Source of the DNA: Niabella agricola
Lineage (GTDB): Bacteria; Bacteroidota; Bacteroidia; Chitinophagales; Chitinophagaceae
Direction: 5' to 3'
DNA: 64,000 bases
Assembly: GCF_021538615.1 (NCBI RefSeq)
Contig: NZ_JAJHIZ010000003.1
Location: 4,030,001-4,094,000, forward strand
The notes beneath the pieces were generated by a model, which did no database searches, was not told the DNA's origin, and saw only the letters and a program-made list of their open reading frames with translations. This document shows, one piece after another, positions 1 to 64,000 of this stretch. Made by a program: the position numbers and the translations under genes. Within the stretch, counting starts at the first letter, position 1, and the number at the start of each line of letters is the position of its first letter.

Positions 1-1
1 C

Positions 2-1414
2 CTTTCGATCCTCACCAAGGTCCGGACGGATACCGAAAAATTCATCACCAGTTTTATCAATGTGTTTTTTGTCATTATTGTCAGTATTGTCTTTGTATCC
101 ATCTATGCTTTCCAGTTGCATTGGTCTATTATGCCGGTATACGCTGTTGGCATTTTTGCCATTGCCTTCGTTACCAGCCTGCTCAGCAGGCGCATCAAGG
201 TGATACAAAAAAATATTGTAAAAGAAACAACCGCGCTGGCGGGTACTACTACCGAAAGCCTGCGGAATATTGAAATCGTGAAAAGTCTGGGGCTGACAGA
301 ACAGGAGGTACAGCGACTCAATAACAATACGTTTAAGATTCTTGGGCTGGAGCTTAAAAAGGTAAAGAGCATCCGGGCGCTCAGTTTTATACAAGGTACA
401 ATGGTGAATTTTTTACAACAGGTGATTGCGTTTACATTGTTGTGGCTGATCTTTAAAGACGCCATTTCCCCCGGTCAGTATCTTTCCCTTTCGTTTTATG
501 GATTTTTCATTTTTGGTCCCATGCAGGAAATTGGCAATATTATTATTTCTTACCGGGAGGCCGAAGCTTCGCTGAATAATTTTCATAAGCTCATGCAGCG
601 AAAGGCAGAGCCGCGTCCGGCCAATCCCCGGCAGATCGGGATGATTGAATTGCTGGAGTTCCGGAATATTGTTTTCCGTCATCAAACGGCCCATTTTAAT
701 GCGCTGAATGATATTTCCTTTACGGTTAAAAAAGGCGAAACGATCGCGTTTGTAGGACCCAGTGGTTCCGGAAAAAGTACACTGGTGAAATTGCTGGTAG
801 GTCTTTACCGCCCGGCAAAAGGAACGATTTATTATGACGGTGTAGACGGCGAAGCAATCGACTTTGACCAACTGCGGGTTCAGATTGGTTTTGTAACACA
901 GGACACCCAGCTCTTCGCGGGTACGATAAAGGAGAACCTGTTATTTGTAAATCCCGGAGCTACCGATAACGATCTGAAGGATGCGCTGGAAAAAGCCAGT
1001 TGTACGGGTTTGCTGGCGCGTGCCGAGAACGGCCTGGATACGGTGATCGGTGAAGGAGGATTAAAACTAAGCGGCGGCGAGAAGCAGCGTATCGCCATTG
1101 CACGGGCATTGCTACGACATCCGCATCTGCTGATTTTTGATGAAGCAACGTCTGCATTGGATTCGATTACAGAAGAAGAAATTACCAAAACGATTAAGCT
1201 GGTGTCTTCAAAGAAAAACCAGATTACGGTACTGATTGCGCACCGGTTGAGTACCATACTGCATGCAGACCGGATCTATGTATTGGAGCGGGGGGAAATT
1301 GTCGAGACCGGCGATCATCATGCATTGCTACAGCAAAAAGGCCTGTATTATGCTATGTGGCGTCAGCAGATCGGCGAACGCAAAAAAGAAGCCTACGATA
1401 CGGTGTCGGCCTAG
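2..1414 (+). CDS. ABC exporter, fused membrane and ATPase domains (5' truncated)
   Basis: This is the C-terminal part of a type I (MsbA/LapB-like) ABC exporter; the reading frame is open to the window edge, so the true start lies upstream. The first ~190 visible codons encode the last membrane helices and coupling region of the transmembrane domain. The nucleotide-binding domain follows with every canonical motif: Walker A GPSGSGKST near nt 755-781, Q-loop VTQDTQ near nt 892, signature LSGGEKQRIAIARALL near nt 1069, Walker B LLIFDEATSALD near nt 1128 and the H-loop histidine in IAHRLST near nt 1240. It should couple ATP hydrolysis to export of a lipid, peptide or drug across the inner membrane. 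No accessory protein is visible downstream, so the substrate cannot be deduced. It ends at TAG, followed by an AT-rich spacer without a clear terminator. Confidence 0.93.
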   Translation, partial: LSILTKVRTDTEKFITSFINVFFVIIVSIVFVSIYAFQLHWSIMPVYAVGIFAIAFVTSLLSRRIKVIQKNIVKETTALAGTTTESLRNIEIVKSLGLTEQEVQRLNNNTFKILGLELKKVKSIRALSFIQGTMVNFLQQVIAFTLLWLIFKDAISPGQYLSLSFYGFFIFGPMQEIGNIIISYREAEASLNNFHKLMQRKAEPRPANPRQIGMIELLEFRNIVFRHQTAHFNALNDISFTVKKGETIAFVGPSGSGKSTLVKLLVGLYRPAKGTIYYDGVDGEAIDFDQLRVQIGFVTQDTQLFAGTIKENLLFVNPGATDNDLKDALEKASCTGLLARAENGLDTVIGEGGLKLSGGEKQRIAIARALLRHPHLLIFDEATSALDSITEEEITKTIKLVSSKKNQITVLIAHRLSTILHADRIYVLERGEIVETGDHHALLQQKGLYYAMWRQQIGERKKEAYDTVSA

Positions 1415-1707
1415 AAGACGCTTTTATTGTCAGTATATCGTTTTTTCCGGATGGTAGTTTTGCCGCTTTGGGAAGAACCATTGTAAAATTATTTTTCTAT
1501 TAAATAGTTTGTGTAACTGTATGATTATTACACTATTGAAATGTATTGTGGAAAAAAATAATGAAAAAAAGTTAATATTTTTTTAAAAGTTAATATATAT
1601 TGCACCTACCAATACGTTTTTTTCGGTATGAGAGGCTGGCGGTATTGACGTGTCATTTGTAAAACATAACTGCGAAAAACTAACAATTAAACAAGCTGTA
1701 ATTATCT

Positions 1708-2481
1708 ATGAGTTTTAAAATTCAGATTGTTGATGAGGACAAGGTATCATGGAATTTGCTGAAGTTTAAAATAGAGAGTGTAACCGATAACCAATTGCAA
1801 TTCCTGGATTACTGCTCCACTATGGAACAAGCCATCGGTGCTATTTTCATGCACCGGCCCGATATCCTGATATTCGACCTGAAGCTATTGAAGAATAAAG
1901 AATTTGAGATCATCGAAAGCCTCATCAATCAGAAGGTTTTCAGGGTAAAGATCATTGTTGTAGCCTCTTCCAATCAATTAAGTCAGTTGCAGAATATTAT
2001 CGATATCGGGGTTACTTCACTGATCATGAAACCTATTAATTCCAATGATCTGCGGAAATCGATCAGCCGGGTAATCGGACTACTTCAGGAAGAAGCAAGG
2101 GATATGATTGAAGATCATTTTATCACTTTAAAAGCAAACCGCTCACTGCTGTATGTGAATCAACGGGATATTCTTTTTGTAGAATCCAACCGGAACATTT
2201 GTGAGATCACATTTAAGGACGGCAGCCAGAAAACGGTGAATGAGAACATCACTTTTATTGATCAGCGTATCCACCTGAAGGAACTGGTCCGGATCGATAA
2301 AAGCACCATCATTAACATTTCCAAGATTGTGTATCTTGATAGTGATGTGTTTAACAAAGAGTGTAAGTTAAAATTGACCAACGGAAACGAAATTAACAAA
2401 TCGCTTAGCAAAATTGGCATGAGCCGCTTATATAAAATCGTATCTACTAACCGCAAAAATGAAGGACGTATTGTTTTTTGA
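1708..2481 (+). CDS. LytTR-family response regulator with a degenerate receiver domain
   Basis: A 257-residue protein with an N-terminal CheY-like receiver (about residues 3-120) and a C-terminal LytTR DNA-binding domain (about 140-245). The receiver keeps an acidic pair D9/E10, a probable phosphoacceptor D57 in LIFDLKLL and a Lys-Pro near residue 107 (MKPIN), but is otherwise divergent. The LytTR part shows the family landmarks ILFVESNRN, the K-x-V-x-E strand and LVRIDKSTIINISKI. Proteins of this build bind direct-repeat promoter sites, usually under control of a membrane histidine kinase; none is encoded alongside, so this is an orphan regulator. The next gene downstream, 173 nt away in the same direction, is the collagen-like lipoprotein, a plausible but unproven target. 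The ATG follows an AT-rich leader with no exact TAnnTTTG box. An 8-bp inverted repeat (2461-2468 with 2490-2497) spans the stop codon without a following T tract. Confidence 0.88.
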   Translation: MSFKIQIVDEDKVSWNLLKFKIESVTDNQLQFLDYCSTMEQAIGAIFMHRPDILIFDLKLLKNKEFEIIESLINQKVFRVKIIVVASSNQLSQLQNIIDIGVTSLIMKPINSNDLRKSISRVIGLLQEEARDMIEDHFITLKANRSLLYVNQRDILFVESNRNICEITFKDGSQKTVNENITFIDQRIHLKELVRIDKSTIINISKIVYLDSDVFNKECKLKLTNGNEINKSLSKIGMSRLYKIVSTNRKNEGRIVF

Positions 2482-2497
2482 TTTTGTTTCGTCCTTC
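2461..2497 (+). other. Inverted repeat spanning the stop of the LytTR gene
   Basis: GAAGGACG at 2461-2468 is exactly complementary to CGTCCTTC at 2490-2497, with a 21-nt T-rich loop containing the stop codon. There is no T tract after the right arm, so it is a possible weak terminator or mRNA-stabilising hairpin rather than a textbook terminator. Confidence 0.4.
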
Positions 2498-2653
2498 AAA
2501 AATCACTTTATGTCCTTTGTTAGTGAAAGTAAAAACAGAACATCGTATTCTTGTGGCACAATAAAAAAATCAACCCTGCGTAAGCCGAAAAGCAGTTTCT
2601 AGAGTAGGCATTATTTAATCATTAACTAGTAAATAAAATTAAATTAAACTTTT

Positions 2654-4876
2654 ATGAGACGTACATTCTTATCCGTCCTAGTTCTAGCCTCCCTGCTTAC
2701 AGGTTTGGATTCCTGTAAGAAAGGGGACACCGGTCCTGCGGGTCCTGCTGGTCCTGCCGGTGCCAAAGGTGCTGATGGCGCCAAAGGTGCAACAGGTGCT
2801 GATGGAACTAAGATCTATTCTGCAACAAGCGACCCTGCTGCTGCCAAAGATGGAGACTTCTGGTTCAATCCGACAACTAAAACGCTTTATGGTCCTAAAA
2901 CCGGAGGTGCTTGGGGTACTGGTACCGTTTTAGGCGGTAGCGGTGCTAATGGTGCCACAGGTGCTACAGGCGCAACTGGTGCCACAGGTGCAACTGGTGC
3001 CACAGGCGCGCCCGGAGCTGCAGGTCCTACCGGTGCTACAGGTGCTAAAGGTGATCCCGGAACTCAATTCTTAACCGGAGCCGGCGCACCCACTGCTGGT
3101 ACTGGTAATGTTGGTGATTACTATTTCGATACAAATACTTCTACTTTCTACGGTCCGAAAGTGGCAGGAGCTACTCCTTGGTCTGCTAACGTATTCCCGA
3201 TCGGGGCAGCAAATGCAGCGAAGACGTTCTACCTGACTGTAGGTCTGGAAAATGTAAAACAGGTTTACCGTAAAAATGCCCAAAATCACTCATTTGAGTT
3301 TGATAAGGCAGAAATCAGCGCCAGCGAATTTTATTTCAATGCTGATGACCGGAACCGTATCGCTAAATACAAAGGCTGGGGATTAAACCGTGAGATGATA
3401 TTTGAAACTACTCCGGGTTCTGGAATTTTTAACAGAGTTCCACAGTCTGCGAACGATTTTGGCTGGAGCTCTAGCCAATTGGCTGCTGGATTCCCTTACC
3501 TGCCCGGTGGTGGCGGTTGGGCTCAGGTTGGTATGAAGTTCCGTTATACGCAGAACTTCTCTGGTAATACCAACTATGATGGTACTACTACATCCGGTAC
3601 TCAGGAATTTACGCTGAGCCAGGTTGATATTGACCGTATGCGGTCTGAGGCTGGTGAAGGTTTCAAATACTGGACTTATGCAGCGTTTGCGTACTCCAAT
3701 AGCCAGGCCGAGCCTACAGTACATAACACAGACCTGAGCAAGGTTAAAGACGGCGATCGTATCAACTTCTGGCGGATTAAAAACGTTAAGATTGACAACC
3801 TGTCTGATGCTCAAGCTGATGTTGATGGTAAATACCATGCTGAATATTCCGCTGAATCAAACCTGAATCTGAATACAATTGCTGGGTTAGGCAGCAAGCT
3901 GGAAAAATACAAGCAAGATGGTAAAGTGTTCCTGAAATATCGTTACGTAAACCCGATGACCGGACAAGTTATCTATGCAACTTCGAGCAAATTTGGTGAT
4001 GATACTCCTGCTGGAAGTGGTTCTTATAACAATGGTAACCAGGCTGGCTGGTATGAAGCAACTCCTTACCTGTATAACTATACCCTGGGTGGTGTATCTT
4101 ATGGTCCTGGAGATGTAAATGTAACCAAAGAATGGCCTGCGCTGGGTGGTACTGCATCATTACATGGTGTAACTGTAGCTGGCGGTGGTGTTCAGGGATT
4201 TGATGTGTTCAACCAGGGCTACCTGTGGGGGTATAATGTAAATGGTCCGCTCATTCCAGCCAATCGCACTACGCAGCATTTCGGTGGTTATCCTCATGCT
4301 TACTGGATTGACCTGGATCAAAGCCTGGAAGTTGTTGGTAAGTCAATGAACACTATTGCTAGAAGCGGCGTGTTTAAAGTTAACTGGAAGGTTAAAACAG
4401 GTAGCAACTGGGGCGATACTGCTACTAAGGTTCCGTTCGGTCCGATTACCCTGGTAAACCCCAACAGCTCTATCAACCCTGTTGATGACAGCTGGATCGG
4501 TGGAAACTACTACACTGGTGATTACAACTACTACAATGCAGCACTGGGCGTAGGTAATAGCAGCATTCCTTACTGGAAAGATGGCGTACCTTCTAACAAC
4601 TACTACAGAGTAAGTTCTAACAACCTGTTTGGATGGGTAACTGGTAGTCCGGTTGTAAGTGGTCACCCCGCTTATGCAGACTTCCTGGCAAACAATGTAT
4701 TACCAGAAATCCGCATTAAGAATGGTAAACCGGCTAGCTGGTTCCAGGGCAAACCCCTGATTCAGGTACAGGTTTATGTAATTCCTGGAGATATCGTTAA
4801 AGCTGCTGCTGCAAGAGGTATCAACGTGAACAACGCTGCTGCTCTGTCTCAGTTCGCTGATTCTTACGGAAAATAA
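2654..4876 (+). CDS. Collagen-like repeat lipoprotein, surface exposed
   Basis: A 740-residue predicted lipoprotein. A signal peptide ends in a lipobox LDSC with Cys21. Two Gly-X-Y blocks follow: residues 24-51 (about 9 triplets, rich in GPA and GAK) and residues 97-136 (about 13 triplets, mostly GAT). Each is followed by a similar aromatic module: residues ~66-93 (GDFWFNPTTKTLYGPK) and ~154-180 (GDYYFDTNTSTFYGPK). So the N-terminal third is an internal duplication of collagen stalk plus a small domain. The remaining ~560 residues are rich in Gly, Asn, Tyr and Trp and match no catalytic family I recognise. Such bacterial collagen stalks form trimers that hold a head domain off the cell surface, as in adhesins and phage-like fibres; that role is inferred here. 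The GAT-coding DNA near 2950-3010 is nearly repetitive and prone to slippage. A strong terminator follows at 4931. Confidence 0.85.
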   Translation: MRRTFLSVLVLASLLTGLDSCKKGDTGPAGPAGPAGAKGADGAKGATGADGTKIYSATSDPAAAKDGDFWFNPTTKTLYGPKTGGAWGTGTVLGGSGANGATGATGATGATGATGATGAPGAAGPTGATGAKGDPGTQFLTGAGAPTAGTGNVGDYYFDTNTSTFYGPKVAGATPWSANVFPIGAANAAKTFYLTVGLENVKQVYRKNAQNHSFEFDKAEISASEFYFNADDRNRIAKYKGWGLNREMIFETTPGSGIFNRVPQSANDFGWSSSQLAAGFPYLPGGGGWAQVGMKFRYTQNFSGNTNYDGTTTSGTQEFTLSQVDIDRMRSEAGEGFKYWTYAAFAYSNSQAEPTVHNTDLSKVKDGDRINFWRIKNVKIDNLSDAQADVDGKYHAEYSAESNLNLNTIAGLGSKLEKYKQDGKVFLKYRYVNPMTGQVIYATSSKFGDDTPAGSGSYNNGNQAGWYEATPYLYNYTLGGVSYGPGDVNVTKEWPALGGTASLHGVTVAGGGVQGFDVFNQGYLWGYNVNGPLIPANRTTQHFGGYPHAYWIDLDQSLEVVGKSMNTIARSGVFKVNWKVKTGSNWGDTATKVPFGPITLVNPNSSINPVDDSWIGGNYYTGDYNYYNAALGVGNSSIPYWKDGVPSNNYYRVSSNNLFGWVTGSPVVSGHPAYADFLANNVLPEIRIKNGKPASWFQGKPLIQVQVYVIPGDIVKAAAARGINVNNAAALSQFADSYGK

Positions 4877-4930
4877 GATCAAATCCAACTCAGCAATCAC
4901 AGATTGTTGATCAGGAATAAGATTTAAGAG

Positions 4931-4971
4931 GAAGAAGCCGTCTCAATATTGAGGCGGCTTCTTCGTTTTTT
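4931..4971 (+). terminator. Rho-independent terminator of the collagen-like gene
   Basis: GAAGAAGCCG (4931-4940) pairs perfectly with CGGCTTCTTC (4955-4964), with further pairing inside the stem around an AT loop, followed by GTTTTTTAT. It starts 54 nt after the stop codon at 4876. Confidence 0.92.
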
Positions 4972-5562
4972 ATATTTGCCTCTTCTGAAGTGCGGTCTGG
5001 CTGCGATAATTGGTTTTTTATCTGCAGGATCAAATGGTGAAGCGTCTGTGAAGCTAGGTAGGGCACCAATAGTTTTGACAGGCAACCCAGTTAAAAATGA
5101 AGCATCCGGGTGTTAACGCAAATAGTTATGTGACCTTTGAACAAAGAAAACGAAACTGCCCAGAGCGCATAGAATTACCCCTATATCAATTGAAGCAGGC
5201 ATTCTGCTTTCCTCAGTATTTATAAGTTTACGGCAAGACCCGAGCGGCGAGGGCAGTACGGGTTTTGCGTTTTAGTGCGTTTCGATTGTCGGGATCTTGT
5301 ATCTTGGCCGTCTGGTGAAATACGGGTTGCGATGGAAGTTTGTTGCCTGCCGGGCAGCGTCTCCTTTTGATCTATAACAAGCTTGTATTTGAAGATTGCT
5401 TTTTTAGTTAGTTGAGGTAATCACCAACATTACCCTTATATCTTTTGTACAAGTAAAATACGCGTTATGGGGTATTGCCAACGGGTACAAACTATGGTAC
5501 CTTGGTACAACCAAATTAACAGCGTCTCTAAATCTCTTTTTATACCGAATTAATGAAACAGC
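4972..5562. other. Non-coding spacer between two surface lipoproteins
   Basis: About 590 nt with no credible ORF. It contains a 10-bp hairpin (5233-5242 with 5259-5268, one G-T pair) followed by GTTTTAG, which may be a terminator of a short transcript. Near 5439-5447 there is a promoter-like TATCTTTTG, one insertion away from the Bacteroidota -7 box, about 115 nt before the next gene. Nothing else was identified. Confidence 0.4.
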
Positions 5563-6750
5563 ATGAAAAATCTAACGCTCTCATTGCTGGCATTAACAGC
5601 AGTATTCAGTATTTCCTGTTCTAAATCTTCGTTTAGCGATAAGCCGGCGACGCCAAGGTGTGCGGGTGAAGGTCCTTCAGTAACTGAGCAGTTTGATATT
5701 ACTGGTCCGGATCAGGTATGTGCCGGTACACCTGAATCATATGTGATCAAAGGAACAAGTGCTGGTTCCCCCGGAGGCGCTTTCCCTTCATATGGATATG
5801 TAACATGGAGTGTTGATGATACTTCGAAGGCATCCATACAGGTGTTTGGTGCTAATTCTGATTCTGCTGTTGTTACACGAAAGGCTCCTGGAAATTTTAA
5901 TGTAAAGGCGTTTATTCTTATAACTCTCTGTGAGGGAGGATCAGGGCAATTGCCAAATAAGAATGTTGGCGACTGCGTGGCGCCTCCGTCTATTATTTCG
6001 GGCGGTGTCTACCACATTGTATCAGTGCTCGATTCTAATTACGAGATTGGAGTAGACACTTCTTCCTACTCCCCTTTATACCCCGTAAACGGACTTTTAC
6101 AATTGGTGAATAATGACAGTCTCACAAGGTTCTACTATGCCTGGACATTGAATGGTAGTTCCGGTGATTATGCGATGAACTTCTACAACCTGGATTATGC
6201 AATGGCAAATATCAGCAGTACACTTAGGCTCAATTACTATAGTTCCTCAGCGCCTGTATGGAAATTGGTTCCAACCAATGATGGCTATTACCGGATAGAA
6301 GATTCCGGAGGTAATATATTGACGATACCTGGTTCCAGTCCGGGTGCCGGAACGCAATTACAATTGTCAGGTACCTCCGGCGGGTTGAATCAAAAATGGA
6401 AGCTGATTCCCATTCTGCGGGTAAGCGACCCGGCGCCAAGGGAAACCATGACCGTCGTTTCTAATGGTTTTACCGGGGATATTGTACTAACGAATCAAAC
6501 AACGTCAGCACAAACAACCATCAGTAATATCGTACCCGGCACTTCACGTACCTTTTATATAAATACGACGTCCCAATATACGATCGGCGTTACAAATAAT
6601 TCTGGAACATCAACCATCTATGTATCCATGAAAAATTATGGAGGAACGCGGAATTGGTCGTTCAGTGGTTCGTCCTATACGACTGGAAACTATAATGCCT
6701 GGACATATGGCGGCCCCTATGTTTTGCGGCTTTCTGTAAATGGTCTATAG
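5563..6750 (+). CDS. Ricin-type lectin domain lipoprotein
   Basis: A 395-residue predicted lipoprotein: an N-terminal signal peptide ends in SISC (Cys19). Residues ~45-130 look like an Ig/PKD-type beta-sandwich (ITGPDQVCAGTPESYVIKG and WSVDDTSKASIQV recall PKD-like motifs in this phylum). Residues ~150-285 resemble a ricin B-type beta-trefoil: GGVYHIVSVLDSNYEIGVD opens it, and repeated W-K-L-V/I-P plus YRIEDSGGNILTI elements occur, although the classic QxW is reduced to LNQKWKL. The last ~110 residues are a Ser/Thr/Asn-rich beta domain. By family knowledge such a protein binds carbohydrate at the cell surface; no hydrolase domain is attached. It stands alone between two long spacers and is closed by a strong hairpin at 6775. 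Confidence 0.75.
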   Translation: MKNLTLSLLALTAVFSISCSKSSFSDKPATPRCAGEGPSVTEQFDITGPDQVCAGTPESYVIKGTSAGSPGGAFPSYGYVTWSVDDTSKASIQVFGANSDSAVVTRKAPGNFNVKAFILITLCEGGSGQLPNKNVGDCVAPPSIISGGVYHIVSVLDSNYEIGVDTSSYSPLYPVNGLLQLVNNDSLTRFYYAWTLNGSSGDYAMNFYNLDYAMANISSTLRLNYYSSSAPVWKLVPTNDGYYRIEDSGGNILTIPGSSPGAGTQLQLSGTSGGLNQKWKLIPILRVSDPAPRETMTVVSNGFTGDIVLTNQTTSAQTTISNIVPGTSRTFYINTTSQYTIGVTNNSGTSTIYVSMKNYGGTRNWSFSGSSYTTGNYNAWTYGGPYVLRLSVNGL

Positions 6751-6774
6751 TGTCGTTTTAGTATAAACGTCGCA

Positions 6775-6819
6775 GATAATCCTGCCCGGAACTTTGCAAA
6801 GCTTAAGGGCAGGATTATC
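6775..6819 (+). terminator. Strong hairpin after the ricin-lectin lipoprotein
   Basis: A 13-bp perfect stem (6775-6787 with 6807-6819) with a 19-nt loop that itself contains the palindrome CTTTGCAAAG. Only ATTTGGGG follows, so the T tract is short. It lies 24 nt after the stop codon. Confidence 0.7.
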
Positions 6820-7168
6820 ATTTGGGGATATTTAGGGCGAAGCTGGTTTGGTTGTAAGAAGCCTGACGCATTCATGATGTGGCGCCCTCTCATGTTTTGA
6901 CTAAGTTTGAGGGATGCCGCCATAAAACAGCGCGAGTGTATGATATAGTTGTCTAAATGTTGCCAAGGGTTGAATGCCGTACGGAAATACAGCCCTGGGA
7001 AACTGCTAACAGCGCATTTAATGAGAGGAGATTAGCTTGCCTTTTTATGCTAAAACGGAAATAACCGGCATCGTTTGCCGCCTGGTCTTTGCGTGTGTTC
7101 GAACGCATTCAATAATGCAATACCTGAAAATTCTGATGGAGCAGCTTAGTTGATTACCGGTAGCTGGC
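6820..7168. other. Spacer with no recognised gene
   Basis: About 350 nt between a plus-strand terminator hairpin and the 3' end of the minus-strand cysteine desulfurase gene. The short open frames on either strand have no recognisable motifs. I see no repeat array here. Confidence 0.4.
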
Positions 7169-8296
7169 TCAGAGCAGCTCTTTAAGCGTGTTAATGGTAT
7201 GATCAATCTCTTCTTTTGTATTGTATTTACTAAAGGAAAAACGGATAGGTACCCGGTCCGCAGCGCTGTTTAAGGCAGCGATGACATGGGAACCCTGACT
7301 GGCCCCACTGCTGCAGGCGCTTCCGCCCGACACGCAGATGTTATGAATGTCGAGATTGAAGAGTAGCATTTCGGAGCGTTCTGTTTGCGGAAAGGAGGCG
7401 CTTAGTACCGTGTACAGGCAACTGCCAAACGCATCTCCGTTAAACGTAACGGAAGGGATCTTGCTTTGAAGTTGCTCCGCCATATATTGTTTCAACCCAC
7501 GGATAAAAGCCGCTTCTTTTTCATAATTAGCCATGGCCAGGTCCAGCGCCTTGGCAAAACCTACAATACCATACACGTTTTCTGTTCCGGCCCGCATATT
7601 GCGCTCCTGCCCGCCGCCAAAAATAAAGGGCTTGATCTGCAGATTACTGTTTACATACAGGATTCCCGAGCCTTTTGGTCCGTGAAATTTATGACCGGAT
7701 GCAGAAATAAAATCGATATCAATGCGCTGCAGATCTATCGGGTAGTGCCCAACGGTTTGTACACAGTCTGAATGAAAAACGGCGTCATACTTCCTGCACA
7801 ATGCACTAACTGCATTGATAGCCAGGAGGTTTCCGATCTCATTATTAGCATGCATCAGGGTAACCAGGCATTTGCGCTCCTGTGTGGCTAATTGCTCCTC
7901 CAGGTCCTTCAGGTCTACATGCCCGTTGGATTGTAATTTTATCAGGCTGAAGGTAATCGTATTGCCAGTACTATAATGTTCTACTGTGTGCAGCACCGCA
8001 TGGTGTTCGATGCCGGAGGTAATGATATGGGTGCAGCCAAGGTCCCGGATTGCGGCATTGATGGCGGTATTATTGCTTTCTGTTCCACCGGAAGTAAAGA
8101 AAATCTCACCTGGTTTTACATTCAGGTGTTTTGCCACTGTTTTTCGGGCGGTTTCTATGGCCAGCCGGGTTTCTCTTCCATAAGAATACACAGAAGACGG
8201 ATTGCCGAATCCCGAGGTCATATAGGGTAACATCGCATCCAGTACTTCCTTATCGAGGCAAGTGGTTGCGGCATTGTCTAAATATATTTTTTCCAT
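7169..8296 (-). CDS. Cysteine desulfurase (NifS/IscS class)
   Basis: A 375-residue PLP enzyme that takes sulfur from L-cysteine as an enzyme persulfide for Fe-S clusters or thiolated tRNA. The N-terminus IYLDNAATT is typical. The PLP lysine is K203 in SASGHKFHGPKG, and the persulfide cysteine is C328 in GGSACSSGA, on the class I type mobile loop. H98-H99 in SGIEHHAVL is the usual base region. Length and motif order match IscS/NifS, not SufS. No iscU, iscA or tRNA thiolase gene lies beside it, so the acceptor is unknown. The start ATG is clear; a TAACTTTG box lies 50 nt upstream. Confidence 0.93.
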   Translation of the reverse strand: MEKIYLDNAATTCLDKEVLDAMLPYMTSGFGNPSSVYSYGRETRLAIETARKTVAKHLNVKPGEIFFTSGGTESNNTAINAAIRDLGCTHIITSGIEHHAVLHTVEHYSTGNTITFSLIKLQSNGHVDLKDLEEQLATQERKCLVTLMHANNEIGNLLAINAVSALCRKYDAVFHSDCVQTVGHYPIDLQRIDIDFISASGHKFHGPKGSGILYVNSNLQIKPFIFGGGQERNMRAGTENVYGIVGFAKALDLAMANYEKEAAFIRGLKQYMAEQLQSKIPSVTFNGDAFGSCLYTVLSASFPQTERSEMLLFNLDIHNICVSGGSACSSGASQGSHVIAALNSAADRVPIRFSFSKYNTKEEIDHTINTLKELL

Positions 8297-8346
8297 GAAC
8301 GCTTCTTCCTTTTAGCCGGTATGTCTCCTCCCGGTGAAAATGTTTG

Positions 8347-8354
8347 CAAAGTTA
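8347..8354 (-). promoter_or_regulatory. -7 box TAACTTTG for the cysteine desulfurase gene
   Basis: Exact match to TAnnTTTG on the minus strand, 50 nt before the ATG. No TTG at the expected -33 distance. Confidence 0.4.
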
Positions 8355-8551
8355 ATGAAGCAATCGCATATGGATTTTGTAGACTACCAACGCTTAAGTA
8401 TCAGGGTTGGCTCCCGCATTATGCCCGGCGCTATTGACTATTGATCAGACTGGTGCTTAAAACAATCTGAAGCAATGAAAATCATGCTGAAAGGCACAGG
8501 TCATAAGACAGGGCGAAACCCTTAAACGCTGAAGCTTAGGCCCCGGCCGTT

Positions 8552-9943
8552 CTATCCCATGTTCTCTTTGATATCCTGCATCAGTTTCTGAGCAATATTT
8601 TTGGCTTTTACCTCAAAATCACTTTCAGAATAAATGCGGATAATGGGTTCTGTATTCGACATTCTCAGGTGCACCCAATCTTCATCAAATTCTATTTTCA
8701 GACCGTCTTCATCATTCAGGGGAAGTTTGCTGTATTTCTCTTTGATACGGGCAAAAATAGAAGGAAGGTCGGTGCTTTTATCCAGCTCGATTTTGTTCTT
8801 GCTGATGAAATAATCCGGATACAAACCGCGTAACGATTTGATGCTGCCTTTGTGACCTGCCAGATGGCTTAGGAACAGGGCGATGCCGATCAGTGCGTCG
8901 CGGCCGTAATGAAAATCAGGCACAATGATGCCTCCATTCCCTTCTCCTCCGATCACTGCATTTACGGCCTTCATTTTTGAAACCACGTTTACCTCCCCCA
9001 CTGCGGAGGGGTAATAGGCACCACCGTGCCTGATGGTGATCTCTTTTAACGCCTTGGTGCTGCTCATATTGCTTACGGAGTTGCCCTTGCGTTTAGAAAG
9101 GATATAATCCGCAACGGCAACCAGTGTATATTCTTCACCAAACATGCTGCCGTCTTCATTTACAAAACAAAGGCGGTCCACATCCGGGTCCACAGCAATA
9201 CCCAGATCGGCCTTTTCTTTTACCACCACACTCGAAAGTTCTGCAAGATGATCGGGCAGGGGCTCGGGGTTATGGGCGAAATTTCCGGTTACCTCGCTGT
9301 TTAATACAATCACCTCTTTCACACCCAACGCATTTAACAGTGCTGGCACAAAAACGGCCCCGGTAGAATTAATAGCATCTACCACCACTTTAAAATTTTT
9401 CTTTGCAATCGCCTCTTTGTTCACCAGCGGATAAGCCAGAATTGCATCAATATGCTTTTGCATATAGCTGTCATTCAGCTGAATGTTACCCAGCTTGTCC
9501 ACTGGGGCAAATTCAAAATTTTCCGCTGCCGCAATATCCAGCAACTGCTTCCCAAGGTCTGCTGAAATAAACTCGCCATCCTGGTTCAGTAGCTTTAGCG
9601 CATTCCATTCTTTAGGGTTATGGCTGGCGGTAAGGATAATACCGCCATCTGCCTTTTCCATCGGTACGGCGATTTCTACGGTTGGAGTAGTGCTGGGTCC
9701 AAGATCCACTACTTCGATACCCAGCGCACTAAGGGTTGCGGTAACCAGGTTGCTAACCAGCGGACCGCTGATACGCCCGTCGCGGCCTACGACTACTTTT
9801 AATTTCTTCGACGGTGCTGCTGCCTGCTTCAGAATAGTACCGTATGCTGCTGTAAATTTTACTACATCTACCGGGGAGAGCGTTTCCCCGGTCTTCCCTC
9901 CAATAGTTCCTCGGATTCCGGATATACTTTTTATAAGCGCCAC
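8552..9943 (-). CDS. glmM: Phosphoglucosamine mutase-type phosphohexomutase
   Basis: A 463-residue alpha-D-phosphohexomutase. The catalytic phosphoserine is S107 in TASHNP; the Mg-binding loop is DPDVDR near residue 252; the sugar-specificity loop is GEGNGG near 330; and the phosphate-binding loop is RMSNTEPIIRIY near the C-terminus. The GEGNGG and SNTEP loops, and the opening ISGIRGTIGG, fit the GlmM type that converts glucosamine-6-phosphate to glucosamine-1-phosphate for UDP-GlcNAc synthesis; a phosphoglucomutase/phosphomannomutase role cannot be excluded by eye. The only start in frame after an upstream stop is GTG at 9943, directly before ALIKSISG. It is monocistronic on the minus strand. 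Confidence 0.85.
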   Translation of the reverse strand: MALIKSISGIRGTIGGKTGETLSPVDVVKFTAAYGTILKQAAAPSKKLKVVVGRDGRISGPLVSNLVTATLSALGIEVVDLGPSTTPTVEIAVPMEKADGGIILTASHNPKEWNALKLLNQDGEFISADLGKQLLDIAAAENFEFAPVDKLGNIQLNDSYMQKHIDAILAYPLVNKEAIAKKNFKVVVDAINSTGAVFVPALLNALGVKEVIVLNSEVTGNFAHNPEPLPDHLAELSSVVVKEKADLGIAVDPDVDRLCFVNEDGSMFGEEYTLVAVADYILSKRKGNSVSNMSSTKALKEITIRHGGAYYPSAVGEVNVVSKMKAVNAVIGGEGNGGIIVPDFHYGRDALIGIALFLSHLAGHKGSIKSLRGLYPDYFISKNKIELDKSTDLPSIFARIKEKYSKLPLNDEDGLKIEFDEDWVHLRMSNTEPIIRIYSESDFEVKAKNIAQKLMQDIKENMG

Positions 9944-10004
9944 AATATGCTGTTTAAAATTTTAGGTTCAGGATGGCTGTTGATCCGCCGGTTTCCTGAA
10001 CTTG

Positions 10005-10012
10005 CAAAAGTA
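10005..10012 (-). promoter_or_regulatory. -7 box TACTTTTG for the phosphohexomutase gene
   Basis: Exact TAnnTTTG match on the minus strand, 61 nt before the GTG start. No clear -33 element. Confidence 0.35.
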
Positions 10013-10176
10013 CGCCGCTTAGCCGAGATTCTTTTAGTTATAACATTACTTTTATCACGCTTATGCCAGTCATTTATGAAAGCGAACGGTTGTTCTTACT
10101 GCGGATTAGCTGGGTTAACAGCCGGCGGAGTATTGTTTTTTCTGTCAACGAGCATTCGAACGGCTTGAAATGGCCT

Positions 10177-10203
10177 GAAAAACCCGGAAAAAGGCCGGTT
10201 TTA
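10177..10203 (-). terminator. Terminator of the sulfatase gene, overlapping its stop codon
   Basis: Read on the minus strand, the stop TAA runs into AAAACCGG, a CCTTTTT loop, then CCGGGTTTTT. The stem is about 8 bp with one unpaired G and ends in a T run. Confidence 0.6.
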
Positions 10204-12174
10204 AGGCGATTTTTTGTTATTGAGGAGGAGATATTGTGCCGTTTGATAATAAGCGTTGGTCAGGGTCCGCATTTTTCGTTGCACCGAGTCCAGTACCCCG
10301 CGGGGATAACTAATGGTGGTATCGATCGGCGCGAGGTCTTCTTCTGCAAAGTCGAGACTTTTTACATAGTAGAACTGATCATTGACAATGCCGATTTTAC
10401 CAGCAGTATTGGTAATGAATGCAAGGTTGCCCTTTTTGTCCGGCGCCAGCAGGTCACGGCCCAGGGTAAAATTGTCGTATGGACGTTGCAGTAAACCTGC
10501 AATTGTGGGCAGCACATCGATCTGGGAAACGGTTTCTTTTCGTTGCTGTGGCGCAACAAGATAAGGCGCATAAATAAGAAACGGAACATGTTCGTCAGAA
10601 AGCCGGTGGGTGGTCCATACGGAAGGATACACGCTGGTTGCATTCCCGGCCACTCCGTGATCGCCTATAAACACGAATATGGTGTTGTGGAAATACTCCT
10701 CCTGTACAGCTGCTTCTATAAATTTCTGGATAGAATAGTCGGCATAGCGGAATGTGTTGTACTCCTCAAGGGATTCGAATCCGTTCGCCTCCAGAATTTC
10801 TTTTGAAACGATCTTCTTTTGAAAGTCGTGGTCTGTTTCAGGTATGGTATAAGGGCGGTGGTTGTCGGAGGTTTGTATAATGGCAAAAAAAGGCTGCTGC
10901 TCCTTTTTAAAAACCGTATTTGCCGCCAGGAAAAGGTCTTTGTCACTAATGCCCCAAACATTGATCCTTGGTGCGTCAATGGTTCGTTCCGTATGTAGTT
11001 GGAGATTGCTGATATTTCTTAGCAGCCCTTCGAAATTATTGAATCCCGGATCGCCACCCAGGAAATAATGTTTGGAATAATCCGTAAAGTCATTGATAAT
11101 GGTGTTTTGGTCAATCGCCTCCGGATTTCGGGTAGAGAACTTAAACAATTGTACATCCGGTATACCGGTTAAAATAGCAAAAAGCCCGCGCGCCGTGGAA
11201 AAATGCGGGGTAAAACAACGTTCAAAGAAAATGCCCTTTTTGCTCAGTGAATCAAAATACGGGGAGGCATTGAGTACATTTCCGCTCATGCTGCTCTTGT
11301 ACATGCTGTACGATTCGCAGATCACCAGCACTACATTAGGTTTACTCTCAAGCGCAGCGCTATGCGGCGCCACGGTTCGTTTAAAGCCGAAAGGCGCCTT
11401 GGGCGGAAACTGCAGAAATTCAGCCATGACCGGAAAGGCTTCACGGGCGCCTTTTTCATTTATTACCGGTTTGCGGAACTGCATAGTTGAAAAAAAGTTT
11501 TGCAGCGGGTTCAGTGCCAGGTAGGTTTTAAAGCTGTCCTTAAGCGCAAAGGAATCCTTCCATTTCAATGGCGTGTTATCCATCCGGCCGTAAACAAAAA
11601 GGCCCAGCAACAATGCTGTGATCACAAAGGGCATTTTACGGTGCATAATGGCCTTCCCGTCCGTGAGGTTGATCACCTGCCAGTGGCTTTTGTTAAGCGC
11701 CCATTTGAAACAGACAATGGCCGCAGCAAGGCCCACCAGGATCCAGATCAGCGGGTAGGTCTGCCAGATCATGTTAAGCGAGATGCCGGGATCTTCTACA
11801 AAGTTCATGGCACCGGCATCCAGCCGGGTGCGGTTGTAGGAAAAACTTACCATATCGGCAATAAAAAACAGGAACAAAAGGAACGTGATTACCGCCAGGT
11901 ACCAGGTCCAGATGCGTTTGTTACGCGCCGAATAAAAGGGAGAAAAAGGACGGTGATAACTGAAAAGGATTACCGGAAGCAGGAAGATCGAAATCCAACG
12001 GAGATCATACTGAGCGCCCAGCGCAAATGAAGGGAGACAGTCTGCAAATGAAATGCCAGGCGGATTGAATGCAAAAAAAGTGATCAGCCGGAAGATAAAA
12101 AACAAGGTAAAAAGTACCAGTCCGGTGTTAATGACCCAAAGGATCGTTTTTGGTATTTTCAGCCTTGATAACAT
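10201..12174 (-). CDS. LTA synthase-family membrane sulfatase/phosphoglycerol transferase
   Basis: A 657-residue protein with five probable N-terminal membrane helices (within residues ~10-200), then a periplasmic alkaline-phosphatase-fold sulfatase domain. The domain shows NVVLVICESYS (metal-ligand Glu), FSTARGLFAIL carrying the putative nucleophilic Thr, YFLGGDPGF, and the metal-binding GDHG near residue 525. The architecture matches LtaS/OpgB/MdoB proteins, which move phosphoglycerol or related head groups onto extracytoplasmic polymers or lipids. In a Gram-negative bacterium, decoration of glycolipids or periplasmic/surface glycans is more likely than teichoic acid synthesis. It is monocistronic, with a TAAGTTTG box 7 nt before the ATG and a terminator at the stop. 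A second family member sits in the polysaccharide operon at 33229. Confidence 0.85.
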   Translation of the reverse strand: MLSRLKIPKTILWVINTGLVLFTLFFIFRLITFFAFNPPGISFADCLPSFALGAQYDLRWISIFLLPVILFSYHRPFSPFYSARNKRIWTWYLAVITFLLFLFFIADMVSFSYNRTRLDAGAMNFVEDPGISLNMIWQTYPLIWILVGLAAAIVCFKWALNKSHWQVINLTDGKAIMHRKMPFVITALLLGLFVYGRMDNTPLKWKDSFALKDSFKTYLALNPLQNFFSTMQFRKPVINEKGAREAFPVMAEFLQFPPKAPFGFKRTVAPHSAALESKPNVVLVICESYSMYKSSMSGNVLNASPYFDSLSKKGIFFERCFTPHFSTARGLFAILTGIPDVQLFKFSTRNPEAIDQNTIINDFTDYSKHYFLGGDPGFNNFEGLLRNISNLQLHTERTIDAPRINVWGISDKDLFLAANTVFKKEQQPFFAIIQTSDNHRPYTIPETDHDFQKKIVSKEILEANGFESLEEYNTFRYADYSIQKFIEAAVQEEYFHNTIFVFIGDHGVAGNATSVYPSVWTTHRLSDEHVPFLIYAPYLVAPQQRKETVSQIDVLPTIAGLLQRPYDNFTLGRDLLAPDKKGNLAFITNTAGKIGIVNDQFYYVKSLDFAEEDLAPIDTTISYPRGVLDSVQRKMRTLTNAYYQTAQYLLLNNKKSP

Positions 12175-12181
12175 AAAACAG

Positions 12182-12189
12182 CAAACTTA
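12182..12189 (-). promoter_or_regulatory. -7 box TAAGTTTG of the sulfatase gene
   Basis: Exact TAnnTTTG on the minus strand, only 7 nt before the ATG, implying a leaderless or nearly leaderless mRNA. A complementary CAAA (minus-strand TTTG) at 12214 lies 24 nt further upstream, slightly beyond ideal -33 spacing. Confidence 0.5.
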
Positions 12190-12230
12190 GTTAAAAGTTT
12201 CAGGTTTCACGGTCAAAGTTCAACGTCAGA
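12189..12230. repeat. Heptad array, RGTTTMA class, six units
   Basis: Six consecutive 7-mers in strict register, e.g. AGTTTCA at 12196 and GGTTTCA at 12203, then CGGTCAA, AGTTCAA and CGTCAGA. The same class appears on the opposite strand at 20295-20329. Confidence 0.75.
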
Positions 12231-12267
12231 TCCTGTTTCACATTCCCAGGTATATAGCCTACCGGAA

Positions 12268-12315
12268 TTTCCACATTCACACATGTCCATATTCCCACAT
12301 TTCAGATCTTCAAAT
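12268..12315. repeat. Octad array, TTYCCACA class, six units
   Basis: Six consecutive 8-mers in strict register, e.g. TTTCCACA at 12268 and TTCCCACA at 12292. It reads as the complement of the AATRTGRA octads at 54539 and 58512. It lies immediately upstream of the PAP2 gene. Confidence 0.75.
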
Positions 12316-12327
12316 GAACACATTTGC

Positions 12328-12335
12328 TAAATTTG
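12328..12335 (+). promoter_or_regulatory. -7 box TAAATTTG of the PAP2-CNNM operon
   Basis: Exact TAnnTTTG on the plus strand ending 4 nt before the ATG at 12340, so transcription would begin at or next to the start codon. Confidence 0.45.
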
Positions 12336-12339
12336 TCAA

Positions 12340-12957
12340 ATGACCTCTTTTTTGTATATCCCGTTTCCAGACTGGCTGGTAAAAGCCGACCGCTGGCTGT
12401 TTGAGTTGATCAATGTAAAAAGCGCCAGCCCGCTTTTAGATATGGTGTTCCCGGCTTTCCGCAATCCTTATGTATGGGGCCCGCTTTATCTGTTCATGGT
12501 AGTTTTTGTGCTTGTCAACTTTAAAAAGAAGGGTGGGATCTGGCTGCTCCTGTTCATTTGCACGGCAGCCAGTACCGATCTGGTAGGGGCACACTTATTT
12601 AAAAATATCTTTGAGCGGCTGCGCCCCTGTAACGACCCGGAAATGGAAGGGCATGTGCGGCTGGTGCTGGGACGTTGTTCCGGCGGTTTTAGTTTTGTGT
12701 CGAATCATGCCATCAATCATTTCGGGATCAGTATGTTCTTTTTTGCCACTTTCCGGCGTTTTTTCCCGTTTACCTGGATTCCACTGGTGTGGGCGGGTAT
12801 GATCGGCCTGGCGCAGGTGTATGTGGGCGTACATTATCCGCTGGACGTTTTGGCGGGAGCTACCCTGGGAATTTTAATTGGGTTGTTTTGGGCAAACTTA
12901 TTTAATAAAAGGATCGGATTTCATATCTTCGATAAGGAATCAACCGAAATAAATTAA
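12340..12957 (+). CDS. PAP2-family membrane phosphatase
   Basis: A 205-residue protein with about five or six membrane helices and the three PAP2 signature regions. Region 1 is K-N-I-F-E-R-L-R-P near residue 88. Region 2 is FSFVSNHAINHFG, where the usual SGH is SNH. Region 3 is GLAQVYVGVHYPLDVLAG, which keeps the catalytic His and Asp but has AQ where the classic motif has SR. It probably removes phosphate from a lipid such as undecaprenyl or phosphatidylglycerol phosphate at the outer face of the inner membrane; the loss of the motif Arg makes exact activity uncertain. Its TAA shares the A of the next gene's ATG (12957), so the two are translationally coupled. Confidence 0.88.
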   Translation: MTSFLYIPFPDWLVKADRWLFELINVKSASPLLDMVFPAFRNPYVWGPLYLFMVVFVLVNFKKKGGIWLLLFICTAASTDLVGAHLFKNIFERLRPCNDPEMEGHVRLVLGRCSGGFSFVSNHAINHFGISMFFFATFRRFFPFTWIPLVWAGMIGLAQVYVGVHYPLDVLAGATLGILIGLFWANLFNKRIGFHIFDKESTEIN

Positions 12958-14252
12958 TGGAAGTATTCATAATAGCCTTATTGATTTTACTCAATGGACT
13001 ATTCTCAATGGCAGAAATAGCGCTCGTATCAGCCAGGAAAGCAAGATTAGAAGCCCAGGCCAATAAAGGAGATAAGCGTGCAGAAGCAGCGCTGAAACTG
13101 GCCAATCATCCCGATGTTTTTTTGTCTACCGTTCAGATTGGTATCACCCTTATTGGTATCTTAACCGGTATTTATTCCGGAGATAAAATAACCGGACACA
13201 TTGCATCCTTCCTGGAGCAATTTCCGGCAATTGCACCCTACAGCAAGGGCATTGCTACCACCACTGTAGTGATTATCATTACTTATTTTACACTGATTTT
13301 CGGCGAGCTGGTGCCCAAACGCATCGGACTTTCAAGTCCCGAAAAAATCGCCAAGTTCGTGGCGCAGCCCATGCGATGGGTTTCCGTGATCACGTATCCG
13401 TTTATCTGGTTGCTGACAAAATCGAGCGGATTGATCGGCCGGCTTTTTAATATCAAAAGCGAGAATAATCAGGTTACGGAGGAAGAGATCAAGGCCATCA
13501 TCAGCGAAGGTACCGAACAGGGCACACTGGAGGAAACCGAACAGGAGATCATTGAACGGGTATTTCACCTGAGCGACCGGAATATTACTTCCCTGATGAC
13601 GCACCGCAGCGATATCGTATGGTTTAAAGTAGATGATACGGAGGAGATGATCCGTGAAAAAATATTGAAAGAGCCGCATTCCATTTACCCGATCTGTGAT
13701 GAGGAGATTGATAATATTAAAGGCGTGATTTCCTTAAAGGACCTTTATACCAATAAAGACACGGTTCCGTTTAAAGAACTGATGCGCCCGGCGCTTTTTG
13801 TACCGGAAAACAATACGGCGTTCCGGGTAATGGAAAAGTTTAAAGAATCCCAGCTACATTCCTGCTTTATTGTGGATGAATACGGCAGTGTGCTGGGGAT
13901 GATCACGCTCAATGATATCCTGGAAGCCATTATCGGCGATATGCCGGAGGAAAACCAGGACGACTATGAAATCATCCGCAGGGAAGATGACTCCTTCCTG
14001 GTGGATGCGCAGATCCCGTTCTATGATTTCCTTTCCTATTTCGATAAAGCCGAATGGATGAACGAAGGTGAGCAGGAATTTGATACCCTGGCGGGATTTA
14101 TCCTGCACCGGGTGAAGCAGATCCCGTCAACCGGTGATAAACTCGACTGGAACGGGTTCGATTTTGAGATCGTTGATATGGACGGTCACCGTATTGATAA
14201 GGTGCTGGTGCATATCAGTGAAGAGCTAAGGGAGGAGATGGATGAGGATTAG
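12957..14252 (+). CDS. CNNM/CorC-family transporter-associated protein (DUF21-CBS-CorC_HlyC)
   Basis: A 431-residue protein with a DUF21 (CNNM) membrane domain over residues ~1-190 containing four hydrophobic segments (ALLILLNGLFSMAEIALV, VQIGITLIGILTGIY, VVIIITYFTLIFGELVPKR, VITYPFIWLLTK). A linker helix (EEEIKAIISEGTEQGTLEETE) leads to a CBS pair (about 205-325) and a C-terminal CorC_HlyC domain (about 345-425). Proteins of this family act in Mg2+ or Co2+ homeostasis and are often labelled hemolysin C-like. It overlaps the PAP2 gene by one nucleotide and shares its promoter. The 3' flank runs directly into a composite repeat. Confidence 0.93.
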   Translation: MEVFIIALLILLNGLFSMAEIALVSARKARLEAQANKGDKRAEAALKLANHPDVFLSTVQIGITLIGILTGIYSGDKITGHIASFLEQFPAIAPYSKGIATTTVVIIITYFTLIFGELVPKRIGLSSPEKIAKFVAQPMRWVSVITYPFIWLLTKSSGLIGRLFNIKSENNQVTEEEIKAIISEGTEQGTLEETEQEIIERVFHLSDRNITSLMTHRSDIVWFKVDDTEEMIREKILKEPHSIYPICDEEIDNIKGVISLKDLYTNKDTVPFKELMRPALFVPENNTAFRVMEKFKESQLHSCFIVDEYGSVLGMITLNDILEAIIGDMPEENQDDYEIIRREDDSFLVDAQIPFYDFLSYFDKAEWMNEGEQEFDTLAGFILHRVKQIPSTGDKLDWNGFDFEIVDMDGHRIDKVLVHISEELREEMDED

Positions 14253-14298
14253 AGAGGATTCAAGTTCCAGGTTGGGTTTTCGTTTCTGCTTGGTGTGA

Positions 14299-14347
14299 GA
14301 TGTTAGATACCCGATACCGGACGCCAGACACCAGACATCAGATATTG
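14299..14347. repeat. Heptad array, GAYRYYA class, seven units
   Basis: Seven contiguous 7-mers each starting GA (positions 14299, 14306, 14313, 14320, 14327, 14334, 14341). Third base is T or C; examples are GATACCC and GACACCA. Lies inside composite copy B. Confidence 0.8.
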
Positions 14348-14400
14348 GTTTCTATGTCTATAGAATATCGATCGGAGAAAGTTCTTGGAGGCAGCAACAA

Positions 14401-14440
14401 CATCTCCATTTTCACATTCCCAAATTTTCAGATTCCGAAG
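14401..14440. repeat. Octad array, five units
   Basis: Five 8-mers in register such as TTTTCACA (14409), TTCCCAAA (14417) and TTTTCAGA (14425); same class as 12268-12315. Confidence 0.7.
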
Positions 14441-14570
14441 CAGGAACGGCATTTTACTTCTACATTTAATATTCTAATTCGATATTTTACATTCCCAAAG
14501 GGTACCGGTATTTGATTTTTGTCTTTTGAATCTTGTCTTTTCGAAGAATGGATTATTGAATGGCAATGGA

Positions 14571-14602
14571 ATCTTCATTCCCACATTCCCTGATTTTCAA
14601 AT
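14571..14602. repeat. Octad array, four units
   Basis: Four 8-mers in register (TCCCACAT at 14579, TCCCTGAT at 14587) just downstream of the uvrC stop codon. Confidence 0.65.
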
Positions 14603-14612
14603 TTGAAAGCGT

Positions 14613-16421
14613 TTAAGAGGCAAAATGATCGATCACCAGTTGTGCCTTTGCCTTGCCAATGACGGCAGCCAGTTCGTCCAGCGACCGTTCCCTGACATTT
14701 TTTACCGATCGGAATGTTTTTAACAGCTCCGCTGCGGTATTTTTCCCGATGCCTTTTATAGACTCCAGTTCGTTTTTAAACGTGCCCTTGCTTCTTTTTT
14801 GCCGGTGGAAAGTGATGCCAAAACGGTGCACCTGGTCGCGGATAAACCGGATCAGTTTCAGGCTGGGGCTGTTATAAGGCAGTTTCAGGGAGTCTTTGTC
14901 TCCGGCAAAAAAAATCTCTTCCACATTTTTTGCCAGTCCCACCAGGGTAATGCTTCCTTGCAATTCCAGTGCTTCAATGGCTTCCAGTGCGGCACTCAGT
15001 TGTCCTTTTCCGCCGTCAATGATCACCAACTGGGGCAATGGTTCGCCTTCCTCTGTAAGCCGCCGGTAGCGACGATAAACGGCCTCCTTCATGCTGGCGA
15101 AATCATTGATGCCTTCCACCGTTTTTACGTTAAAATGGCGGTAGTCTTTTTTACTCGGTACCCCGTTTTTAAAACAAACCATAGCCGATACCGGGTAGCT
15201 GCCCTGGAAATTCGAGTTATCAAAACATTCGATATGCACGGGAAGTTCCTGGAGCTGCAGATCGATCTGTAACTGCTCCAGTACTTTTACATGATCTACA
15301 TTGCGGTTGATCTTGATGCGTTCTTTATTCTTTAATTCTTCAATGAAATAGCCGGCATTCTTTTCTGAAAGCTCCAGCAGTTTTTTGCGGTCTCCGGCCT
15401 TGGGCACTACAATTTCAACATCGGCCTCCGGGTAATCGATCTCAAAAGGTACTACAATCTCCGGCACATGGCTGTTGAAGGTCATGCGCAGCTGGCTGAT
15501 GGCATATACCAGTATTTCTTCCACCGGTTCGTCCAGGTGGGTTTCCAGCTTGTTGGTTTGCGTTTGCACCACGGTTCCGTTCCGGATCATCAGGTAGTTG
15601 ACATAGGCGATCGATTGGTCTTTAATGATGGAGAACACATCTTTGTCGCCGCCTTTGATACCGGTGATTACCGATTTAGACTGATAATAATCTTCGAGGT
15701 ACTCAATCTTTTTACGCACCTGCTCTGCTTTTTCAAACTCCAGGGCTTCGGCATGAGTCCTCATTTCTTCTTTGAAATGACGGATCACCGGCCGAAGATT
15801 GCCTTTCAGCAGGTCGCGGATCTGCCCGATGTTTTCATCATAATCTGCCCGGGTTTGCAATCCTTCGCAGGGACCTTTACAATTACCAAGGTGGTATTCC
15901 AGGCAAACCTTAAATTTCCCTTTTTCGATATTTTTCTGGGCGAGGTTGAGGCTGCAGGTACGCATGGGGATGGTGCGTTTGATAAACTCCAGCAGTTCCC
16001 GCACCTTAAAAACAGAAGTATAGGGGCCCAGGTATTCCGATCCGTCATCTACCGGTTGCCGCGTAAGGTAAATGCGCGGAAAGGGTTCGTTTTTAATCAC
16101 GATATAAGGGTAGGATTTACTATCCTTCAGATTGATGTTGTACTTGGGCTGAAACTGTTTGATCAGCGAGTTTTCCAGGAAGAAGGCATCCGGCTCACTG
16201 TTTACAATCGTAAACTCCAGGTGATGGATGCGCTGTACCAGCTCATGCGTTTTATAATTGGTAAAGGTTTTATTAAAGTAGGAGCTTACCCGTTTGCGCA
16301 GATCCTTTGCCTTACCTACATAGAGGATTTTCCCGGTTTCATCAAAGTATTTATAGATGCCCGGCTGGTGCGGAATCGTGGATGCAATATTTGAAAACTG
16401 TTCCTGTGTCAATTGCTGCAA
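14613..16421 (-). CDS. uvrC: UvrABC excinuclease subunit C
   Basis: A 602-residue nucleotide-excision-repair nuclease. The N-terminal GIY-YIG domain (residues ~15-95) has PGIYKYFDETGKILYVGKAKDLRKRV. A UVR motif lies near 205-240 (ALEFEKAEQVRKKIEYLEDYY), the UvrC RNase H-like domain follows (ECFDNSNFQGSYPV and VIIDGGKGQLSAA carry its acidic residues), and two C-terminal helix-hairpin-helix motifs end the protein (IKGIGKNTAAELL). It makes the incisions on both sides of a UvrB-bound lesion. No ATG or GTG occurs between the upstream in-frame TAA and the conserved N-terminus, so initiation is most likely at TTG 16421, 19 nt after a TAATTTTG promoter box. Single gene on the minus strand. Confidence 0.96.
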   Translation of the reverse strand: MQQLTQEQFSNIASTIPHQPGIYKYFDETGKILYVGKAKDLRKRVSSYFNKTFTNYKTHELVQRIHHLEFTIVNSEPDAFFLENSLIKQFQPKYNINLKDSKSYPYIVIKNEPFPRIYLTRQPVDDGSEYLGPYTSVFKVRELLEFIKRTIPMRTCSLNLAQKNIEKGKFKVCLEYHLGNCKGPCEGLQTRADYDENIGQIRDLLKGNLRPVIRHFKEEMRTHAEALEFEKAEQVRKKIEYLEDYYQSKSVITGIKGGDKDVFSIIKDQSIAYVNYLMIRNGTVVQTQTNKLETHLDEPVEEILVYAISQLRMTFNSHVPEIVVPFEIDYPEADVEIVVPKAGDRKKLLELSEKNAGYFIEELKNKERIKINRNVDHVKVLEQLQIDLQLQELPVHIECFDNSNFQGSYPVSAMVCFKNGVPSKKDYRHFNVKTVEGINDFASMKEAVYRRYRRLTEEGEPLPQLVIIDGGKGQLSAALEAIEALELQGSITLVGLAKNVEEIFFAGDKDSLKLPYNSPSLKLIRFIRDQVHRFGITFHRQKRSKGTFKNELESIKGIGKNTAAELLKTFRSVKNVRERSLDELAAVIGKAKAQLVIDHFAS

Positions 16422-16440
16422 AAGGGTGTTTAGAAACGTA

Positions 16441-16448
16441 CAAAATTA
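16441..16448 (-). promoter_or_regulatory. -7 box TAATTTTG of uvrC
   Basis: Exact TAnnTTTG on the minus strand, 19 nt before the TTG start codon, supporting that start. Confidence 0.5.
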
Positions 16449-16494
16449 ACCGGTAAATGTTATTTTAAAAAAAATCGTTGAAAGTGACCTCTAA

Positions 16495-17025
16495 TTACGC
16501 GATTCGTTCTTGTAGGAAGGATCGAAATGCTGTTGCCTCCTGTTCAGTTTTTAATGTGTGTTTTGGAATAACAATGCCGCTGTTTACATGAACAAACAGG
16601 AAAAAGTACAAAGGGGTTTCCGCCAAGTATTCAAAAGCAGACCAACGTGTTTCCGATTTGGTGGAATCCGTTATTGTTACAAGTGTTTCGTCAAGAAATA
16701 TCAGGGTCCTGCTTCCTGTGAGATCTGTGTTTTTGCCTCTTTTGAGCAGCTTCTTCGCTTGTTTTTTTAAATACCATTGATCCAGCGGTTTTCGAAAAAT
16801 TAAGAGGCAGAGGATAAATAAAATAAACAGAAAATCGCTCCATTGATATCGATGAAAGTTGAATTTCTTAAATACCAGAACCAGGCCAATGCCAAATAAC
16901 AGAGGCCACCAGGTTTTTATAAACCTGTTTTTTCTGTGAACGGAGCTTTTCAGATAGTAATAGATGTACAAGGCTGCAAGGTCTTCTTCAGTTTGCTCGT
17001 AGGTTATTTGAAAACGGGGATTCAT
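16495..17025 (-). CDS. YcxB-like membrane protein
   Basis: A 176-residue protein with two adjacent membrane helices (about residues 32-50 and 56-75) followed by a cytosolic PH-like domain, the layout of YcxB-like proteins: ITYEQTEEDLAALYIYYYL at the N-terminus, and ETRWSAFEYLAETPLYFFLFV then GIVIPKHTL at the C-terminal domain. Function is not established for the family. A longer frame starts at ATG 17067, but that codon lies within the gpmI terminator hairpin (17058-17097), so ATG 17025 (MNPRFQITYEQ) is preferred. The gene lies 99 nt downstream of gpmI on the same strand, separated by that terminator. Confidence 0.72.
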   Translation of the reverse strand: MNPRFQITYEQTEEDLAALYIYYYLKSSVHRKNRFIKTWWPLLFGIGLVLVFKKFNFHRYQWSDFLFILFILCLLIFRKPLDQWYLKKQAKKLLKRGKNTDLTGSRTLIFLDETLVTITDSTKSETRWSAFEYLAETPLYFFLFVHVNSGIVIPKHTLKTEQEATAFRSFLQERIA

Positions 17026-17051
17026 TTTTATATAAGCTGTTAGTTGTAAAA

Positions 17052-17097
17052 TAAAAAGAGGCTGCATCAAAAGTCTTTATGTTTTTGATCCAGCCTC
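17052..17097 (-). terminator. Terminator of gpmI
   Basis: A 15-bp inverted repeat with a single mismatch (17058-17072 with 17083-17097), loop of 10 nt, followed on the minus strand by TTTTTAT. It begins 27 nt after the gpmI stop. Confidence 0.9.
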
Positions 17098-17123
17098 CTG
17101 AGCGATTTCCGGCTGCATTTAAT

Positions 17124-18659
17124 TTATACGTCTTCCACCAGTATATCACCGGTCATCTCCTTCGGTATCGGCAATTTCATAAATGTAAGGATGGTTGGTG
17201 CAATATCGCCCAGTTTGCCTTCTTTTATTGTTCCCTTCCAGTTATTGTCGATAATGAACAGGGGCACAGGATTCATACTGTGCGCAGTATTGGGTGTACC
17301 GTCTTCATTGATCAGGTAATCGGAATTGCCATGATCAGCGGTGAGGAAGATCACATAATCCTGTTTCAGCGCTTCGGTTACGATCTGTTCCACGCATTGA
17401 TCCACGGTTTCCACGGCTTTTACGGCAGCTGAAAACACGCCGGTATGTCCCACCATATCGGCGTTTGCAAAATTCAGGCAAATAAAATCGGCTGTTTTAT
17501 TATGAATTTCCGGAAGAATGGCTTCGGTAAGTTCCCGGGCGCTCATTTCCGGCTGCAGGTCATAAGTGGCTACCTTGGGTGAAGGCTTTAAGATCCGGCT
17601 TTCTCCTTCAAAAGGTTTTTCACGCCCGCCGCTGAAAAAGAAGGTCACGTGCGGGTATTTCTCCGTTTCAGCAATGCGGATCTGCTTCAGATGGTTGGCC
17701 TCAATTACTTCACCGATGGTTTGGGTAAGGTCTTCATTACGGAACAGTACATGGACATTTTTAAACGTATGATCGTAAACCGTCATTGTGGTATAGTCCA
17801 GGTCCAGCGTGTGCATGTGTTGCTCCGGATGATCCTGCTGGGTCAGTACCTCGGTAATCTCCCGGCAACGGTCTGTACGGAAGTTGAAGCAAAGTACCAC
17901 ATCTCCGTTTTTGATTGTGGCTACCGGCTGATTTTCTGCGTTGATAATAACAGTAGGCTTTATGAACTCGTCTGTAATGTTGTTGGCATAACTGTTTTGA
18001 ATCGCTTCAATGGCTGATGCAGCGGTCTCGCCTTTACCGTTGACCATTGCTTCGTAAGCCAGCGCCACGCGCTCCCAGCGTTTATCCCGGTCCATGGCAT
18101 AATAACGACCGTCTACAGTTGCAATTTGACCCACACCGGTCTGGTTCAGGTGTTGCTGAAGATCCTCAATAAATCCAAGCCCGCTTTTGGGATCAGTATC
18201 TCTTCCATCTGTAAACGCATGAATATATACCTCTTGCAGGTCATTGTCCTTACAAATGTTTATTAGTGCCTTAAGATGGTTGATATGTGAATGCACGCCA
18301 CCATCGCTTACCAGCCCTAACAGGTGTAAGGGCTTATGGTTGTCCCTGGCGTGCGAAAGTGCACGCAGCAATTCACTATTTGCTGCCAGCTCACCGGTTT
18401 TAATGGCTACATTGATCCGCTGAAGCTCCTGATACACAATACGTCCGGCGCCAAGGTTAAGGTGGCCTACCTCGGAATTGCCCATCTGTCCTTCCGGCAG
18501 CCCTACCAATTCTCCAAACGTAGTAAGCGTGGTATTGGGATATTTGCTGTATAAAGATCTGGTAAAAGGCACGTTAGCATTCTGGATGGCATCTGCGGAT
18601 GCAACTTTCCCGAGTCCCCAGCCGTCCATTATTAGTAAAATCGCTCTTTTTTGTGACAT
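17124..18659 (-). CDS. gpmI: 2,3-bisphosphoglycerate-independent phosphoglycerate mutase
   Basis: A 511-residue cofactor-independent phosphoglycerate mutase that interconverts 3- and 2-phosphoglycerate in glycolysis. Metal-ligand D12 is in LLIMDGWG, and the phosphoserine nucleophile is S62 in QMGNSEVGHLNLGAGR. Downstream markers are HSHINHL, FTDGRDT, DGRYYAMDRDKRWER, FFFSGGREKPFEGESR, NFANADMVGHTG and the C-terminal TADHGNSD with AHSMNPVP. All are in the expected order and length, so the enzyme should be active with two Mn2+ ions. It starts at a clear ATG and ends at a strong terminator. Confidence 0.97.
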   Translation of the reverse strand: MSQKRAILLIMDGWGLGKVASADAIQNANVPFTRSLYSKYPNTTLTTFGELVGLPEGQMGNSEVGHLNLGAGRIVYQELQRINVAIKTGELAANSELLRALSHARDNHKPLHLLGLVSDGGVHSHINHLKALINICKDNDLQEVYIHAFTDGRDTDPKSGLGFIEDLQQHLNQTGVGQIATVDGRYYAMDRDKRWERVALAYEAMVNGKGETAASAIEAIQNSYANNITDEFIKPTVIINAENQPVATIKNGDVVLCFNFRTDRCREITEVLTQQDHPEQHMHTLDLDYTTMTVYDHTFKNVHVLFRNEDLTQTIGEVIEANHLKQIRIAETEKYPHVTFFFSGGREKPFEGESRILKPSPKVATYDLQPEMSARELTEAILPEIHNKTADFICLNFANADMVGHTGVFSAAVKAVETVDQCVEQIVTEALKQDYVIFLTADHGNSDYLINEDGTPNTAHSMNPVPLFIIDNNWKGTIKEGKLGDIAPTILTFMKLPIPKEMTGDILVEDV

Positions 18660-18858
18660 TGAACTTGCTTTTAGTTAAAAATTAGCGGCTGCGAAATCAG
18701 AAGTATAAGAGTTTGCAGCCAAAGCAGTAAAATTAAAAAGAATGTTTGAAGAATAGACGACAAAAAAGGGGTCTGTTTACACACATTTTCATGAAAGGGT
18801 GACGAAGCAGGTTTTTTTAATATATTCGTACCACCTAGAACAACGGATCATAACAAAA

Positions 18859-19263
18859 ATGATGAATACAATGAAACATTTTTTACGATTGTCCTTAATT
18901 GCTTTTGCAGCCAGCTTATTGGTCACCGGTCTGCACGCGCAGAGCGTGGATGGTGTCATTAACAGTCTTAAAACCGGCAATGCCGCCCAATTGGTGGGTA
19001 ATGTAGGAGAAAGCATGCAGCTGACGATCGCTGATAAAAGCAGCACCTACAATAAGTCGCAGGCGGAACAGGCATTGAAAGATTTTTTTGGGAAAGCATC
19101 CGTGAAAGGGTTCGAGTTGAAACACAAAGGAAGTTCTCCCACCGGTAATTATGCGATCGGAACCCTGCAAACCGCCGGGGGCAACTACCGGGTCAATATC
19201 TTTATGCGCAAGGAGAAGGGTGGTGAAGTGATCAAAGAACTGCGCTTTCAGCTGATTGAATAA
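18859..19263 (+). CDS. Small secreted DUF4783-family protein
   Basis: A protein of about 130 residues with a cleavable signal peptide (MKHFLRLSLIAFAASLLVTGLHAQS) and a single NTF2-like domain. YNKSQAEQALKDFFGKASVKGFELKHKGSS, YAIGTLQTAGGNYRVNIFM and the C-terminal IKELRFQLIE are the family's signature blocks. Function of DUF4783 proteins is unknown; they are frequent in Bacteroidota. Three ATGs compete (18859, 18862, 18871); the last gives the most canonical signal peptide. An upstream GTG at 18799 gives a non-signal extension and is rejected. A promoter-like TATATTCG lies at 18821-18828. The gene is followed by a terminator, then nadC. Confidence 0.85.
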   Translation: MMNTMKHFLRLSLIAFAASLLVTGLHAQSVDGVINSLKTGNAAQLVGNVGESMQLTIADKSSTYNKSQAEQALKDFFGKASVKGFELKHKGSSPTGNYAIGTLQTAGGNYRVNIFMRKEKGGEVIKELRFQLIE

Positions 19264-19291
19264 AGAATTCTGCGAAAATTTAGTGATAAAA

Positions 19292-19323
19292 CGGCCTCTC
19301 CTAATGAGAGGCTGTTTATTTTT
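19292..19323 (+). terminator. Terminator of the DUF4783 gene
   Basis: GCCTCTC (19294-19300) and GAGAGGC (19306-19312) pair around a 5-nt loop, followed by TGTTTATTTTTA. It ends 7 nt before the nadC ATG, so nadC may depend on read-through or on a promoter overlapping this hairpin. Confidence 0.8.
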
Positions 19324-19329
19324 ACAGTC

Positions 19330-20187
19330 ATGGACGCATTTCAGGAAAAACTCGAACATTTGATCCGCGAAGCCCTGCTGGAAGACATCGGATCCGGCGA
19401 TCATTCCACCCTGTGTTGTATTGACCCGGCCGCGAAAGGGAGGGCCGTATTAAAGGTAAAACAGGAAGGAGTACTGGCCGGAGTGCAGGTGGCTGCAATG
19501 ATTCTAAAATTTAAAGAGCCGGATAGCCAGATACAGTTTTTTATGCACGATGGTGCAAGTATGAAACCCGGCGATATTGCTTTTGAAGTAACGGCACTGG
19601 AACACACCATTCTGCAATGCGAACGCCTGCTGTTGAACTGCATGCAACGTATGAGCGGGATTGCCACACTTACAAAAAAGTATACTGATAAATTGCAGGG
19701 GTACCGGACAAGGTTGCTCGATACCCGCAAAACAACGCCGAATTTCCGGTTGCTGGAAAAGGAAGCGGTGCGTATGGGAGGAGGCGTCAACCACCGGTTT
19801 GGGTTGTATGATATGATTATGCTGAAGGACAATCATATCGACTATGCAGGCGGCATTGAGAATGCCATTGAAAAAGCATATGACTATGTGCAACGTGATC
19901 AGCTTTCCATACAGATCGAAATAGAAACCCGGACATTGGAAGATGTAAAAACGGTGATGGCGGTGGGACAGGGAAAGGTATTCCGGGTAATGCTGGACAA
20001 TTTTACGCCTGCGCAGATAAGAGAGGCACTCTCCATTATCGACGGCGCGTTTGAAACAGAGGCCAGCGGGGGTATCAACCTGGATACGATCGAATCCTAT
20101 GCAGCCACTGGCGTTGATTTTGTAAGCGTGGGCGGATTGATTCACCAGGCGCAAAGCCTAGACCTGAGTTTGAAAGCGGCCCTATAA
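19330..20187 (+). CDS. nadC: Quinolinate phosphoribosyltransferase (carboxylating)
   Basis: A 285-residue enzyme that joins quinolinate and PRPP to give nicotinate mononucleotide with CO2 release, the last step of de novo NAD precursor synthesis. Diagnostic features are EDIGSGDHST near the N-terminus, the MSGIATLTKKY helix, LDTRKTTPNFRLLEKEAVRMGGGVNHRFGLYDMIMLKDNH containing the substrate-binding Arg, His and Lys residues, and the C-terminal EASGGINLDTIESYAATGVDFVSVGGL phosphate-binding region. Full length. nadA and nadB are not in the window. It starts 66 nt after the DUF4783 gene. Confidence 0.96.
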   Translation: MDAFQEKLEHLIREALLEDIGSGDHSTLCCIDPAAKGRAVLKVKQEGVLAGVQVAAMILKFKEPDSQIQFFMHDGASMKPGDIAFEVTALEHTILQCERLLLNCMQRMSGIATLTKKYTDKLQGYRTRLLDTRKTTPNFRLLEKEAVRMGGGVNHRFGLYDMIMLKDNHIDYAGGIENAIEKAYDYVQRDQLSIQIEIETRTLEDVKTVMAVGQGKVFRVMLDNFTPAQIREALSIIDGAFETEASGGINLDTIESYAATGVDFVSVGGLIHQAQSLDLSLKAAL

Positions 20188-20230
20188 GTTTCAGGTTGGA
20201 TGCGTATCCTGCGAAAAGATCTGAAACAGT

Positions 20231-20258
20231 ATTCAGCAGTTAGCTATCGGCCATTAGC
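20231..20258. repeat. Heptad array, NNTNRGC class, four units
   Basis: Four 7-mers in register (ATTCAGC, AGTTAGC, TATCGGC, CATTAGC at 20231, 20238, 20245, 20252), each ending GC, in the nadC-SUI1 spacer. Confidence 0.6.
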
Positions 20259-20294
20259 CAGGAGTAGCGTATAAACATCCAATTTTAACCGGAA

Positions 20295-20329
20295 ACTCAA
20301 CTTGAAACGTTGAACCTGAAACCTTAAAC
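20295..20329. repeat. Heptad array, YTGAAAC class, five units
   Basis: Five 7-mers in register, each ending AAC (units begin at 20295, 20302, 20309, 20316, 20323), e.g. TTGAAAC and CTGAAAC. Complementary in sense to the RGTTTMA array at 12189. The last unit ends 6 nt before the next ATG. Confidence 0.75.
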
Positions 20330-20335
20330 AAAAAA

Positions 20336-20680
20336 ATGGCAAAGAATAAATCAGATCAGCATGGGTTTGTATACAGTACCAACCCCGATTTTAAATTTGA
20401 GCAGGATGCCGGTAATCAGGAGACCCTGCCGCCAGCCCAGCAGCGGCTGCGCATACAGTTGGAAACCAAACACCGGGGTGGAAAAACGGCCAGCGTCATT
20501 CTTGGATTTGCCGGAACGGATGAGGATTTGCAGGACCTGGCAAAGAAACTGAAATCATTTTGCGGAACAGGCGGCAATGCCAAAGACGGCGAGATCATCA
20601 TCCAGGGCGATCACCGGGATAAGTTGCTTCAATGGTTCCAGAAAAATGGCTACACCCAGGTGAAAAAGAGTGGCGGGTAG
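20336..20680 (+). CDS. Translation initiation factor SUI1/eIF1-like (YciH family)
   Basis: A 114-residue protein whose C-terminal ~85 residues are a SUI1 domain: LRIQLETKHRGGKTASVILGFAGTDEDLQDLAKKLKSFCGTGGNAKDGEIIIQGDHRDKLLQWFQKNGY. The basic TKHRGGK loop and the GTGG..DGEIIIQGD segment are the domain hallmarks. Bacterial members (YciH) are proposed to affect initiation fidelity, like eIF1. The start ATG follows a YTGAAAC heptad array by 6 nt, so that array is inside or immediately before its leader. Confidence 0.92.
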   Translation: MAKNKSDQHGFVYSTNPDFKFEQDAGNQETLPPAQQRLRIQLETKHRGGKTASVILGFAGTDEDLQDLAKKLKSFCGTGGNAKDGEIIIQGDHRDKLLQWFQKNGYTQVKKSGG

Positions 20681-20765
20681 CGGATTATCAAGCTGTAACG
20701 GCATCTTCACTTTTACATTCCGCTCCGTTTTTATGCTTTATGTGAGGCATTCAATTTTAGCCCCC

Positions 20766-20910
20766 GGATACTAGGTGCGAGATGCCAGACGCCAGATATT
20801 AGATGGTTATCGCTTATAGAATATCGACGGGAGAAAGATTACGGAGCAGGAACGGCATCAACACTTTTACATTTAATATTTTTTATTGGTCATTTTTCAT
20901 TCCCCACGGG
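20766..20910. repeat. Composite intergenic repeat, copy C (short)
   Basis: About 145 bp with the same module order as copy B: heptads, TTATAGAATATCGACGG, GGAGCAGGAACGGCATC, CTTTTACATTTAATATT, ATTGGTCATTTTTCATTCCC. It ends 5 nt before the stop end of the rhodanese gene. Confidence 0.75.
20767..20808. repeat. Heptad array, GAYRYYA class, six units
   Basis: Six 7-mers beginning at 20767, 20774, 20781, 20788, 20795 and 20802, five of them starting GA (e.g. GATGCCA and GACGCCA). Confidence 0.75.
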
Positions 20911-20914
20911 CATC

Positions 20915-21508
20915 TTACCGTTTCGACATTAACGTAACACCAGCTGGTGACGATTCCGGAGTATCAACCTCCGTTCCTTCAAATTTCAGCCGGGGGTCAT
21001 TGATGTTTACGAGTTCTGCAAGTTCATACACATTCCGGTATCCATATCCGTACAAATTGATATAGGTGGGGATGTTTAATGCCAGCGTAACCGGCTTGTT
21101 CTTTTTGAAAGCGGCTGTGGGCACAACAGCCTTTGTGGCAAAGTTTTGCTGATCGCCATCAAAATTGTTATTGCAGTAGATCAGCACTTTTGTGTCAAAT
21201 GCCGGGATCACTTTTGAAAGATTCGCCTGTGTAAAATCTGCAAAATTCAAATGAAGGGCTCCCTTAATATGTTTGCGGTTGTACATTTCATCAGAGCGGG
21301 TATCCAGGATTACAGTACCGGTTTCACCTGCCAGCCTTAAAAAAACATCCAGGGCAACCAGCCGTTTTTTCCGGTGCTGTTTTACTTCTTTTACCAGCTG
21401 CGCAAAGACGTCATAATCTACTTTTGCCTTTGGAACAGCGGATTGTGCATACAGTGTACCGGAGATCAGGAAGGGGCAGATAAGAAGCAATAAGCGGCCT
21501 GATTTCAT
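20915..21508 (-). CDS. Secreted rhodanese-like domain protein
   Basis: A 197-residue protein with an N-terminal signal peptide (MKSGRLLLLICPFLISGTLYAQ) and one rhodanese domain over residues ~60-165. ILDTRSDEMYNRKHIKGALHLNF is the CH2A-like region, and the active-site loop is YCNNNFDGDQQNFA with the expected Cys (near residue 113). The loop differs from the CRxGxR of thiosulfate sulfurtransferases, so sulfur transfer from thiosulfate is doubtful; a redox or binding role in the periplasm is possible. It is encoded alone, with the divergent-type terminator at 21622 separating it from the M16 peptidase. Confidence 0.82.
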   Translation of the reverse strand: MKSGRLLLLICPFLISGTLYAQSAVPKAKVDYDVFAQLVKEVKQHRKKRLVALDVFLRLAGETGTVILDTRSDEMYNRKHIKGALHLNFADFTQANLSKVIPAFDTKVLIYCNNNFDGDQQNFATKAVVPTAAFKKNKPVTLALNIPTYINLYGYGYRNVYELAELVNINDPRLKFEGTEVDTPESSPAGVTLMSKR

Positions 21509-21621
21509 CGTTCTTTTTTTACAGGATGAAATTAACTAATTTCCGGTTGCATCAAAAATGAATGTGTGGCTGTTGCTCGTTTCATCATTCTTTACCCGGT
21601 AACAAATAAATATTACGCATA

Positions 21622-21649
21622 AAAAAGCCGGAACAATGCCCGGCTTTTT
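21622..21649 (-). terminator. Terminator downstream of the M16 peptidase gene
   Basis: AAAAAGCCGG (21622-21631) pairs with CCGGCTTTTT (21640-21649) around an 8-nt loop; the A and T flanks allow termination in both directions. It begins 21 nt past the peptidase stop. Confidence 0.9.
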
Positions 21650-21669
21650 AAAAAGAGATCGTACAATCA

Positions 21670-24612
21670 TCAATATCCAAAGAGTTCTTCCAGGCTAATG
21701 GTTTTAACCTGCCCGATCTTTTGCAGGTCTTCCATTTTTATTTTTTTATCGGAGGCCAGCACACAATAGGTATAGGGCTTGCCCGAAAGTTCCCGCTGGT
21801 GGAAAGCCTGAATATCGCTGAAGCTCACCTTACCCAGCTGCTCATATTTTTGTTTCCGTATATCATAATCCAGGCCTTTGCGCTGTGCCGCCAGGTAGCT
21901 GAACAGGATCCCCTCATTGGTAATACGGTCGGTTTCCAGATCGTTTTTCAGGCTGGCTTTGGCGCTCTCAAAACTCTTGTCAGACTTAGGCAATGTTGTA
22001 ATAAGCTCATTCATTCCTGCAACGGCTTCATTCATTTTATCGGCCTGGCTGCCTACATAGCCCATAAAGCTATAGCTGTCTTCCTTTTTCGACGGTGTCA
22101 GGTAAAGTGCATAGGTAGAATAAGCCAATGCTTTTGATTCCCGGATCGTTTGAAATACGATGCCTCCCATACCGCCGCCGAAATAATTGTTGAATACATC
22201 CACCGTTAACTCCTTTGAAGGCGTGTAAAGATCGGTATTGCGTACCCAGCGGATTTCGGATTGCACCATATCATAATTGGCAAAAAGCACCTGATTGGCG
22301 GTTTGAGAAGTGCGGGTGAACGTAAGGCCTTTCGGATAGGGGTTAAACCGGGAGGGTATTTGATGAAGTGTGCCAATCTTCTTTGATGCATCGGTAATTG
22401 CTGCCGGCCCGAAGTACATAACGGTATGTTTATAACCGGTAAGCTGATGTAGCGCATCGATTAGGGTTTTGCTGTCAAGATTTTTCAGCTCCTCATCGGT
22501 AAGGGTGTAATTGAAGGGGTTTTTATCCCCGTAGGCAGCATAGGCATTCAGTCCCTGCATAATGGAGCTTTTGTCCAGTTTGCGGTTGGCTCTTGCTTTT
22601 ACCAGCCTTCCCTTTAAGGCAGTAAGAGCTGCATCATCCGCTTTGCAATTTAAAAGAAGGTCCTCAAAAAGACGTACAGCTTTTTCAAAGTTCTCCTGCA
22701 GGCCGCTGATAGTTATGGTTGTATTCTCGGTTCCTACATTTACTGAATAGTTACAGGCGATATTGTAAAACGCCTTGTTGATGGCTTCTGCTGTGCTTTT
22801 ATCGGTGCCGATGTAGGAGAGATAATTGGCTGCAACCGGCAGGATTTTATTGTTCCAGGATCCCATATCAAACCGGTAATACAGGCTAAACAACTCGTTC
22901 TCTTTATTAGGAACATACAGTAGTTCAACAGCCCCGGCTTTTCCTTTTTGGATGGCCTTGTTGTAATCGATCCATAGTGGCTTCACCGGTGTGGCCGGCA
23001 TGGCATTTACTTTTTTTACATAGTCCGATTCCAGATTGTCGTTGGTCGCCACCGGTGTAATAGCAGGTTTTTCTACTTTTACAATGCTTTTATCTTCTCC
23101 CTTGCGCTTGTAAATAACGGTATAGTTATCGTCTTTAAAGAATTGATTGGCAAAATCCACTATGTCTTTTTTGGTGATCTTTGAAAGATCCTGCAGGTAA
23201 GATACGTTTTTGATCCAGCCCTCGCCTTTATTGGCTATAAAGGATTGCATCAACTGGCTGGCCCGGTTATCATTGCTGGAAAGTCCGCGGATTTCATCTA
23301 ATTTGTAGTTAGCCACAATGGCTTTTAAAAGGTTATCGTCAAAAGCGCCTTTTTTTATGATATGAATCTGTTCAAATAACAGATCCTTTACATTTTCAAG
23401 CGATTGATCCTGCTTGGCGGTGGCATAAATATCAAAAACACCATAATCTTTATACTGTCTCAGATAGGCACCTCCCGAAAGAATCTTTTGCTGCTGGTTC
23501 AGGTTCAGGTCAATCAACCCGGCCTTTCCGTTTGCAAGGATGGAGGAAAGAAGGTCGGCCATCATAGCTTCCCGGCTGCCTTCAGGGCCGCCGCGGAACC
23601 CAATCTGAACGTTCTCTGCACTGGGGCCGAGGATTTCGGTTACCACAGGCCCTTTAATTTCGGGCTCGGGTGCATGCTCGTAGCTGTTCACAGGCCTCGG
23701 CTGCATATAGGCAAATTGCTGATTGATCTGTTTGATAGCAGCCTCGGTGTTGAAATCTCCCGAAAGGATAATGGCCATATTATTGGGAACATAGTATTTG
23801 TTAAAGTATTCCCGGATGGCTTTTAGTGAGGGGTTTTTTAAATGTTCTATAGTGCCGATGGTCGTTTGCTGCCCGTAGTTAGAAGTGGGGAACAGGTTGC
23901 GATGCATGGCTTCCATCACCTTCCAGGCATCGTTATCCATCGTACGGTTCTTTTCCTCGTAAACAGCTTCCAGTTCGGTATGAAAGATCCGGAAAATGGG
24001 ATCGCGAAAACGGTCGGCCTGAACTTTCAGAAACCGGTTCAGTGAAGTGGATGGAATGTTCTCTTCATAAACAGTCTCTTCTACCCAGGTGTGCGCATTC
24101 GTACCCTGGGAGCCCATCGTGGCCATTAATTTGGTGTACTCGTTGGCAATAGAGATTTTGGCAGCCGATCCCGATACCTGGTCGATGGTCTTGTAAATAG
24201 CTCGGCGTTTTACTGTATCGGTGGTGGAGTTATACTGTTCGTATAGGGATTCGATCTGATCGAGATAGGGCTTTTCCTTTGCAAAATCGGTGGTGCCCAT
24301 TTCGCTGGTACCTTTAAACAACAGGTGCTCCAGGTAATGCGCCAAACCGGTATGGTCCCTGGGATCGGTATTGCTTCCGGCTCTTACCGCAATCTTTGCT
24401 GTAATACGCGGTTCTTTTTTGTTCTCGGTCAGGATTACGGTTAACCCATTTTTTAGCGTATAAAATCGGGTCTTCATGGGATCATTACTTACATATTTGT
24501 AAGGGATGCCATCGGTAGCACCTGAAGACCACTGGTAATTCTTTTGCTGGGCTCCTGTATGGAGGCCGAGCAGCATACCTGCAGCTGCACAAGCAATTAA
24601 TTTTAACTTCAT
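21670..24612 (-). CDS. M16-family zinc peptidase, double-length
   Basis: A 980-residue exported peptidase of the insulinase/pitrilysin family. A signal peptide (to about residue 21, HTGAQ) precedes two M16 halves. The active N-terminal half has the inverted zinc motif H92-Y-L-E-H96 in GLAHYLEHLLFKGT and the downstream Glu near residue 218 in ELEAVYEEKNRTMDND. The second half (from about residue 530) lacks a zinc motif, as usual for the inactive lid half. It probably degrades peptides in the periplasm or outer membrane space. It is the largest gene in the window, monocistronic, on the minus strand. Confidence 0.94.
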   Translation of the reverse strand: MKLKLIACAAAGMLLGLHTGAQQKNYQWSSGATDGIPYKYVSNDPMKTRFYTLKNGLTVILTENKKEPRITAKIAVRAGSNTDPRDHTGLAHYLEHLLFKGTSEMGTTDFAKEKPYLDQIESLYEQYNSTTDTVKRRAIYKTIDQVSGSAAKISIANEYTKLMATMGSQGTNAHTWVEETVYEENIPSTSLNRFLKVQADRFRDPIFRIFHTELEAVYEEKNRTMDNDAWKVMEAMHRNLFPTSNYGQQTTIGTIEHLKNPSLKAIREYFNKYYVPNNMAIILSGDFNTEAAIKQINQQFAYMQPRPVNSYEHAPEPEIKGPVVTEILGPSAENVQIGFRGGPEGSREAMMADLLSSILANGKAGLIDLNLNQQQKILSGGAYLRQYKDYGVFDIYATAKQDQSLENVKDLLFEQIHIIKKGAFDDNLLKAIVANYKLDEIRGLSSNDNRASQLMQSFIANKGEGWIKNVSYLQDLSKITKKDIVDFANQFFKDDNYTVIYKRKGEDKSIVKVEKPAITPVATNDNLESDYVKKVNAMPATPVKPLWIDYNKAIQKGKAGAVELLYVPNKENELFSLYYRFDMGSWNNKILPVAANYLSYIGTDKSTAEAINKAFYNIACNYSVNVGTENTTITISGLQENFEKAVRLFEDLLLNCKADDAALTALKGRLVKARANRKLDKSSIMQGLNAYAAYGDKNPFNYTLTDEELKNLDSKTLIDALHQLTGYKHTVMYFGPAAITDASKKIGTLHQIPSRFNPYPKGLTFTRTSQTANQVLFANYDMVQSEIRWVRNTDLYTPSKELTVDVFNNYFGGGMGGIVFQTIRESKALAYSTYALYLTPSKKEDSYSFMGYVGSQADKMNEAVAGMNELITTLPKSDKSFESAKASLKNDLETDRITNEGILFSYLAAQRKGLDYDIRKQKYEQLGKVSFSDIQAFHQRELSGKPYTYCVLASDKKIKMEDLQKIGQVKTISLEELFGY

Positions 24613-24745
24613 AGTAATTGTTATTGAGGTCGTTTCTGTAAAAATAGTAAAATGCCCTATTTCCGTTTGAATATTTTTAAAATAAACTGGAAGCGATGGT
24701 GGTTTATTTGATTTTTTCTAAAACTATCGCCAGGTCCAGGTGCTC

Positions 24746-25297
24746 TCAACCGGTTTGAGCCGGATTCTGAAGCTCAAAAAGAAAGCAGGTTTCCTGGTCA
24801 CCCGGAAGTTGAATGGTGCCGGTTTGTTTAAATCCCAGCTTTAGCAAAAGCTTTTGGGAGGAGGCATTGCCGGGCGCGGTGATGGCAAAGATCTGTTCCA
24901 GCTGAAACGTATTGAATCCAGCCTCCAGGATCTTTTGAGCGGCCTCAAAAGCATAACCTTTTTGCTCGAACCTTGGCAGGAAGGCAAAGCCGATATCCGG
25001 TGCCGGCAACACCTCTCTCTGGTAAAGTCCGCAGGTACCCATTTTTTTCTGATCCGATTTCCGGATAACCGTAAAGCTGCCGAAACTCAGCCGGTCCTGC
25101 TGCGGCTTTATACGTTGCAGGATATAGTTCCGGGCCTTTTCTACAGATGTGATGTCCCGGTTGCCGATATATTTGAGCCATTTTGGGGCATTCATCAGGT
25201 AAAAAAGAAAAGCTGCGTCTGTCTCGTTGGTAGGACGCAGTAACAGCCGTTCTGTCTCAAATGTAATCGTGGCGTTTAAGCAGTGCTCTTTGTTCAT
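24746..25297 (-). CDS. GNAT-family N-acetyltransferase (RimJ/RimL-like)
   Basis: A 183-residue GNAT enzyme. ETERLLLRPTNETDAAFLFYLMN is the typical RimJ/RimL start; the acetyl-CoA loop is around FLPRFEQKGYAFEAAQKILEAGF, and the C-terminal ITAPGNASSQKLLLKLGFKQTG matches the N-x-x-S-x-x-L-L-x-K-x-G-F motif. The substrate could be a ribosomal or other protein N-terminus or a small molecule. The frame can be extended 76 codons upstream, but that extension has no domain character; ATG 25297 sits 8 nt after a TACATTTG box and fits the family N-terminus. Confidence 0.9.
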   Translation of the reverse strand: MNKEHCLNATITFETERLLLRPTNETDAAFLFYLMNAPKWLKYIGNRDITSVEKARNYILQRIKPQQDRLSFGSFTVIRKSDQKKMGTCGLYQREVLPAPDIGFAFLPRFEQKGYAFEAAQKILEAGFNTFQLEQIFAITAPGNASSQKLLLKLGFKQTGTIQLPGDQETCFLFELQNPAQTG

Positions 25298-25305
25298 TAC
25301 TTTAT

Positions 25306-25313
25306 CAAATGTA
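25306..25313 (-). promoter_or_regulatory. -7 box TACATTTG of the GNAT gene
   Basis: Exact TAnnTTTG on the minus strand, 8 nt before ATG 25297. It decides the start against a longer upstream frame. A minus-strand TTG at 25338 is 24 nt upstream of it. Confidence 0.45.
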
Positions 25314-25573
25314 ATCAAAATGATCGTGGTATGCGCGCAACTGGTGCAAAATGCCGTTAATAGAAATATTGGTTTTAGAGCAGGGAAGGGGAGGCATTGC
25401 GCGAAGGTTGGCGAAGATGTCACCGTTTTGTTTTGCCCCGGCAGGATGCTATCGCAAACACCTGTGTGACCCGGTTGATAGGGAACGCGGCACCGGATTG
25501 CACCAACGCAATCTGTAGCAGCCAAAAAAAGATAAGGATAAATTACATGAGTGGCTTATTGCGCCCGGGTCAT

Positions 25574-25616
25574 AAAAATAACGGAAGTGTATATGCCATA
25601 AAGCCTTCCCGTTATT
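25574..25616 (-). terminator. Terminator of the esterase lipoprotein gene
   Basis: AATAACGGAAG (25577-25587) pairs with CTTCCCGTTATT (25605-25616) with one bulged base; on the minus strand a TTATTTTTATG tail follows. Confidence 0.65.
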
Positions 25617-25638
25617 TGGATACCAGAAGCGGTATCAT

Positions 25639-26532
25639 CTACTGCACATTTGCGTTAAGGAAATTTTGGGCCTTGTTCAGACAATCGTACCAAATTGCGG
25701 GATCTGACCACCCATGCGTCTGGTTGTCGTAATAGACAAATTCATTTTTTACACCCACATTGTCAAGTTTTGCTTCCAGGATATACGATTGCTCCTTGGG
25801 AACCACATCATCCAGCCCTCCGTGAAATATAATAGTAGGGGCAGACTGTGCGGTTACATAGTTAATAGGACTGCTGTCATGATACATTGTAGGGTTGCTG
25901 GTGGGCGTACCGCTTAATAATAAATTGATCAGAAACGCTTCACCGGGATCGGAACTGCTATATGAATTATATAAAGCGGTCATGTCATTGGGTCCGAAAA
26001 GGTCGATGATCGCTTTGGGTTTAATCGTAGTATTGTTCTTGTAGCCTTGTAACAATGCCAGATGTGCCCCGGCACTGGCGCCAGCAAATACCCATTTATC
26101 GGAAATGACAAAGGTCTGCCGCCGGTCGTAAATATACTGGATCGCGGTTTTGATATCTTCTTCCTGGGCCGGGAATTTATTTTTGACTGAAATGCCGTTA
26201 ATACTGGCGAGCCGGTAATTTAAATTGAAAAATGCCCAATCCGGAAGGCGTCGTCTTAATGAATCGATCAACGGAGCATGAGCAGCATCTGCTTTGTCGC
26301 CTTCTGCCCAGGCACCGCCATGTATAAAAATGAAGACTTTGGTGGTGGCTGTTGACCGGTTTGCAGGCAGGTAAATATCCATGCGCTGCAGGTTGTCGCT
26401 GCCATAGGCAATGTCTTTTAAGGTTTGCGCTTCTGTACTTACCTTAGGTTCATCAGGTTTGAAATTATCCTCCTTGTTACAGGCCGTAATGAAAACGGAT
26501 AAACAAAGTGTGTATAGAAAAATACGTTTCAT
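25639..26532 (-). CDS. Alpha/beta hydrolase lipoprotein (BD-FAE-like esterase)
   Basis: A 297-residue predicted lipoprotein (signal ends FITAC, Cys18) with an alpha/beta hydrolase fold. The oxyanion motif is FIHGGAW near residue 90; the nucleophile elbow is G-A-S-A-G in WVFAGASAGAHLAL near residue 153; the acid is in FHGGLDDVVP and the catalytic His in DNQTHGW near the C-terminus. This pattern is close to the esterase group acting on acylated or feruloylated glycans and carbamates. Surface anchoring suggests deacylation of an external glycan, but no glycoside hydrolase is adjacent. It may share a transcript with the small membrane protein at 26612; the 79-nt spacer has a heptad array. Confidence 0.87.
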   Translation of the reverse strand: MKRIFLYTLCLSVFITACNKEDNFKPDEPKVSTEAQTLKDIAYGSDNLQRMDIYLPANRSTATTKVFIFIHGGAWAEGDKADAAHAPLIDSLRRRLPDWAFFNLNYRLASINGISVKNKFPAQEEDIKTAIQYIYDRRQTFVISDKWVFAGASAGAHLALLQGYKNNTTIKPKAIIDLFGPNDMTALYNSYSSSDPGEAFLINLLLSGTPTSNPTMYHDSSPINYVTAQSAPTIIFHGGLDDVVPKEQSYILEAKLDNVGVKNEFVYYDNQTHGWSDPAIWYDCLNKAQNFLNANVQ

Positions 26533-26558
26533 CTTGACGGGGTTAAATCTTGAAGTGA

Positions 26559-26593
26559 ATGGTTAATGATCAATAGTGAAGGCTTATGGGTGA
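26559..26593. repeat. Heptad array, ATnnTnA class, five units
   Basis: Five 7-mers in register (ATGGTTA, ATGATCA, ATAGTGA, AGGCTTA, TGGGTGA) in the spacer between the 3-helix membrane protein and the esterase. Confidence 0.65.
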
Positions 26594-26611
26594 TCTGGTT
26601 CCGGTAAATCG

Positions 26612-26971
26612 CTACAATGAATTTTCCGAAGGTGCATTGTTACTTTGTTTTGAGTCATCGAGGAATTGGTAGTCCTGCGCCGCCGGCTTAAGAATGTTGA
26701 TGATCAGCATTAAAAAGGCAATAGCAAAAAAGGTATAACTTATAAAAGACAGGATGCCCAATAATTTCAAAGCCCTGGCCTTTTCACTGAAATCGCCCCG
26801 CATCGAAAGCGACTGGTAGATTTGTAACTGCCCGGTAATAACGCAGGCGAGGTAACTGCAAAAGAGAAGTACACTAAGTGTATTTCTTTTCCGGATGAGA
26901 TAATAAAACAGGGCTCCCAAGATGATCAGTTGTGGGATATACCCGGGTATTGTTTGCAGCATTGGGGTCAT
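26612..26971 (-). CDS. Small three-helix membrane protein of unknown function
   Basis: A 119-residue protein with three hydrophobic helices (about residues 13-25, 33-48 and 72-92) and a hydrophilic C-terminal tail (QFLDDSKQSNNAPSENSL). No conserved catalytic residue is evident and I do not recognise the family. ATG 26971 is a sound start. It lies between the esterase lipoprotein and aspS on the same strand and is separated from aspS by a terminator. Confidence 0.65.
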   Translation of the reverse strand: MTPMLQTIPGYIPQLIILGALFYYLIRKRNTLSVLLFCSYLACVITGQLQIYQSLSMRGDFSEKARALKLLGILSFISYTFFAIAFLMLIINILKPAAQDYQFLDDSKQSNNAPSENSL

Positions 26972-27115
26972 ATTTGGCCTTAAAAATACAAAAAAGCGGC
27001 TGAACCGGTAAAGATCTCAGCGGGCCTGGTGTGTTCTTTGCGCATTGCGTTTTAAAATTGGACCGCAGTGAGCAAAGGATCCGCAAAGACCGCAACGAGT
27101 GCTATTGGGGTTAAG

Positions 27116-27145
27116 TATCTTTGGTTCCCTTGCGGTGGGAACCAA
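27116..27145. other. Orphan hairpin with an overlapping TATCTTTG
   Basis: TTGGTTCCC (27121-27129) and GGGAACCAA (27137-27145) form a perfect 9-bp stem. A plus-strand TATCTTTG (27116-27123) overlaps its left arm but no plus-strand gene follows. The region 27035-27110 holds repeated GCAAAG/TTGCG words. Confidence 0.35.
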
Positions 27146-27181
27146 TCGTAAAGAGTTTGGGTTCGAAGCGTGGAAGGGCAT

Positions 27182-27226
27182 AAAAAGACCGGCGTCCATC
27201 TTGGTAAAAGATCAACGCCGGGTCTT
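27182..27226 (-). terminator. Terminator of aspS
   Basis: On the minus strand AAGACCCGGCGT pairs with ACGCCGGTCTT (one bulged base), with an inner ATCTT/AAGAT stem, followed by TTTTATG. It starts about 38 nt beyond the aspS stop. Confidence 0.88.
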
Positions 27227-27264
27227 AAGTTATCTGCTCTTAATGCTACCCAACGGGCAGCAGG

Positions 27265-29091
27265 TTATTTCAGATCGATTTTTATCTGCAATTCATCCAG
27301 CTGCTTATTGTCGATGGTAGCCGGGGCATCCAGCATAATATCCCTTCCGCTGTTGTTCTTGGGAAAAGCGATAAAATCGCGGATGCTTTCGCTGCCGCCC
27401 AGGATGGAGCACAACCGGTCGAACCCAAAGGCGATGCCTCCGTGCGGAGGAGCCCCATATTCAAACGCTCCGAGGAGGAAGCCGAATTTATGCTGCTGCT
27501 CTGCTTCATCCATGCCCAGGGCTTCGAACATTTTTTGTTGTAATTCCTTTTGGTAAATACGGATGCTGCCACCCCCGATTTCGTTCCCGTTCAAAATCAT
27601 ATCATAGGCGTTGGCCTTGATATGCGCGTACGGGTGTTTGAGGTATGCTGCCGCATTTTCAATTTTCGGGTTGTTGCCAATCATGGTCTCAATATCCGAG
27701 GGCTTGGGTGAGGTGAACGGGTGGTGCCTTGCTACCCAGCGGTTCTCTTCCTCAGCATATTCAAACAGCGGGAAATCCAGTACCCACAGTAATTTAAATT
27801 CATCTTCCTTCCGCAGTCCCAGGCGTTTGCCCATTTCAAGGCGTAGTTCGCTCATCGCTTTGCGGGTGCGTTCTTCGGCACCGGCCAGTACCAGGATCAG
27901 GTCGCCGGGTTTGGCTGCTGCTGCTGCTGCAATGGCCTTCAGCCGGTCTGCACTGTAAAATTTATCTACACTGCTTTTGAAGCTTCCATCGGTGTTGCAT
28001 TTAATAAACACCAGTCCCTTCATCCCGATCTGGGGACGTTTTACCCATTCTGTAAGTTCATCCGTCTGCTTGCGGGTATATTCGCTGCAACCCGGCACGG
28101 CGATGGCCAGTACGGTTTCTGCATCGTCAAAAATACCAAAACCGGCATCTGCGATCAAATGCCCATTGTTGGGCTTTCCGCCAAATACATGCGAAGGATA
28201 TTTCAGGTTCAGCAGTTGCATGCCAAAACGGATATCCGGCTTGTCGTTGCCGTATTGCCACATGGCTTCTTCCCAGCTCATGCGTTCCACGGTTTCGGTA
28301 TAGTCGATGCCTTTTACGGCTTTGAAAATGTGCTTGATCAGATTTTCGAACATGTTGAGAATGTCTTCCTGTTCTACGAAGGCCATTTCACAATCGATCT
28401 GCGTGAATTCCGGCTGCCGGTCTGCCCGCAGGTCCTCGTCACGGAAGCATTTTACGATCTGGTAGTACCGGTCGTACCCGCTTACCATCAGCAATTGTTT
28501 AAAGGTTTGGGGCGACTGGGGCAGGGCATAAAATTCGCCGGGGTTCATCCGCGATGGAACCACAAAGTCACGGGCCCCTTCCGGAGTGGATTTGATCAGG
28601 AAAGGCGTTTCAATATCCATAAAGCCCTGTTCGTGCAGGTAATTGCGGGTGGCCCGGTTAACCGAATACCGCAATTCCAGGTTTTTCTTAACCGCATTCC
28701 GCCGCAGGTCAAGAAAACGGTATTTCATCCGCAGGTCATCTCCGCCATCGGTATCATCCTGGATGGTAAAGGGAGGGGTGATGCTTTTGTTTAAGATCGT
28801 AAAACGCTCTACGAGAATCTCAATATCTCCTGTTGGAATGTTTTTATTCTTACTGCTGCGCTCGCTTACCTTTCCGGTGATCTGCAGCACAAATTCGCGG
28901 CCCAGCGGATTGGCATCCAGCTGCGTATTCAGGGCTTCCGAAAACAGCAACTGGGTGATGCCGTAGCGGTCGCGAAGATCCACAAAAGTAATACTGCCAA
29001 ACTTACGAACGGTTTGCACCCATCCCGCCAGGGTCACTTCTTTATTAACGTCTGCGATTCTTAGTTCACCGCAGGTTTGTGTACGAAACAT
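27265..29091 (-). CDS. aspS: Aspartyl-tRNA synthetase
   Basis: A 608-residue bacterial-type class IIb aminoacyl-tRNA synthetase that charges tRNA-Asp. An N-terminal OB-fold anticodon-binding domain (residues ~1-105, with [23 protein letters not shown]) precedes the catalytic core: motif 2 [18 protein letters not shown], the bacterial GAD insertion domain (about 285-420), and motif 3 [11 protein letters not shown] near the C-terminus. [18 protein letters not shown] supplies Asp and ATP contacts. Full length and intact. The ATG lies 15 nt after a TATCTTTG box; a hairpin terminator follows. Confidence 0.97.
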
Positions 29092-29106
29092 GCTTCAAAA
29101 TTTCCG

Positions 29107-29114
29107 CAAAGATA
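29107..29114 (-). promoter_or_regulatory. -7 box TATCTTTG of aspS
   Basis: Exact TAnnTTTG on the minus strand, 15 nt before the ATG. No TTG at -33 spacing. Confidence 0.5.
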
Positions 29115-29126
29115 AGGGCTGAGGCG

Positions 29127-29155
29127 AGGTTTATAGGTTTAAAGTTCAAAGTTTC
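29127..29155. repeat. Heptad array, RGTTTMA class, three to four units
   Basis: AGGTTTA at 29127, then after one extra base AGGTTTA (29135), AAGTTCA (29142) and AAGTTTC (29149) in register. Same class as 12189-12230. Confidence 0.6.
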
Positions 29156-29255
29156 ATTCCCCGGAGCTGGTCTTTGGATAGGGTTTATGTTTAAAGTTAA
29201 TTCCAGATCAGCGCCGTTTTCTACTTGATGTGAGCTCCCGGCTTCCGGTTCTTAT

Positions 29256-29276
29256 AGCTGAAAGCTAAAAGTGGAA
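29256..29276. repeat. Heptad array, AGCTNAA class, three units
   Basis: AGCTGAA (29256), AGCTAAA (29263) and AGTGGAA (29270), in register. Related words occur at 61884. Confidence 0.55.
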
Positions 29277-29306
29277 GGCCGGCCGCTCAATACTGCCGGA
29301 AATCAG

Positions 29307-29314
29307 TAGGTTTG
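29307..29314 (+). promoter_or_regulatory. -7 box TAGGTTTG of deoC
   Basis: Exact TAnnTTTG ending 18 nt before ATG 29333. It overlaps the TTG at 29312 that opens a longer frame, which excludes that frame's start. Confidence 0.5.
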
Positions 29315-29332
29315 CACTCTAAAACAAGAGCA

Positions 29333-30001
29333 ATGGACATCGCCAAATACATCGATCATACCATCCTGAAGCCCACCACCCTGGTGCGTGATATTGAAAA
29401 GCTGTGCAGTGAAGCCAAACAATATGGCTTTGCCGCCGTTTGTGTTCCACCTCCGTTTGTAAAAAAGGCAAAGGCCCTGCTGGAGGGGTCTGCGGTAAAA
29501 ACGGCTACGGTCATCGGGTTTCCGTTTGGTTATTCTGCCATTGAGGCCAAGCTGGCAGAAGTATTACTGGCCCTGGTAGACGGAGTGGATGAACTGGACA
29601 TTGTGATCAATCTCATTGCCCTGAAGAATAACGACTGGCAGTACCTGGCCAACGAGATCAATCACCTGATGCCGGTGATTAAAGAAAAAGGCAAAGTCAT
29701 TAAAATCATTATTGAAAGCGGTGTACTAACCGATGACGAGATTATTAAATGCTGCGAACTCTACGGCGCTGCCGGTATCGACTATTTGAAAACCTCAACC
29801 GGCTATGCCGAGAAAGGTGCCAGCGTACATGCTGTACAGCTGTTTAAAAAGCACCTGCCACCTCATGTGCAGATAAAAGCGAGCGGTGGCATACGCGACT
29901 ACGCCTTTGCTAAAGAATTGGTAGATGCAGGCGCCACACGCCTGGGCTGCAGTGCCGGCGTAACCATTGTAACCGGAGAAAAAAGCAGCGGAGGCTACTG
30001 A
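29333..30001 (+). CDS. deoC: Deoxyribose-phosphate aldolase
   Basis: A 222-residue class I aldolase that cleaves 2-deoxy-D-ribose-5-phosphate to glyceraldehyde-3-phosphate and acetaldehyde in deoxynucleoside catabolism. The Schiff-base lysine is K153 in DYLKTSTGY, the partner lysine K182 is in QIKASGGIRD, and D89 in ELDIVINL is the proton relay. IDHTILKPTT at the N-terminus is diagnostic. ATG 29333 is chosen over an upstream TTG because a promoter box ends 18 nt before it and family members begin here. It is divergent from aspS across a spacer with two heptad arrays. No other nucleoside catabolic gene is adjacent. Confidence 0.96.
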   Translation: MDIAKYIDHTILKPTTLVRDIEKLCSEAKQYGFAAVCVPPPFVKKAKALLEGSAVKTATVIGFPFGYSAIEAKLAEVLLALVDGVDELDIVINLIALKNNDWQYLANEINHLMPVIKEKGKVIKIIIESGVLTDDEIIKCCELYGAAGIDYLKTSTGYAEKGASVHAVQLFKKHLPPHVQIKASGGIRDYAFAKELVDAGATRLGCSAGVTIVTGEKSSGGY

Positions 30002-30160
30002 TATCCGCTGTCTTTGACCGTTCCACAGCGGCGGTGTCTTCTTTGATCCCCAATAATCCGCATCGGCCGGTAATCTGCATTCTGTTCCAGCTGTAGCTCC
30101 GGATATTTTCTGCTAAAACAAGGAGCGAATTACTGCTTCTTGTGCGGGAGGTGGGCTGCT
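30002..30160. other. Spacer between deoC and the polysaccharide operon
   Basis: No ORF, repeat array or hairpin with T tract was seen here. The operon promoter begins at about 30161. Confidence 0.35.
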
Positions 30161-30194
30161 TTTGCACAAATAAGGCCGGTTTTATTTATCTTTG
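30161..30194 (+). promoter_or_regulatory. Two-part Bacteroidota promoter of the polysaccharide operon
   Basis: TTTG at 30161-30164 (-33) and TATCTTTG at 30187-30194 (-7), separated by 22 nt, the best complete promoter in the window. It predicts a leader of roughly 100 nt before the receiver gene, long enough for post-transcriptional control. Confidence 0.65.
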
Positions 30195-30301
30195 TTATAA
30201 TAGTTATTACCCTGTAACGGCCCTTTAAATGGTTACCTCGGTATTGGCTTCTTTATTAGCACAATAAAGATGGTTTTGTTTATATCAGAAAAAACTAAAC
30301 T

Positions 30302-30679
30302 ATGAAAATTTTACTTGTTGAAGACGCAACAGCCTTGCTGCGTGCCATTGAGCTGAAACTGAAAAAGAGCGGCTACGATGTGCATTCCTGCGCAGATGGC
30401 CGCCAGGCGCTGGCAGAACTGGAGTCCTTTACGCCAGATCTCGTGATTACAGATATCATGTTGCCCTTTGTTTCCGGTTTGGAGGTGTTAAACGCCGCAA
30501 AAGCAAAGAATAAAAAGATGCCGGTAATTGTATTTTCTGCTATGGGGCAGGAGAATGCAGTGGAGGAAGCATTCCTGTTGGGTGCAGATGATTATGTGGT
30601 AAAGCCTTTTGGTCTGAAAGAACTGGAAATGCGGATTAAAAGATTGTTGGGAACCCTCAATGCCGATGTGCATTCCTGA
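30302..30679 (+). CDS. Stand-alone receiver-domain response regulator
   Basis: A 125-residue protein consisting only of a CheY-like receiver. Acidic pocket E7-D8 in LLVEDAT, phosphoacceptor D51 in LVITDIMLP, Ser79 in VFSAMG and K101 in DDYVVKPF are all present, so it should be phosphorylated. With no output domain it must act by protein contact. It is the first gene of a co-directional set encoding a HEAT-repeat membrane protein, a glycosyltransferase and secretion/modification factors, which suggests that it controls polysaccharide synthesis post-translationally, perhaps via the HEAT protein encoded 38 nt downstream. No histidine kinase is nearby. Confidence 0.92.
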   Translation: MKILLVEDATALLRAIELKLKKSGYDVHSCADGRQALAELESFTPDLVITDIMLPFVSGLEVLNAAKAKNKKMPVIVFSAMGQENAVEEAFLLGADDYVVKPFGLKELEMRIKRLLGTLNADVHS

Positions 30680-30717
30680 TCTGAGAGATGACTGTATACA
30701 CCCGATTCTGATTTTTA

Positions 30718-31806
30718 ATGATATTGTTTTCCTTGCTTTCAATATTCGACCTCTTTAAACCTGGTTTTTTTTATGCGACGGCGGCTGTTTTTGCTGCCTT
30801 GATTGTATGGTTGCTCTTGCTGATTTACTGGAATCTGTATCGTCGTAAAATCGCTTTTTTTCAGCCGCAATCTTTCCGGATGGGTTTTGAGCTGTGGGTA
30901 AGCAAATGGATTCTGGAAGATGCTCCTGCTGCCCCGCTTCCTTCCAAGTTTGTGAAACACTTAAAGCAGCCGAATAAACGTCAATTTGCGCTTGATAGTC
31001 TCATCGAACTTAAGAAGAGCGTAACAGGAGCTGCGGGAGATAAGGTTGTAGCCCTGTACCTGGAATTGGGTTTCAAGGAAGATTCTCTGAAAAAGCTCAA
31101 CAGCGTTATCTGGCACCGGAAAGTAAAGGGTATTAATGAATTGTCTGTAATGCAACAGGAGGATATGAATGCCCGGATCTTTAAGCTAACCAATAACCGG
31201 AATATATACATCCGGAGGGAGGCGCAGTCTGCCATGTTTAATTTTTATGGATTCAAAGGATTGCGGTTCCTGAATGTACTCACCCAATCCATTTCAGACT
31301 GGCAGCAGCTGAATTTGATTGAGCAACTGCGACCGCTGGATCCGGAACCGATACCGGGGTTAAGTGGCTGGCTGCACTCGGATAATGATACCGTAGTGAT
31401 TTTTGCTTTACGACTGGCAGAGATTTACCAGTGTTTCGAAGTGCATGAAGATGTGGTCTGTTGTTTAACGCATGCGAACGAAGCGGTAAGAGGGCAGGCC
31501 GCAAAAACACTGAAAGAGATCGCCGACGATTCAACAGCCGCGATTCTTTGTAAGCAGTATGCCAGTGAAACTGTCAGGAACCAGATTGTGCTGTTGAACA
31601 GCCTGGCGGTTATTGCCGGTGATGCCCAGCAAGCTTTTCTAATAAAAGAGCTGGATAATGAAAATGCGTTTTTAAAATTAGGAGCTGCCCGTGTAATCGC
31701 AACCTGTTGCAGCAACGGCTGGGCCATACTGGAGGCAAAGGCCCTGGAACAGCCATTGCCCTTCCGTAAAATTTATAATCATCTAAGATTTGAACTAAAA
31801 AAATGA
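30718..31806 (+). CDS. HEAT-repeat protein with an N-terminal membrane helix
   Basis: A 362-residue protein with one strong membrane helix (about residues 17-39) and a cytosolic alpha-helical solenoid. Repeated ~30-residue helix pairs of HEAT type are visible: IYIRREAQSAMFNFYG, DTVVIFALRLAEIYQ, EAVRGQAAKTLKEIADD, ETVRNQIVLLNSLAVIAGD and AFLKLGAARVIATCC. HEAT solenoids are protein-binding scaffolds. Its position between a receiver protein and a GT2 synthase suggests an adaptor linking the phosphorylation signal to the synthase, an inference. Its TGA overlaps the ATG of the GT2 gene (31803), so the two are translationally coupled. Confidence 0.82.
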   Translation: MILFSLLSIFDLFKPGFFYATAAVFAALIVWLLLLIYWNLYRRKIAFFQPQSFRMGFELWVSKWILEDAPAAPLPSKFVKHLKQPNKRQFALDSLIELKKSVTGAAGDKVVALYLELGFKEDSLKKLNSVIWHRKVKGINELSVMQQEDMNARIFKLTNNRNIYIRREAQSAMFNFYGFKGLRFLNVLTQSISDWQQLNLIEQLRPLDPEPIPGLSGWLHSDNDTVVIFALRLAEIYQCFEVHEDVVCCLTHANEAVRGQAAKTLKEIADDSTAAILCKQYASETVRNQIVLLNSLAVIAGDAQQAFLIKELDNENAFLKLGAARVIATCCSNGWAILEAKALEQPLPFRKIYNHLRFELKK

Positions 31807-33227
31807 ACTGGTGGATTCTGATACTGGAAGCCTTTGCATTTGGGATATTTTTATATTCCGTTGTGCTCTTTGCTTTTTATATATTTATCGGTATTTTTTC
31901 CATCGGCGAAACGCGTAAATACATCTATCAGAACCGGGTAACAGATTACCGGAGGATCGCCTCCTCCATGCATGCTCCTTCCGTAAGTATCATTGCGCCG
32001 GCCTATAATGAGGGACTTACGATCGTGGATAACGTTCGCTCCCTGCTCTCCATTTATTATTATAACCTGGAAGTGATCATCGTAAACGATGGCAGCAAGG
32101 ACGATAGCCTGCAAAAACTGATTGATGCCTACCAGCTGGAAAAGATCGATTTTTTTATACCGGACCAGATTCCTACCAAAGAGGTCAGGGGCGTATATAA
32201 AAGCCGGAACCCGGTACTTCGGAAAGTGGTGGTAGTAGATAAGGAGAACGGGGGCAAGGCCGATGCACTGAACGTAGGCGTAAATATTGCCAGCAATGAT
32301 TATATCATTTGTATTGATGTGGATTGTATACTGGAGCAGGATGCTATTTTGAAAATGGTAAAACCGTTTATGGAAGCCACTACCCAACGGGTAATCGCTT
32401 CGGGCGGCGTAATCCGTATTGCCAACTCCTCTCTTGTGGAGCATGGCAGCCTTGTAAAAGTAAGACTGCCTAAAGATTACCTCCCGCGGATGCAAACGCT
32501 GGAATACATCCGTGCTTTTTTACTGGGAAGGATGGCCTGGAGCCGGCTCAACGGCTTGTTGCTGATTTCGGGGGCCTTCGGGGCTTTCGACAAAGAAATA
32601 GTGATAAAATGCGGTGGATATAACCGCAATACCGTCGGTGAAGACATGGAGCTGGTAGTGCGTATGCGGCGTTATATGGAAGAGCGGAAAGAACCGTACA
32701 AAGTTACCTATATTCCCGATCCTTTATGCTGGACGGAGGCTCCCGCATCTTATAAAGTATTGGGAAGGCAGCGGAACCGCTGGATCCGGGGAACCTATGA
32801 AACCTTAAAGTTTCACAAGATTATGTTTTTTAACCCCCGGTACCGGTTGCTGGGAATGGTTAGTTATCCATATTGGTTCTTTTTTGAGTTACTGGCACCG
32901 GTTATTGAATTCCTTGGGTTTCTTGCCTTCCTTGTGATGGTGTTTGCGGGGCTTGTAGACTGGGAGCTTTTTATCGCCTTGTTTGCAGTAGTGATTGGTT
33001 TTAACTACCTGTACTCCGCATTTGCGGTTTACATGGAAGTGAAAACCTATAACCAGTACCGGCGGAAAACCGATATTGCAAAGTTATTGCTGACAAGCTT
33101 AAGCGAGCCGTTTAACTTTCATCCGTTCGTAGTATGGAGCAGTATCCGGGGGCTTGTGGATATTTTCAGAAACCGGCATAGCTGGGGCGATATGGCCCGG
33201 GAAGGATTTGGTAAAAAGACATCATAA
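31803..33227 (+). CDS. Processive family-2 glycosyltransferase (PgaC/BcsA-like polysaccharide synthase)
   Basis: A 474-residue membrane GT2. An N-terminal helix (about residues 8-33) precedes a GT-A domain with APAYNE (65-70), VNDGS (94-98), the nucleotide-sugar DxD-type D172-V-D174, GED (279-281) as catalytic base region, and the processive-synthase motif Q323-R-N-R-W327. Two or three helices follow (about 345-420). The combined DxD, ED and QxxRW pattern marks enzymes that polymerise and extrude glycan, such as poly-N-acetylglucosamine, cellulose or hyaluronan synthases; the polymer cannot be read from sequence. No PilZ domain is present, so c-di-GMP control is not indicated. It is translationally coupled to the HEAT gene and 1 nt from the next. 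Confidence 0.9.
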   Translation: MNWWILILEAFAFGIFLYSVVLFAFYIFIGIFSIGETRKYIYQNRVTDYRRIASSMHAPSVSIIAPAYNEGLTIVDNVRSLLSIYYYNLEVIIVNDGSKDDSLQKLIDAYQLEKIDFFIPDQIPTKEVRGVYKSRNPVLRKVVVVDKENGGKADALNVGVNIASNDYIICIDVDCILEQDAILKMVKPFMEATTQRVIASGGVIRIANSSLVEHGSLVKVRLPKDYLPRMQTLEYIRAFLLGRMAWSRLNGLLLISGAFGAFDKEIVIKCGGYNRNTVGEDMELVVRMRRYMEERKEPYKVTYIPDPLCWTEAPASYKVLGRQRNRWIRGTYETLKFHKIMFFNPRYRLLGMVSYPYWFFFELLAPVIEFLGFLAFLVMVFAGLVDWELFIALFAVVIGFNYLYSAFAVYMEVKTYNQYRRKTDIAKLLLTSLSEPFNFHPFVVWSSIRGLVDIFRNRHSWGDMAREGFGKKTS

Positions 33228-33228
33228 A

Positions 33229-35292
33229 ATGAGGTACCCGCATAAACCTGTTAAAAATGAATCGTTCCTCAGGCGAAGCTTAAAAGGCGCCTGTAAAGAC
33301 TTTGTGCCGCAGCTGCTGGTGTTGGCGGCACTGTTCCTGGTGCTGCGCCTTTTCGAAGCGGGATATGAAGCCTTCCGGCACGGTTTCAACGGGTATCTCT
33401 GGAAGGCGCTCTTTGCGGGTTTGCTGAAGGACTTGGCATTTGTGGCTAGTGCCGGCTTTTTGTTGTATCTTTTGTACTTCGCATGCTTTTGGGCGGGTAG
33501 AAAATTTGCCCGTGTCGTTTTTATTGTGCTGGGCAGCGCCCTTTGCCTGGCACAACTGGCCCTGGCTTTCTATTTCCAGTTTTCGTTCAATTTACTGGGC
33601 GGCGATCTGTGGCAGTATAAACTTGCGGACATCCGGCAAACGGTGGGAGCTGCGGGGGTTAGTATCTGGATTTTTGTTGCGCTTGCCGTAGTGCTGGCGC
33701 TTATTGCAGCCGCCCTGGCGATCCTGCCCCGGAGGCTGAAACTGCCGGCAGGCAGCGTTTACGGCGTGATCATTTTCCTGGCGCTGCTGATGCCGTTTCA
33801 CCCGGCATTACGGGCTTCAAAACTGCATACCGGTAATGAATATGCTGATAATCTGTCGGCAAACAAATCCTACTATTTTTATTCCGGTACCATCGACCAT
33901 TTTAATCCGCCGGAACTGCAAACAGATATCTACAGTGATTTTTACTCCGGCGATTATGATAGCGACTCAACAGTTGTAGACTCCATCCGGACCTTTAAAT
34001 ATGTAGATGAAACAAAATTTCCCTTCCTGCGTATGGAGGATACGCCGGACCAGCTTTCGCCGTTCTTTAACAAACCAACCGCTCCACCCGACCTGGTAGT
34101 AATCATTGTGGAGGGGCTGGGAAGTGCATTTGCCGGAAGCGGTGCCCGGCTGGGTAGTTTTACGCCTTTTTTTGATTCGCTGTCCCGTGCCGGTCTTTAT
34201 TGGGAAAACTGCCTGAGCACATCCGGAAGAACCTTTTCGGTATTGCCCGGTCTTTTGGCATCTTTGCCTTTTGCCAGAAGTGGTTTTGCTGAATTGGGCG
34301 CATCGATGCCTCCTCATGTCAGCCTGTTTTCTTTGTTGCAACACAACGGGTACAAGACGGCGTTTTACTATGGTGGAGATGCGCATTTCGACAATATGGA
34401 TCTTTTTATGCAAAAGAACCATATCGGTACGATCAGGGATCTCAAAAGCTTTCCGGCGGGATACCGGAAACTACCCGCAGCCAGCTCCGGCTTTTCGTGG
34501 GGATACGGAGATAAAGAACTATTTCGCTGGTACCTGGCTTCGCAGGACCCGTTATCAACGGCTCCCAAGGCTTCCGTATTGCTAACCGTAGCCACGCATA
34601 GTCCTTTCCTGGTAAACGACCAGGAAACCTACTTCAAGAAATTTGAACAACGCCTGGCGGCACTGCATTTCCCGGAGTCTGGAAAACAGGTGGCCCGTAA
34701 CTACCGCGATCAGTACGCCAGTATCCTGTATGCAGATGATGCATTAAAGGATTTTTTTACGGCCTATAGCAAGAGAAGTGATTTTGCGCGGACGATCTTC
34801 CTGGTAACGGGGGATCACCAGATGCCGGAGCTCCCGCTAAACAGTAAAATAGATCGCTATCATGTACCGCTGCTGATCTATTCGCCGTTATTAAGCCGCA
34901 TGGCCGCTTTTTCATCTATGGTTTCTCATTTTGATGTGGCGCCGTCCTTACTAGCCTTTCTAAGGAATAACTACCCGGTGCAGCTGCCCTCACTGGTAAG
35001 CTGGATCGGGTCGGGACTGGATACATCAAGGGTTTTCCGGAATGTACATGCATACCCGATGATGCAGGATAAAAATGACCTGGTTGATTTTATAGAGGGA
35101 ACCCATATGGTCAATATGAGCACTTTGTTTGAAGTGGATCCTCAGTTGAACCTGGTGCCGGATGATTCAAAGGAACTATTGAACCGGGTAACGGGAGCCT
35201 TTGACCGGTTTAAGCGGAAGAACCAGCAGGTGATCAACGGTGCGGGGTTGATACCGGACTCCATTTACCACCGATATGCAACGGGAAAATAA
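33229..35292 (+). CDS. LTA synthase-like membrane phosphotransferase in a polysaccharide operon
   Basis: A 687-residue protein: four to five N-terminal membrane helices (within residues ~25-185) and a periplasmic sulfatase-fold domain. Visible elements are DLVVIIVEGLGS (metal-ligand Glu), CLSTSGRTFSVLPGLLASLP with the putative nucleophile, KTAFYYGGDAHFDNM, and the metal-binding TGDHQMPE. Family members transfer phosphoglycerol or phosphoethanolamine to external polymers. A longer frame begins at 33154 inside the GT2 gene, but ATG 33229, one nucleotide after the GT2 stop, gives a normal charged N-terminus. The tight coupling to a GT2 synthase suggests it decorates the polymer that enzyme makes. 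It is distinct from the free-standing homologue at 10201. Confidence 0.87.
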   Translation: MRYPHKPVKNESFLRRSLKGACKDFVPQLLVLAALFLVLRLFEAGYEAFRHGFNGYLWKALFAGLLKDLAFVASAGFLLYLLYFACFWAGRKFARVVFIVLGSALCLAQLALAFYFQFSFNLLGGDLWQYKLADIRQTVGAAGVSIWIFVALAVVLALIAAALAILPRRLKLPAGSVYGVIIFLALLMPFHPALRASKLHTGNEYADNLSANKSYYFYSGTIDHFNPPELQTDIYSDFYSGDYDSDSTVVDSIRTFKYVDETKFPFLRMEDTPDQLSPFFNKPTAPPDLVVIIVEGLGSAFAGSGARLGSFTPFFDSLSRAGLYWENCLSTSGRTFSVLPGLLASLPFARSGFAELGASMPPHVSLFSLLQHNGYKTAFYYGGDAHFDNMDLFMQKNHIGTIRDLKSFPAGYRKLPAASSGFSWGYGDKELFRWYLASQDPLSTAPKASVLLTVATHSPFLVNDQETYFKKFEQRLAALHFPESGKQVARNYRDQYASILYADDALKDFFTAYSKRSDFARTIFLVTGDHQMPELPLNSKIDRYHVPLLIYSPLLSRMAAFSSMVSHFDVAPSLLAFLRNNYPVQLPSLVSWIGSGLDTSRVFRNVHAYPMMQDKNDLVDFIEGTHMVNMSTLFEVDPQLNLVPDDSKELLNRVTGAFDRFKRKNQQVINGAGLIPDSIYHRYATGK

Positions 35293-35343
35293 TTGCTGTG
35301 AAAGCAAGGTAAACCTGAATCGGAAATTTAAAAATGATCAATT

Positions 35344-36585
35344 ATGCCAATTAAATCTTGTCTGTTATGGATCTTGCTTCTGAGCAGTTTGCAGATGTTT
35401 GCCCAGACCGATACGACCACATCTGACGGACTGTTTCAGGCGGCACGGCATGCGGCTTTTGTGAATAAGGACTATACGCTTGCGAAGCGGTATGCTTTAA
35501 AGGCATTGACGCAGAGTCCGAAATATGCAGAGATACGGGTTTTCCTGGGGCGGTTGTATACCTGGGATAAGCAGCCCGATAGTGCGCGAGCCTGTTTTGA
35601 TGCGGTACTGAAAGAACAGCCGGATTATGAAGATGCTGCCGTGGCATCTGCCGACCTGGAATTTTGGAGCGATCAGAATGAAGCAGCGCTGGAGCGGGTC
35701 AATGCGGGCCTGGGGTACCACCCGGCGTCGGCAGATCTCCTGCTCCGGAAAGCCCGGATCCTTGCGGCTCTCCGCCGTTACGGGGAAGCAGGGAATATTG
35801 TAGATACCTTGCTGAAAAAAAATAAGAAAAACACGGAGGCGCTGGCCCTGGGTAACCGCATTAAAGATGAGCGGTCTTTAAACCGGATCGGTATATCGTA
35901 TGACTATGTATATTTTGATAAGCAGTTTAATGACGCCTGGCACCTGGCAAGTATTGACTATGGACGCCGGACGCGGATCGGAACGGTAATCGGACGCGTG
36001 AATTATGCCAACCGGTTCCGCGAAAACGGGGTACAGTTTGAAGCCGATGCCTATCCCCGGATCTCCAATACCTTTTACCTGTATATGAATGCCGGCTACT
36101 CCAATAATGTAGGCGTTTTCCCCCGCTGGCGCCTGGGGCTTTCGGTGTACGCCAATCTCCCCAAAAGTTTTGAAGCCGAGCTGGGGATCCGGCATCTGTA
36201 CTTTACCACCACTACAAATATCTATACGGCCTATATCGGCAAATATTACCGCAGCTTTTTATTTGGTGCGCGAACCTATTTCATACCCTCTAAAACCACT
36301 AAGAACTCAGCTTCTTATAACCTTTTGGGCCGGTATTACTTTGGTGGCGCGGATGATTATATCGGGCTGAATATCGGAACAGGTATATCACCAGACGAGC
36401 GTTATCTGGCCCCGCAGCTGAATGCAACCTATTCGCTGAAAACCTATAAGGTGAATCTTGATTTCAGGCATGCATTCAAATTGAATATCGTTACGTTAGG
36501 CGCTTCCTTTATTAACCAGGAATATATGCCTGATACCAGGGGGAATCAGCTCCAGGCGGGTATCGGATATATCCGCCGCTTTTAA
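35344..36585 (+). CDS. TPR and YaiO-type outer membrane beta-barrel protein
   Basis: A 413-residue exported protein. A signal peptide (to about residue 21, QMFAQ) leads to a tetratricopeptide solenoid (about 25-175: YTLAKRYALKALTQSPKYAEIRVFLGRLY, PDSARACFDAVLKEQPDYEDA, YGEAGNIVDTLLKK). The C-terminal ~235 residues alternate polar and aromatic residues, end in a terminal aromatic residue (GIGYIRRF), and resemble YaiO-type barrels of 10-12 strands. TPR-plus-barrel proteins such as PgaA and BcsC carry polysaccharide across the outer membrane, so this is the probable export channel of the operon. It starts 52 nt after the transferase gene. Confidence 0.87.
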   Translation: MPIKSCLLWILLLSSLQMFAQTDTTTSDGLFQAARHAAFVNKDYTLAKRYALKALTQSPKYAEIRVFLGRLYTWDKQPDSARACFDAVLKEQPDYEDAAVASADLEFWSDQNEAALERVNAGLGYHPASADLLLRKARILAALRRYGEAGNIVDTLLKKNKKNTEALALGNRIKDERSLNRIGISYDYVYFDKQFNDAWHLASIDYGRRTRIGTVIGRVNYANRFRENGVQFEADAYPRISNTFYLYMNAGYSNNVGVFPRWRLGLSVYANLPKSFEAELGIRHLYFTTTTNIYTAYIGKYYRSFLFGARTYFIPSKTTKNSASYNLLGRYYFGGADDYIGLNIGTGISPDERYLAPQLNATYSLKTYKVNLDFRHAFKLNIVTLGASFINQEYMPDTRGNQLQAGIGYIRRF

Positions 36586-36597
36586 AGAAGACCCGTT

Positions 36598-37779
36598 ATG
36601 AAAATCAATCGCAGGTATGCTTATTTCTTTCCCTGGGTATTGTTCCTGGTACCACTCACAATGTGGGTATGCTGGCTGCTGACCCCTAAAAAGCAACTGG
36701 TGGTGGCCATCATCGATAAGACCGTTTTAACGCCAAAAGGACAGGAACATATTTCGCTGACCTGGATTTTAAATCATTACCGGTTTACAAAGGACGCGCA
36801 CCACCTGTACCGGGTAGGCAGCGATTATTTTGGCTTTTTTCCAAAGCCACATGAAAAATTCCGTTTAAAAGGCCTCGAGCGTTTCGATGCATCACTATTG
36901 GACAAACTGAGCAATGATGCAGACCTTGCTTATTACACAGATACCTATGGAGTGTACGCAAATGAATGGTATTTGAAGAAGCGGGTAGCGGAGCGCTCCG
37001 GTATGGTGTATGGCGGACTGAGTTCAGCGGACGTGGACTTTATGGAGAAAATGAAGCAGAAGCATAAGCTGGTTCTGGCGGAGTTTAATACGATTGGCTC
37101 TCCCTCCGCGCTTACCGAACGCTACCGGTTTGAGCAATTATTTGGTCTTAAGTGGACAGGGTGGATCGGGCGGTACTTTGATGAACTGGACACTTCGAAA
37201 AACAAAGATATCCCTCATTGGCTGGTAAAAGGGTATACAAGCCGGCATAATAACAGCTGGCCGTTTAAGAACGAAGGTGTTGTTTTCGTGGGCGACGATA
37301 ATACCATCGTGGTGCTGGAAGCGGGTAAAGATCTGGTATCACCACTCCCTTATATGGAAACAGAAAAAACGTTCCGGGATCATTATCGGTTGCCTGAAAA
37401 AGTAAATTATTCGTATTGGTTTGATATTCTGGTTCCGGATACAGCGGTGAACCAGGTGCAGGCGCGGTTTACAATTGATCTCACAGCAGCGGGCAGAAAG
37501 GAACTGCAGCGATATGGCATTCCCGCAGCTTTTCCCGCCGTCCTTTCACACAAAGGAAAGGATTACCAGTTCTGGTATTTCTCAGGTGATTTCTCTGATA
37601 ACCCCATATCGTTCGGTACATCCTACTTTAAAGGAATCGAAAAGTTCAAATTCTTATTTATGAACCGGCTGGATAAAACACAGCGGAAAAGTTTTTTCTG
37701 GAGTTTTTACCAACCGTTGATCGGAACCATCCTGCGTGAATATTATGCCGATAAAAAAAGAAACCGGTCAGGTGCTTAA
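36598..37779 (+). CDS. Membrane-anchored protein of unknown function at the end of the polysaccharide operon
   Basis: A 393-residue protein with one N-terminal membrane helix (about residues 9-28), the rest predicted periplasmic. I do not recognise the family. Notable conserved-looking blocks are LVVAIIDKTVLTPKGQEHISLTWILNHYRF, YYTDTYGVYANEW, YGGLSSADVDFMEKM, LVLAEFNTIGSPSALTERYRFEQLFGLKWTGWIGRYFDELD and the Trp/Tyr-rich C-terminus (DYQFWYFSGDFSDNP). The D-K-T-V, Y-T-D-T-Y-G and A-E-F-N-T segments could form a polar active site in an alpha/beta fold, reminiscent of amidotransferase-like or sugar-active enzymes, but this is speculation. It begins 13 nt after the barrel gene and is the last of six co-directional genes. 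Confidence 0.75.
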   Translation: MKINRRYAYFFPWVLFLVPLTMWVCWLLTPKKQLVVAIIDKTVLTPKGQEHISLTWILNHYRFTKDAHHLYRVGSDYFGFFPKPHEKFRLKGLERFDASLLDKLSNDADLAYYTDTYGVYANEWYLKKRVAERSGMVYGGLSSADVDFMEKMKQKHKLVLAEFNTIGSPSALTERYRFEQLFGLKWTGWIGRYFDELDTSKNKDIPHWLVKGYTSRHNNSWPFKNEGVVFVGDDNTIVVLEAGKDLVSPLPYMETEKTFRDHYRLPEKVNYSYWFDILVPDTAVNQVQARFTIDLTAAGRKELQRYGIPAAFPAVLSHKGKDYQFWYFSGDFSDNPISFGTSYFKGIEKFKFLFMNRLDKTQRKSFFWSFYQPLIGTILREYYADKKRNRSGA

Positions 37780-37832
37780 CTCCATAGAGGAGCAGGTCGT
37801 TGTACTATGTTACCGTCTGCGGTCTTTGGACG

Positions 37833-38774
37833 TCAGTTCTTCAGCTTGTACCAGGAGGTGATATGATGTATAGATACCCCATAATCTGCATTGCCGCAAA
37901 GCGTCCCCAGTTTTTGAAGCTCGCTGTACATATATGCTTTACCTTCTTCTGCATAAGAAACAACATCGCCCTCAGCCGAAGGTGCTGTTTCTGCACCCAG
38001 AAAGATCTGCTTGGTTAAGGAAGTCGAAAAGGCAATTTCTTCTTTTGACACTTCGTACATTTTTGCAGCCGTATCCCTGTACGACATGATGAAAACACGG
38101 GTGGCCTCACTAATAACGGCCTCATACAACAGGCGGTTTTGACCCTTATACAGCACCACGTCATCCAGCCAGAAGGGGATGTCAAAGTCAATATTTCCGG
38201 CAGCAGCATACTGGCTGCTGACCCATACAACAAAATCGATATACTGTTGCATGATTTCTGAACGGCGTTGCTGGAATTCCGGATCCTGGTGCGGCTCCAC
38301 ATCCAGGTGAATGCCTGCGAAACGTTTGCTGCTGCTTACAGTATTTTGATATTGTGTGTATTTGCTCATAAGGTTAATAAAACCGGTACGATCTGAGATC
38401 CACACATAGCTGCCCGCGAGCAGAAATACCCGGATGCCCTTGCTTGCAGCCTTGTCGACAAACCCGGCAGTTGTTTCTGAAAAATCCACGGTTGAGAAAT
38501 AGATTTCCGTAACCCCATTCTGTTGGGCAAAGTTCAGATAGTTATCCCAATCTTTTTTATTTACACTCCACCACCAGGTCCCGAGGGGTTTGTTAATACC
38601 CGGAAGTATGGGGTTGCCAGGCTTGCCCCCGGAGCGCAGTGCATCTGCTGTTGTTTTTGATACTGCGGTTATCTCCATGTTATCTTTTTTACAACCTTCT
38701 GAAAGAAGAACGGTCAGTAAAAAAAATAGGACCCCGGTTTTTGCTACTTTTTGCGTTTGGTTTCTGTATATCAT
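37833..38774 (-). CDS. Lipoprotein with a putative TIM-barrel glycan-active domain
   Basis: A 313-residue predicted lipoprotein: the signal peptide ends LLSEGC. The mature part reads like a (beta/alpha)8 barrel: GTWWWSVNKKDWDNYLNFAQQNGVTEIYFST, GIRVFLLAGSYVWI, FAGIHLDVEPH, IDFDIPFWLDDVVL, VFIMSYRDTA, QIFLGAET and YGVSIHHITSWYKL. The HLDVEPH strand end, with D and E as possible catalytic acids, and the MSYRD strand recall GH18-like and related glycosidase barrels, but family assignment is uncertain. A TTG-started extension to 38804 is less likely than ATG 38774. It converges on the polysaccharide operon (53-nt gap) and has a LacI-type palindrome 28 nt upstream. Confidence 0.7.
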   Translation of the reverse strand: MIYRNQTQKVAKTGVLFFLLTVLLSEGCKKDNMEITAVSKTTADALRSGGKPGNPILPGINKPLGTWWWSVNKKDWDNYLNFAQQNGVTEIYFSTVDFSETTAGFVDKAASKGIRVFLLAGSYVWISDRTGFINLMSKYTQYQNTVSSSKRFAGIHLDVEPHQDPEFQQRRSEIMQQYIDFVVWVSSQYAAAGNIDFDIPFWLDDVVLYKGQNRLLYEAVISEATRVFIMSYRDTAAKMYEVSKEEIAFSTSLTKQIFLGAETAPSAEGDVVSYAEEGKAYMYSELQKLGTLCGNADYGVSIHHITSWYKLKN

Positions 38775-38801
38775 GCATGCCGTTAATTGTGAGCGCTCTA
38801 G

Positions 38802-38811
38802 CAAACGTTTG
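38802..38811. promoter_or_regulatory. LacI-type palindrome CAAACGTTTG
   Basis: A perfect 10-bp palindrome with a central CG, as in LacI/GalR-family operators, 28 nt upstream of the TIM-barrel lipoprotein start. The 10-mer AAACGTTTGA recurs at 50491-50500. Confidence 0.4.
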
Positions 38812-39035
38812 AGAAATCACCTGCAGGGTTATTGGTTCGTTAGACCGTTCTGGTTATTTATCACTTTTGGATCAATGGCAACCGCCCTGTCAAACAGCGG
38901 CAGTTGAAGAGGTACTCGATTCGGAAGTGAAGATAGGATAATGCGATAAGAATTTCAACTTTCTTTCATATATCTCCGGCAGCGATGTTCGCTGCGAAAC
39001 GATATCCGGTGATGAACCCGGATGATGCAGAGCGA

Positions 39036-39521
39036 CTAAAGTGTTTTCAGCATCCAGATATTGCAACCGCTATGGCCGGAGTTTCCCAACGGATGGTTCA
39101 GCTTCCGGAATCCCATTTTTTCATACATTCCAATGGCAGTAGCGAACTGGGGCAGGCTTTCGAGATATATTTCTTTGTAATCCAGGGCGGATGCAGATTC
39201 CAGGCACTTGAGGAATAATGCCTTTCCAACACCCTTGCCCCTTGCAGTACCTGAAAGGTAAAATTTTACCAGCTCAGCGCAGCCTTCCGGCAATCCCTCG
39301 GTGGGATAAATACCGCAGCAACCCAGCAGGTCATTATCCTGCTCGGCTACCCATAGCAATGCTTTTGGGGTTTGAAAAAGTTCGAAGAGACGGTCAGTGG
39401 TAGGATCTTCAAAAACCGTATTTTTTGTTGGAGCGTTAAACTCCTGGAATGCCGTGCGAATAATGGAGGCGAGTTTACTGTTATCCCGCGCTTCAACCTG
39501 CCTGATCGTAACTGTGCTCAT
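39036..39521 (-). CDS. GNAT-family N-acetyltransferase
   Basis: A 161-residue GNAT protein: VTIRQVEARDNSKLASIIRTAF at the N-terminus, the central LLGCCGIYPTEGLPEGCAELVKFYLSGTARGKGVGKALF with the R/G-x-x-G-x-G/A acetyl-CoA loop (ARGKGVGKAL), and ATAIGMYEKMGFRKLNHPL. The substrate is unknown. The frame can be extended 14 codons upstream, but ATG 39521 (MSTVTIRQ) lies 4 nt after a TACCTTTG box, so initiation upstream of it would be untranscribed from that promoter. A composite repeat begins immediately behind the promoter. Confidence 0.9.
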   Translation of the reverse strand: MSTVTIRQVEARDNSKLASIIRTAFQEFNAPTKNTVFEDPTTDRLFELFQTPKALLWVAEQDNDLLGCCGIYPTEGLPEGCAELVKFYLSGTARGKGVGKALFLKCLESASALDYKEIYLESLPQFATAIGMYEKMGFRKLNHPLGNSGHSGCNIWMLKTL

Positions 39522-39525
39522 ACTG

Positions 39526-39533
39526 CAAAGGTA
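39526..39533 (-). promoter_or_regulatory. -7 box TACCTTTG of the GNAT gene at 39036
   Basis: Exact TAnnTTTG on the minus strand, 4 nt before ATG 39521; implies a leaderless mRNA. Confidence 0.45.
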
Positions 39534-39537
39534 TCGT

Positions 39538-39691
39538 CCCTTGCGGGAATTTAAAATAACCAATGAGAAATATTAAATGTAAAAGGAGATGATGCCGGTC
39601 CTGCTCCGCGATCCTTCTCCGGCTATAGACGACAGCCGTCTAATATCTGGTGTCTGGTATCTCGTATCTAGCATCTAAAATCTAATGCCTT
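39538..39691. repeat. Composite intergenic repeat, copy E (short, inverted)
   Basis: About 154 bp matching copy C in reverse orientation: GGGAATTTAAAATAACCAATGAG, AATATTAAATGTAAAAGG, GATGCCGGTCCTGCTCCG, GGCTATAGACGA and then a heptad array. It abuts the promoter of the GNAT gene. Confidence 0.75.
39634..39689. repeat. Heptad array, GAYRYYA class (complement), eight units
   Basis: Eight 7-mers in register from 39634; the first seven end TC on the plus strand (e.g. TGGTGTC and TGGTATC), the complement of the GA-start class at 14299 and 20767; the last ends CC. Confidence 0.8.
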
Positions 39692-39832
39692 ACAGCAAAT
39701 ATAAAAACGGATCTAAGCGTACCGATGAGAAGCCCGGCCTTAAATCTCTTATATTGGGATGTAAACAACCAATGGAAAGTAAGATTCCTTTACGGCCCCG
39801 TGATCTTTCTTTCAAATAAAATGCACTCCTGC

Positions 39833-42505
39833 CTACCTTCCGCTGTTTACAATCATTTTTTTCAGCAGATGGGTGAAAGCCTCGTTCCCGATCAGCTCCG
39901 TAAGGGTCATATGCATACGGTAACGCCAGTAATGATGGGGGTCTGCAGGAATATTGATCCGCTCTTCTGCCGGATCCTTTCTCCGTATATGTTCATCCAT
40001 ACCCAGCAAATCCTGTAGCTGACAAATGCACCACATGGCGGGGGCCGCAAGATGTTGTTTAATGATCTCCCGGTTAATCCAGTCTTCACAATGGCGGGGC
40101 GCTTCGCCCTGCAGATGCAGCATTTCGTTGTAGAAGATCTGGGTAAGTTCGCGGTTTTCTTCCCACCAGCCTCGAATCGTACTCATATCATGCGTGGAGG
40201 GAGAAACCACGGAAAGATAGGGGGCGTGGGCTGGGTTGAAGAACCGGGCTCCCGGTTGCTTGGGCATGCGCTGAATCTCGAGACTCAGGATACCCAGTTC
40301 CTGCATCACTTCGGGAACGCAGGAGGGAACCAGGCCCAGGTCTTCGCCGCAGATCAGCATATTGGTGGCGGCTTTCAGTTCCGGAAGCTTTTTCATGGAT
40401 TCCTTTTTCCAGAATGCATCCTGCCGCCTGAAAAAATAATCATTATAAAGTGCTTTTATTTTCACCTGTTGATCATGGGGCAGCGATTGGAAAGAGATGG
40501 TTTGATCCAGTCCGAAACGGGGGTGATAACCGGTTAGGCCATCGTTTTCCTGTTTTAACATCAGTACATTGGCCAGAAGCAGGAACAACCCATGTTTCAA
40601 ATCATCCGGATCGCCTTCGCGGGCGAACCAATGCTCCAGTTTGCGCTGGCTGTCAAAATCCGGTAGGAAAAAATAGTCGAATCCGTTCTCCGTTGACAGG
40701 AACTGTTCTTTAACCAGCGTTGCCTGGTTGCCGAATACCTGGTTCAGCACAATATTGTTGATAAATGGATTGCAGAACCGGTCTTCGCTGAACTGGATAC
40801 CTCGTTCATGAAACTCGCGGGCATTTAGCGCAATACTTGGATCAAAATAACCCATGATACCCTGTATGCCATTCAATGGAATGCTCCAGATCCTGAAAAA
40901 GCCAAGAATATGGTCGATGCGGAATGCATCAAAATAATGGCTCATCTGCTCAAAGCGGCTTCGCCACCAGCTGAATTGATCTTCCTGCATGCGGGGCCAG
41001 TTATAGGTGGGGAAACCCCAGTTTTGCCCGTATACGGCAAAATCATCAGGAGGTGCGCCGGCCTGAAGTTCCATATGATAGAGTTCCGGTGAAACCCAGG
41101 TATCACAACCATACCGGTATACACCGATGGGGATATCTCCTTTGATCACGATGCCCTTTTTATGCGCGTAGACAACTGCTTCTTCCAGTTGAAGATGCAG
41201 GTGGTACTGTAAAAAACAATAAAAGCGAACCACAGGATTGTCCCGGAAGAGCGAACGCATCGCTGCCGGATCATATATGCTGTTTGTTGTCCATTTGGAA
41301 TGGTCTACCGTTTTATATTGATCCCGCAGGTAACAAAACACAGCGTAGGGCTGCAGCCAGTGCCGGTTGGTTTCAAAAAACGCTTTATAGGTTTTTGATT
41401 GCAGCTGTTCCTTACCCAGCCGGTCGAATAGTTTTTTAAGCGTCTGGATCTTCAATTGCAATACCGCCTCATAATCGATCTGCGGAAGCGCATTGAGCCG
41501 GTCTTTATCCGCACAGAGTCCGCTCACCAGGTCCTGCGCTTTTTCACCGGCTACCGCTTCCAGGTTCAGGTAAATCGGATGAAGGGCAAAAGCAGAAATG
41601 GCGGCATAGGGATAGGAATCGCGCCAGGTAAATGTAGCTGTGGTATCATTTACGGGCAGGATCTGGATTAACTTCAAACCGGTTTGCTGCACCCAATCGG
41701 CCAGTTGTTTAAGATCGTTGAATTCACCGATCCCCAGTCCGTTCTCCGTTCTGAGGCTAAATACGGGAATGGCCAGCCCTGCACCGCGCCAGGTATTGTT
41801 GGCGCATCGGATAAAACCATCCTGTAAAACGGTTATTCCGTTCTCTGTTACCGGCCAGTCCTGCACCCGGTTTTCTTTTTCTTCGTAAGCAATAAAGCGC
41901 TGTTGGTTGATATCGTATATGCCATACTTGTACTCCAGTAAAAGCGGCGCAGGTCTTATTGAAAGCTGTGCCATCCAGTAAGAGCCGTTCTTTTGCAGTA
42001 GCACAGGGGCCGCTGTATTCCAGTTCGAAAGCGCTTCGCTATTGCCCAGCAGGCAAACAACCTGGTTCGCTTCCAGAAGCGGTGCTTTTACCATAAAGAT
42101 ATAGTTGGTCTCCGGCAACGGAATAATCGGCGGTTCGGAAGCAGCCGGAAGCAGTACCTCCTCAAAGGGTGCGGTATAAAATACGTTTTCGATCGCATCG
42201 GTGGCGATCCAGGTATCATAAATAACCAGGGGCCCTTCCGACTGCAGGGGAAGCCGCAGCTGGCGGGCTGTTTTGTATTCGGGGACCCGCTCGCCTTCGG
42301 CAGTCTGAAAAATGTAAAAATAGGAAAGCGGCTGTTGCAGGGTTTCAGGGTCAATGTCCAGTTCCAATGTCCAGTAATCATAGTTGAGGTACTTCATCAG
42401 GAAGTCGCCAGCATCCGGTTCGTTTCCCCAGGTATTGCCTGCACTACATAGCCATAAACTTTCTCCATAGTTTGTATGGAACCTGATGTTGAACTGAACT
42501 TTCAT
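39833..42505 (-). CDS. malQ: 4-alpha-glucanotransferase, DPE2 type with two CBM20 domains
   Basis: An 890-residue GH77 amylomaltase that transfers alpha-1,4-glucan units between maltodextrins or to glycan acceptors. Two N-terminal starch-binding CBM20 modules (about residues 1-110 and 130-240; e.g. VVCLLGNSEALSNWNTAAPVLL) precede the catalytic domain. The nucleophile is D531 in YFDAFRIDHILGFFRIW, the general acid/base is E721 in CGEDLGLVP, and PSTHDMSTIRGWWEE carries the third carboxylate region. The double CBM20 and long insertion match plant DPE2-like enzymes rather than the ~500-residue bacterial MalQ. No glycogen synthase, phosphorylase or amylase gene is adjacent. A perfect inverted repeat about 75 nt upstream may be its operator. 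Confidence 0.93.
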   Translation of the reverse strand: MKVQFNIRFHTNYGESLWLCSAGNTWGNEPDAGDFLMKYLNYDYWTLELDIDPETLQQPLSYFYIFQTAEGERVPEYKTARQLRLPLQSEGPLVIYDTWIATDAIENVFYTAPFEEVLLPAASEPPIIPLPETNYIFMVKAPLLEANQVVCLLGNSEALSNWNTAAPVLLQKNGSYWMAQLSIRPAPLLLEYKYGIYDINQQRFIAYEEKENRVQDWPVTENGITVLQDGFIRCANNTWRGAGLAIPVFSLRTENGLGIGEFNDLKQLADWVQQTGLKLIQILPVNDTTATFTWRDSYPYAAISAFALHPIYLNLEAVAGEKAQDLVSGLCADKDRLNALPQIDYEAVLQLKIQTLKKLFDRLGKEQLQSKTYKAFFETNRHWLQPYAVFCYLRDQYKTVDHSKWTTNSIYDPAAMRSLFRDNPVVRFYCFLQYHLHLQLEEAVVYAHKKGIVIKGDIPIGVYRYGCDTWVSPELYHMELQAGAPPDDFAVYGQNWGFPTYNWPRMQEDQFSWWRSRFEQMSHYFDAFRIDHILGFFRIWSIPLNGIQGIMGYFDPSIALNAREFHERGIQFSEDRFCNPFINNIVLNQVFGNQATLVKEQFLSTENGFDYFFLPDFDSQRKLEHWFAREGDPDDLKHGLFLLLANVLMLKQENDGLTGYHPRFGLDQTISFQSLPHDQQVKIKALYNDYFFRRQDAFWKKESMKKLPELKAATNMLICGEDLGLVPSCVPEVMQELGILSLEIQRMPKQPGARFFNPAHAPYLSVVSPSTHDMSTIRGWWEENRELTQIFYNEMLHLQGEAPRHCEDWINREIIKQHLAAPAMWCICQLQDLLGMDEHIRRKDPAEERINIPADPHHYWRYRMHMTLTELIGNEAFTHLLKKMIVNSGR

Positions 42506-42793
42506 TGTAAGACTTTTTCTATGAAACCGGCAAGTAACGGGGTTTTCTTGAATAATCGTTGATCTTTTTTATAAAGATAATGTGTATTTGATACACATTC
42601 AAAAAAAACGATGATTTTTTTGGAGGACTTTAAGGCCAGAATTTTCGGAACGGTTTTGGGCGTTTGCCGCGTTGAGAGCTGCTTTTCTGCCTGGTGAGGT
42701 AGAAGCGGTTGCCTTAAAACGTTGTCTCGCCTGGCTTTTGAGCTAAAATAAAAATGTTATACGATCATCTTTTTTTATATAGCCAGGTTCCCT
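42506..42793. other. Regulatory spacer upstream of malQ
   Basis: About 290 nt without an ORF. It contains the 8-bp hairpin/operator candidate at 42579 and no exact -7 box for malQ on the minus strand. Confidence 0.35.
42579..42599. promoter_or_regulatory. Operator-like perfect inverted repeat upstream of malQ
   Basis: AATGTGTA (42579-42586) and TACACATT (42592-42599) around TTTGA, 74 nt upstream of the malQ ATG. Its dyad symmetry and spacing suit a dimeric regulator. Confidence 0.45.
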
Positions 42794-42801
42794 TATTTTT
42801 G
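42794..42801 (+). promoter_or_regulatory. -7 box TATTTTTG of the 51-residue membrane protein gene
   Basis: Exact TAnnTTTG ending 16 nt before ATG 42818; supports that this very short ORF is expressed. Confidence 0.45.
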
Positions 42802-42817
42802 TGTAAAATTTCAAAAG

Positions 42818-42973
42818 ATGGCAGCTACATCAAAAAATAAAGGATTAATGTGGATCTTGTTTTTTCTTTCCACAGCGTTTTTTCTGTTCTTGATTTTTAG
42901 CCACAATCCCTGGCTCACTTTGGTACTGCCTTTTGTGACTACTTTTTTTGTAAAAGCCATGGATATTATCTAA
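42818..42973 (+). CDS. 51-residue two-helix membrane protein
   Basis: A very short gene encoding 51 residues: a basic N-terminus (MAATSKNKGL), a first hydrophobic helix (about 11-27), an HNPW turn, and a second helix (about 32-46) ending VKAMDII. I do not recognise a family. Support for reality is contextual: a TATTTTTG promoter box 16 nt upstream and a strong terminator hairpin starting 20 nt after the stop, forming a complete transcription unit of about 200 nt with nothing else in it. It could be a small membrane regulator or stress peptide; no toxin-antitoxin partner is visible. Confidence 0.7.
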   Translation: MAATSKNKGLMWILFFLSTAFFLFLIFSHNPWLTLVLPFVTTFFVKAMDII

Positions 42974-42992
42974 GCTTTTTAACCGGATACGG

Positions 42993-43029
42993 GAGGTTGT
43001 TCTGTAAAGCAGGACAACCTCTTTTTTTT
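42993..43029 (+). terminator. Terminator of the 51-residue protein gene
   Basis: GAGGTTGT with TCTG (42993-43004) pairs with CAGGACAACCTC (43010-43021; one G-T pair), 5-nt loop, followed by eight T. Confidence 0.92.
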
Positions 43030-43329
43030 GGAGTAACGGGCCGGCTGTCTGATTTTTTATCCGTGTATGCTGCTTTAATATGACCCATTTGTTTCTTTAA
43101 TGAAACCGCGCCGTAGCGGGAGAAGGCTGTTTCTGGTCCGGACCACAGTTCTGTTTTTTTATAACGACGCTGCCGGTTGATGGCTCTATGCGTTCCCGCG
43201 GCATAACATATCTTCCGGCGATGTGCCGGCCGGCCGAAAAAAAAGGACAGGCGGTTGTTGCGCTTTTACAACAGGTCACGTTCTTACTAAACAACAGCGT
43301 TGCTGATCTAAACAAACGGCTGCAATAGG
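43030..43329. other. Spacer before the LVIVD lipoprotein operon
   Basis: About 300 nt without a credible ORF or exact promoter box. Two hairpins follow at 43330-43384. Confidence 0.35.
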
Positions 43330-43384
43330 ATACCGGGCGAAGACCGGTATTGAACGGACTATTAACCTGGTTTGTGACCAGGTT
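43330..43384 (+). promoter_or_regulatory. Tandem hairpins in the leader of the LVIVD operon
   Basis: First stem ATACCGG/CCGGTAT (43330-43336 with 43344-43350); second stem AACCTGGT/ACCAGGTT (43364-43371 with 43377-43384). Neither is followed by a T tract. They end 45 nt before the ATG at 43430, so they may be an RNA control element or a pair of operators. Confidence 0.45.
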
Positions 43385-43429
43385 GTAGAACAAACTGAAA
43401 CGATCATTAAAACGGGTTAAATCCAAGCC

Positions 43430-43942
43430 ATGAAAAGTGTAACATTAATGCTTATGAGCGCACTGCTTTTATTGTCCTGCTCAAACAGAAAAAACGAAGT
43501 AACCGGATATGCACCCCTTTATGGAGATCTTTCGGAGATGAAGGGCGTATCGCTGGTTCCTGCGCGGGCCGTTGAGAACGGAGGGAAAATTTATGTGTGG
43601 GGTGACCTGCTTTACCAGGTGGAAACAGGAAAAGGCATTCACATCACGGATATTTCAGACCCGGCGGCACCGGTGCAGAAAGGTTTTATTCAGGCGGGTG
43701 GCGCCCAGGAAGTGGCCGTCAAAAACGGGCTGATTTATACCAATAGCCAGAACGACCTGGTGATCCTCAAGATTGAGAACAATAAGCTGCAGACTGTTAA
43801 ACGACTTCCGGACGCCTTTGGCAAGTTGTCTTCCCCGGCGTTACCGCCGGAGCGGGGACCTTTTGAATGTCCTGACCGGTCAAAAGGGGTCGTGATCGGC
43901 TGGCAAAAGAAAACACTCGTCAATCCTGGCTGTTCCTATTGA
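43430..43942 (+). CDS. LVIVD-repeat lipoprotein (short)
   Basis: A 170-residue predicted lipoprotein (signal ends LLLSC, Cys17). The mature part has beta-propeller-like LVIVD strands: GIHITDISDPAAPVQKGFI, AQEVAVKNGLIYTNSQNDLVILKIENNKLQTVK. LVIVD repeats normally form a propeller of several blades; only about two are present here, so it may pair with the next protein. The C-terminus (ERGPFECPDRSKGVVIGWQKKTLVNPGCSY) has two Cys. It is 18 nt from the next, related lipoprotein gene. Confidence 0.75.
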   Translation: MKSVTLMLMSALLLLSCSNRKNEVTGYAPLYGDLSEMKGVSLVPARAVENGGKIYVWGDLLYQVETGKGIHITDISDPAAPVQKGFIQAGGAQEVAVKNGLIYTNSQNDLVILKIENNKLQTVKRLPDAFGKLSSPALPPERGPFECPDRSKGVVIGWQKKTLVNPGCSY

Positions 43943-43960
43943 CCCATTAAAAACTTCCAG

Positions 43961-44713
43961 ATGAACCTGAAACAATTTCTTATGATCATGACCGGCGGCA
44001 TCTTACTGGCCTTCGGATGTAAAAAAGGAGATACAATGGGGCCCTCTGATTCCGGCAAAGGTGGTTCCACGGCACGCATGACTATTTCCGGTAATTACCT
44101 CTACCTGGTGGATCATTCTACGCTCCATACCTTTGATATTTCCGATCCTGCCCAAACCGTTTTGTTGAATACACAGAATGTGGGCTGGAACATTGAAACC
44201 ATCTTCCCTTACCGTGATAAACTTTTTATTGGATCGCAAACCGGTATGTTTGTGTTTGATAACAGCAATCCCAAAAAGCCGCAGCTGCAGGGACAGGCAC
44301 AACATTTGCGCTCCTGCGACCCGGTGGTAGCTGACGAGAATTATGCGTATGTAACCCTGCGCAGCAATAATAATGGCTGCGGCGGAACCCTGAACCAGCT
44401 GAACATTTACGATATACAGGGTACCAATGTATTATACCCAAAGCAGGTGGCAACCCTGGTGATGCCCGAGCCGCAGGGATTGGGGTTGAAGAACAATACG
44501 CTTTATGTATGCATGGGCAAAAACGGGATGAACGTGATTGATGTAACCGATAAAACAAAACCTATAAGCAGGAAAGTGCTTTCGGAGGATACGGACTTTG
44601 TCGATGTGATTCCCTATGATCATACACTGATCGTCTATGTTAAAGGGGGCTTTATCCTTTATGATATCACCAATCCGGTGAATCCTCAGAAAATAGGCAC
44701 CATTCATAACTAA
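43961..44713 (+). CDS. LVIVD-repeat lipoprotein
   Basis: A 250-residue predicted lipoprotein (lipobox LAFGC, Cys20) with about five LVIVD-type blades: YLYLVDHSTLHTFDISDPAQTVLL, KLFIGSQTGMFVFDNSNPKKPQLQG, YAYVTLRSNNNGCGGTLNQLNIYDIQG, TLYVCMGKNGMNVIDVTDKTKPISRK and LIVYVKGGFILYDITNPVNPQKIG. These propeller-like repeats occur on bacterial surface proteins of unknown role. It follows the shorter LVIVD lipoprotein by 18 nt and precedes an outer-membrane-type protein by 45 nt, so the three form an operon. Confidence 0.82.
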   Translation: MNLKQFLMIMTGGILLAFGCKKGDTMGPSDSGKGGSTARMTISGNYLYLVDHSTLHTFDISDPAQTVLLNTQNVGWNIETIFPYRDKLFIGSQTGMFVFDNSNPKKPQLQGQAQHLRSCDPVVADENYAYVTLRSNNNGCGGTLNQLNIYDIQGTNVLYPKQVATLVMPEPQGLGLKNNTLYVCMGKNGMNVIDVTDKTKPISRKVLSEDTDFVDVIPYDHTLIVYVKGGFILYDITNPVNPQKIGTIHN

Positions 44714-44758
44714 TACAGGGCAATATTATTGCCGGTCATTAAAAACCTAAAAAATTGT

Positions 44759-45613
44759 ATGAGAAAGATACTATTGGTGCTGCTGCTTATAATGGAATTA
44801 TTGCCGGTGCAGGCACAGGACCGGATCTACACGAAACGGGCACAGCGGGTCATAGAGGCTCAGGTAACAGAAGTAACCATTGAGTTCATAAACTACAGAA
44901 AGCTTAGTAACCCGGATGGGCCGGTATATACTTACCCACGGAAATATGTAGATTCAATCGTTTACGCCAATGGTACTGCCGATTATTTTTCAATGGGAAA
45001 ACGGCACCGGCCAATCAGCCGCGAAAAGGCCATGCGGTTAAAGGAATACAATAAAATGGGGCCTAATACTACTACAGCTTCCGGCGGCATTCTTGACCTG
45101 GCGCGTCCATATACAGGGATTAATGAACCGGCCCACCTGCGTAACCGCCCCTCGGCCATTTTCCAGTTGTCGTATGAACGAACACTGCTGAACAACCGGC
45201 TGGGACTGGATGTGGCGCCATTTGTGGGACTGAATGATGGGGCGTACGGTTTTGGCCTTGCCATGCGGTTTTATCCAAAGAACAAGGGCCGGGTACGGGT
45301 AGGCATCGGGCCACAATATATGCTTGCTGTAAAGAAGGCGGTTATCCAGTATCGTGTTACGAATGATCATAGCAACGGCGTTCCCTTTTACGACGCACCC
45401 AGTGTATATGCAAAGGAAACGGCCCGGTTTTCTTCTATGGCGTTTACCGGGAAAATAACGGTAAATGTAAACAAGGTCTTATGCCTGTCGGGTAATGTGG
45501 GTATTGGAGGTGTGATCGGGGGACTGGCATCCCATACATATCCGGAAAATTGGGAAAAAGATCTGAACAATGTTTACTACAATGCGGGATTGGGTTTAGG
45601 TATACGATTTTAG
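44759..45613 (+). CDS. Outer-membrane beta-barrel-like protein of unknown function
   Basis: A 284-residue exported protein: a signal peptide (MRKILLVLLLIMELLPVQAQ) precedes a short N-terminal domain (YTKRAQRVIEAQVTEVTIEFINYRKLSNPDGPVYTYPRKYVDSIVYANG), common ahead of Bacteroidota barrels, then an alternating-pattern region ending in a terminal aromatic strand (NAGLGLGIRF). Likely an 8- to 10-strand outer-membrane barrel. ATG 44759 is preferred to the upstream in-frame ATG at 44729 because it starts the signal peptide. Third gene of the LVIVD operon; it may anchor or display the two lipoproteins. Confidence 0.78.
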   Translation: MRKILLVLLLIMELLPVQAQDRIYTKRAQRVIEAQVTEVTIEFINYRKLSNPDGPVYTYPRKYVDSIVYANGTADYFSMGKRHRPISREKAMRLKEYNKMGPNTTTASGGILDLARPYTGINEPAHLRNRPSAIFQLSYERTLLNNRLGLDVAPFVGLNDGAYGFGLAMRFYPKNKGRVRVGIGPQYMLAVKKAVIQYRVTNDHSNGVPFYDAPSVYAKETARFSSMAFTGKITVNVNKVLCLSGNVGIGGVIGGLASHTYPENWEKDLNNVYYNAGLGLGIRF

Positions 45614-45663
45614 CCCGGTACACCTCCACCCGGGGGCAGGTGCCGCCTTCCGTTCTAAAACTG

Positions 45664-45671
45664 TACCTTTG
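45664..45671 (+). promoter_or_regulatory. -7 box TACCTTTG of the small membrane protein at 45690
   Basis: Exact TAnnTTTG ending 18 nt before ATG 45690. Confidence 0.45.
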
Positions 45672-45689
45672 CCCGATTGAAATAAATGG

Positions 45690-45881
45690 ATGCCTGTGTG
45701 GTATGTGTTGTTGATCCTGGTATATATATTGATCGTTTTTTTTGGGATCAGAGCGGTGCTTCTGAGTAAAGTATTGCCGGCGCACTTAAAAGTGCTGGGG
45801 ATTATTGTGGTTGTAATTTTTAACGTGATTCCGGCCGGCCTCTATCTTCTTCTAAAGGCGATAAGCCCCCGCAATAAATAA
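45690..45881 (+). CDS. 63-residue two-helix membrane protein
   Basis: A short protein with two hydrophobic helices (about residues 3-24 and 34-55), a Lys/His-containing turn (SKVLPAHLKV) and a basic tail (SPRNK). The layout is like small membrane proteins such as phospholipase-D N-terminal-like proteins, but no decisive motif is present. A promoter box 18 nt upstream supports expression. It converges with the HU-domain gene at 45935. Confidence 0.65.
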   Translation: MPVWYVLLILVYILIVFFGIRAVLLSKVLPAHLKVLGIIVVVIFNVIPAGLYLLLKAISPRNK

Positions 45882-45916
45882 ACCCGCTGTTTTTTTTATG
45901 CGACCGGTTTTTATGA

Positions 45917-45948
45917 ACCAGCAAAAACGGAACATTACTTTTGCTGGT
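45917..45948 (-). terminator. Hairpin over the stop codon of the HU-domain gene
   Basis: A 10-bp perfect inverted repeat ACCAGCAAAA/TTTTGCTGGT (45917-45926 with 45939-45948) lies between convergent genes and includes the last codons of the minus-strand gene. No clear T tract on either side, so termination is only possible. Confidence 0.35.
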
Positions 45949-46579
45949 AGGTGGACGGTGTTTTTTGTATAGATACTTTCTGCCGGTTTCCCGAAGATTG
46001 AGTACTGCACCCGTTTCTTAATAAGAATGCGGCGGCGATTGCCACAACGGCTGCCAATACGATCCAGGTAATTTTACGGGATCTGTTTTTTTCGGCCAGT
46101 TCTTTTTGCTGTTCTTCCCTGATCGCTTCAGCACTGGTCTCTTTTTCCCCAACCCGCAGCTGCAGATTTGCATGTTCCCGGATCACTTTCTGCGCTGTAA
46201 TACCGGTAAAAGGGGAAAGGGTAATTGCCTGTGGTGTAAAGGCGATGCGGAAATCGGGCTTTTCCAGGGAGCCAACTTCTTCCCATAGAACCGTTTCCTG
46301 GTCATTTAGCCGGACCAGTATATTGCGGGCAAATTCTTCAAATTGTTCCAACGCTTCTATCTTCCGGATGCCCTCTTTTGCAGCAAGGGATTCATATAAG
46401 ACATCCGGGTTTTCACTGCTTGTCGCATTCCTGTTTTCGGTGAACCGGATCTCCCAACCCGGGGCGTCCACCGTGTCAAAACCAGTGGATGCGTGTACCG
46501 GATGCAGTTCAAAGAGACCGATCCCGGGGATGGTTATTTTTTTTTTCTGGTATAAGTAGGCCGACAGTAAAGGGAACAT
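45935..46579 (-). CDS. Membrane protein with HU-like CCDC81-type domains
   Basis: A 214-residue protein. The N-terminus (LLSAYLYQKKKITIPGIGLFEL) and the following FAPQAITLSPFTGI-like region match the bacterial CCDC81-type HU-related domain pair, normally found with SPOR or a membrane helix in Bacteroidota. One membrane helix lies near residues 173-192 (ITWIVLAAVVAIAAAFLL), then a short Ser/Gln-rich tail; no SPOR domain is present. The function is unknown, perhaps linking DNA or peptidoglycan to the envelope. A longer frame to 46672 is rejected in favour of ATG 46579, which gives the family N-terminus. A TATATTCG sequence lies 20 nt upstream. Confidence 0.78.
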   Translation of the reverse strand: MFPLLSAYLYQKKKITIPGIGLFELHPVHASTGFDTVDAPGWEIRFTENRNATSSENPDVLYESLAAKEGIRKIEALEQFEEFARNILVRLNDQETVLWEEVGSLEKPDFRIAFTPQAITLSPFTGITAQKVIREHANLQLRVGEKETSAEAIREEQQKELAEKNRSRKITWIVLAAVVAIAAAFLLRNGCSTQSSGNRQKVSIQKTPSTYQQK

Positions 46580-46777
46580 GATCGATTGTTTTACAGGAAC
46601 GAATATACAATTCCCCGCGTATGTGCGAAAAAGAAAATCGTCAGGTGCGCTGCCACCATCCGGCGCCGGCACTTAAAGCACCTTGAGCTAGCTGTTGATG
46701 GGGGAGCGGAGTTTCGCCCGGCTGGAAGGGCGGTATAAAACGCCGGGTATACACAAGGAGGAAAAGAAAATAATTCC

Positions 46778-46785
46778 TATGTTTG
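46778..46785 (+). promoter_or_regulatory. -7 box TATGTTTG of the DoxX operon
   Basis: Exact TAnnTTTG ending 19 nt before ATG 46805. No TTG at -33. Confidence 0.45.
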
Positions 46786-46804
46786 TTTCCTAATACATTT
46801 TTGT

Positions 46805-47215
46805 ATGAGATTGCTCAACACAAAATATAAAGACTCGGGTGTAGCGCTGGCATTGCTGGTACTCCGGGTGGTTGCCGGAAGTGCAATGGCTGTGAATCAT
46901 GGCTACAAAAAGCTAACCGGCTTTTCAGAAATTGCGGCGAAAGGTTTTTCGGACCCGTTTCATATCGGTGTAAAAGCCTCGCTAAGTTTGACCATCTTTG
47001 CCGAATTTTTCTGCGCGGTGCTGATTCTGCTGGGGCTGCTCACCCGTTTGGCTACCATTCCACTGATCATCGCGATGTGCGTTGCCCTGTTTGTCGCACA
47101 TAATGGGGATTTCTTTGGCCAGGGAGAATTGGCGGGTCTTTTTCTTGCTATATTCCTGGTACTGTTGTTGGTAGGACCGGGGAAATACAGCGTGGATAAA
47201 GCAATCGGCAAATAA
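46805..47215 (+). CDS. DoxX-family membrane protein
   Basis: A 136-residue protein with four membrane helices typical of DoxX/SURF4-like proteins: ALALLVLRVVAGSAMAVNHGYKKL opens the family, then ASLSLTIFAEFFCAVLILLGLLTRLATIPLIIAMCVALFVAH and GLFLAIFLVLLLVGPGKYSVD. Members act in quinone-linked or thiol redox chemistry in some species; here the partner is unknown. First gene of a probable operon: the thioesterase gene starts 5 nt after its stop. Confidence 0.9.
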   Translation: MRLLNTKYKDSGVALALLVLRVVAGSAMAVNHGYKKLTGFSEIAAKGFSDPFHIGVKASLSLTIFAEFFCAVLILLGLLTRLATIPLIIAMCVALFVAHNGDFFGQGELAGLFLAIFLVLLLVGPGKYSVDKAIGK

Positions 47216-47220
47216 CGTAT

Positions 47221-47643
47221 ATGTTTACTTCAGCAACACAGCTCCGCGTACGCTACGCAGATACTGATAAAATGGGCGTGGTGTATCATAGTAATTATAT
47301 CAATTATTTTGAAGTAGCGCGCACCGAATCGATCCGGAACCTGGGCATTACTTATGCCCAAATGGAAGCGGCGGGTATCATTATGCCGGTTATTGAGGTT
47401 CATTGTAAATACATCCGTCCGGCTACCTATGATGATCTCATTACGGTTACGGCCAACCTGTATGAACTTCCGGAAGGACACCGCATCACTTTTCACCAGG
47501 AGGCTTACAATGAGGAAAAAGAGCTGCTGGCGAAAGGACATGTGGTGCTTTATTTTATGGAAGCCCGAACCATGAAAAGGGCCGCCATGCCGGATCCATT
47601 GCGCGCTGCATTAAAACTGTACTTCGACGGGCCAACAAACTAG
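47221..47643 (+). CDS. Hotdog-fold acyl-CoA thioesterase (YbgC/FadM type)
   Basis: A 140-residue 4HBT-family thioesterase. RVRYADTDKMGVVYHSNYINYFEVARTESIR carries the catalytic Asp and the HSNY loop; EVHCKYIRPATYDDLITVTANL is the central hotdog segment. It hydrolyses acyl-CoA thioesters; YbgC relatives work with the Tol-Pal cluster, but no tol genes are here. It lies 5 nt after the DoxX gene and upstream of the VOC gene. Confidence 0.94.
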   Translation: MFTSATQLRVRYADTDKMGVVYHSNYINYFEVARTESIRNLGITYAQMEAAGIIMPVIEVHCKYIRPATYDDLITVTANLYELPEGHRITFHQEAYNEEKELLAKGHVVLYFMEARTMKRAAMPDPLRAALKLYFDGPTN

Positions 47644-47675
47644 CCATCCTGGTTGTTGTTGTGAAAACAAATCAT

Positions 47676-48053
47676 ATGAAAGTAGCAAAAGGGCATCAGC
47701 CGCTTATGCCTTACCTGATCCTGCTGCACGCAGAAGATTTTATCGGTTTTACACAGCGGGTATTCGATGCCCGGGAAGTGTTTAAAAGTTACCGGGATGC
47801 AGACAGTAAAGAAATCATGCATGCGGAAGTGCAGATTAATGGCTGTAATATCCTGTTTGCGGATGTAACAGAGGGATACGACCCGGCCCCCGCGAACCTG
47901 TTTGTTTATGTAGAGGACGCTGGTGAAATCATCCGCAAAGCGATAAACAACGGTTGCGAGGTTATTGATGAACTGGCACAGCGTGATTACGGTTACAGCG
48001 GCGGGGTAAGGGATCCTTTCGGAAATGTATGGTGGCTCACCTCGATGAACTAG
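47676..48053 (+). CDS. VOC/glyoxalase superfamily protein (PhnB-like)
   Basis: A 125-residue VOC-fold protein: HQPLMPYLILLHAEDFIGFTQRVFDAREVFKSYRDADSKEIMHAEVQINGCNILFADV is the first beta-alpha-beta-beta-beta unit and VYVEDAGEIIRKAINNGCEVIDELAQRDYGYSGGVRDPFGNVWWLT the second, ending in the DPFGNVWWL motif shared with PhnB-like and dioxygenase-like proteins. Substrate unknown. A GTG at 47661 opens a five-codon extension; ATG 47676 (MKVAKGHQ) is preferred. Last gene of the DoxX operon, followed by a hairpin. Confidence 0.88.
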   Translation: MKVAKGHQPLMPYLILLHAEDFIGFTQRVFDAREVFKSYRDADSKEIMHAEVQINGCNILFADVTEGYDPAPANLFVYVEDAGEIIRKAINNGCEVIDELAQRDYGYSGGVRDPFGNVWWLTSMN

Positions 48054-48058
48054 TGGCG

Positions 48059-48089
48059 TCCCTTGTGGTTAGCATTAAACCGCAAGGGA
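48059..48089 (+). terminator. Hairpin after the VOC gene
   Basis: TCCCTTG and GGTT pair with AACC and CAAGGGA around a TA-rich loop (one mismatch), starting 6 nt after the stop; a weak TCTTTT tail follows. Part of the sequence is shared with 27121-27145. Confidence 0.45.
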
Positions 48090-48165
48090 AGGTCTTTTCG
48101 CAATGCCCGCCAAGTACTCGATCCCCTGTTGCAATTTTTGCCTTGCGTTTTAACTCAGCCGCTCA

Positions 48166-48564
48166 TTAAAGGAATTTTGCCCGTAGCCGATCTGTGGGAC
48201 GCATGCAATGATCGGCGCTGCCAAACCAGCGGTACCGGTTATGTGCAACCCAGTTGTACAGCCGGTCGCGGATCACTGCCGGAACCAACATGAGCACATA
48301 AACCAATGGCCATAATCTGTTTAGCCTTCGTGCAATCCTTAGTGCTGCTGTAGAGCTGAGGTGCGCCTTCCCATTTTCGATCAGCACCACAGAGCCATAT
48401 GTTTGCGGAATGCCGTATTGCCGGGTGAGTTGTAAGCCTGCAGGAGATTGCAGCGCCGCAAAACGGAACCGGCCCTTCGGATCATGTTTTATGATAAACA
48501 TCACCGACCGGTTGCATAAATTACATACGCCATCAAATAATATGACGGATTCTTCCGCCTGCAT
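48166..48564 (-). CDS. DCC1-like thiol-disulfide oxidoreductase family protein (DUF393)
   Basis: A 132-residue DUF393 protein named for the DxxCxxC motif: here ILFDGVCNLCNRSVMFIIKHDPKGRFRFAALQS contains D11-G-V-C-N-L-C. The rest (YGIPQTYGSVVLIENGKAHLSSTAALRIARRL, then a hydrophobic PLVYVLMLVPAVIRDRLYNWVAHNRYRWFG) is typical. It may reduce or oxidise thiols of an unknown partner. The start is 1 nt after the stop of the upstream lipoprotein gene, so the two form an operon. Confidence 0.9.
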   Translation of the reverse strand: MQAEESVILFDGVCNLCNRSVMFIIKHDPKGRFRFAALQSPAGLQLTRQYGIPQTYGSVVLIENGKAHLSSTAALRIARRLNRLWPLVYVLMLVPAVIRDRLYNWVAHNRYRWFGSADHCMRPTDRLRAKFL

Positions 48565-48565
48565 G

Positions 48566-48985
48566 CTACTGAATTTTACGGATAGAGAATAGTACTTTTT
48601 GGGTGCCTTTTTCCAGGGTCTTTGTAGGGTTAGGTAAAATATCCACCAGGCTGAGCTGGTATTGATGTGTGCTTAATATTGCAGTGGCCTGAGCCTCTTT
48701 TTTCTGCATACCACAATCCGTGCCCGTACACAATGAAACAGCGGCACTGCTTTTTTCGTCACTGATGGTCAGATCGGCAATGGCTTCCCCGGCCCGGATA
48801 CAACGTGCATTCATAGGGCACCGGCTTTCCTGTATCCGCGATACGGCAATGGTTATGTTCCCGTATGCTTTTTTTTCATGAAGGGCGAGGCTTATGACAG
48901 TACCGTTGGTATCAATGGCCGGAGCCGTGCGTTTTGCACAGCTAACGGCCAACAGCATCACGCCTAGCCAAAAGAAGTATTTCAC
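48566..48985 (-). CDS. Small cysteine-rich lipoprotein
   Basis: A 139-residue predicted lipoprotein. The signal peptide (KYFFWLGVMLLAVSC) ends at a lipobox Cys; the mature domain has a beta-sandwich look and two close Cys pairs, RCPMNARC and CTGTDC, which would be disulfides or a metal site. The frame opens at a TTG (49003) that lies inside a promoter box, so initiation is placed at GTG 48985, which directly begins a normal signal peptide; ATG 48958 is a shorter alternative that would lack the charged N-terminus. It is paired with the DUF393 thiol-disulfide gene one nucleotide downstream, which suggests redox handling of its cysteines. Confidence 0.75.
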   Translation of the reverse strand: MKYFFWLGVMLLAVSCAKRTAPAIDTNGTVISLALHEKKAYGNITIAVSRIQESRCPMNARCIRAGEAIADLTISDEKSSAAVSLCTGTDCGMQKKEAQATAILSTHQYQLSLVDILPNPTKTLEKGTQKVLFSIRKIQ

Positions 48986-49000
48986 AAGTAGATCTTTTTG

Positions 49001-49008
49001 CAAAGATA
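49001..49008 (-). promoter_or_regulatory. -7 box TATCTTTG of the cysteine-rich lipoprotein operon
   Basis: Exact TAnnTTTG on the minus strand ending 15 nt before GTG 48985; it overlaps the TTG at 49003 and rules that start out. Confidence 0.5.
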
Positions 49009-49104
49009 CAACCTATACTTCGTCTTGGATAAATTATATGTTGTCTATGATAAATTTGTGCGCTTTTATAGCCTGTCAATTCACGTTTTTACCCTTTGTC
49101 AGTA

Positions 49105-50424
49105 TCACATATTGGGCAGTTTCCATCCATTTTGATAAACCGGCTTTACCAGTTGTGTGGCGGCAGGGCTATTAAACTGGTTTCTGGTTTGATCCCAATA
49201 GATCTTTTGTCCGGTACGCACCGCAATATTTCCCATATGACTGGCAATAGCCACGGTAGCGGCTGCTTCCACGGGGCAATGGAGATCTGCTTTCTGCCGG
49301 GATTTTACCACATCAATGAAGTTTGCTGTATGCAGGTTTAATCCGTTGTCCACCGATTTTGTCCAGGCTACAGCAGCAATTTTATCTTTCTCCGGCCGTA
49401 CCTCCCATCCGCCCCGGTTCAGAAGCAGGGTTCCGTTTTCACCGATAAAGGCAATGCCGTGCTGCATATTATACAGTCCTACCCCGGTTGCCAGGTTGTG
49501 TTCCCAGCTCATCTGGAAGGAGCCAAAATCGTATAAGGTGGTTTGGAGATCCGGTGTTTCGCGGGCATCATCCGGGAAAACAAATTTGCCACCTGTTGCC
49601 ATTACCGATTTGGGTGCTTCCGCTTTCATGCCCATCAGCACCATATCGATCAGGTGTACCCCCCAGTCGGTCATCAGGCCGCCTGCATAATCCCAAAACC
49701 AGCGAAACTCATAATGGAAGCGGTTTTTATTAAACGGACGCTTCTTGGCAGGACCCAGCCACATGGTATAATCAACACCTGCCGGCACGGGACTATTGGG
49801 CACTACGGGTAGGGGTGTGGATCCCCCACGGTACATCCAGGTTTTGGTAGCAGCAATGCGGCCCAGTTTTCCAGACTGCACATAGGCAATGGCATCTTTA
49901 AAATGCTGCTGGCTTCGCTGCCATTGACCCACCTGCACCATGCGGTTGTATCTTGCGGCGGCTTTTACCATCAACTGTACTTCAAAAATGGAATTGGCCA
50001 GCGGCTTTTCGCAGTACACATCCTTGCCGGCCGCGCAGGCATCAATCATCTGCAAACAATGCCAGTGGTCCGGCGTACCCACAATCACTACATCCACATC
50101 CTTATTTTGTAAGAGCTTCCGGTAATCCTTATATATCGTTGGTTTTAGCGGGCTGATTTTTTCAAGATCTGCAAGCCGTTGCCGGATAATGCTATCGTCT
50201 ATATCACAAAGCGCTACGCATTGGGTTTCCGGAACCTTTAGCATCGAAGAAAGATCGGACCATCCCATCCCTTTAACACCGATTACACCAATACCAATCT
50301 TGTCATTGGGAGATACTGCTTTTTTAACCGCCGCTAACAGCTCCAGCGGAACCATGGCTCCCAGGCCCGCTGCAACTGCAGCCAATCCGGTATTCCGGAT
50401 AAAAACTCTTCTGTTTGTACTCAT
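49105..50424 (-). CDS. Tat-exported Gfo/Idh/MocA oxidoreductase
   Basis: A 439-residue NAD(P)-dependent dehydrogenase. A twin-arginine signal (TNRRVFIRNTGLAAVAAG) leads to a Rossmann domain (KIGIGVIGVKGMGWSDLSSML, with VDVVIVGTPDHWHCLQMIDACAAGKDVYCEKPLANS carrying the EKP catalytic Lys) and the C-terminal alpha/beta domain (FRWFWDYAGGLMTDWGVHLIDMVL). Such exported members oxidise or rearrange sugars, often on 3-keto-glycosides, in the periplasm with pre-bound cofactor. A longer frame to 50469 is rejected because ATG 50424 places the RR motif at the normal position. It is divergent from a double DUF1080 gene, a common functional partner. Confidence 0.92.
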   Translation of the reverse strand: MSTNRRVFIRNTGLAAVAAGLGAMVPLELLAAVKKAVSPNDKIGIGVIGVKGMGWSDLSSMLKVPETQCVALCDIDDSIIRQRLADLEKISPLKPTIYKDYRKLLQNKDVDVVIVGTPDHWHCLQMIDACAAGKDVYCEKPLANSIFEVQLMVKAAARYNRMVQVGQWQRSQQHFKDAIAYVQSGKLGRIAATKTWMYRGGSTPLPVVPNSPVPAGVDYTMWLGPAKKRPFNKNRFHYEFRWFWDYAGGLMTDWGVHLIDMVLMGMKAEAPKSVMATGGKFVFPDDARETPDLQTTLYDFGSFQMSWEHNLATGVGLYNMQHGIAFIGENGTLLLNRGGWEVRPEKDKIAAVAWTKSVDNGLNLHTANFIDVVKSRQKADLHCPVEAAATVAIASHMGNIAVRTGQKIYWDQTRNQFNSPAATQLVKPVYQNGWKLPNM

Positions 50425-50490
50425 CTGGCAATTGTTATATGAATTGTAATATTGACGAATATAGGGCATTTCTCAAAAAGCTATTTACGA

Positions 50491-50500
50491 AAACGTTTGA
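50491..50500. promoter_or_regulatory. LacI-type operator-like AAACGTTTGA between divergent genes
   Basis: AAACGTTTGA between the divergently transcribed oxidoreductase and DUF1080 genes, identical to the 10-mer at 38803-38812. The AAACGTTT core is a perfect palindrome with a central CG. Confidence 0.4.
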
Positions 50501-50566
50501 ATAGTTAATTTCTGTTGTTTAGCGGAAAGCTGGTAATTTAGCCGGTATTCTTTTAAAACAAAGGCA

Positions 50567-51922
50567 ATGAAAAAAATAATGATGCTTGCCGGAACTGCCC
50601 TGCTGGTACTGGCTGCCGCTGCCCAGGGCTCCGGGTGGAAAAATCTTTTCAACGGCAGGGATTTTACCGGCTGGAAGCAACTGAATGGCAAGGCGAAATA
50701 TACCGTGGAGCATGGAGAAATTGTTGGAACTACGGTGTATGGGCAGCCCAACTCTTTTATGGTAACCGAACAGGATTATGGTGATTTTATCCTCGAGCTG
50801 GAGTTTAAAGTAGACAGCACGATGAACTCCGGTGTGCAATTCCGCAGTGAAAGTAAGCCGGAATACAATAACGGTCGCGTGCATGGTTACCAGTTTGAGA
50901 TCGATCCCTCGCCCCGGGCCTGGTCTGGCGGTATTTATGATGAGGCGCGGCGCGATTGGCTGTATCCGCTGGATTTGAACCCCGTTGCCAAAAAAGCATT
51001 TCGTCAGGGGCAATGGAACCGTATAAAACTGGAATGCATCGGTAATAATATACGCACCTGGCTAAACGGGGTTCCCTGTGCATACCTGGTGGATGATCTT
51101 ACACCCAGGGGTTTTATAGCCCTGCAGGTACATGGTATCGGTAATAAAAAGGATGAAGGACGGCAGATCCGCTGGCGGAATATCCGCATCCGGACCTCCG
51201 GTCTGAAACCCGCTCCGCTCGATGGAACCTTTGTGGTGAATATGATCCCGAACAATCTGTCTGCTGCAGAAAAGAAAAACGGCTTCCGGTTATTGTTTGA
51301 TGGTAACACCACAACAGGATGGAGAGGTGCTTACAAACCGGCATTCCCGTCCAAGGGCTGGACTATAAATAACGGCGTGTTAACGGTACAGTCTTCTCAG
51401 GGAAAAGAATCGGCGAACGGCGGCGACATTGTAACTCAAAAAGAATACAGTGCCTTTATCTTTGAGTTTGATTTTAAACTGACAAAAGGGGCCAACAGTG
51501 GCGTGAAATATTTTGTAACAGAAAGCGAAAAAAATTCTGGTTCTGCAATAGGGCTGGAGTACCAGATCCTGGACGATGCCGTGCATCCGGATGCCAAGAT
51601 GGGGCGCGACGGAAACCGTACACTGGCTTCGCTGTACGATCTCATCACATCCAACCGCGAAAAGCGTGCACGCAAACCGATCGGGGAGTGGAACAAGGGC
51701 ATGGTGATCGTATATCCCAACAATAAAGTAGAACATTGGCTGAACGGCTGGAAAATGGTAGAATATCAACGGGGCTCTCCGGAGTTCTTAAAATTAGTAG
51801 CCATCAGCAAGTATAAAAACTGGCCCAATTTCGGTATGGCGCCTAAAGGACATTTGCTGTTGCAGGATCATGGCGATGAAGTGTCTTACCGTTCCTTAAA
51901 GATCAAAGAACTGAAACAATAA
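50567..51922 (+). CDS. Exported protein with two DUF1080 (3-keto-disaccharide hydrolase) domains
   Basis: A 451-residue exported protein (signal [20 protein letters not shown]). Two copies of the concanavalin-like DUF1080 domain are present: about residues 22-215 ([46 protein letters not shown]) and 235-450 ([67 protein letters not shown]). The family includes enzymes cleaving 3-keto-glycosides formed by sugar 3-dehydrogenases. The divergent Gfo/Idh gene could supply or use keto-sugars. A LacI-type palindrome lies between the two and a strong terminator follows. Confidence 0.9.
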
Positions 51923-51947
51923 AACTAAAAAAGAACGATGATTGGAG

Positions 51948-51980
51948 AAAGAGCAACCCGTAGCGGTTGCTCTTTTTTTT
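51948..51980 (+). terminator. Terminator of the DUF1080 gene
   Basis: AAAGAGCAACC (51948-51958) pairs with GGTTGCTCTTT (51965-51975) around CGTAGC, followed by further T. Confidence 0.93.
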
Positions 51981-52098
51981 AGAAACCAGCGGCTCATCTC
52001 CAGGGATTTGAAAATAAAAATTTAAGACTATTTCCCTTCCTTTTCTGCCCGAAAATGCTTATATTTCCCGCAAACCACAAAGCACGTAATACACATAT

Positions 52099-54369
52099 AT
52101 GGGGCATTTACCAAAATTGATCGAAGACCTGGCACTCATACTGATGGCGGGTGCCATCGTAACTTTATTGTTTCGGAAAATAAAGCAACCGCTGGTGCTG
52201 GGCTATATCATTGCTGGTTTTTTGGTGAGTCCGCATTTTATTTTTACACCCAATGTGGTCGACCAGGAGAATGTGAAAACGCTGGCGGAGATCGGTGTGA
52301 TCTTTTTGTTGTTTAGCCTGGGTCTGGAGTTCAGCTTTAAAAAACTCGTGCGGGTGGGAGGCACTGCATCCATTACGGCTTTTACCGAGATTATCTTTAT
52401 TACCGTGGGCGGCTATTTTGCAGGGAAACTCATGGGTTGGAGTACCATGGACAGCCTGTTCCTGGGCGGCATGCTGGCCAGTTCTTCCACCACTATTATC
52501 CTGCGGGCCTTTGATGAACTGGGAGTGAAGACCAAGCAGTTCGCCCGGATCGTTTTTGGTGTACTGGTAGTGGAAGACATTGTTGTGATCCTGCTGATGG
52601 TATTGCTTTCCACCGTGGCGGTTACCAAGAATTTTGAAGGCGGGCAAATTCTTTTTACCGTTTTAAAGCTTTTGTTTTTCCTGGGGATGTGGTTTATTGT
52701 AGGCATCTTTTTGTTGCCGACCTTTTTACGGGTTGCCCGTAAACTGCTGGATGAGGAGACCCTGCTGATACTGGCGCTAGGGCTTTGTCTGGCCATGGTG
52801 GTGCTGGCTACGCAGGTAGGTTTTTCGGCAGAGTTGGGCGCCTTTGTAATGGGGTCTATCATAGCAGAAACTACGCTGGCAGAAAAGGTTGAGCACCTGA
52901 TCAAGCCCGTTAAGGACCTGTTTGGTGCGGTGTTTTTTGTTTCCGTTGGCATGATGATCGATCCCAAAGCCATTGCTGCCTATGCCGGCCCCATCTGCTG
53001 GATCACATTGCTGACGCTGTTCGGCAAAATGATCAGTACCACTATCGGAGCGCTGATCTCGGGGCAACCCCTAAAGCAATCGGTACAGGTAGGAATGAGT
53101 ATGGCGCAGATCGGTGAGTTTGCCTTTATCGTGGCCACCCTGGGACTCTCATTGGGAGTGATCTCGGAGTTCCTTTTCCCCATCGCGGTAGGCGCTTCTG
53201 CCATCACTACTTTTACAACCCCCTACCTGATCAAGTTTTCGGAACCGATCTACAATCGCCTGGTAAAAGTACTTCCCGGTAAATGGGTTCATAAACTAAA
53301 CCGGTATTCTTCCAGCACCCAGCAGATACAGGCAGAGAGCGACTGGAAGGTCGTGTTAAAAACCTATCTCCGGATTCTTGTAACGAATACGATCATCCTG
53401 GTGGCCGTACTATTGGTGAGTAAAAATTTCCTGCAACCCTTTATTGATGAACGGGTGCAGCACAGTTACCTGCGCAACGGCATTCTGTTAGTGGTTTCGC
53501 TGGCTGCTGCCGCTCCCTTTTTCTGGGCCTTTATGGCCGGAAAGCCCAAGAACCAGGCGTATAAAGAATTATGGGTAGATAAAAAATACAACCGTGGCCC
53601 CCTGTTTATAGTGGAACTGCTGCGGGTAACTATGGGGATTTTATTTATGGCCATATTCGTAAATACACTGGTGCCGGCACGGATCGCATTGCTGGTGGGC
53701 ATTCCCATTACGATACTGGTTTTAATATTATTCTCCAACAGGATCCAGAAGTTTTACCAGCGGATGGAAAAGCGGTTTATGCACAATCTGAACGAACGTG
53801 AACTTGAGGCGGCAGCGGCCCATATGGTTGAACATAATCTGAAGGAAAAAAATAATGAAATGCGTTCAGGAATGGAAGCCTGGGATGCGCATATTGTGGA
53901 AATGGAAGTAAATCCACAGGCCAAGGCGATTGGTATTTTATTAAAAGACCTGCAATGGCGGGAAAAATTCGGAATCAATATCGTATACATCAAGCGGGGT
54001 GATGAGATTATTCATACACCCGGCCGGAACAACCGCCTGCTTCCGTTTGACCGGGTAGGAATCCTGATCACCGATGACCAACTCGCCGTATTTAAACCGA
54101 TTTTTGATACTCGGGAGGTATTGGAGGATGAGGCTATAAGCATTGAGGATATTGTACTTCAGAAAGTGTTGGTGGATGAGCATACCAAGCTGAGGGGGCA
54201 AACCATACATGGCTCCGGGCTCCGGGAACGGACCAACGGACTGATCGTTGGGATCGAGAAGGAAAAGGGACGGATCCTGAATCCCGAATCATCTACCGTG
54301 CTGGAATGGGGGGATATTATCTGGATCGTAGGCGACCGGAAGAAATTACAAAAGCTGATATTGGAATAA
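52099..54369 (+). CDS. CPA2 cation:proton antiporter (KefB/YbaL type) with TrkA-C domain
   Basis: A 756-residue inner-membrane antiporter. Residues ~1-380 form the Na+/H+ exchanger fold (PLVLGYIIAGFLVSP, GLEFSFKKL, SSTTIILRAFDELGVKTKQFARIVFGVLVVEDIVVILLMVLLS with the VEDI acidic pair, QVGFSAELGAFVMGSII). A second hydrophobic stretch (about 425-560) is followed by a soluble tail and a C-terminal TrkA-C domain (about 670-756: LVDEHTKLRGQTIHGSGLRERTNGLIVGIEKEKG). There is no TrkA-N nucleotide-binding domain, so it is not a full Kef channel. Likely substrate K+ or Na+. An octad array begins at its stop codon. TATATTTC 31 nt upstream is a near -7 box. Confidence 0.92.
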   Translation: MGHLPKLIEDLALILMAGAIVTLLFRKIKQPLVLGYIIAGFLVSPHFIFTPNVVDQENVKTLAEIGVIFLLFSLGLEFSFKKLVRVGGTASITAFTEIIFITVGGYFAGKLMGWSTMDSLFLGGMLASSSTTIILRAFDELGVKTKQFARIVFGVLVVEDIVVILLMVLLSTVAVTKNFEGGQILFTVLKLLFFLGMWFIVGIFLLPTFLRVARKLLDEETLLILALGLCLAMVVLATQVGFSAELGAFVMGSIIAETTLAEKVEHLIKPVKDLFGAVFFVSVGMMIDPKAIAAYAGPICWITLLTLFGKMISTTIGALISGQPLKQSVQVGMSMAQIGEFAFIVATLGLSLGVISEFLFPIAVGASAITTFTTPYLIKFSEPIYNRLVKVLPGKWVHKLNRYSSSTQQIQAESDWKVVLKTYLRILVTNTIILVAVLLVSKNFLQPFIDERVQHSYLRNGILLVVSLAAAAPFFWAFMAGKPKNQAYKELWVDKKYNRGPLFIVELLRVTMGILFMAIFVNTLVPARIALLVGIPITILVLILFSNRIQKFYQRMEKRFMHNLNERELEAAAAHMVEHNLKEKNNEMRSGMEAWDAHIVEMEVNPQAKAIGILLKDLQWREKFGINIVYIKRGDEIIHTPGRNNRLLPFDRVGILITDDQLAVFKPIFDTREVLEDEAISIEDIVLQKVLVDEHTKLRGQTIHGSGLRERTNGLIVGIEKEKGRILNPESSTVLEWGDIIWIVGDRKKLQKLILE

Positions 54370-54399
54370 TTTGAAAATGTGCGCATGTGAGAATGAAGA
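54368..54399. repeat. Octad array, AATRTGRA class, four units
   Basis: AATTTGAA (54368), AATGTGCG (54376), CATGTGAG (54384), AATGAAGA (54392), in register, beginning inside the antiporter stop codon. Confidence 0.7.
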
Positions 54400-54538
54400 T
54401 TCCGTTGCGGTTCGATCATCCATCTTTCGGAAAGACAAGATTCAAAAGACAAAAAACACATACCGGTCCCCGCTTGGGAATATAAAATATCGAATTGGAA
54501 ATATTAAATGTAGAAGTGAAATGCCGTTCCTGCTTCGG

Positions 54539-54578
54539 AATTTGAAAATTTGAGAATGCGGAAATGTGAAAATGGAGA
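54539..54578. repeat. Octad array, AATRTGRA class, five units
   Basis: AATTTGAA (54539), AATTTGAG (54547), AATGCGGA (54555), AATGTGAA (54563), AATGGAGA (54571): five 8-mers each starting AAT. Confidence 0.8.
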
Positions 54579-54633
54579 TGCCGTTCCTGCTCCGTAAATC
54601 ACCGCCGATCGATATGCTATAGACAATAGACAC

Positions 54634-54675
54634 TAATATCTGACATCTGATGTCTGATATCTGGTATCTCATATC
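54634..54675. repeat. Heptad array, GAYRYYA class (complement), six units
   Basis: Six 7-mers ending TC at 54640, 54647, 54654, 54661, 54668 and 54675 (e.g. TGACATC, TGATGTC, TGGTATC). Confidence 0.8.
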
Positions 54676-54711
54676 TCTCACCAAGCCGGAACGAAAACCA
54701 ACGTCAAACCT

Positions 54712-54775
54712 TCCCTTCGGGAATGTAAAATAGCCAATGAGGAATATCAAATATAAAAGGGGGAGGTGTCGTTAC
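54712..54775. repeat. Terminal module of the composite repeat
   Basis: GGGAATGTAAAATAGCCAATGAGGAATAT-type module also present in inverted form at the end of copy C (20874-20906) and in direct form at 39546-39580 in copy E. Confidence 0.65.
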
Positions 54776-54831
54776 TGTTTGGTGCCCTTTCTCCGGTTGA
54801 AATACATACCTCTGCCGGGGAACTACAAACA

Positions 54832-55464
54832 TCAGGCTTGAAACCGCTCCGGTGCATATACCTCATACACCGGGCTGAACAAATAGAGTTTTCCGGTTTT
54901 CATTTCAAGGCACTCAAACCGCTTCGTCCGTTTCTTTCCTTTTTTAAAAATGCGCCCATCCGAGAGGGCAAACAGGGTGCCTGCCGGCAGCTCTTCTACC
55001 AGGTAATGATGCTGTTTGCGATCGTCGTACCGGTATAAAATCCGTTGCAGGCTTTCTTCTGCACAGGTAGACGCACCCGGGTTGTGCAGGGACCGTTGCA
55101 GCTCTGCCGCAATATCAGCAGGGAAGACCTTTTTCAGTAGAAACTGCGCCAGCAATTGCCCGTAGTGGTGTTTCCATTCACGGCCATGGGAGGCTACCTT
55201 ATTTCCGTATTGCTCAAATGTAACCAGGTGCGCCAGTTCGTGCAGCAGGGTAATGAGGAACGCATATTTATTCAGGTTTCCGTTTACACTAATGCGGTGA
55301 TGCTCCGTAGACAGCCGGTGCCGGTAATCGCCCAGCACCGAGGACCGGCTTTTAGCAATGGTCAGATGCACGTTGTAGTGATCCAGGTAGGCCAGCACTG
55401 CTTCGTAAGTATTATCGGGCAGGTATGCGGCTAACTGCCCCATCGGAACCTGTTTCTTAGGCAT
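54832..55464 (-). CDS. SprT-like zinc metalloprotease domain protein
   Basis: A 210-residue protein with an N-terminal SprT-like domain: the zinc motif is H75-E76-L-A-H79 in LLHELAHLVTFEQYGNKVASHGREW, with H93 as probable third ligand. The C-terminal ~80 residues have a KRFECLEMKTGKLYLFSPVYEVY beta region without the Cys4 zinc ribbon of eukaryotic Spartan. SprT-like proteins cleave DNA-protein crosslinks in eukaryotes; the bacterial role is unclear. The frame extends upstream to 55614, but ATG 55464 gives the family start. It overlaps the upstream AtpI-like gene by 8 nt, so it is co-transcribed with the atpZ/atpI-like pair. Confidence 0.86.
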   Translation of the reverse strand: MPKKQVPMGQLAAYLPDNTYEAVLAYLDHYNVHLTIAKSRSSVLGDYRHRLSTEHHRISVNGNLNKYAFLITLLHELAHLVTFEQYGNKVASHGREWKHHYGQLLAQFLLKKVFPADIAAELQRSLHNPGASTCAEESLQRILYRYDDRKQHHYLVEELPAGTLFALSDGRIFKKGKKRTKRFECLEMKTGKLYLFSPVYEVYAPERFQA

Positions 55465-55876
55465 TGTTCTTTTTGCTGTTGAATATTTTTTTGAGGGTAG
55501 TGGTTTCAATAAGCGAATAAACAATATAGATGCCCAGGCAAATAAACAGGGCGGGCTTGTTGATACGCCCCTGCTGCGTATAAATATAGATAAAGGCTGC
55601 AATAGCACAGGCAAATAGCCGGATTACGAACCCGCTGTAAAAAGTACGTACAAATACCTGAGGATTAGGATTGTCGATGGCGTTTGCAGAACGCACCAGG
55701 TTTAGCAGGCTGATCAGGAATAACAAGAGATTCCCTGCCAGCACTACCGTGGTATCAATGTTTTGTTGTTGTAATGTGGTTTTTCCAAAAATAAAGAGGC
55801 CACTGATGATCACAAACAGGATAATCATGATCCTTACCGGGGTTTTGATGGCGGCCTTTGCATTAAACTGAGTCAT
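55457..55876 (-). CDS. AtpI-like four-helix membrane protein
   Basis: A 139-residue protein with four hydrophobic helices (about residues 15-31, 46-61, 80-98 and 107-124). Position directly after an AtpZ-type gene, with a 14-nt overlap, and size match the uncharacterised AtpI-like protein preceding atpB in many Bacteroidota ATP synthase operons. AtpI aids assembly of the c-ring. Here the next gene is SprT-like, not atpB. Sequence motifs alone would not prove the assignment. Confidence 0.65.
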   Translation of the reverse strand: MTQFNAKAAIKTPVRIMIILFVIISGLFIFGKTTLQQQNIDTTVVLAGNLLLFLISLLNLVRSANAIDNPNPQVFVRTFYSGFVIRLFACAIAAFIYIYTQQGRINKPALFICLGIYIVYSLIETTTLKKIFNSKKNNA

Positions 55877-56078
55877 TTTTTTTCCTAATGGTTTCTTTAT
55901 AAAGTTGATAAAACGTAGTGCCTAAGACTAGCAAAGGTAGCAGGATTAAAAACAATGGCGAAACGCCGAGTTTTTTATCCAGCCAGATGGCGGCATAAAC
56001 GGCCACGCCCAACAGCACCAGCAGCTGGGCCGTGAGCCCCAGGTATTTTAACCATGGGTTGGGATCTTTATGATTCAT
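55863..56078 (-). CDS. AtpZ/AtpI-family protein (ATP synthase gene 1)
   Basis: A 71-residue protein with two helices: YLGLTAQLLVLLGVAVYAAIWLDKKLGVSPLFLILLPLLVLGTTFYQLYK. The G-x-x-x-x-G-x-x-x-G-x-x-x-D-K-K pattern and the short loop between helices match AtpZ/ATPase_gene1 proteins, associated with F-type ATP synthase (AtpZ with AtpI in Mg2+/Ca2+ transport or assembly). It overlaps the downstream AtpI-like gene by 14 nt. No atpB, atpE or other synthase gene is in view. Confidence 0.85.
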   Translation of the reverse strand: MNHKDPNPWLKYLGLTAQLLVLLGVAVYAAIWLDKKLGVSPLFLILLPLLVLGTTFYQLYKETIRKKNDSV

Positions 56079-56119
56079 CGTATAAGTGTTGCTTTTTGAC
56101 TCCGGTGGGGTTTGCTATG

Positions 56120-56127
56120 CAAATATA
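56120..56127 (-). promoter_or_regulatory. -7 box TATATTTG of the atpZ-atpI-SprT operon
   Basis: Exact TAnnTTTG on the minus strand, 41 nt before the ATG at 56078. Confidence 0.4.
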
Positions 56128-56320
56128 ACACAGGATCCTGTTCTTTTCCGGTACAGCGCGTGCTGCGGATTCGCGGCTGTAGACCGCCTTTACCTGTTCC
56201 CGGGAGTGATGCCGGATTGCCAATTTTTTTATAAACCAGGACAATCGTTTGCATGCAGTGAAATATCGCAAGTAAGGTAAAAAGCAACCTGGCATACAGA
56301 GGTTTTAGAAGAGGGGAAGT
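56128..56320. other. Divergent spacer between the atpZ and GH2 operons
   Basis: Contains no ORF with recognised motifs and no repeat array; flanked by the two oppositely oriented -7 boxes. Confidence 0.35.
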
Positions 56321-56328
56321 TATATTTG
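56321..56328 (+). promoter_or_regulatory. -7 box TATATTTG of the GH2-GH29-GH20 cluster
   Basis: Exact TAnnTTTG on the plus strand, 88 nt before the GH2 ATG, giving a leader of about 80 nt. Confidence 0.4.
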
Positions 56329-56416
56329 CAGACGTTTAAGCGCCGGAACTCTTTTTTGCTACAGGGCTTCCTAAATCCTTCAGGAGAAATTTGATGTTGA
56401 GCATCTATCATAAATT

Positions 56417-58510
56417 ATGGAAATAAAATATTATGTTCTCCCTTTTTTAAAAAGGGTGGTTTTAGGTGTGGTTATTTTTGGGAGCTGGGCGATCAATACT
56501 GTTGCCGCCCAGAACGGCAGGATGGTGATCGGCTTTAATGATAACTGGGAGTTTAAAAAGGGACCGGGTGATTTTGGAAAGGATACCAGCTATTTGAACC
56601 AGGATTGGGAAAAGATCGTAGTGCCGCATACCTATAACCGCACCGACATGCAGCTGGATAAAAATTTTTACGCGGGTGACGCTTTTTATAAAAAGAAATT
56701 CCTGGTGAAAAATGAATTAAAGGGAAAGCGGATCTTTCTGCGCTTTGAGGGCGTGGGATCTGTGGCCACTATTTATATCAATGGCCGTTACCTTACGGAG
56801 CATAAAGGAAGCTATGCGGCTTTTTCTTTTGAGATCACCAATTCCGTAAGGTATGGGGAAGAAAACCAGATCCTGGTCAAAACCAATAATGAGGCCCGTA
56901 AAGATGTGATACCGGTAAACCATTTTTTATTTCCGATTTACGGAGGCATTTACCGGCCGGTAAGCATGATTGTTACTAGCCCTGTAAATATAACCGTTAC
57001 AGATTATGCATCGCCGGGTATTTACGTTACACAAAAGAATGTTTCGGCAAAAAATGCTGATATCCATGTGAAGGCAAAACTGGAGAATAAAGAAATGAAG
57101 GCGCAGCCGGTGATGCTGCAAACCATTGTAAAAGATGCTGCAGGGAAGACCGTGGTCCAGGTACGCAAAAATGTGTTGCTAAACCCCCAGGGGGCCACCT
57201 ACGTAGAGCAGGTATTTCAGGTAAGCCGTCCGCACCTTTGGAATGGAATCAGGGATCCCTATCTGTATAGCCTGACCACCTCCCTGATCCGGGATGGGCA
57301 GGAACTGGACGCGGTTACCCAGCCGCTTGGCATTCGCCGGGTTGAACTTCGGGCCGGAGATGGCGTGTATCTGAATGGTGTTAAGTATCCGATGTACGGC
57401 GTTACAAGGCACCAGGATCGCTGGCAGTACGGGAATGCGCTTTCACATGAACAGCACGAAGAAGATATGAAGATCATCCGGGAAATGGGGGCCACTACCA
57501 TCCGGTTGGCACATTATCAACAGGCGGAGGATATGTACGCGCTGGCCGATACAATGGGCCTTCTGATTTGGGCAGAGATTCCATTTGTAAATACAACTTC
57601 TTTGGGAGAAACAGAGAATGCCCGGCAGCAGATGACAGAACTGGTGCGCCAGAACCGGAATCATCCGTCCATCTATTTATGGGGACTGCATAATGAAGTA
57701 TATTCCAAAACAGAAGATGAGCATGTGCCCGTACTTACAAGAGAACTTAATGATATTGCCAAGACCGATGATCCGGACCGTTACACGGTCGCAGTTTCCG
57801 GTTATGGTGAAATGGACCGCCCGGCTAATCTTGCCGCCGACGTGCAGGGCATGAACCGCTACTATGGCTGGTATGAAGGAAGGATCAGCGATCTGGAAAA
57901 ATGGGCGTCTGGCCTGGAGACCCAGTACCCCGGTTATAAGGTGATGCTATCCGAATATGGTGCGGACGGCAATATGGACCAGGCTTCGGAAAGGCTTCCG
58001 GACCCTTCAAAAATCAATCCCGTAAACGGGCAGTTCTATCCCGAAAACTACCAGACGGAAACCCATATCCGGCAATGGGCCATCATTGAAAAGCATCCCT
58101 ATATCCTGGCTTCCTACCTATGGAATACATTTGAATTTGCGGTGCCGCTGTGGAATCGGGGCGGCGTAAATGCGCGTAACCTGAAAGGACTGGTGAGCTT
58201 CGACCGCAAACGGAAAAAGGATGCCTTTTACTGGTATAAAGCCAATTGGAACCCGGAACCGATGATCTACTTAGCTAACCGGAGAGACAGCTTGCGTACA
58301 CAGGCTACTACCAGCGTGCAGGCTTTTTCAAACCTGGCACAGGTACATCTTTTTGTAAATGGGAAGGAAGTAAAAGGCATCCATGGGGTAAATCAAAGAC
58401 ATTGGATATTTGAAAATATCGCGTTGAAGAAGGGGAACAATAAAATTGAAGCAACGGGTGTAAGCAATGGTAAAATATTAAAAGATGCCATGACGTGGAT
58501 ACTGCAATAG
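56417..58510 (+). CDS. GH2 family beta-galactosidase/beta-glycosidase
   Basis: A 697-residue exported glycoside hydrolase (signal to about residue 32, NTVAAQ). Domain order: N-terminal sugar-binding jelly roll (about 35-195: FNDNWEFKKGPGDFG, FLRFEGVGSVATIYINGRYL), Ig-like domain (about 200-300), TIM barrel (about 305-600) and a C-terminal beta domain. The general acid/base is E427 in WGLHNEVYS and the nucleophile is E513 in MLSEYGADG. YGVTRHQDRW is the typical GH2 barrel start. Probably an exo-acting beta-galactosidase, though beta-glucuronidase or beta-mannosidase activity cannot be excluded. First of three exoglycosidase genes. Confidence 0.92.
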   Translation: MEIKYYVLPFLKRVVLGVVIFGSWAINTVAAQNGRMVIGFNDNWEFKKGPGDFGKDTSYLNQDWEKIVVPHTYNRTDMQLDKNFYAGDAFYKKKFLVKNELKGKRIFLRFEGVGSVATIYINGRYLTEHKGSYAAFSFEITNSVRYGEENQILVKTNNEARKDVIPVNHFLFPIYGGIYRPVSMIVTSPVNITVTDYASPGIYVTQKNVSAKNADIHVKAKLENKEMKAQPVMLQTIVKDAAGKTVVQVRKNVLLNPQGATYVEQVFQVSRPHLWNGIRDPYLYSLTTSLIRDGQELDAVTQPLGIRRVELRAGDGVYLNGVKYPMYGVTRHQDRWQYGNALSHEQHEEDMKIIREMGATTIRLAHYQQAEDMYALADTMGLLIWAEIPFVNTTSLGETENARQQMTELVRQNRNHPSIYLWGLHNEVYSKTEDEHVPVLTRELNDIAKTDDPDRYTVAVSGYGEMDRPANLAADVQGMNRYYGWYEGRISDLEKWASGLETQYPGYKVMLSEYGADGNMDQASERLPDPSKINPVNGQFYPENYQTETHIRQWAIIEKHPYILASYLWNTFEFAVPLWNRGGVNARNLKGLVSFDRKRKKDAFYWYKANWNPEPMIYLANRRDSLRTQATTSVQAFSNLAQVHLFVNGKEVKGIHGVNQRHWIFENIALKKGNNKIEATGVSNGKILKDAMTWILQ

Positions 58511-58511
58511 G

Positions 58512-58543
58512 AATTTGAAAATGCGGGAATATGGAAATATAGC
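58512..58543. repeat. Octad array, AATRTGRA class, four units
   Basis: AATTTGAA (58512), AATGCGGG (58520), AATATGGA (58528), AATATAGC (58536), directly after the GH2 stop and inside the GH2-GH29 spacer; GCCCGATGGCGATAGGGC follows as a small hairpin. Confidence 0.7.
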
Positions 58544-58603
58544 GCCCGATGGCGATAGGGCGGGGATGCGGTAATTTAAAAAAGATAGGTAAAGGATCAG
58601 ATA

Positions 58604-60109
58604 ATGACAAAGATAAAAAAAACAGGCTTCATTTTTTTTGTAATGATCGTGGTTTTAAACCCGTTCGCAAACGCACAATGGACAGGTCCCAAAAGGAAAC
58701 CGGATAGTTTAAGAACAATTCAATATGGTCCGATAACACCGGCGCACCGTAGCGACGCGGCTATGCAGGCATTCCGAAATTACGGCCTGGGCCAGTTTAT
58801 TCACTGGGGCCTGTATGCCATCCCCGGCAACGAATGGAACGGGGTAAGTGCCAGAGGCGGGGCAGCTGCATCGGAATGGATCCGCTCCTGGGGAGGGCCA
58901 ACGGCTCCGAAGGACTGGAAAAATATTTACGATAATTTATACAGGCAATTTAATCCCAAAAGGTTTGATGCAAAACGCTGGGCAAAACAGGCCAAAGAAA
59001 TGGGCGCCCGTTATGTGATCTTTACAACCAAGCATCACGACGGTTTTGCGTTATGGCCTACAAAGTACTCTGATTATAGTATTGCCAAAACACCGTATAA
59101 GAAAGATATTGTTAAGCAGGTAGTTGATGCCTATACAGCAGAAGGCATTGATGTATACCTGTATTTTTCCGTGCTGGAGTGGAACAACCCGGATTATATC
59201 GGCGGTGTGCCAAAAACAGCAGATGAAAAAAAACGCTTTGACCGGTTTCTGACCTATACGCGCAACCAGCTTTTGGAACTGATCACAAACTACCCGCAGA
59301 TCAAAGGACTTTGGTTCGACGGCACCTGGGACAACTCCTGGAAAAGCGCCTACGATTTTACCTATAAGCTGGAGAAAGAACTGCGCGAGAAACACCCGGG
59401 GCTGATCATTGGATCCAGATTCCGTAATGATGAATTTGGTGCGCGGCATTTCGACAGCAACGGCCGCTTGCTGGGCGATTATGAACAGGGATGGGAGCGG
59501 AAGATGCCCGGAAGTTTTGAATGGCTCGATGGAAACGATTGGGATTGTGTGATGACGATCCCCCCGAACGGTTGGGGATATATGAAAGACTGGTCAGGGA
59601 TCTACACCAAGACAACCGATGACCTGTTGGATATGCTGATGCGCTGCCGTTCGATGAATGGCAATTTTGTAATCAATTTCGGACCGGACGGCAATGGGAA
59701 TATGCGCCCGGAAGAAGACCGGATTGCCGCTGAAACCGGGGCCTGGATAAAGCATAACGCCCCGGCGGTATATGAAGGCCGGCATTCCGATTTTCCGGCT
59801 GGTCAATACGGCTACTTTACACAAAAGGATAGCACATTGTATCTTACGGTATTCAACCGGCCGGTAAACAACCGGGTGCGGATCACGGTTCCAAAGAATT
59901 TTAAACAGGTGCCGGTTTCGGCAATATTAGTGGAAACGGGTGGCAAGCTGGAGGTTGAGCCTGCGGATATGGGTCTGGACCTGGATAAAAATACCTATTA
60001 TGATATCCGGCTGCCGTCATCTTTTCAGACTGAAAGAGCGTTTGTGATCCAGATACATCTGGGAGCGCCGGCAAAAAAAACCGGCAAATTAATGGATGCG
60101 AAAATGTGA
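58604..60109 (+). CDS. GH29 alpha-L-fucosidase
   Basis: A 501-residue exported hydrolase (signal ending PFANAQ). The (beta/alpha)8 barrel of GH29 is clear: GLGQFIHWGLYAIPGNEWNG, GARYVIFTTKHHDGFALWPTKYSDYSI (the H-H pair that binds fucose), and the nucleophile D239 in GLWFDGTWDNSW. FEWLDGNDWDCVMTIPPNGWGYMKDW and NGNFVINFGPDGNGNM complete the barrel, followed by a C-terminal beta-sandwich. It removes alpha-L-fucose from non-reducing ends, for example on glycoproteins or fucosylated plant and host glycans. It lies 93 nt after GH2. Confidence 0.95.
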   Translation: MTKIKKTGFIFFVMIVVLNPFANAQWTGPKRKPDSLRTIQYGPITPAHRSDAAMQAFRNYGLGQFIHWGLYAIPGNEWNGVSARGGAAASEWIRSWGGPTAPKDWKNIYDNLYRQFNPKRFDAKRWAKQAKEMGARYVIFTTKHHDGFALWPTKYSDYSIAKTPYKKDIVKQVVDAYTAEGIDVYLYFSVLEWNNPDYIGGVPKTADEKKRFDRFLTYTRNQLLELITNYPQIKGLWFDGTWDNSWKSAYDFTYKLEKELREKHPGLIIGSRFRNDEFGARHFDSNGRLLGDYEQGWERKMPGSFEWLDGNDWDCVMTIPPNGWGYMKDWSGIYTKTTDDLLDMLMRCRSMNGNFVINFGPDGNGNMRPEEDRIAAETGAWIKHNAPAVYEGRHSDFPAGQYGYFTQKDSTLYLTVFNRPVNNRVRITVPKNFKQVPVSAILVETGGKLEVEPADMGLDLDKNTYYDIRLPSSFQTERAFVIQIHLGAPAKKTGKLMDAKM

Positions 60110-60223
60110 GTTGCCACGGCATACAAAGCTGTTGCTTTTGTGCTCCTGTAACTTGGTTGTCCTATACCGCGGCACGATGACGGAATCTGCTAAAAATCCT
60201 ATCTTTCAACCAAATACCCGACG

Positions 60224-61843
60224 ATGAAAAAAGTGTATACTGCCTTGCTGTTTTTGACGATGGTTGTTTTGACGAATGCTCAAACCTCCTGTCCGGTGAT
60301 TCCTGCGCCGAAGAAGGCAACCGTCTCCAACCGTTCATTTGTGCTTAATAAGTATACCCGCATCTATATCGCAACCACACTGCTGAAAGATGCTGCGGGG
60401 TATCTTCAACAGGAGCTCATCAAAAAAGAGTTGCTCCCGTTGGGTCTAACAACGCAATCTTCAGAAGCCAATACGATCCTGCTTACATTGAGTAAGGGCG
60501 CTATGGAAGTAGATGAAGGATATACGCTGCGCATTACAGACCGGGGCGTACATATTATGGGCAACTCGGTGGGAGGCGTGGTTAACGGGATTTCCAGCTT
60601 TTTACAATTGGTGCGCTCACAAAAGAGCCATAACAGTACCATTGCTATTGATGGATGGGAGATCTCCGACGGTCCCCGCTATCGCTGGCGCGGGTTTATG
60701 CTGGATGAATCGCGGCATTTTATGGGCAAGAAAAAAGTATTGCAACTGCTGGACTGGATGGCTTTTTACAAACTGAACCGGTTTCACTGGCACCTGACTG
60801 ATGAACCTGCATGGCGGTTGGAGATCCGTAGGTATCCCCGGCTGACCCTGGTTGGCGGGGCCGGTAGTTTTACAGATCCCGAAGCGCCGGCCGCCTACTA
60901 TACGCAGCAGGAGATTGCTGAGATCGTTCATTATGCAGGGCAGCGCAATATCACTGTAATCCCCGAGATTGATATGCCAGGGCATGCCACCGCAGCAAAT
61001 CGTGCGTACCCGCAATACAGCGGCGGCGGCAATGAGCAGCATCCGGATTTTACCTTTGACCCAGGTAATGAGCATACCTATGGGTACCTGACTAATATGC
61101 TTCGTGAGGTGAATATGTTGTTCCCCTCCGGAATGATGCATCTGGGGGGCGATGAAGTGAGCTTTGGTACCGATCAGTGGCTGAAGAATGCGGGCATCCG
61201 GAGATTAATGGAACGTGAAGGCTTAAAGGATCTGAAAGCCGTAGAGCGTTATTTTATGGAGCGTATGGCCGACTCCGTATATGCAATGAATGCAAAATTG
61301 CTGGCCTGGGATGAGATGGCCGAGATCAACCTCCCCAATGACAAGACCGTGATTTTCTGGTGGCGGCACGACAAGCCGGCGCAGTTGAAAATGGCATTGG
61401 ATAGGGGATATGACGTAGTGGTATGCCCGCGCCTGCCGTATTATTTCGATTTTGTTCAGGATAGCACGCATCGTATGGGCCGCAAATGGGGAAAGGGCTA
61501 TAGTCCGTTGGAAGATGTTTATTCCTTTAACCTCTCTGCACTGATAGGTGCGCGGCACCAAAAACAGGTTCAGGGCATTCAGGCGAATTTATGGACAGAA
61601 ACTGTTCCTGATTTTAACCGGATGGACTACCTTGTGTTTCCACGTATTGCTGCATTGGCAGAGGCGGCCTGGACAAAGGAGGAATTAAAAAATTATGCGG
61701 ACTTTACCGGTCGTTTAAAAAAGCAGTTTGCACTTTACCGGGATGATGATATCTATTTTTACAACCCCTTTAATCCTTCCGAAATTCCCGAGCCGGTATA
61801 TTTCAGGAAAGATAAGCGGAACCTGTCCGCCCAGGAGAATTAA
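60224..61843 (+). CDS. GH20 beta-N-acetylhexosaminidase
   Basis: A 539-residue exported hydrolase (signal to about residue 20, LTNAQ). A GH20b N-terminal alpha/beta domain (about 22-145) precedes the barrel: YRWRGFMLDESRHFMGKKKVLQLLDWMAFYKLNRFHWHLTDEPAWRLEI, VIPEIDMPGHATAA, and the catalytic pair D310-E311 in MHLGGDEVSFG, where Asp orients the substrate acetamido group and Glu is the acid. AWDEMAEINLP and WTETVPDFNRMDYLVFPRIAALAEAAW are the late strands. It removes terminal GlcNAc or GalNAc. TATCTTTC, a near -7 box, lies 16 nt before the ATG, so it may also have its own promoter. Confidence 0.96.
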   Translation: MKKVYTALLFLTMVVLTNAQTSCPVIPAPKKATVSNRSFVLNKYTRIYIATTLLKDAAGYLQQELIKKELLPLGLTTQSSEANTILLTLSKGAMEVDEGYTLRITDRGVHIMGNSVGGVVNGISSFLQLVRSQKSHNSTIAIDGWEISDGPRYRWRGFMLDESRHFMGKKKVLQLLDWMAFYKLNRFHWHLTDEPAWRLEIRRYPRLTLVGGAGSFTDPEAPAAYYTQQEIAEIVHYAGQRNITVIPEIDMPGHATAANRAYPQYSGGGNEQHPDFTFDPGNEHTYGYLTNMLREVNMLFPSGMMHLGGDEVSFGTDQWLKNAGIRRLMEREGLKDLKAVERYFMERMADSVYAMNAKLLAWDEMAEINLPNDKTVIFWWRHDKPAQLKMALDRGYDVVVCPRLPYYFDFVQDSTHRMGRKWGKGYSPLEDVYSFNLSALIGARHQKQVQGIQANLWTETVPDFNRMDYLVFPRIAALAEAAWTKEELKNYADFTGRLKKQFALYRDDDIYFYNPFNPSEIPEPVYFRKDKRNLSAQEN

Positions 61844-61848
61844 GCGGT

Positions 61849-61897
61849 CAGTTACCAGTCATCAGCCATCGGCTTTTAACAACAGCTGAATGCTGAT
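61849..61897. repeat. Heptad array, CAGnCAT and AGCTGAA classes
   Basis: CAGTTAC (61849), CAGTCAT (61856), CAGCCAT (61863), CGGCTTT (61870) in register, then after one irregular unit AGCTGAA (61884) and TGCTGAT (61891). It starts 6 nt after the GH20 stop. Confidence 0.6.
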
Positions 61898-61905
61898 GAC
61901 CTCAC

Positions 61906-62577
61906 CTAATGCACCAACCCTGAAACAATATTGATGGTAAGGGCTACCAGGAAGGTATTCAAAGCGAAGGAAATCAGTCCGTGATACATGGTCACCATTC
62001 TCAGGTTTCGGGAAGTGGTATCTACATCCGAAACCTGGAAGGTACAGCCCATACAAAGCGCATAATATGCAAAGTCGCGGTAATCGGGTTGCTCATCTCC
62101 TGGAAAATGCAGGCCCCTTCCTTCGGCCCCATCCTGGTAATACAGGTGGGCGTAATGAAACGTATAAATGGTGTGCACCAGTAGCCAGGAGGCGATCATT
62201 GCGGATACCGACAGGGGTAACCACAAAAAATGACTGACATTGTTTCCTCGGGAATTGATCACAATGCTTAATACTGCACCCATGCACGCAAAGCAGGCCA
62301 ATACAATAAATAAAAAAACAAAGGCCCTGCTGCCATCTTCTGCAGCAGCCTTTTTTATAATGTATTCCCGCGGCGTAGTGTAAATAACCTGCCAGCAAAG
62401 CACGAGATAGCAAATACAAAAAGCCAGCCAGCCGGCAAGAATGATCATCATAGTAGGAAGGCCGGACAGATACAATGCAGCAGCAGTAATACTGCCGGCA
62501 ATAAACGATAGATAGACCCGGTCGATGGCGCGCAGTTTATGCGCAAACCCGGGTTTGAAAACATACGGATGCTGCAT
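61906..62577 (-). CDS. DUF1345 integral membrane protein
   Basis: A 223-residue protein with about six membrane helices. The C-terminal half carries the family signature: HTIYTFHYAHLYY, GLHFPGDEQPDYRDFAYYALCMGCTFQVSDVDTTSRNLRMVTMYHGLISFALNTFLVALTINI. DUF1345 proteins have unknown function. A TAAATTTG box lies 19 nt before the ATG. It is divergent from the MFS gene. Confidence 0.92.
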   Translation of the reverse strand: MQHPYVFKPGFAHKLRAIDRVYLSFIAGSITAAALYLSGLPTMMIILAGWLAFCICYLVLCWQVIYTTPREYIIKKAAAEDGSRAFVFLFIVLACFACMGAVLSIVINSRGNNVSHFLWLPLSVSAMIASWLLVHTIYTFHYAHLYYQDGAEGRGLHFPGDEQPDYRDFAYYALCMGCTFQVSDVDTTSRNLRMVTMYHGLISFALNTFLVALTINIVSGLVH

Positions 62578-62596
62578 ATTACAATTCCTGGTAGTT

Positions 62597-62604
62597 CAAA
62601 TTTA
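62597..62604 (-). promoter_or_regulatory. -7 box TAAATTTG of the DUF1345 gene
   Basis: Exact TAnnTTTG on the minus strand, 19 nt before ATG 62577. Confidence 0.5.
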
Positions 62605-62651
62605 CTGGTTTATTCCTTTTTTTTACAGACCTTCGCAGCTTTTCATATCCT

Positions 62652-63890
62652 ATGGGAATTCTGCGCGTCTATATCAATTCATTTAAAGGGCTGTCAAAAG
62701 AGGCCTGGATGCTTGCGGCGGTTATGTTGATCAACCGCTCAGGTTCCATGGTGCTGCCTTTTTTAGGTGTGTATATGACCGATCATCTTCATTTGGGTTT
62801 AAAGGAGTCGGGTGTTGTACTTAGTTTTTTTGGCATCGGATCGGTGGTGGGCTCCTGGCTGGGCGGCTATATTACAGACCGCATCGGTGAGTTCAGGGTG
62901 CAATGGGCCAGTTTGTTTTTAAGTGCACCTTTGTTTGCGGTGATCCCTTTTTTTACCACCTTGCAGGGGCTGGCGGCTATTATTTTTATCCAGAGCGTTA
63001 TCAGCGAATCATTCCGGCCGGCCAACTCCGTGGCCATTACCAAGTATGCGGCACCGGAAAATCTTACCCGTGCTTTTTCACTAAACCGAATGGCGATCAA
63101 CCTGGGTTTTTCCATTGGCCCCGCCCTGGGTGGTATTCTTGCAGCAGTGTCGTACAATTTTCTGTTCGCGGTAAATGCGCTGGCTGCATTGGCTGCCGGT
63201 ATCGTATACGTACGTTTTTTCAGAAAACGTTCCATCCTGTTCCGTAAAAAGGAGCGGGAACGGAAAATGGCCATGAAAGAAACCGGAGGCTTAAGCGAAC
63301 GGTCTGCTTACCGGGATGCGCCCTTTGTGTTGTATTCCGTGTTCTGCGGGATCTTTGCCCTGTGCTTTTTCCAGTTTTTTAATACGCTGCCTCTTTTTTA
63401 CCGCGACGAAGCCGGGCTCAATCAAACAACCATTGGCTATGTGCTGGGGTATAGCGGCTTCGTGATTGTGGTGATGGAAATGCTGCTGGTAAACCTGGCC
63501 GAAAGAAAACTGACGCCGGCTGCCACGCTTTTGGTGGGCACGCTTGGCGCAGCAGCTTCTTATGCAATGCTGATCGCTGGTCATAGTATCTGGCTGATTC
63601 TTCTGTCCATCACAGTACTAAGTCTGGCAGAGATCCTGGTGCTTCCCTTTATGTCGGCTATAACTGCCCTGCGGTCCGGAAAGGGAAATAAAGGTTCTTA
63701 TATGGGACTTAATGGCATGGCCGTGTCCATCTCATTTATCTTTACGCCTTTGCTTGGAACCAAGGTGGCGGAGGACTATGGCTTCAATACCTTATGGACG
63801 GGAACAGGCATCATCCTGCTGGTGGTTGCTGTGGCGCTTTATGTTTGTGTAAACCGGATAACACCCTCCAATACCCGCTCTGGCCACTGA
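62652..63890 (+). CDS. Major facilitator superfamily transporter (MdtH-like)
   Basis: A 412-residue protein with 12 predicted helices. The motif A-like loop GSVVGSWLGGYITDRIGEFRVQ between helices 2 and 3 and SIGPALGGILAAV in helix 5 (antiporter-like motif C: G-P-x-x-G-G) suggest a drug or metabolite:H+ antiporter of the MdtH/YfcJ type. A basic central loop (FRKRSILFRKKERERKMAMK) separates the two halves. Substrate unknown. It is divergent from the DUF1345 gene and has no exact -7 box in the spacer. Confidence 0.92.
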   Translation: MGILRVYINSFKGLSKEAWMLAAVMLINRSGSMVLPFLGVYMTDHLHLGLKESGVVLSFFGIGSVVGSWLGGYITDRIGEFRVQWASLFLSAPLFAVIPFFTTLQGLAAIIFIQSVISESFRPANSVAITKYAAPENLTRAFSLNRMAINLGFSIGPALGGILAAVSYNFLFAVNALAALAAGIVYVRFFRKRSILFRKKERERKMAMKETGGLSERSAYRDAPFVLYSVFCGIFALCFFQFFNTLPLFYRDEAGLNQTTIGYVLGYSGFVIVVMEMLLVNLAERKLTPAATLLVGTLGAAASYAMLIAGHSIWLILLSITVLSLAEILVLPFMSAITALRSGKGNKGSYMGLNGMAVSISFIFTPLLGTKVAEDYGFNTLWTGTGIILLVVAVALYVCVNRITPSNTRSGH

Positions 63891-63952
63891 TACCGGTGCC
63901 TCCATCGTTTCACGAAGAATACGCTTCTTTACCGGCTACCTACTTCAGGTCG

Positions 63953-64000
63953 TTATTTAAAATTATAGTGGTTGATGAATTTCATAAAATAGTCGGGTAT
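63953..64000 (-). CDS. Possible C-terminus of a gene entering from the right edge
   Basis: On the minus strand the last 48 nt read as an open frame ending IPDYFMKFINHYNFK then TAA at 63953. The residue mix is protein-like, but 15 codons are too few to assign it. The rest of 63891-63952 shows nothing. Confidence 0.3.
   Translation of the reverse strand: MPDYFMKFINHYNFK

What the first reader, a model, noticed from the sequence alone, without database searches (positions are those of the whole stretch)
14299..54675. Degenerate heptad (7-nt period) arrays in at least ten intergenic spacers
Many spacers contain runs of three to eight units locked to a 7-nt period, although the units themselves vary and fall into several classes. 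GAYRYYA: 14299-14347, 20767-20808, 39634-39689, 54634-54675. RGTTTMA/YTGAAAC: 12189-12230, 20295-20329, 29127-29155. ATnnTnA: 26559-26593. AGCTNAA or related: 20231-20258, 29256-29276, 61849-61897. The conserved feature is period and register, not sequence, and no array lies inside a gene. This is unlike CRISPR (no spacers), REP (no palindrome) or coding repeats. The closest named analogue is the heptanucleotide STRR sequences of cyanobacteria. Possible roles: binding sites for a modular or helically arranged protein, RNA elements in 5'/3' UTRs, or products of a slippage or templated-synthesis mechanism.
Basis: seen in the sequence. Interest (0 to 1): 0.75.

Follow-up and report, generated by a model that had tools for sequence, protein, structure and literature searches.

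The report
Seven-letter DNA repeats edging genes
The gaps between genes in this Niabella bacterium carry many worn arrays of a seven-letter DNA repeat that tend to keep their place and direction beside genes while their letters change, and between genes that face each other they tend to occur where the usual stop-transcription hairpins are missing.

Summary
In 384 kb of this Niabella genome, intergenic DNA is autocorrelated at lags 7, 14 and 21, with 60 local period-7 stretches against 3.35 in shuffles. Ten of 11 listed arrays beat their shuffled spacers at P<0.05. They are degenerate relatives of known bacterial heptanucleotide repeats. Neighbouring units are more alike than distant ones (z -9.3), so arrays grow by 7-nt tandem duplication.

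(2) Arrays keep their spacer at 85% identity (both species 26, one only 12, neither 105), though class is mostly lost. (3) Convergent 3' ends with arrays rarely have an intrinsic terminator: 2 of 37 against 71 of 144.

Best reading: slippage-born repeats kept as hairpin-free, strand-polar transcript boundaries. Origin is well supported, function inferred. Outside Chitinophagales polarity was not significant; tandem spacers show no terminator deficit per nucleotide.

The parts
12189..12230 (+). class C array (AGTTTCA/GGTTTCA), divergent spacer 12175-12339
   Evidence: lag-7 22/35, P<0.001; shared with N. pedocola and BIN29
14299..14347 (+). class A array (GAYRYYA), convergent spacer 14253-14612
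   Evidence: 29/42, P<0.001
20231..20258 (+). weak class B array, tandem spacer 20188-20335
   Evidence: 12/21, P=0.10, not significant alone; N. pedocola has a clear class B array in this spacer
20295..20329 (-). class C array just upstream of the start at 20336
   Evidence: 17/28, P=0.003
20767..20808 (+). class A array, convergent spacer 20681-20914
   Evidence: 22/35, P=0.001
26559..26593 (+). class D array (ATGGTTA), tandem spacer 26533-26611
   Evidence: 16/28, P=0.006; below the threshold
29127..29155 (+). class C array, divergent spacer 29092-29332; period mixed 7/8
   Evidence: 13/22, P=0.043, lag 8 higher
29256..29276 (-). class B array (AGCTGAA on +), same spacer
   Evidence: 10/14, P=0.047
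39634..39689 (-). class A array in mid-spacer 39522-39832 (tandem); its direction is inward relative to the nearer edge
   Evidence: 32/49, P<0.001
54634..54675 (-). class A array, convergent spacer 54370-54831
   Evidence: 27/35, P<0.001; N. pedocola has class E arrays from both sides here
61849..61897 (+). class B array beginning 5 nt after a stop, convergent spacer 61844-61905
   Evidence: 22/42, P<0.001
14437..14452 (+). hub of the dispersed composite element
   Evidence: 1 mismatch; HMM matches in this spacer
20843..20858 (+). hub of the dispersed composite element
   Evidence: exact; HMM matches in this spacer
39592..39607 (-). hub of the dispersed composite element
   Evidence: 1 mismatch; HMM match in this spacer
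54521..54593 (-). two hubs (54521-54536 and 54578-54593) of the composite element
   Evidence: 1 and 0 mismatches; HMM matches in this spacer

Best explanation
These are degenerate heptanucleotide tandem arrays, the worn form of the heptamer repeats known in other bacteria. SHOWN by sequence analysis in Niabella: period 7, concentration in spacers and at gene edges, units most alike when adjacent, a shared TTTCAGN-like consensus, a bias for the T-rich strand to read outward from the nearest gene edge at both stops and starts, persistence in the same spacers between species while letters and class turn over, and near-absence of intrinsic terminators at convergent ends that carry an array. INFERRED: arrays arise by 7-nt tandem duplication (replication slippage or unequal exchange), decay by substitution and are re-extended before they vanish. 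They are kept at gene edges as hairpin-free, strand-polar elements that pause or stop transcripts leaving a gene: sense transcripts at 3' ends, antisense ones at 5' ends. Only a loose T-rich heptad pattern would be needed, so period and direction outlast sequence. How RNA polymerase or a partner would read it is unknown.
For: Lag-7/14/21 excess confined to spacers. Unit similarity falls from 0.763 for neighbours to 0.649 six apart, permuted 0.69-0.71, z -9.3, 57 arrays. Blind consensus TTTCAGA; outward 55 to 29 at stops, 48 to 15 at starts, 147 of 188 arrays clear; N. pedocola alone 34 to 14 and 20 to 5; with arrays that straddle edges 63 to 31 and 51 to 15. Two clear arrays in one spacer face the centre 19 times, face away 2 times, agree in direction 17 times. 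Arrays in both orthologous spacers 26, one species only 12, neither 105, p 3e-18. Same-end orthologous arrays agree in direction 22 to 7. Convergent ends with array: terminator 2 of 37, array-free 71 of 144; per kb of non-array sequence 0.33 against 2.49; 12 of 12 threshold settings agree. Density highest between convergent genes (1.42 and 1.84 per kb), lowest between divergent ones (0.70 and 0.41) in the two species. The same outward rule is published for unrelated heptamers.
Against: No transcript data. In tandem spacers terminator density per nt is the same with and without arrays (2.17 and 2.33 per kb). Polarity is a bias, not absolute, and is gone beyond 100 nt (5 to 7). It was not significant in non-Niabella uvrC loci (13 to 8), in three genomes of family f24 (7 to 6) or across the phylum (25 to 14 within 100 nt, p 0.11). 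Array ends are not C-rich, so classical Rho sites are not indicated. Persistence at the same spacer can be inertia. The array finder itself selects similar neighbours, though the decline continues from two to six units apart.
Confidence: 0.48

Rival explanations
1. Neutral heptanucleotide repeats. Slippage makes 7-nt arrays anywhere; those in genes are purged and those in spacers persist by inertia. Polarity arises only because the other direction harms translation starts or 3' ends. The arrays themselves do nothing.
For: Slippage-like unit similarity; rapid turnover of class; some arrays inside genes (52 of 260); heptamers described as the most abundant long repeats in most bacterial genomes, with polymerase slippage proposed (2007 survey as cited in PMC4679880 and PMC4692102; the survey itself was not read).
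Against: A recurring consensus and direction bias at both stops and starts; terminator deficit at convergent array ends beyond loss of room.
Confidence: 0.3
2. Binding sites, in RNA or single-stranded DNA, for a protein with a 7-nt footprint such as a cold-shock or S1-like domain, one protein per heptad, acting on UTRs.
For: T-rich units at 7-nt pitch at gene edges; a cold-shock protein is reported to bind heptamer direct repeats one protein per heptamer (passage of PMC4679880).
Against: No binding test; the direction at starts puts the T-rich strand antisense to the gene; class turnover argues against tight sequence recognition.
Confidence: 0.1
3. The arrays are parts of a dispersed mobile or once-mobile composite element that carried its heptads to many spacers.
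For: Hub of 16 bases at 22 places within one mismatch, reversed-pattern control 0; profile with 25 matches in the sampled DNA, the strong ones in the own genome only.
Against: Only 18 of 92 own and 11 of 89 N. pedocola arrays lie in a spacer with a match; arrays of other classes occupy the same spacers in relatives. No transposase or target-site search was made.
Confidence: 0.08
4. Telomere-like or break-end addition: a templated enzyme adds T/G-rich heptads to both ends of a break in a spacer, which are then joined, giving arrays that face each other.
For: 19 to 2 excess of facing over back-to-back arrays; heptad-rich genomes each with a favoured unit, in G135 TTTAGGG.
Against: Units behave as local duplicates, not as copies of one template; polarity is lost beyond 100 nt from an edge; arms in one spacer rarely share a class; no enzyme was sought.
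Confidence: 0.04

Closest known systems
GGGAATC / GGGGA(C/T)T heptamer repeats of Xanthomonas and Nostoc (Rehm et al. 2015, PMC4692102; abstract, passages, sections 13 and 14 seen)
   Same: Intergenic heptad arrays near gene edges with one strand reading outward (non-coding strand upstream, coding strand downstream); 83% kept in the same gene context between two Xanthomonas species, with length changes.
   Different: Those have G-tracts and are explained by quadruplexes; Niabella units have no G-tract, and the doublet GGGAATCGGGAATC with up to 1 mismatch occurs 4 times in the genome against 2 for the reversed control. Class replacement at orthologous spacers was not described in the sections seen.
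TAACTGA heptamer repeats of Beggiatoaceae, cyanobacteria and five Bacteroidetes (MacGregor 2015, PMC4679880; abstract, passages, sections 7 and 12 seen)
   Same: Intergenic heptads; 147 of 170 sets point toward a start codon, which is TCAGTTA outward; in Flexibacter litoralis 12 of 14, plus one reversed set just after a stop. The unit resembles class B.
   Different: There one exact heptamer dominates and its variants are rarely repeated; here units are degenerate and multi-class, and the exact doublet TAACTGATAACTGA occurs 0 times.
Long heptanucleotide simple sequence repeats / cyanobacterial STRR (known to me only as cited in the two papers, and by recall)
   Same: Tandem heptanucleotides, over-represented in spacers, slippage invoked (passages).
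   Different: Those are near-identical units; here most arrays are degenerate (scan threshold 62% lag-7 identity; no own array with its edges exceeds 0.9), a TCTGATC array excepted in its core.

Membership tests
Long heptanucleotide simple sequence repeats (LSSR/STRR) | 7-nt head-to-tail units | tested here: met
Long heptanucleotide simple sequence repeats (LSSR/STRR) | perfect or near-perfect unit identity | tested here: not met
   none of 92 own arrays (edges included) has mean lag-7 identity above 0.9; mean neighbour identity 0.705. Hence filed as a variant, not a member
Long heptanucleotide simple sequence repeats (LSSR/STRR) | intergenic concentration | tested here: met
   208 of 260 arrays intergenic or straddling an edge in 0.23 Mb of spacer, 52 in 1.50 Mb of genes
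Long heptanucleotide simple sequence repeats (LSSR/STRR) | generation by slippage / tandem duplication | tested here: met
   indirect: similarity declines with unit separation; no mutation was observed
TAACTGA repeats | exact TAACTGA direct repeats | tested here: not met
   0 doublets in the own genome
G-quadruplex heptamers (GGGAATC) | G-tract in each unit | tested here: not met
   4 doublets with one mismatch, control 2; consensus TTTCAGA
TAACTGA repeats and G-quadruplex heptamers | fixed strand outward from gene edges | tested here: met
   for Niabella; not significant in wider samples
Intrinsic terminators | stable hairpin followed by a T-run | tested here: not met
   2 of 37 convergent array ends
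Rho-dependent terminators | C-over-G region downstream of the stop | tested here: not met
   mean maximal C minus G in 60 nt 1.08, against 3.6 and 3.27 in array-free ends
Known structured RNAs (Rfam) | match at gathering score | tested here: not met
   0 matches in the window
CRISPR | repeats separated by unique spacers | tested here: not met
   direct reading of the 11 arrays
REP elements | palindromic unit with a RAYT transposase | not tested
   no transposase search was made

The most novel reading that the evidence does not exclude
Degenerate T-rich heptad arrays are a hairpin-free, strand-polar kind of transcription boundary that stands in for intrinsic terminators, and the outward rule seen separately in Xanthomonas, Nostoc, Beggiatoa and here is one general property of bacterial heptamer arrays, kept by period and direction rather than by sequence.
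Probability: 0.25. Interest if true: 0.8.

Novelty: new variant of a known kind. Interest (0 to 1): 0.55.

Why it matters
An excess of heptanucleotide repeats in bacterial spacers is known, but its cause and use are open, and the published repeats were explained one by one (quadruplexes, a translational regulator). A shared direction rule in arrays without G-tracts, place kept without letters kept, and a deficit of intrinsic terminators at convergent array ends give a common, testable reading. It also shows how non-coding DNA can keep a feature that alignment-based conservation would miss.

Tried and rejected
Stem-loop arms: in convergent and tandem spacers RNA folding is not stronger with arrays (convergent mean z -1.39 in 40 folds against -2.44 in 16; tandem -1.69 in 54 against -1.67 in 88). 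In divergent spacers it is stronger (-1.22 in 24 against -0.27 in 26; not followed up). Two arrays in one spacer rarely match as inverted copies of one class (3 of 29 and 1 of 23 pairs above the 95th percentile).

Classical Rho sites: no C-over-G region. All-frame stop-codon cassettes: considered from the unit sequences, not tested; dropped because polarity also holds at starts, where outward stops are antisense.

Transition-only variation of class A, a first impression: not claimed; the GAYRYYA pattern builds it in, and over the arrays tested transversions are common.

Gene-calling artefact for polarity: of the 52 genic arrays, 13 with clear strand lie nearest a start and 14 nearest a stop, too few to make the bias.

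Reversed-pattern control of the phylum scan: not a clean control, since the reversed pattern also describes a heptad class; 133 of 395 is descriptive only.

Three f24 genomes (300 kb): many A/T low-complexity arrays, uninformative consensus, no polarity (stops 9 to 6, starts 12 to 12). In one search, 14 of 51 were dropped as low-complexity and 24 as ambiguous; of the 85 uvrC-locus arrays 18 and 46; of the 42 arrays in six further genomes 10 and 14. One hub copy (L131) was dropped before the profile because its surroundings looked coding by eye.

Searches of papers for such arrays in Niabella, Chitinophaga or Bacteroidetes; apart from the TAACTGA paper none was seen in the listings. PMC4060949: one passage seen.
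Full report
WHERE. The window lies at G000:C3:4030001-4094000 of a 6.26-Mb genome. Its uvrC is 98% identical to those of Niabella pedocola and Niabella sp. BIN29, so it is a Niabella (Chitinophagaceae).

IS IT REAL. A simple codon-bias gene caller leaves 50,067 nt in 243 spacers of 40 nt or more in 384 kb. Autocorrelation in spacers exceeds 60 dinucleotide shuffles at lag 7 (z 9.1), 14 (6.9) and 21 (6.6); coding DNA shows the 3-nt pattern. Lags 3 and 6 are also raised in spacers (z 11.9, 6.7); I did not follow this up. Counting local stretches, period 7 stands out: 60 against 3.35 shuffled; coding DNA has 14 in 333 kb. In 744 kb of own genome there are 92 arrays in 93,888 nt of spacer; in 880 kb of N. 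pedocola 89 in 117,296 nt.

ANATOMY. Reading the arrays gives recurring classes: A GAYRYYA, B GCTTTCA or GCTATCA, C GGTTTCA or GGTTTAA, E GATTTGA or GATTCCA, D ATGGTTA or ATGGTGA, and a period-8 relative AATTTGAA. An alignment of all arrays, free in strand and register and blind to genes, converges on TTTCAGA, with A and G at its centre the most conserved (0.73, 0.65). Within arrays the same G and A are the most constant positions (identity 0.80 and 0.73, the others 0.52 to 0.71).

HOW ARRAYS GROW. If units were drawn independently from a template, similarity would not depend on distance. It does: 0.763 for neighbours, 0.736 two apart, 0.649 six apart, against a flat 0.69 to 0.71 in permutations; slope z -9.3, 57 arrays with at least five interior units. 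The finder favours similar neighbours, but the decline goes on past them. This is the mark of local tandem duplication followed by substitution. A perfect run of TCTGATC in L033 and a perfect GACATCA run in relative G014 look like recent growth.

DIRECTION. Class strings are found outward from gene edges more than inward, at stops and at starts (class D, which I had named on the other strand, runs the other way). With the blind consensus, 147 of 188 Niabella arrays have a clear strand: stops 55 outward and 29 inward (p 0.006), starts 48 and 15 (p 4e-5). The four spacer types lean the same way (convergent 32/12, divergent 14/4, tandem 27/12 and 30/16). The two species share many arrays, so N. 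pedocola alone is also given: 34/14 and 20/5. The bias lies within 100 nt of an edge; beyond that it is 5/7. Counting arrays that straddle edges gives starts 51/15 and stops 63/31. Two clear arrays in one spacer face the centre 19 times, face away 2 times and agree 17 times; 63 clear single-array spacers give 43/20. Beyond Niabella the picture is weaker. Stretches of six genomes (four of the same genus, one other of the family, one of another family; most chosen because they hold class A) give 15/3, 18 of 42 arrays usable; non-Niabella uvrC loci 13/8 (21 of 85 usable); three f24 genomes 7/6 (13 of 51 usable). Loci from 30 genomes across the phylum, with extra loci from four of them, give 25/14 within 100 nt (p 0.11) and 29/19 in all, with one more in a gene.

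PUBLISHED ARRAYS FOLLOW THE SAME RULE. In Xanthomonas and Nostoc most G-rich heptamers near genes lie within 50 bp upstream on the non-coding strand or downstream on the coding strand (PMC4692102 section 13). In a Beggiatoa relative 147 of 170 TAACTGA sets point toward a start codon and 12 toward a stop codon (PMC4679880 Table 1); in Flexibacter litoralis 12 of 14 point toward a start and one lies reversed just after a stop. These are outward in the sense used here. A quadruplex explanation cannot cover the present arrays, which lack G-tracts.

EVOLUTION. In 143 orthologous spacers between the own genome and N. pedocola (282 ortholog pairs, median 85% identity), arrays are in both in 26, own only 10, N. 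pedocola only 2, neither 105 (Fisher p 3e-18). The association is seen in each of three length bins. Same-end pairs agree in direction 22 to 7, but only 11 of 36 pairs are more alike in class than the 95th percentile of random pairs. Spacer 54370-54831 has class A here and class E from both sides in N. pedocola; spacer 39522-39832 has A here and C there. Array spacers differ more in length (relative difference 0.32 against 0.08, p 0.012; p 0.058 for spacers of 100 nt or more). Conservation of place with changing length is also published for Xanthomonas (83% kept); replacement of class is what is added here.

TERMINATORS. Scanning 250 nt downstream of stops for a hairpin of -8 kcal/mol or better followed by a T-run: convergent ends with an array within 60 nt 2 of 37, convergent ends of array-free spacers 71 of 144. 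Per kb of non-array sequence this is 0.33 against 2.49, so lack of room does not explain it. Tandem ends: 12 of 45 against 177 of 391, but equal per kb (2.17 against 2.33). A first scan of 120 nt gave 1 of 37 against 63 of 161 and 6 of 45 against 147 of 415. At convergent ends all 12 threshold settings agree in direction (p 1.4e-8 to 1.6e-3); per spacer 5 of 27 against 49 of 72 (p 1e-5). Array ends are not C-rich. Array density is highest between convergent and lowest between divergent genes in both species.

COMPOSITE ELEMENT. The four GAYRYYA arrays of the list are embedded in a dispersed, apparently non-coding element of about 200 bp with hub GGAGCAGGAACGGCAT (22 places within one mismatch, reversed-pattern control 0; one of them looks genic). 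A profile of 21 copies gives 25 matches, some of them pieces of one copy: 13 in the own sample, 11 in N. pedocola, 1 in G015; the strong ones (45 bits or more) are in the own genome only. 18 of 92 own arrays and 11 of 89 N. pedocola arrays lie in such spacers. It explains the recurrence of class A here, not the arrays in general.

DISTRIBUTION. GAYRYYA triplets: 18 overlapping matches at 10 places in the own genome, control 0, and matches in 15 of 59 relatives (in G006 the control also matches). TYAGNNT triplets: 133 of 395 genomes of the phylum (the control is not clean), with favoured units such as TCAGGTT, TCAGAAT, TCAGGGT and TTAGGGT in different genomes.

CONCLUSION. Origin as degenerate heptanucleotide repeats made by tandem duplication is well supported. 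A role as polar, hairpin-free transcript boundaries is the reading that best joins direction, place and terminator deficit, but no transcript was seen; a neutral reading, with direction set by selection against the wrong strand, remains close behind.

Noticed in passing
window 14262-14569, 20672-20936, 39490-39729, 54411-54849; L124-L145: Dispersed composite repeat of about 200 bp with hub GGAGCAGGAACGGCAT, holding inverted class A arms; strong copies only in the own genome among the samples searched. Mobility was not tested.
   Followed up: partly
window 54539-54574: Period-8 array of AATTTGAA/AATGTGAA type, a relative of the heptads; period-8 windows are mildly over-represented, 10 against 4.3.
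   Followed up: no
L033:5690-5790: Perfect run of about 14 TCTGATC units in an own-genome spacer, probably a recent expansion.
   Followed up: no
G135, G059, G441, G168, G170, G344 (L246, L257, L263, L264, L269, L275): Other Bacteroidota each have a favoured heptad; in G135 it is the telomere-like TTTAGGG (likeness recalled).
   Followed up: partly
G005 spacer orthologous to window 48054-48565: Long direct repeats with a unit near GCGCAAAGGACCCGCGAAGAACGCAA fill a 1.2-kb spacer in relative G005.
   Followed up: no
spacers upstream of starts in the sampled Niabella genomes: Strand-biased 6-mers TATCTT, TACCTT and CTTTGC on the sense strand fit the Bacteroidota -7 box TAnnTTTG (box recalled).
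   Followed up: no
divergent spacers of own genome and N. pedocola: Divergent spacers with arrays fold more strongly as RNA (mean z -1.22, 24 folds) than array-free ones (-0.27, 26 folds), the reverse of convergent spacers.
   Followed up: no
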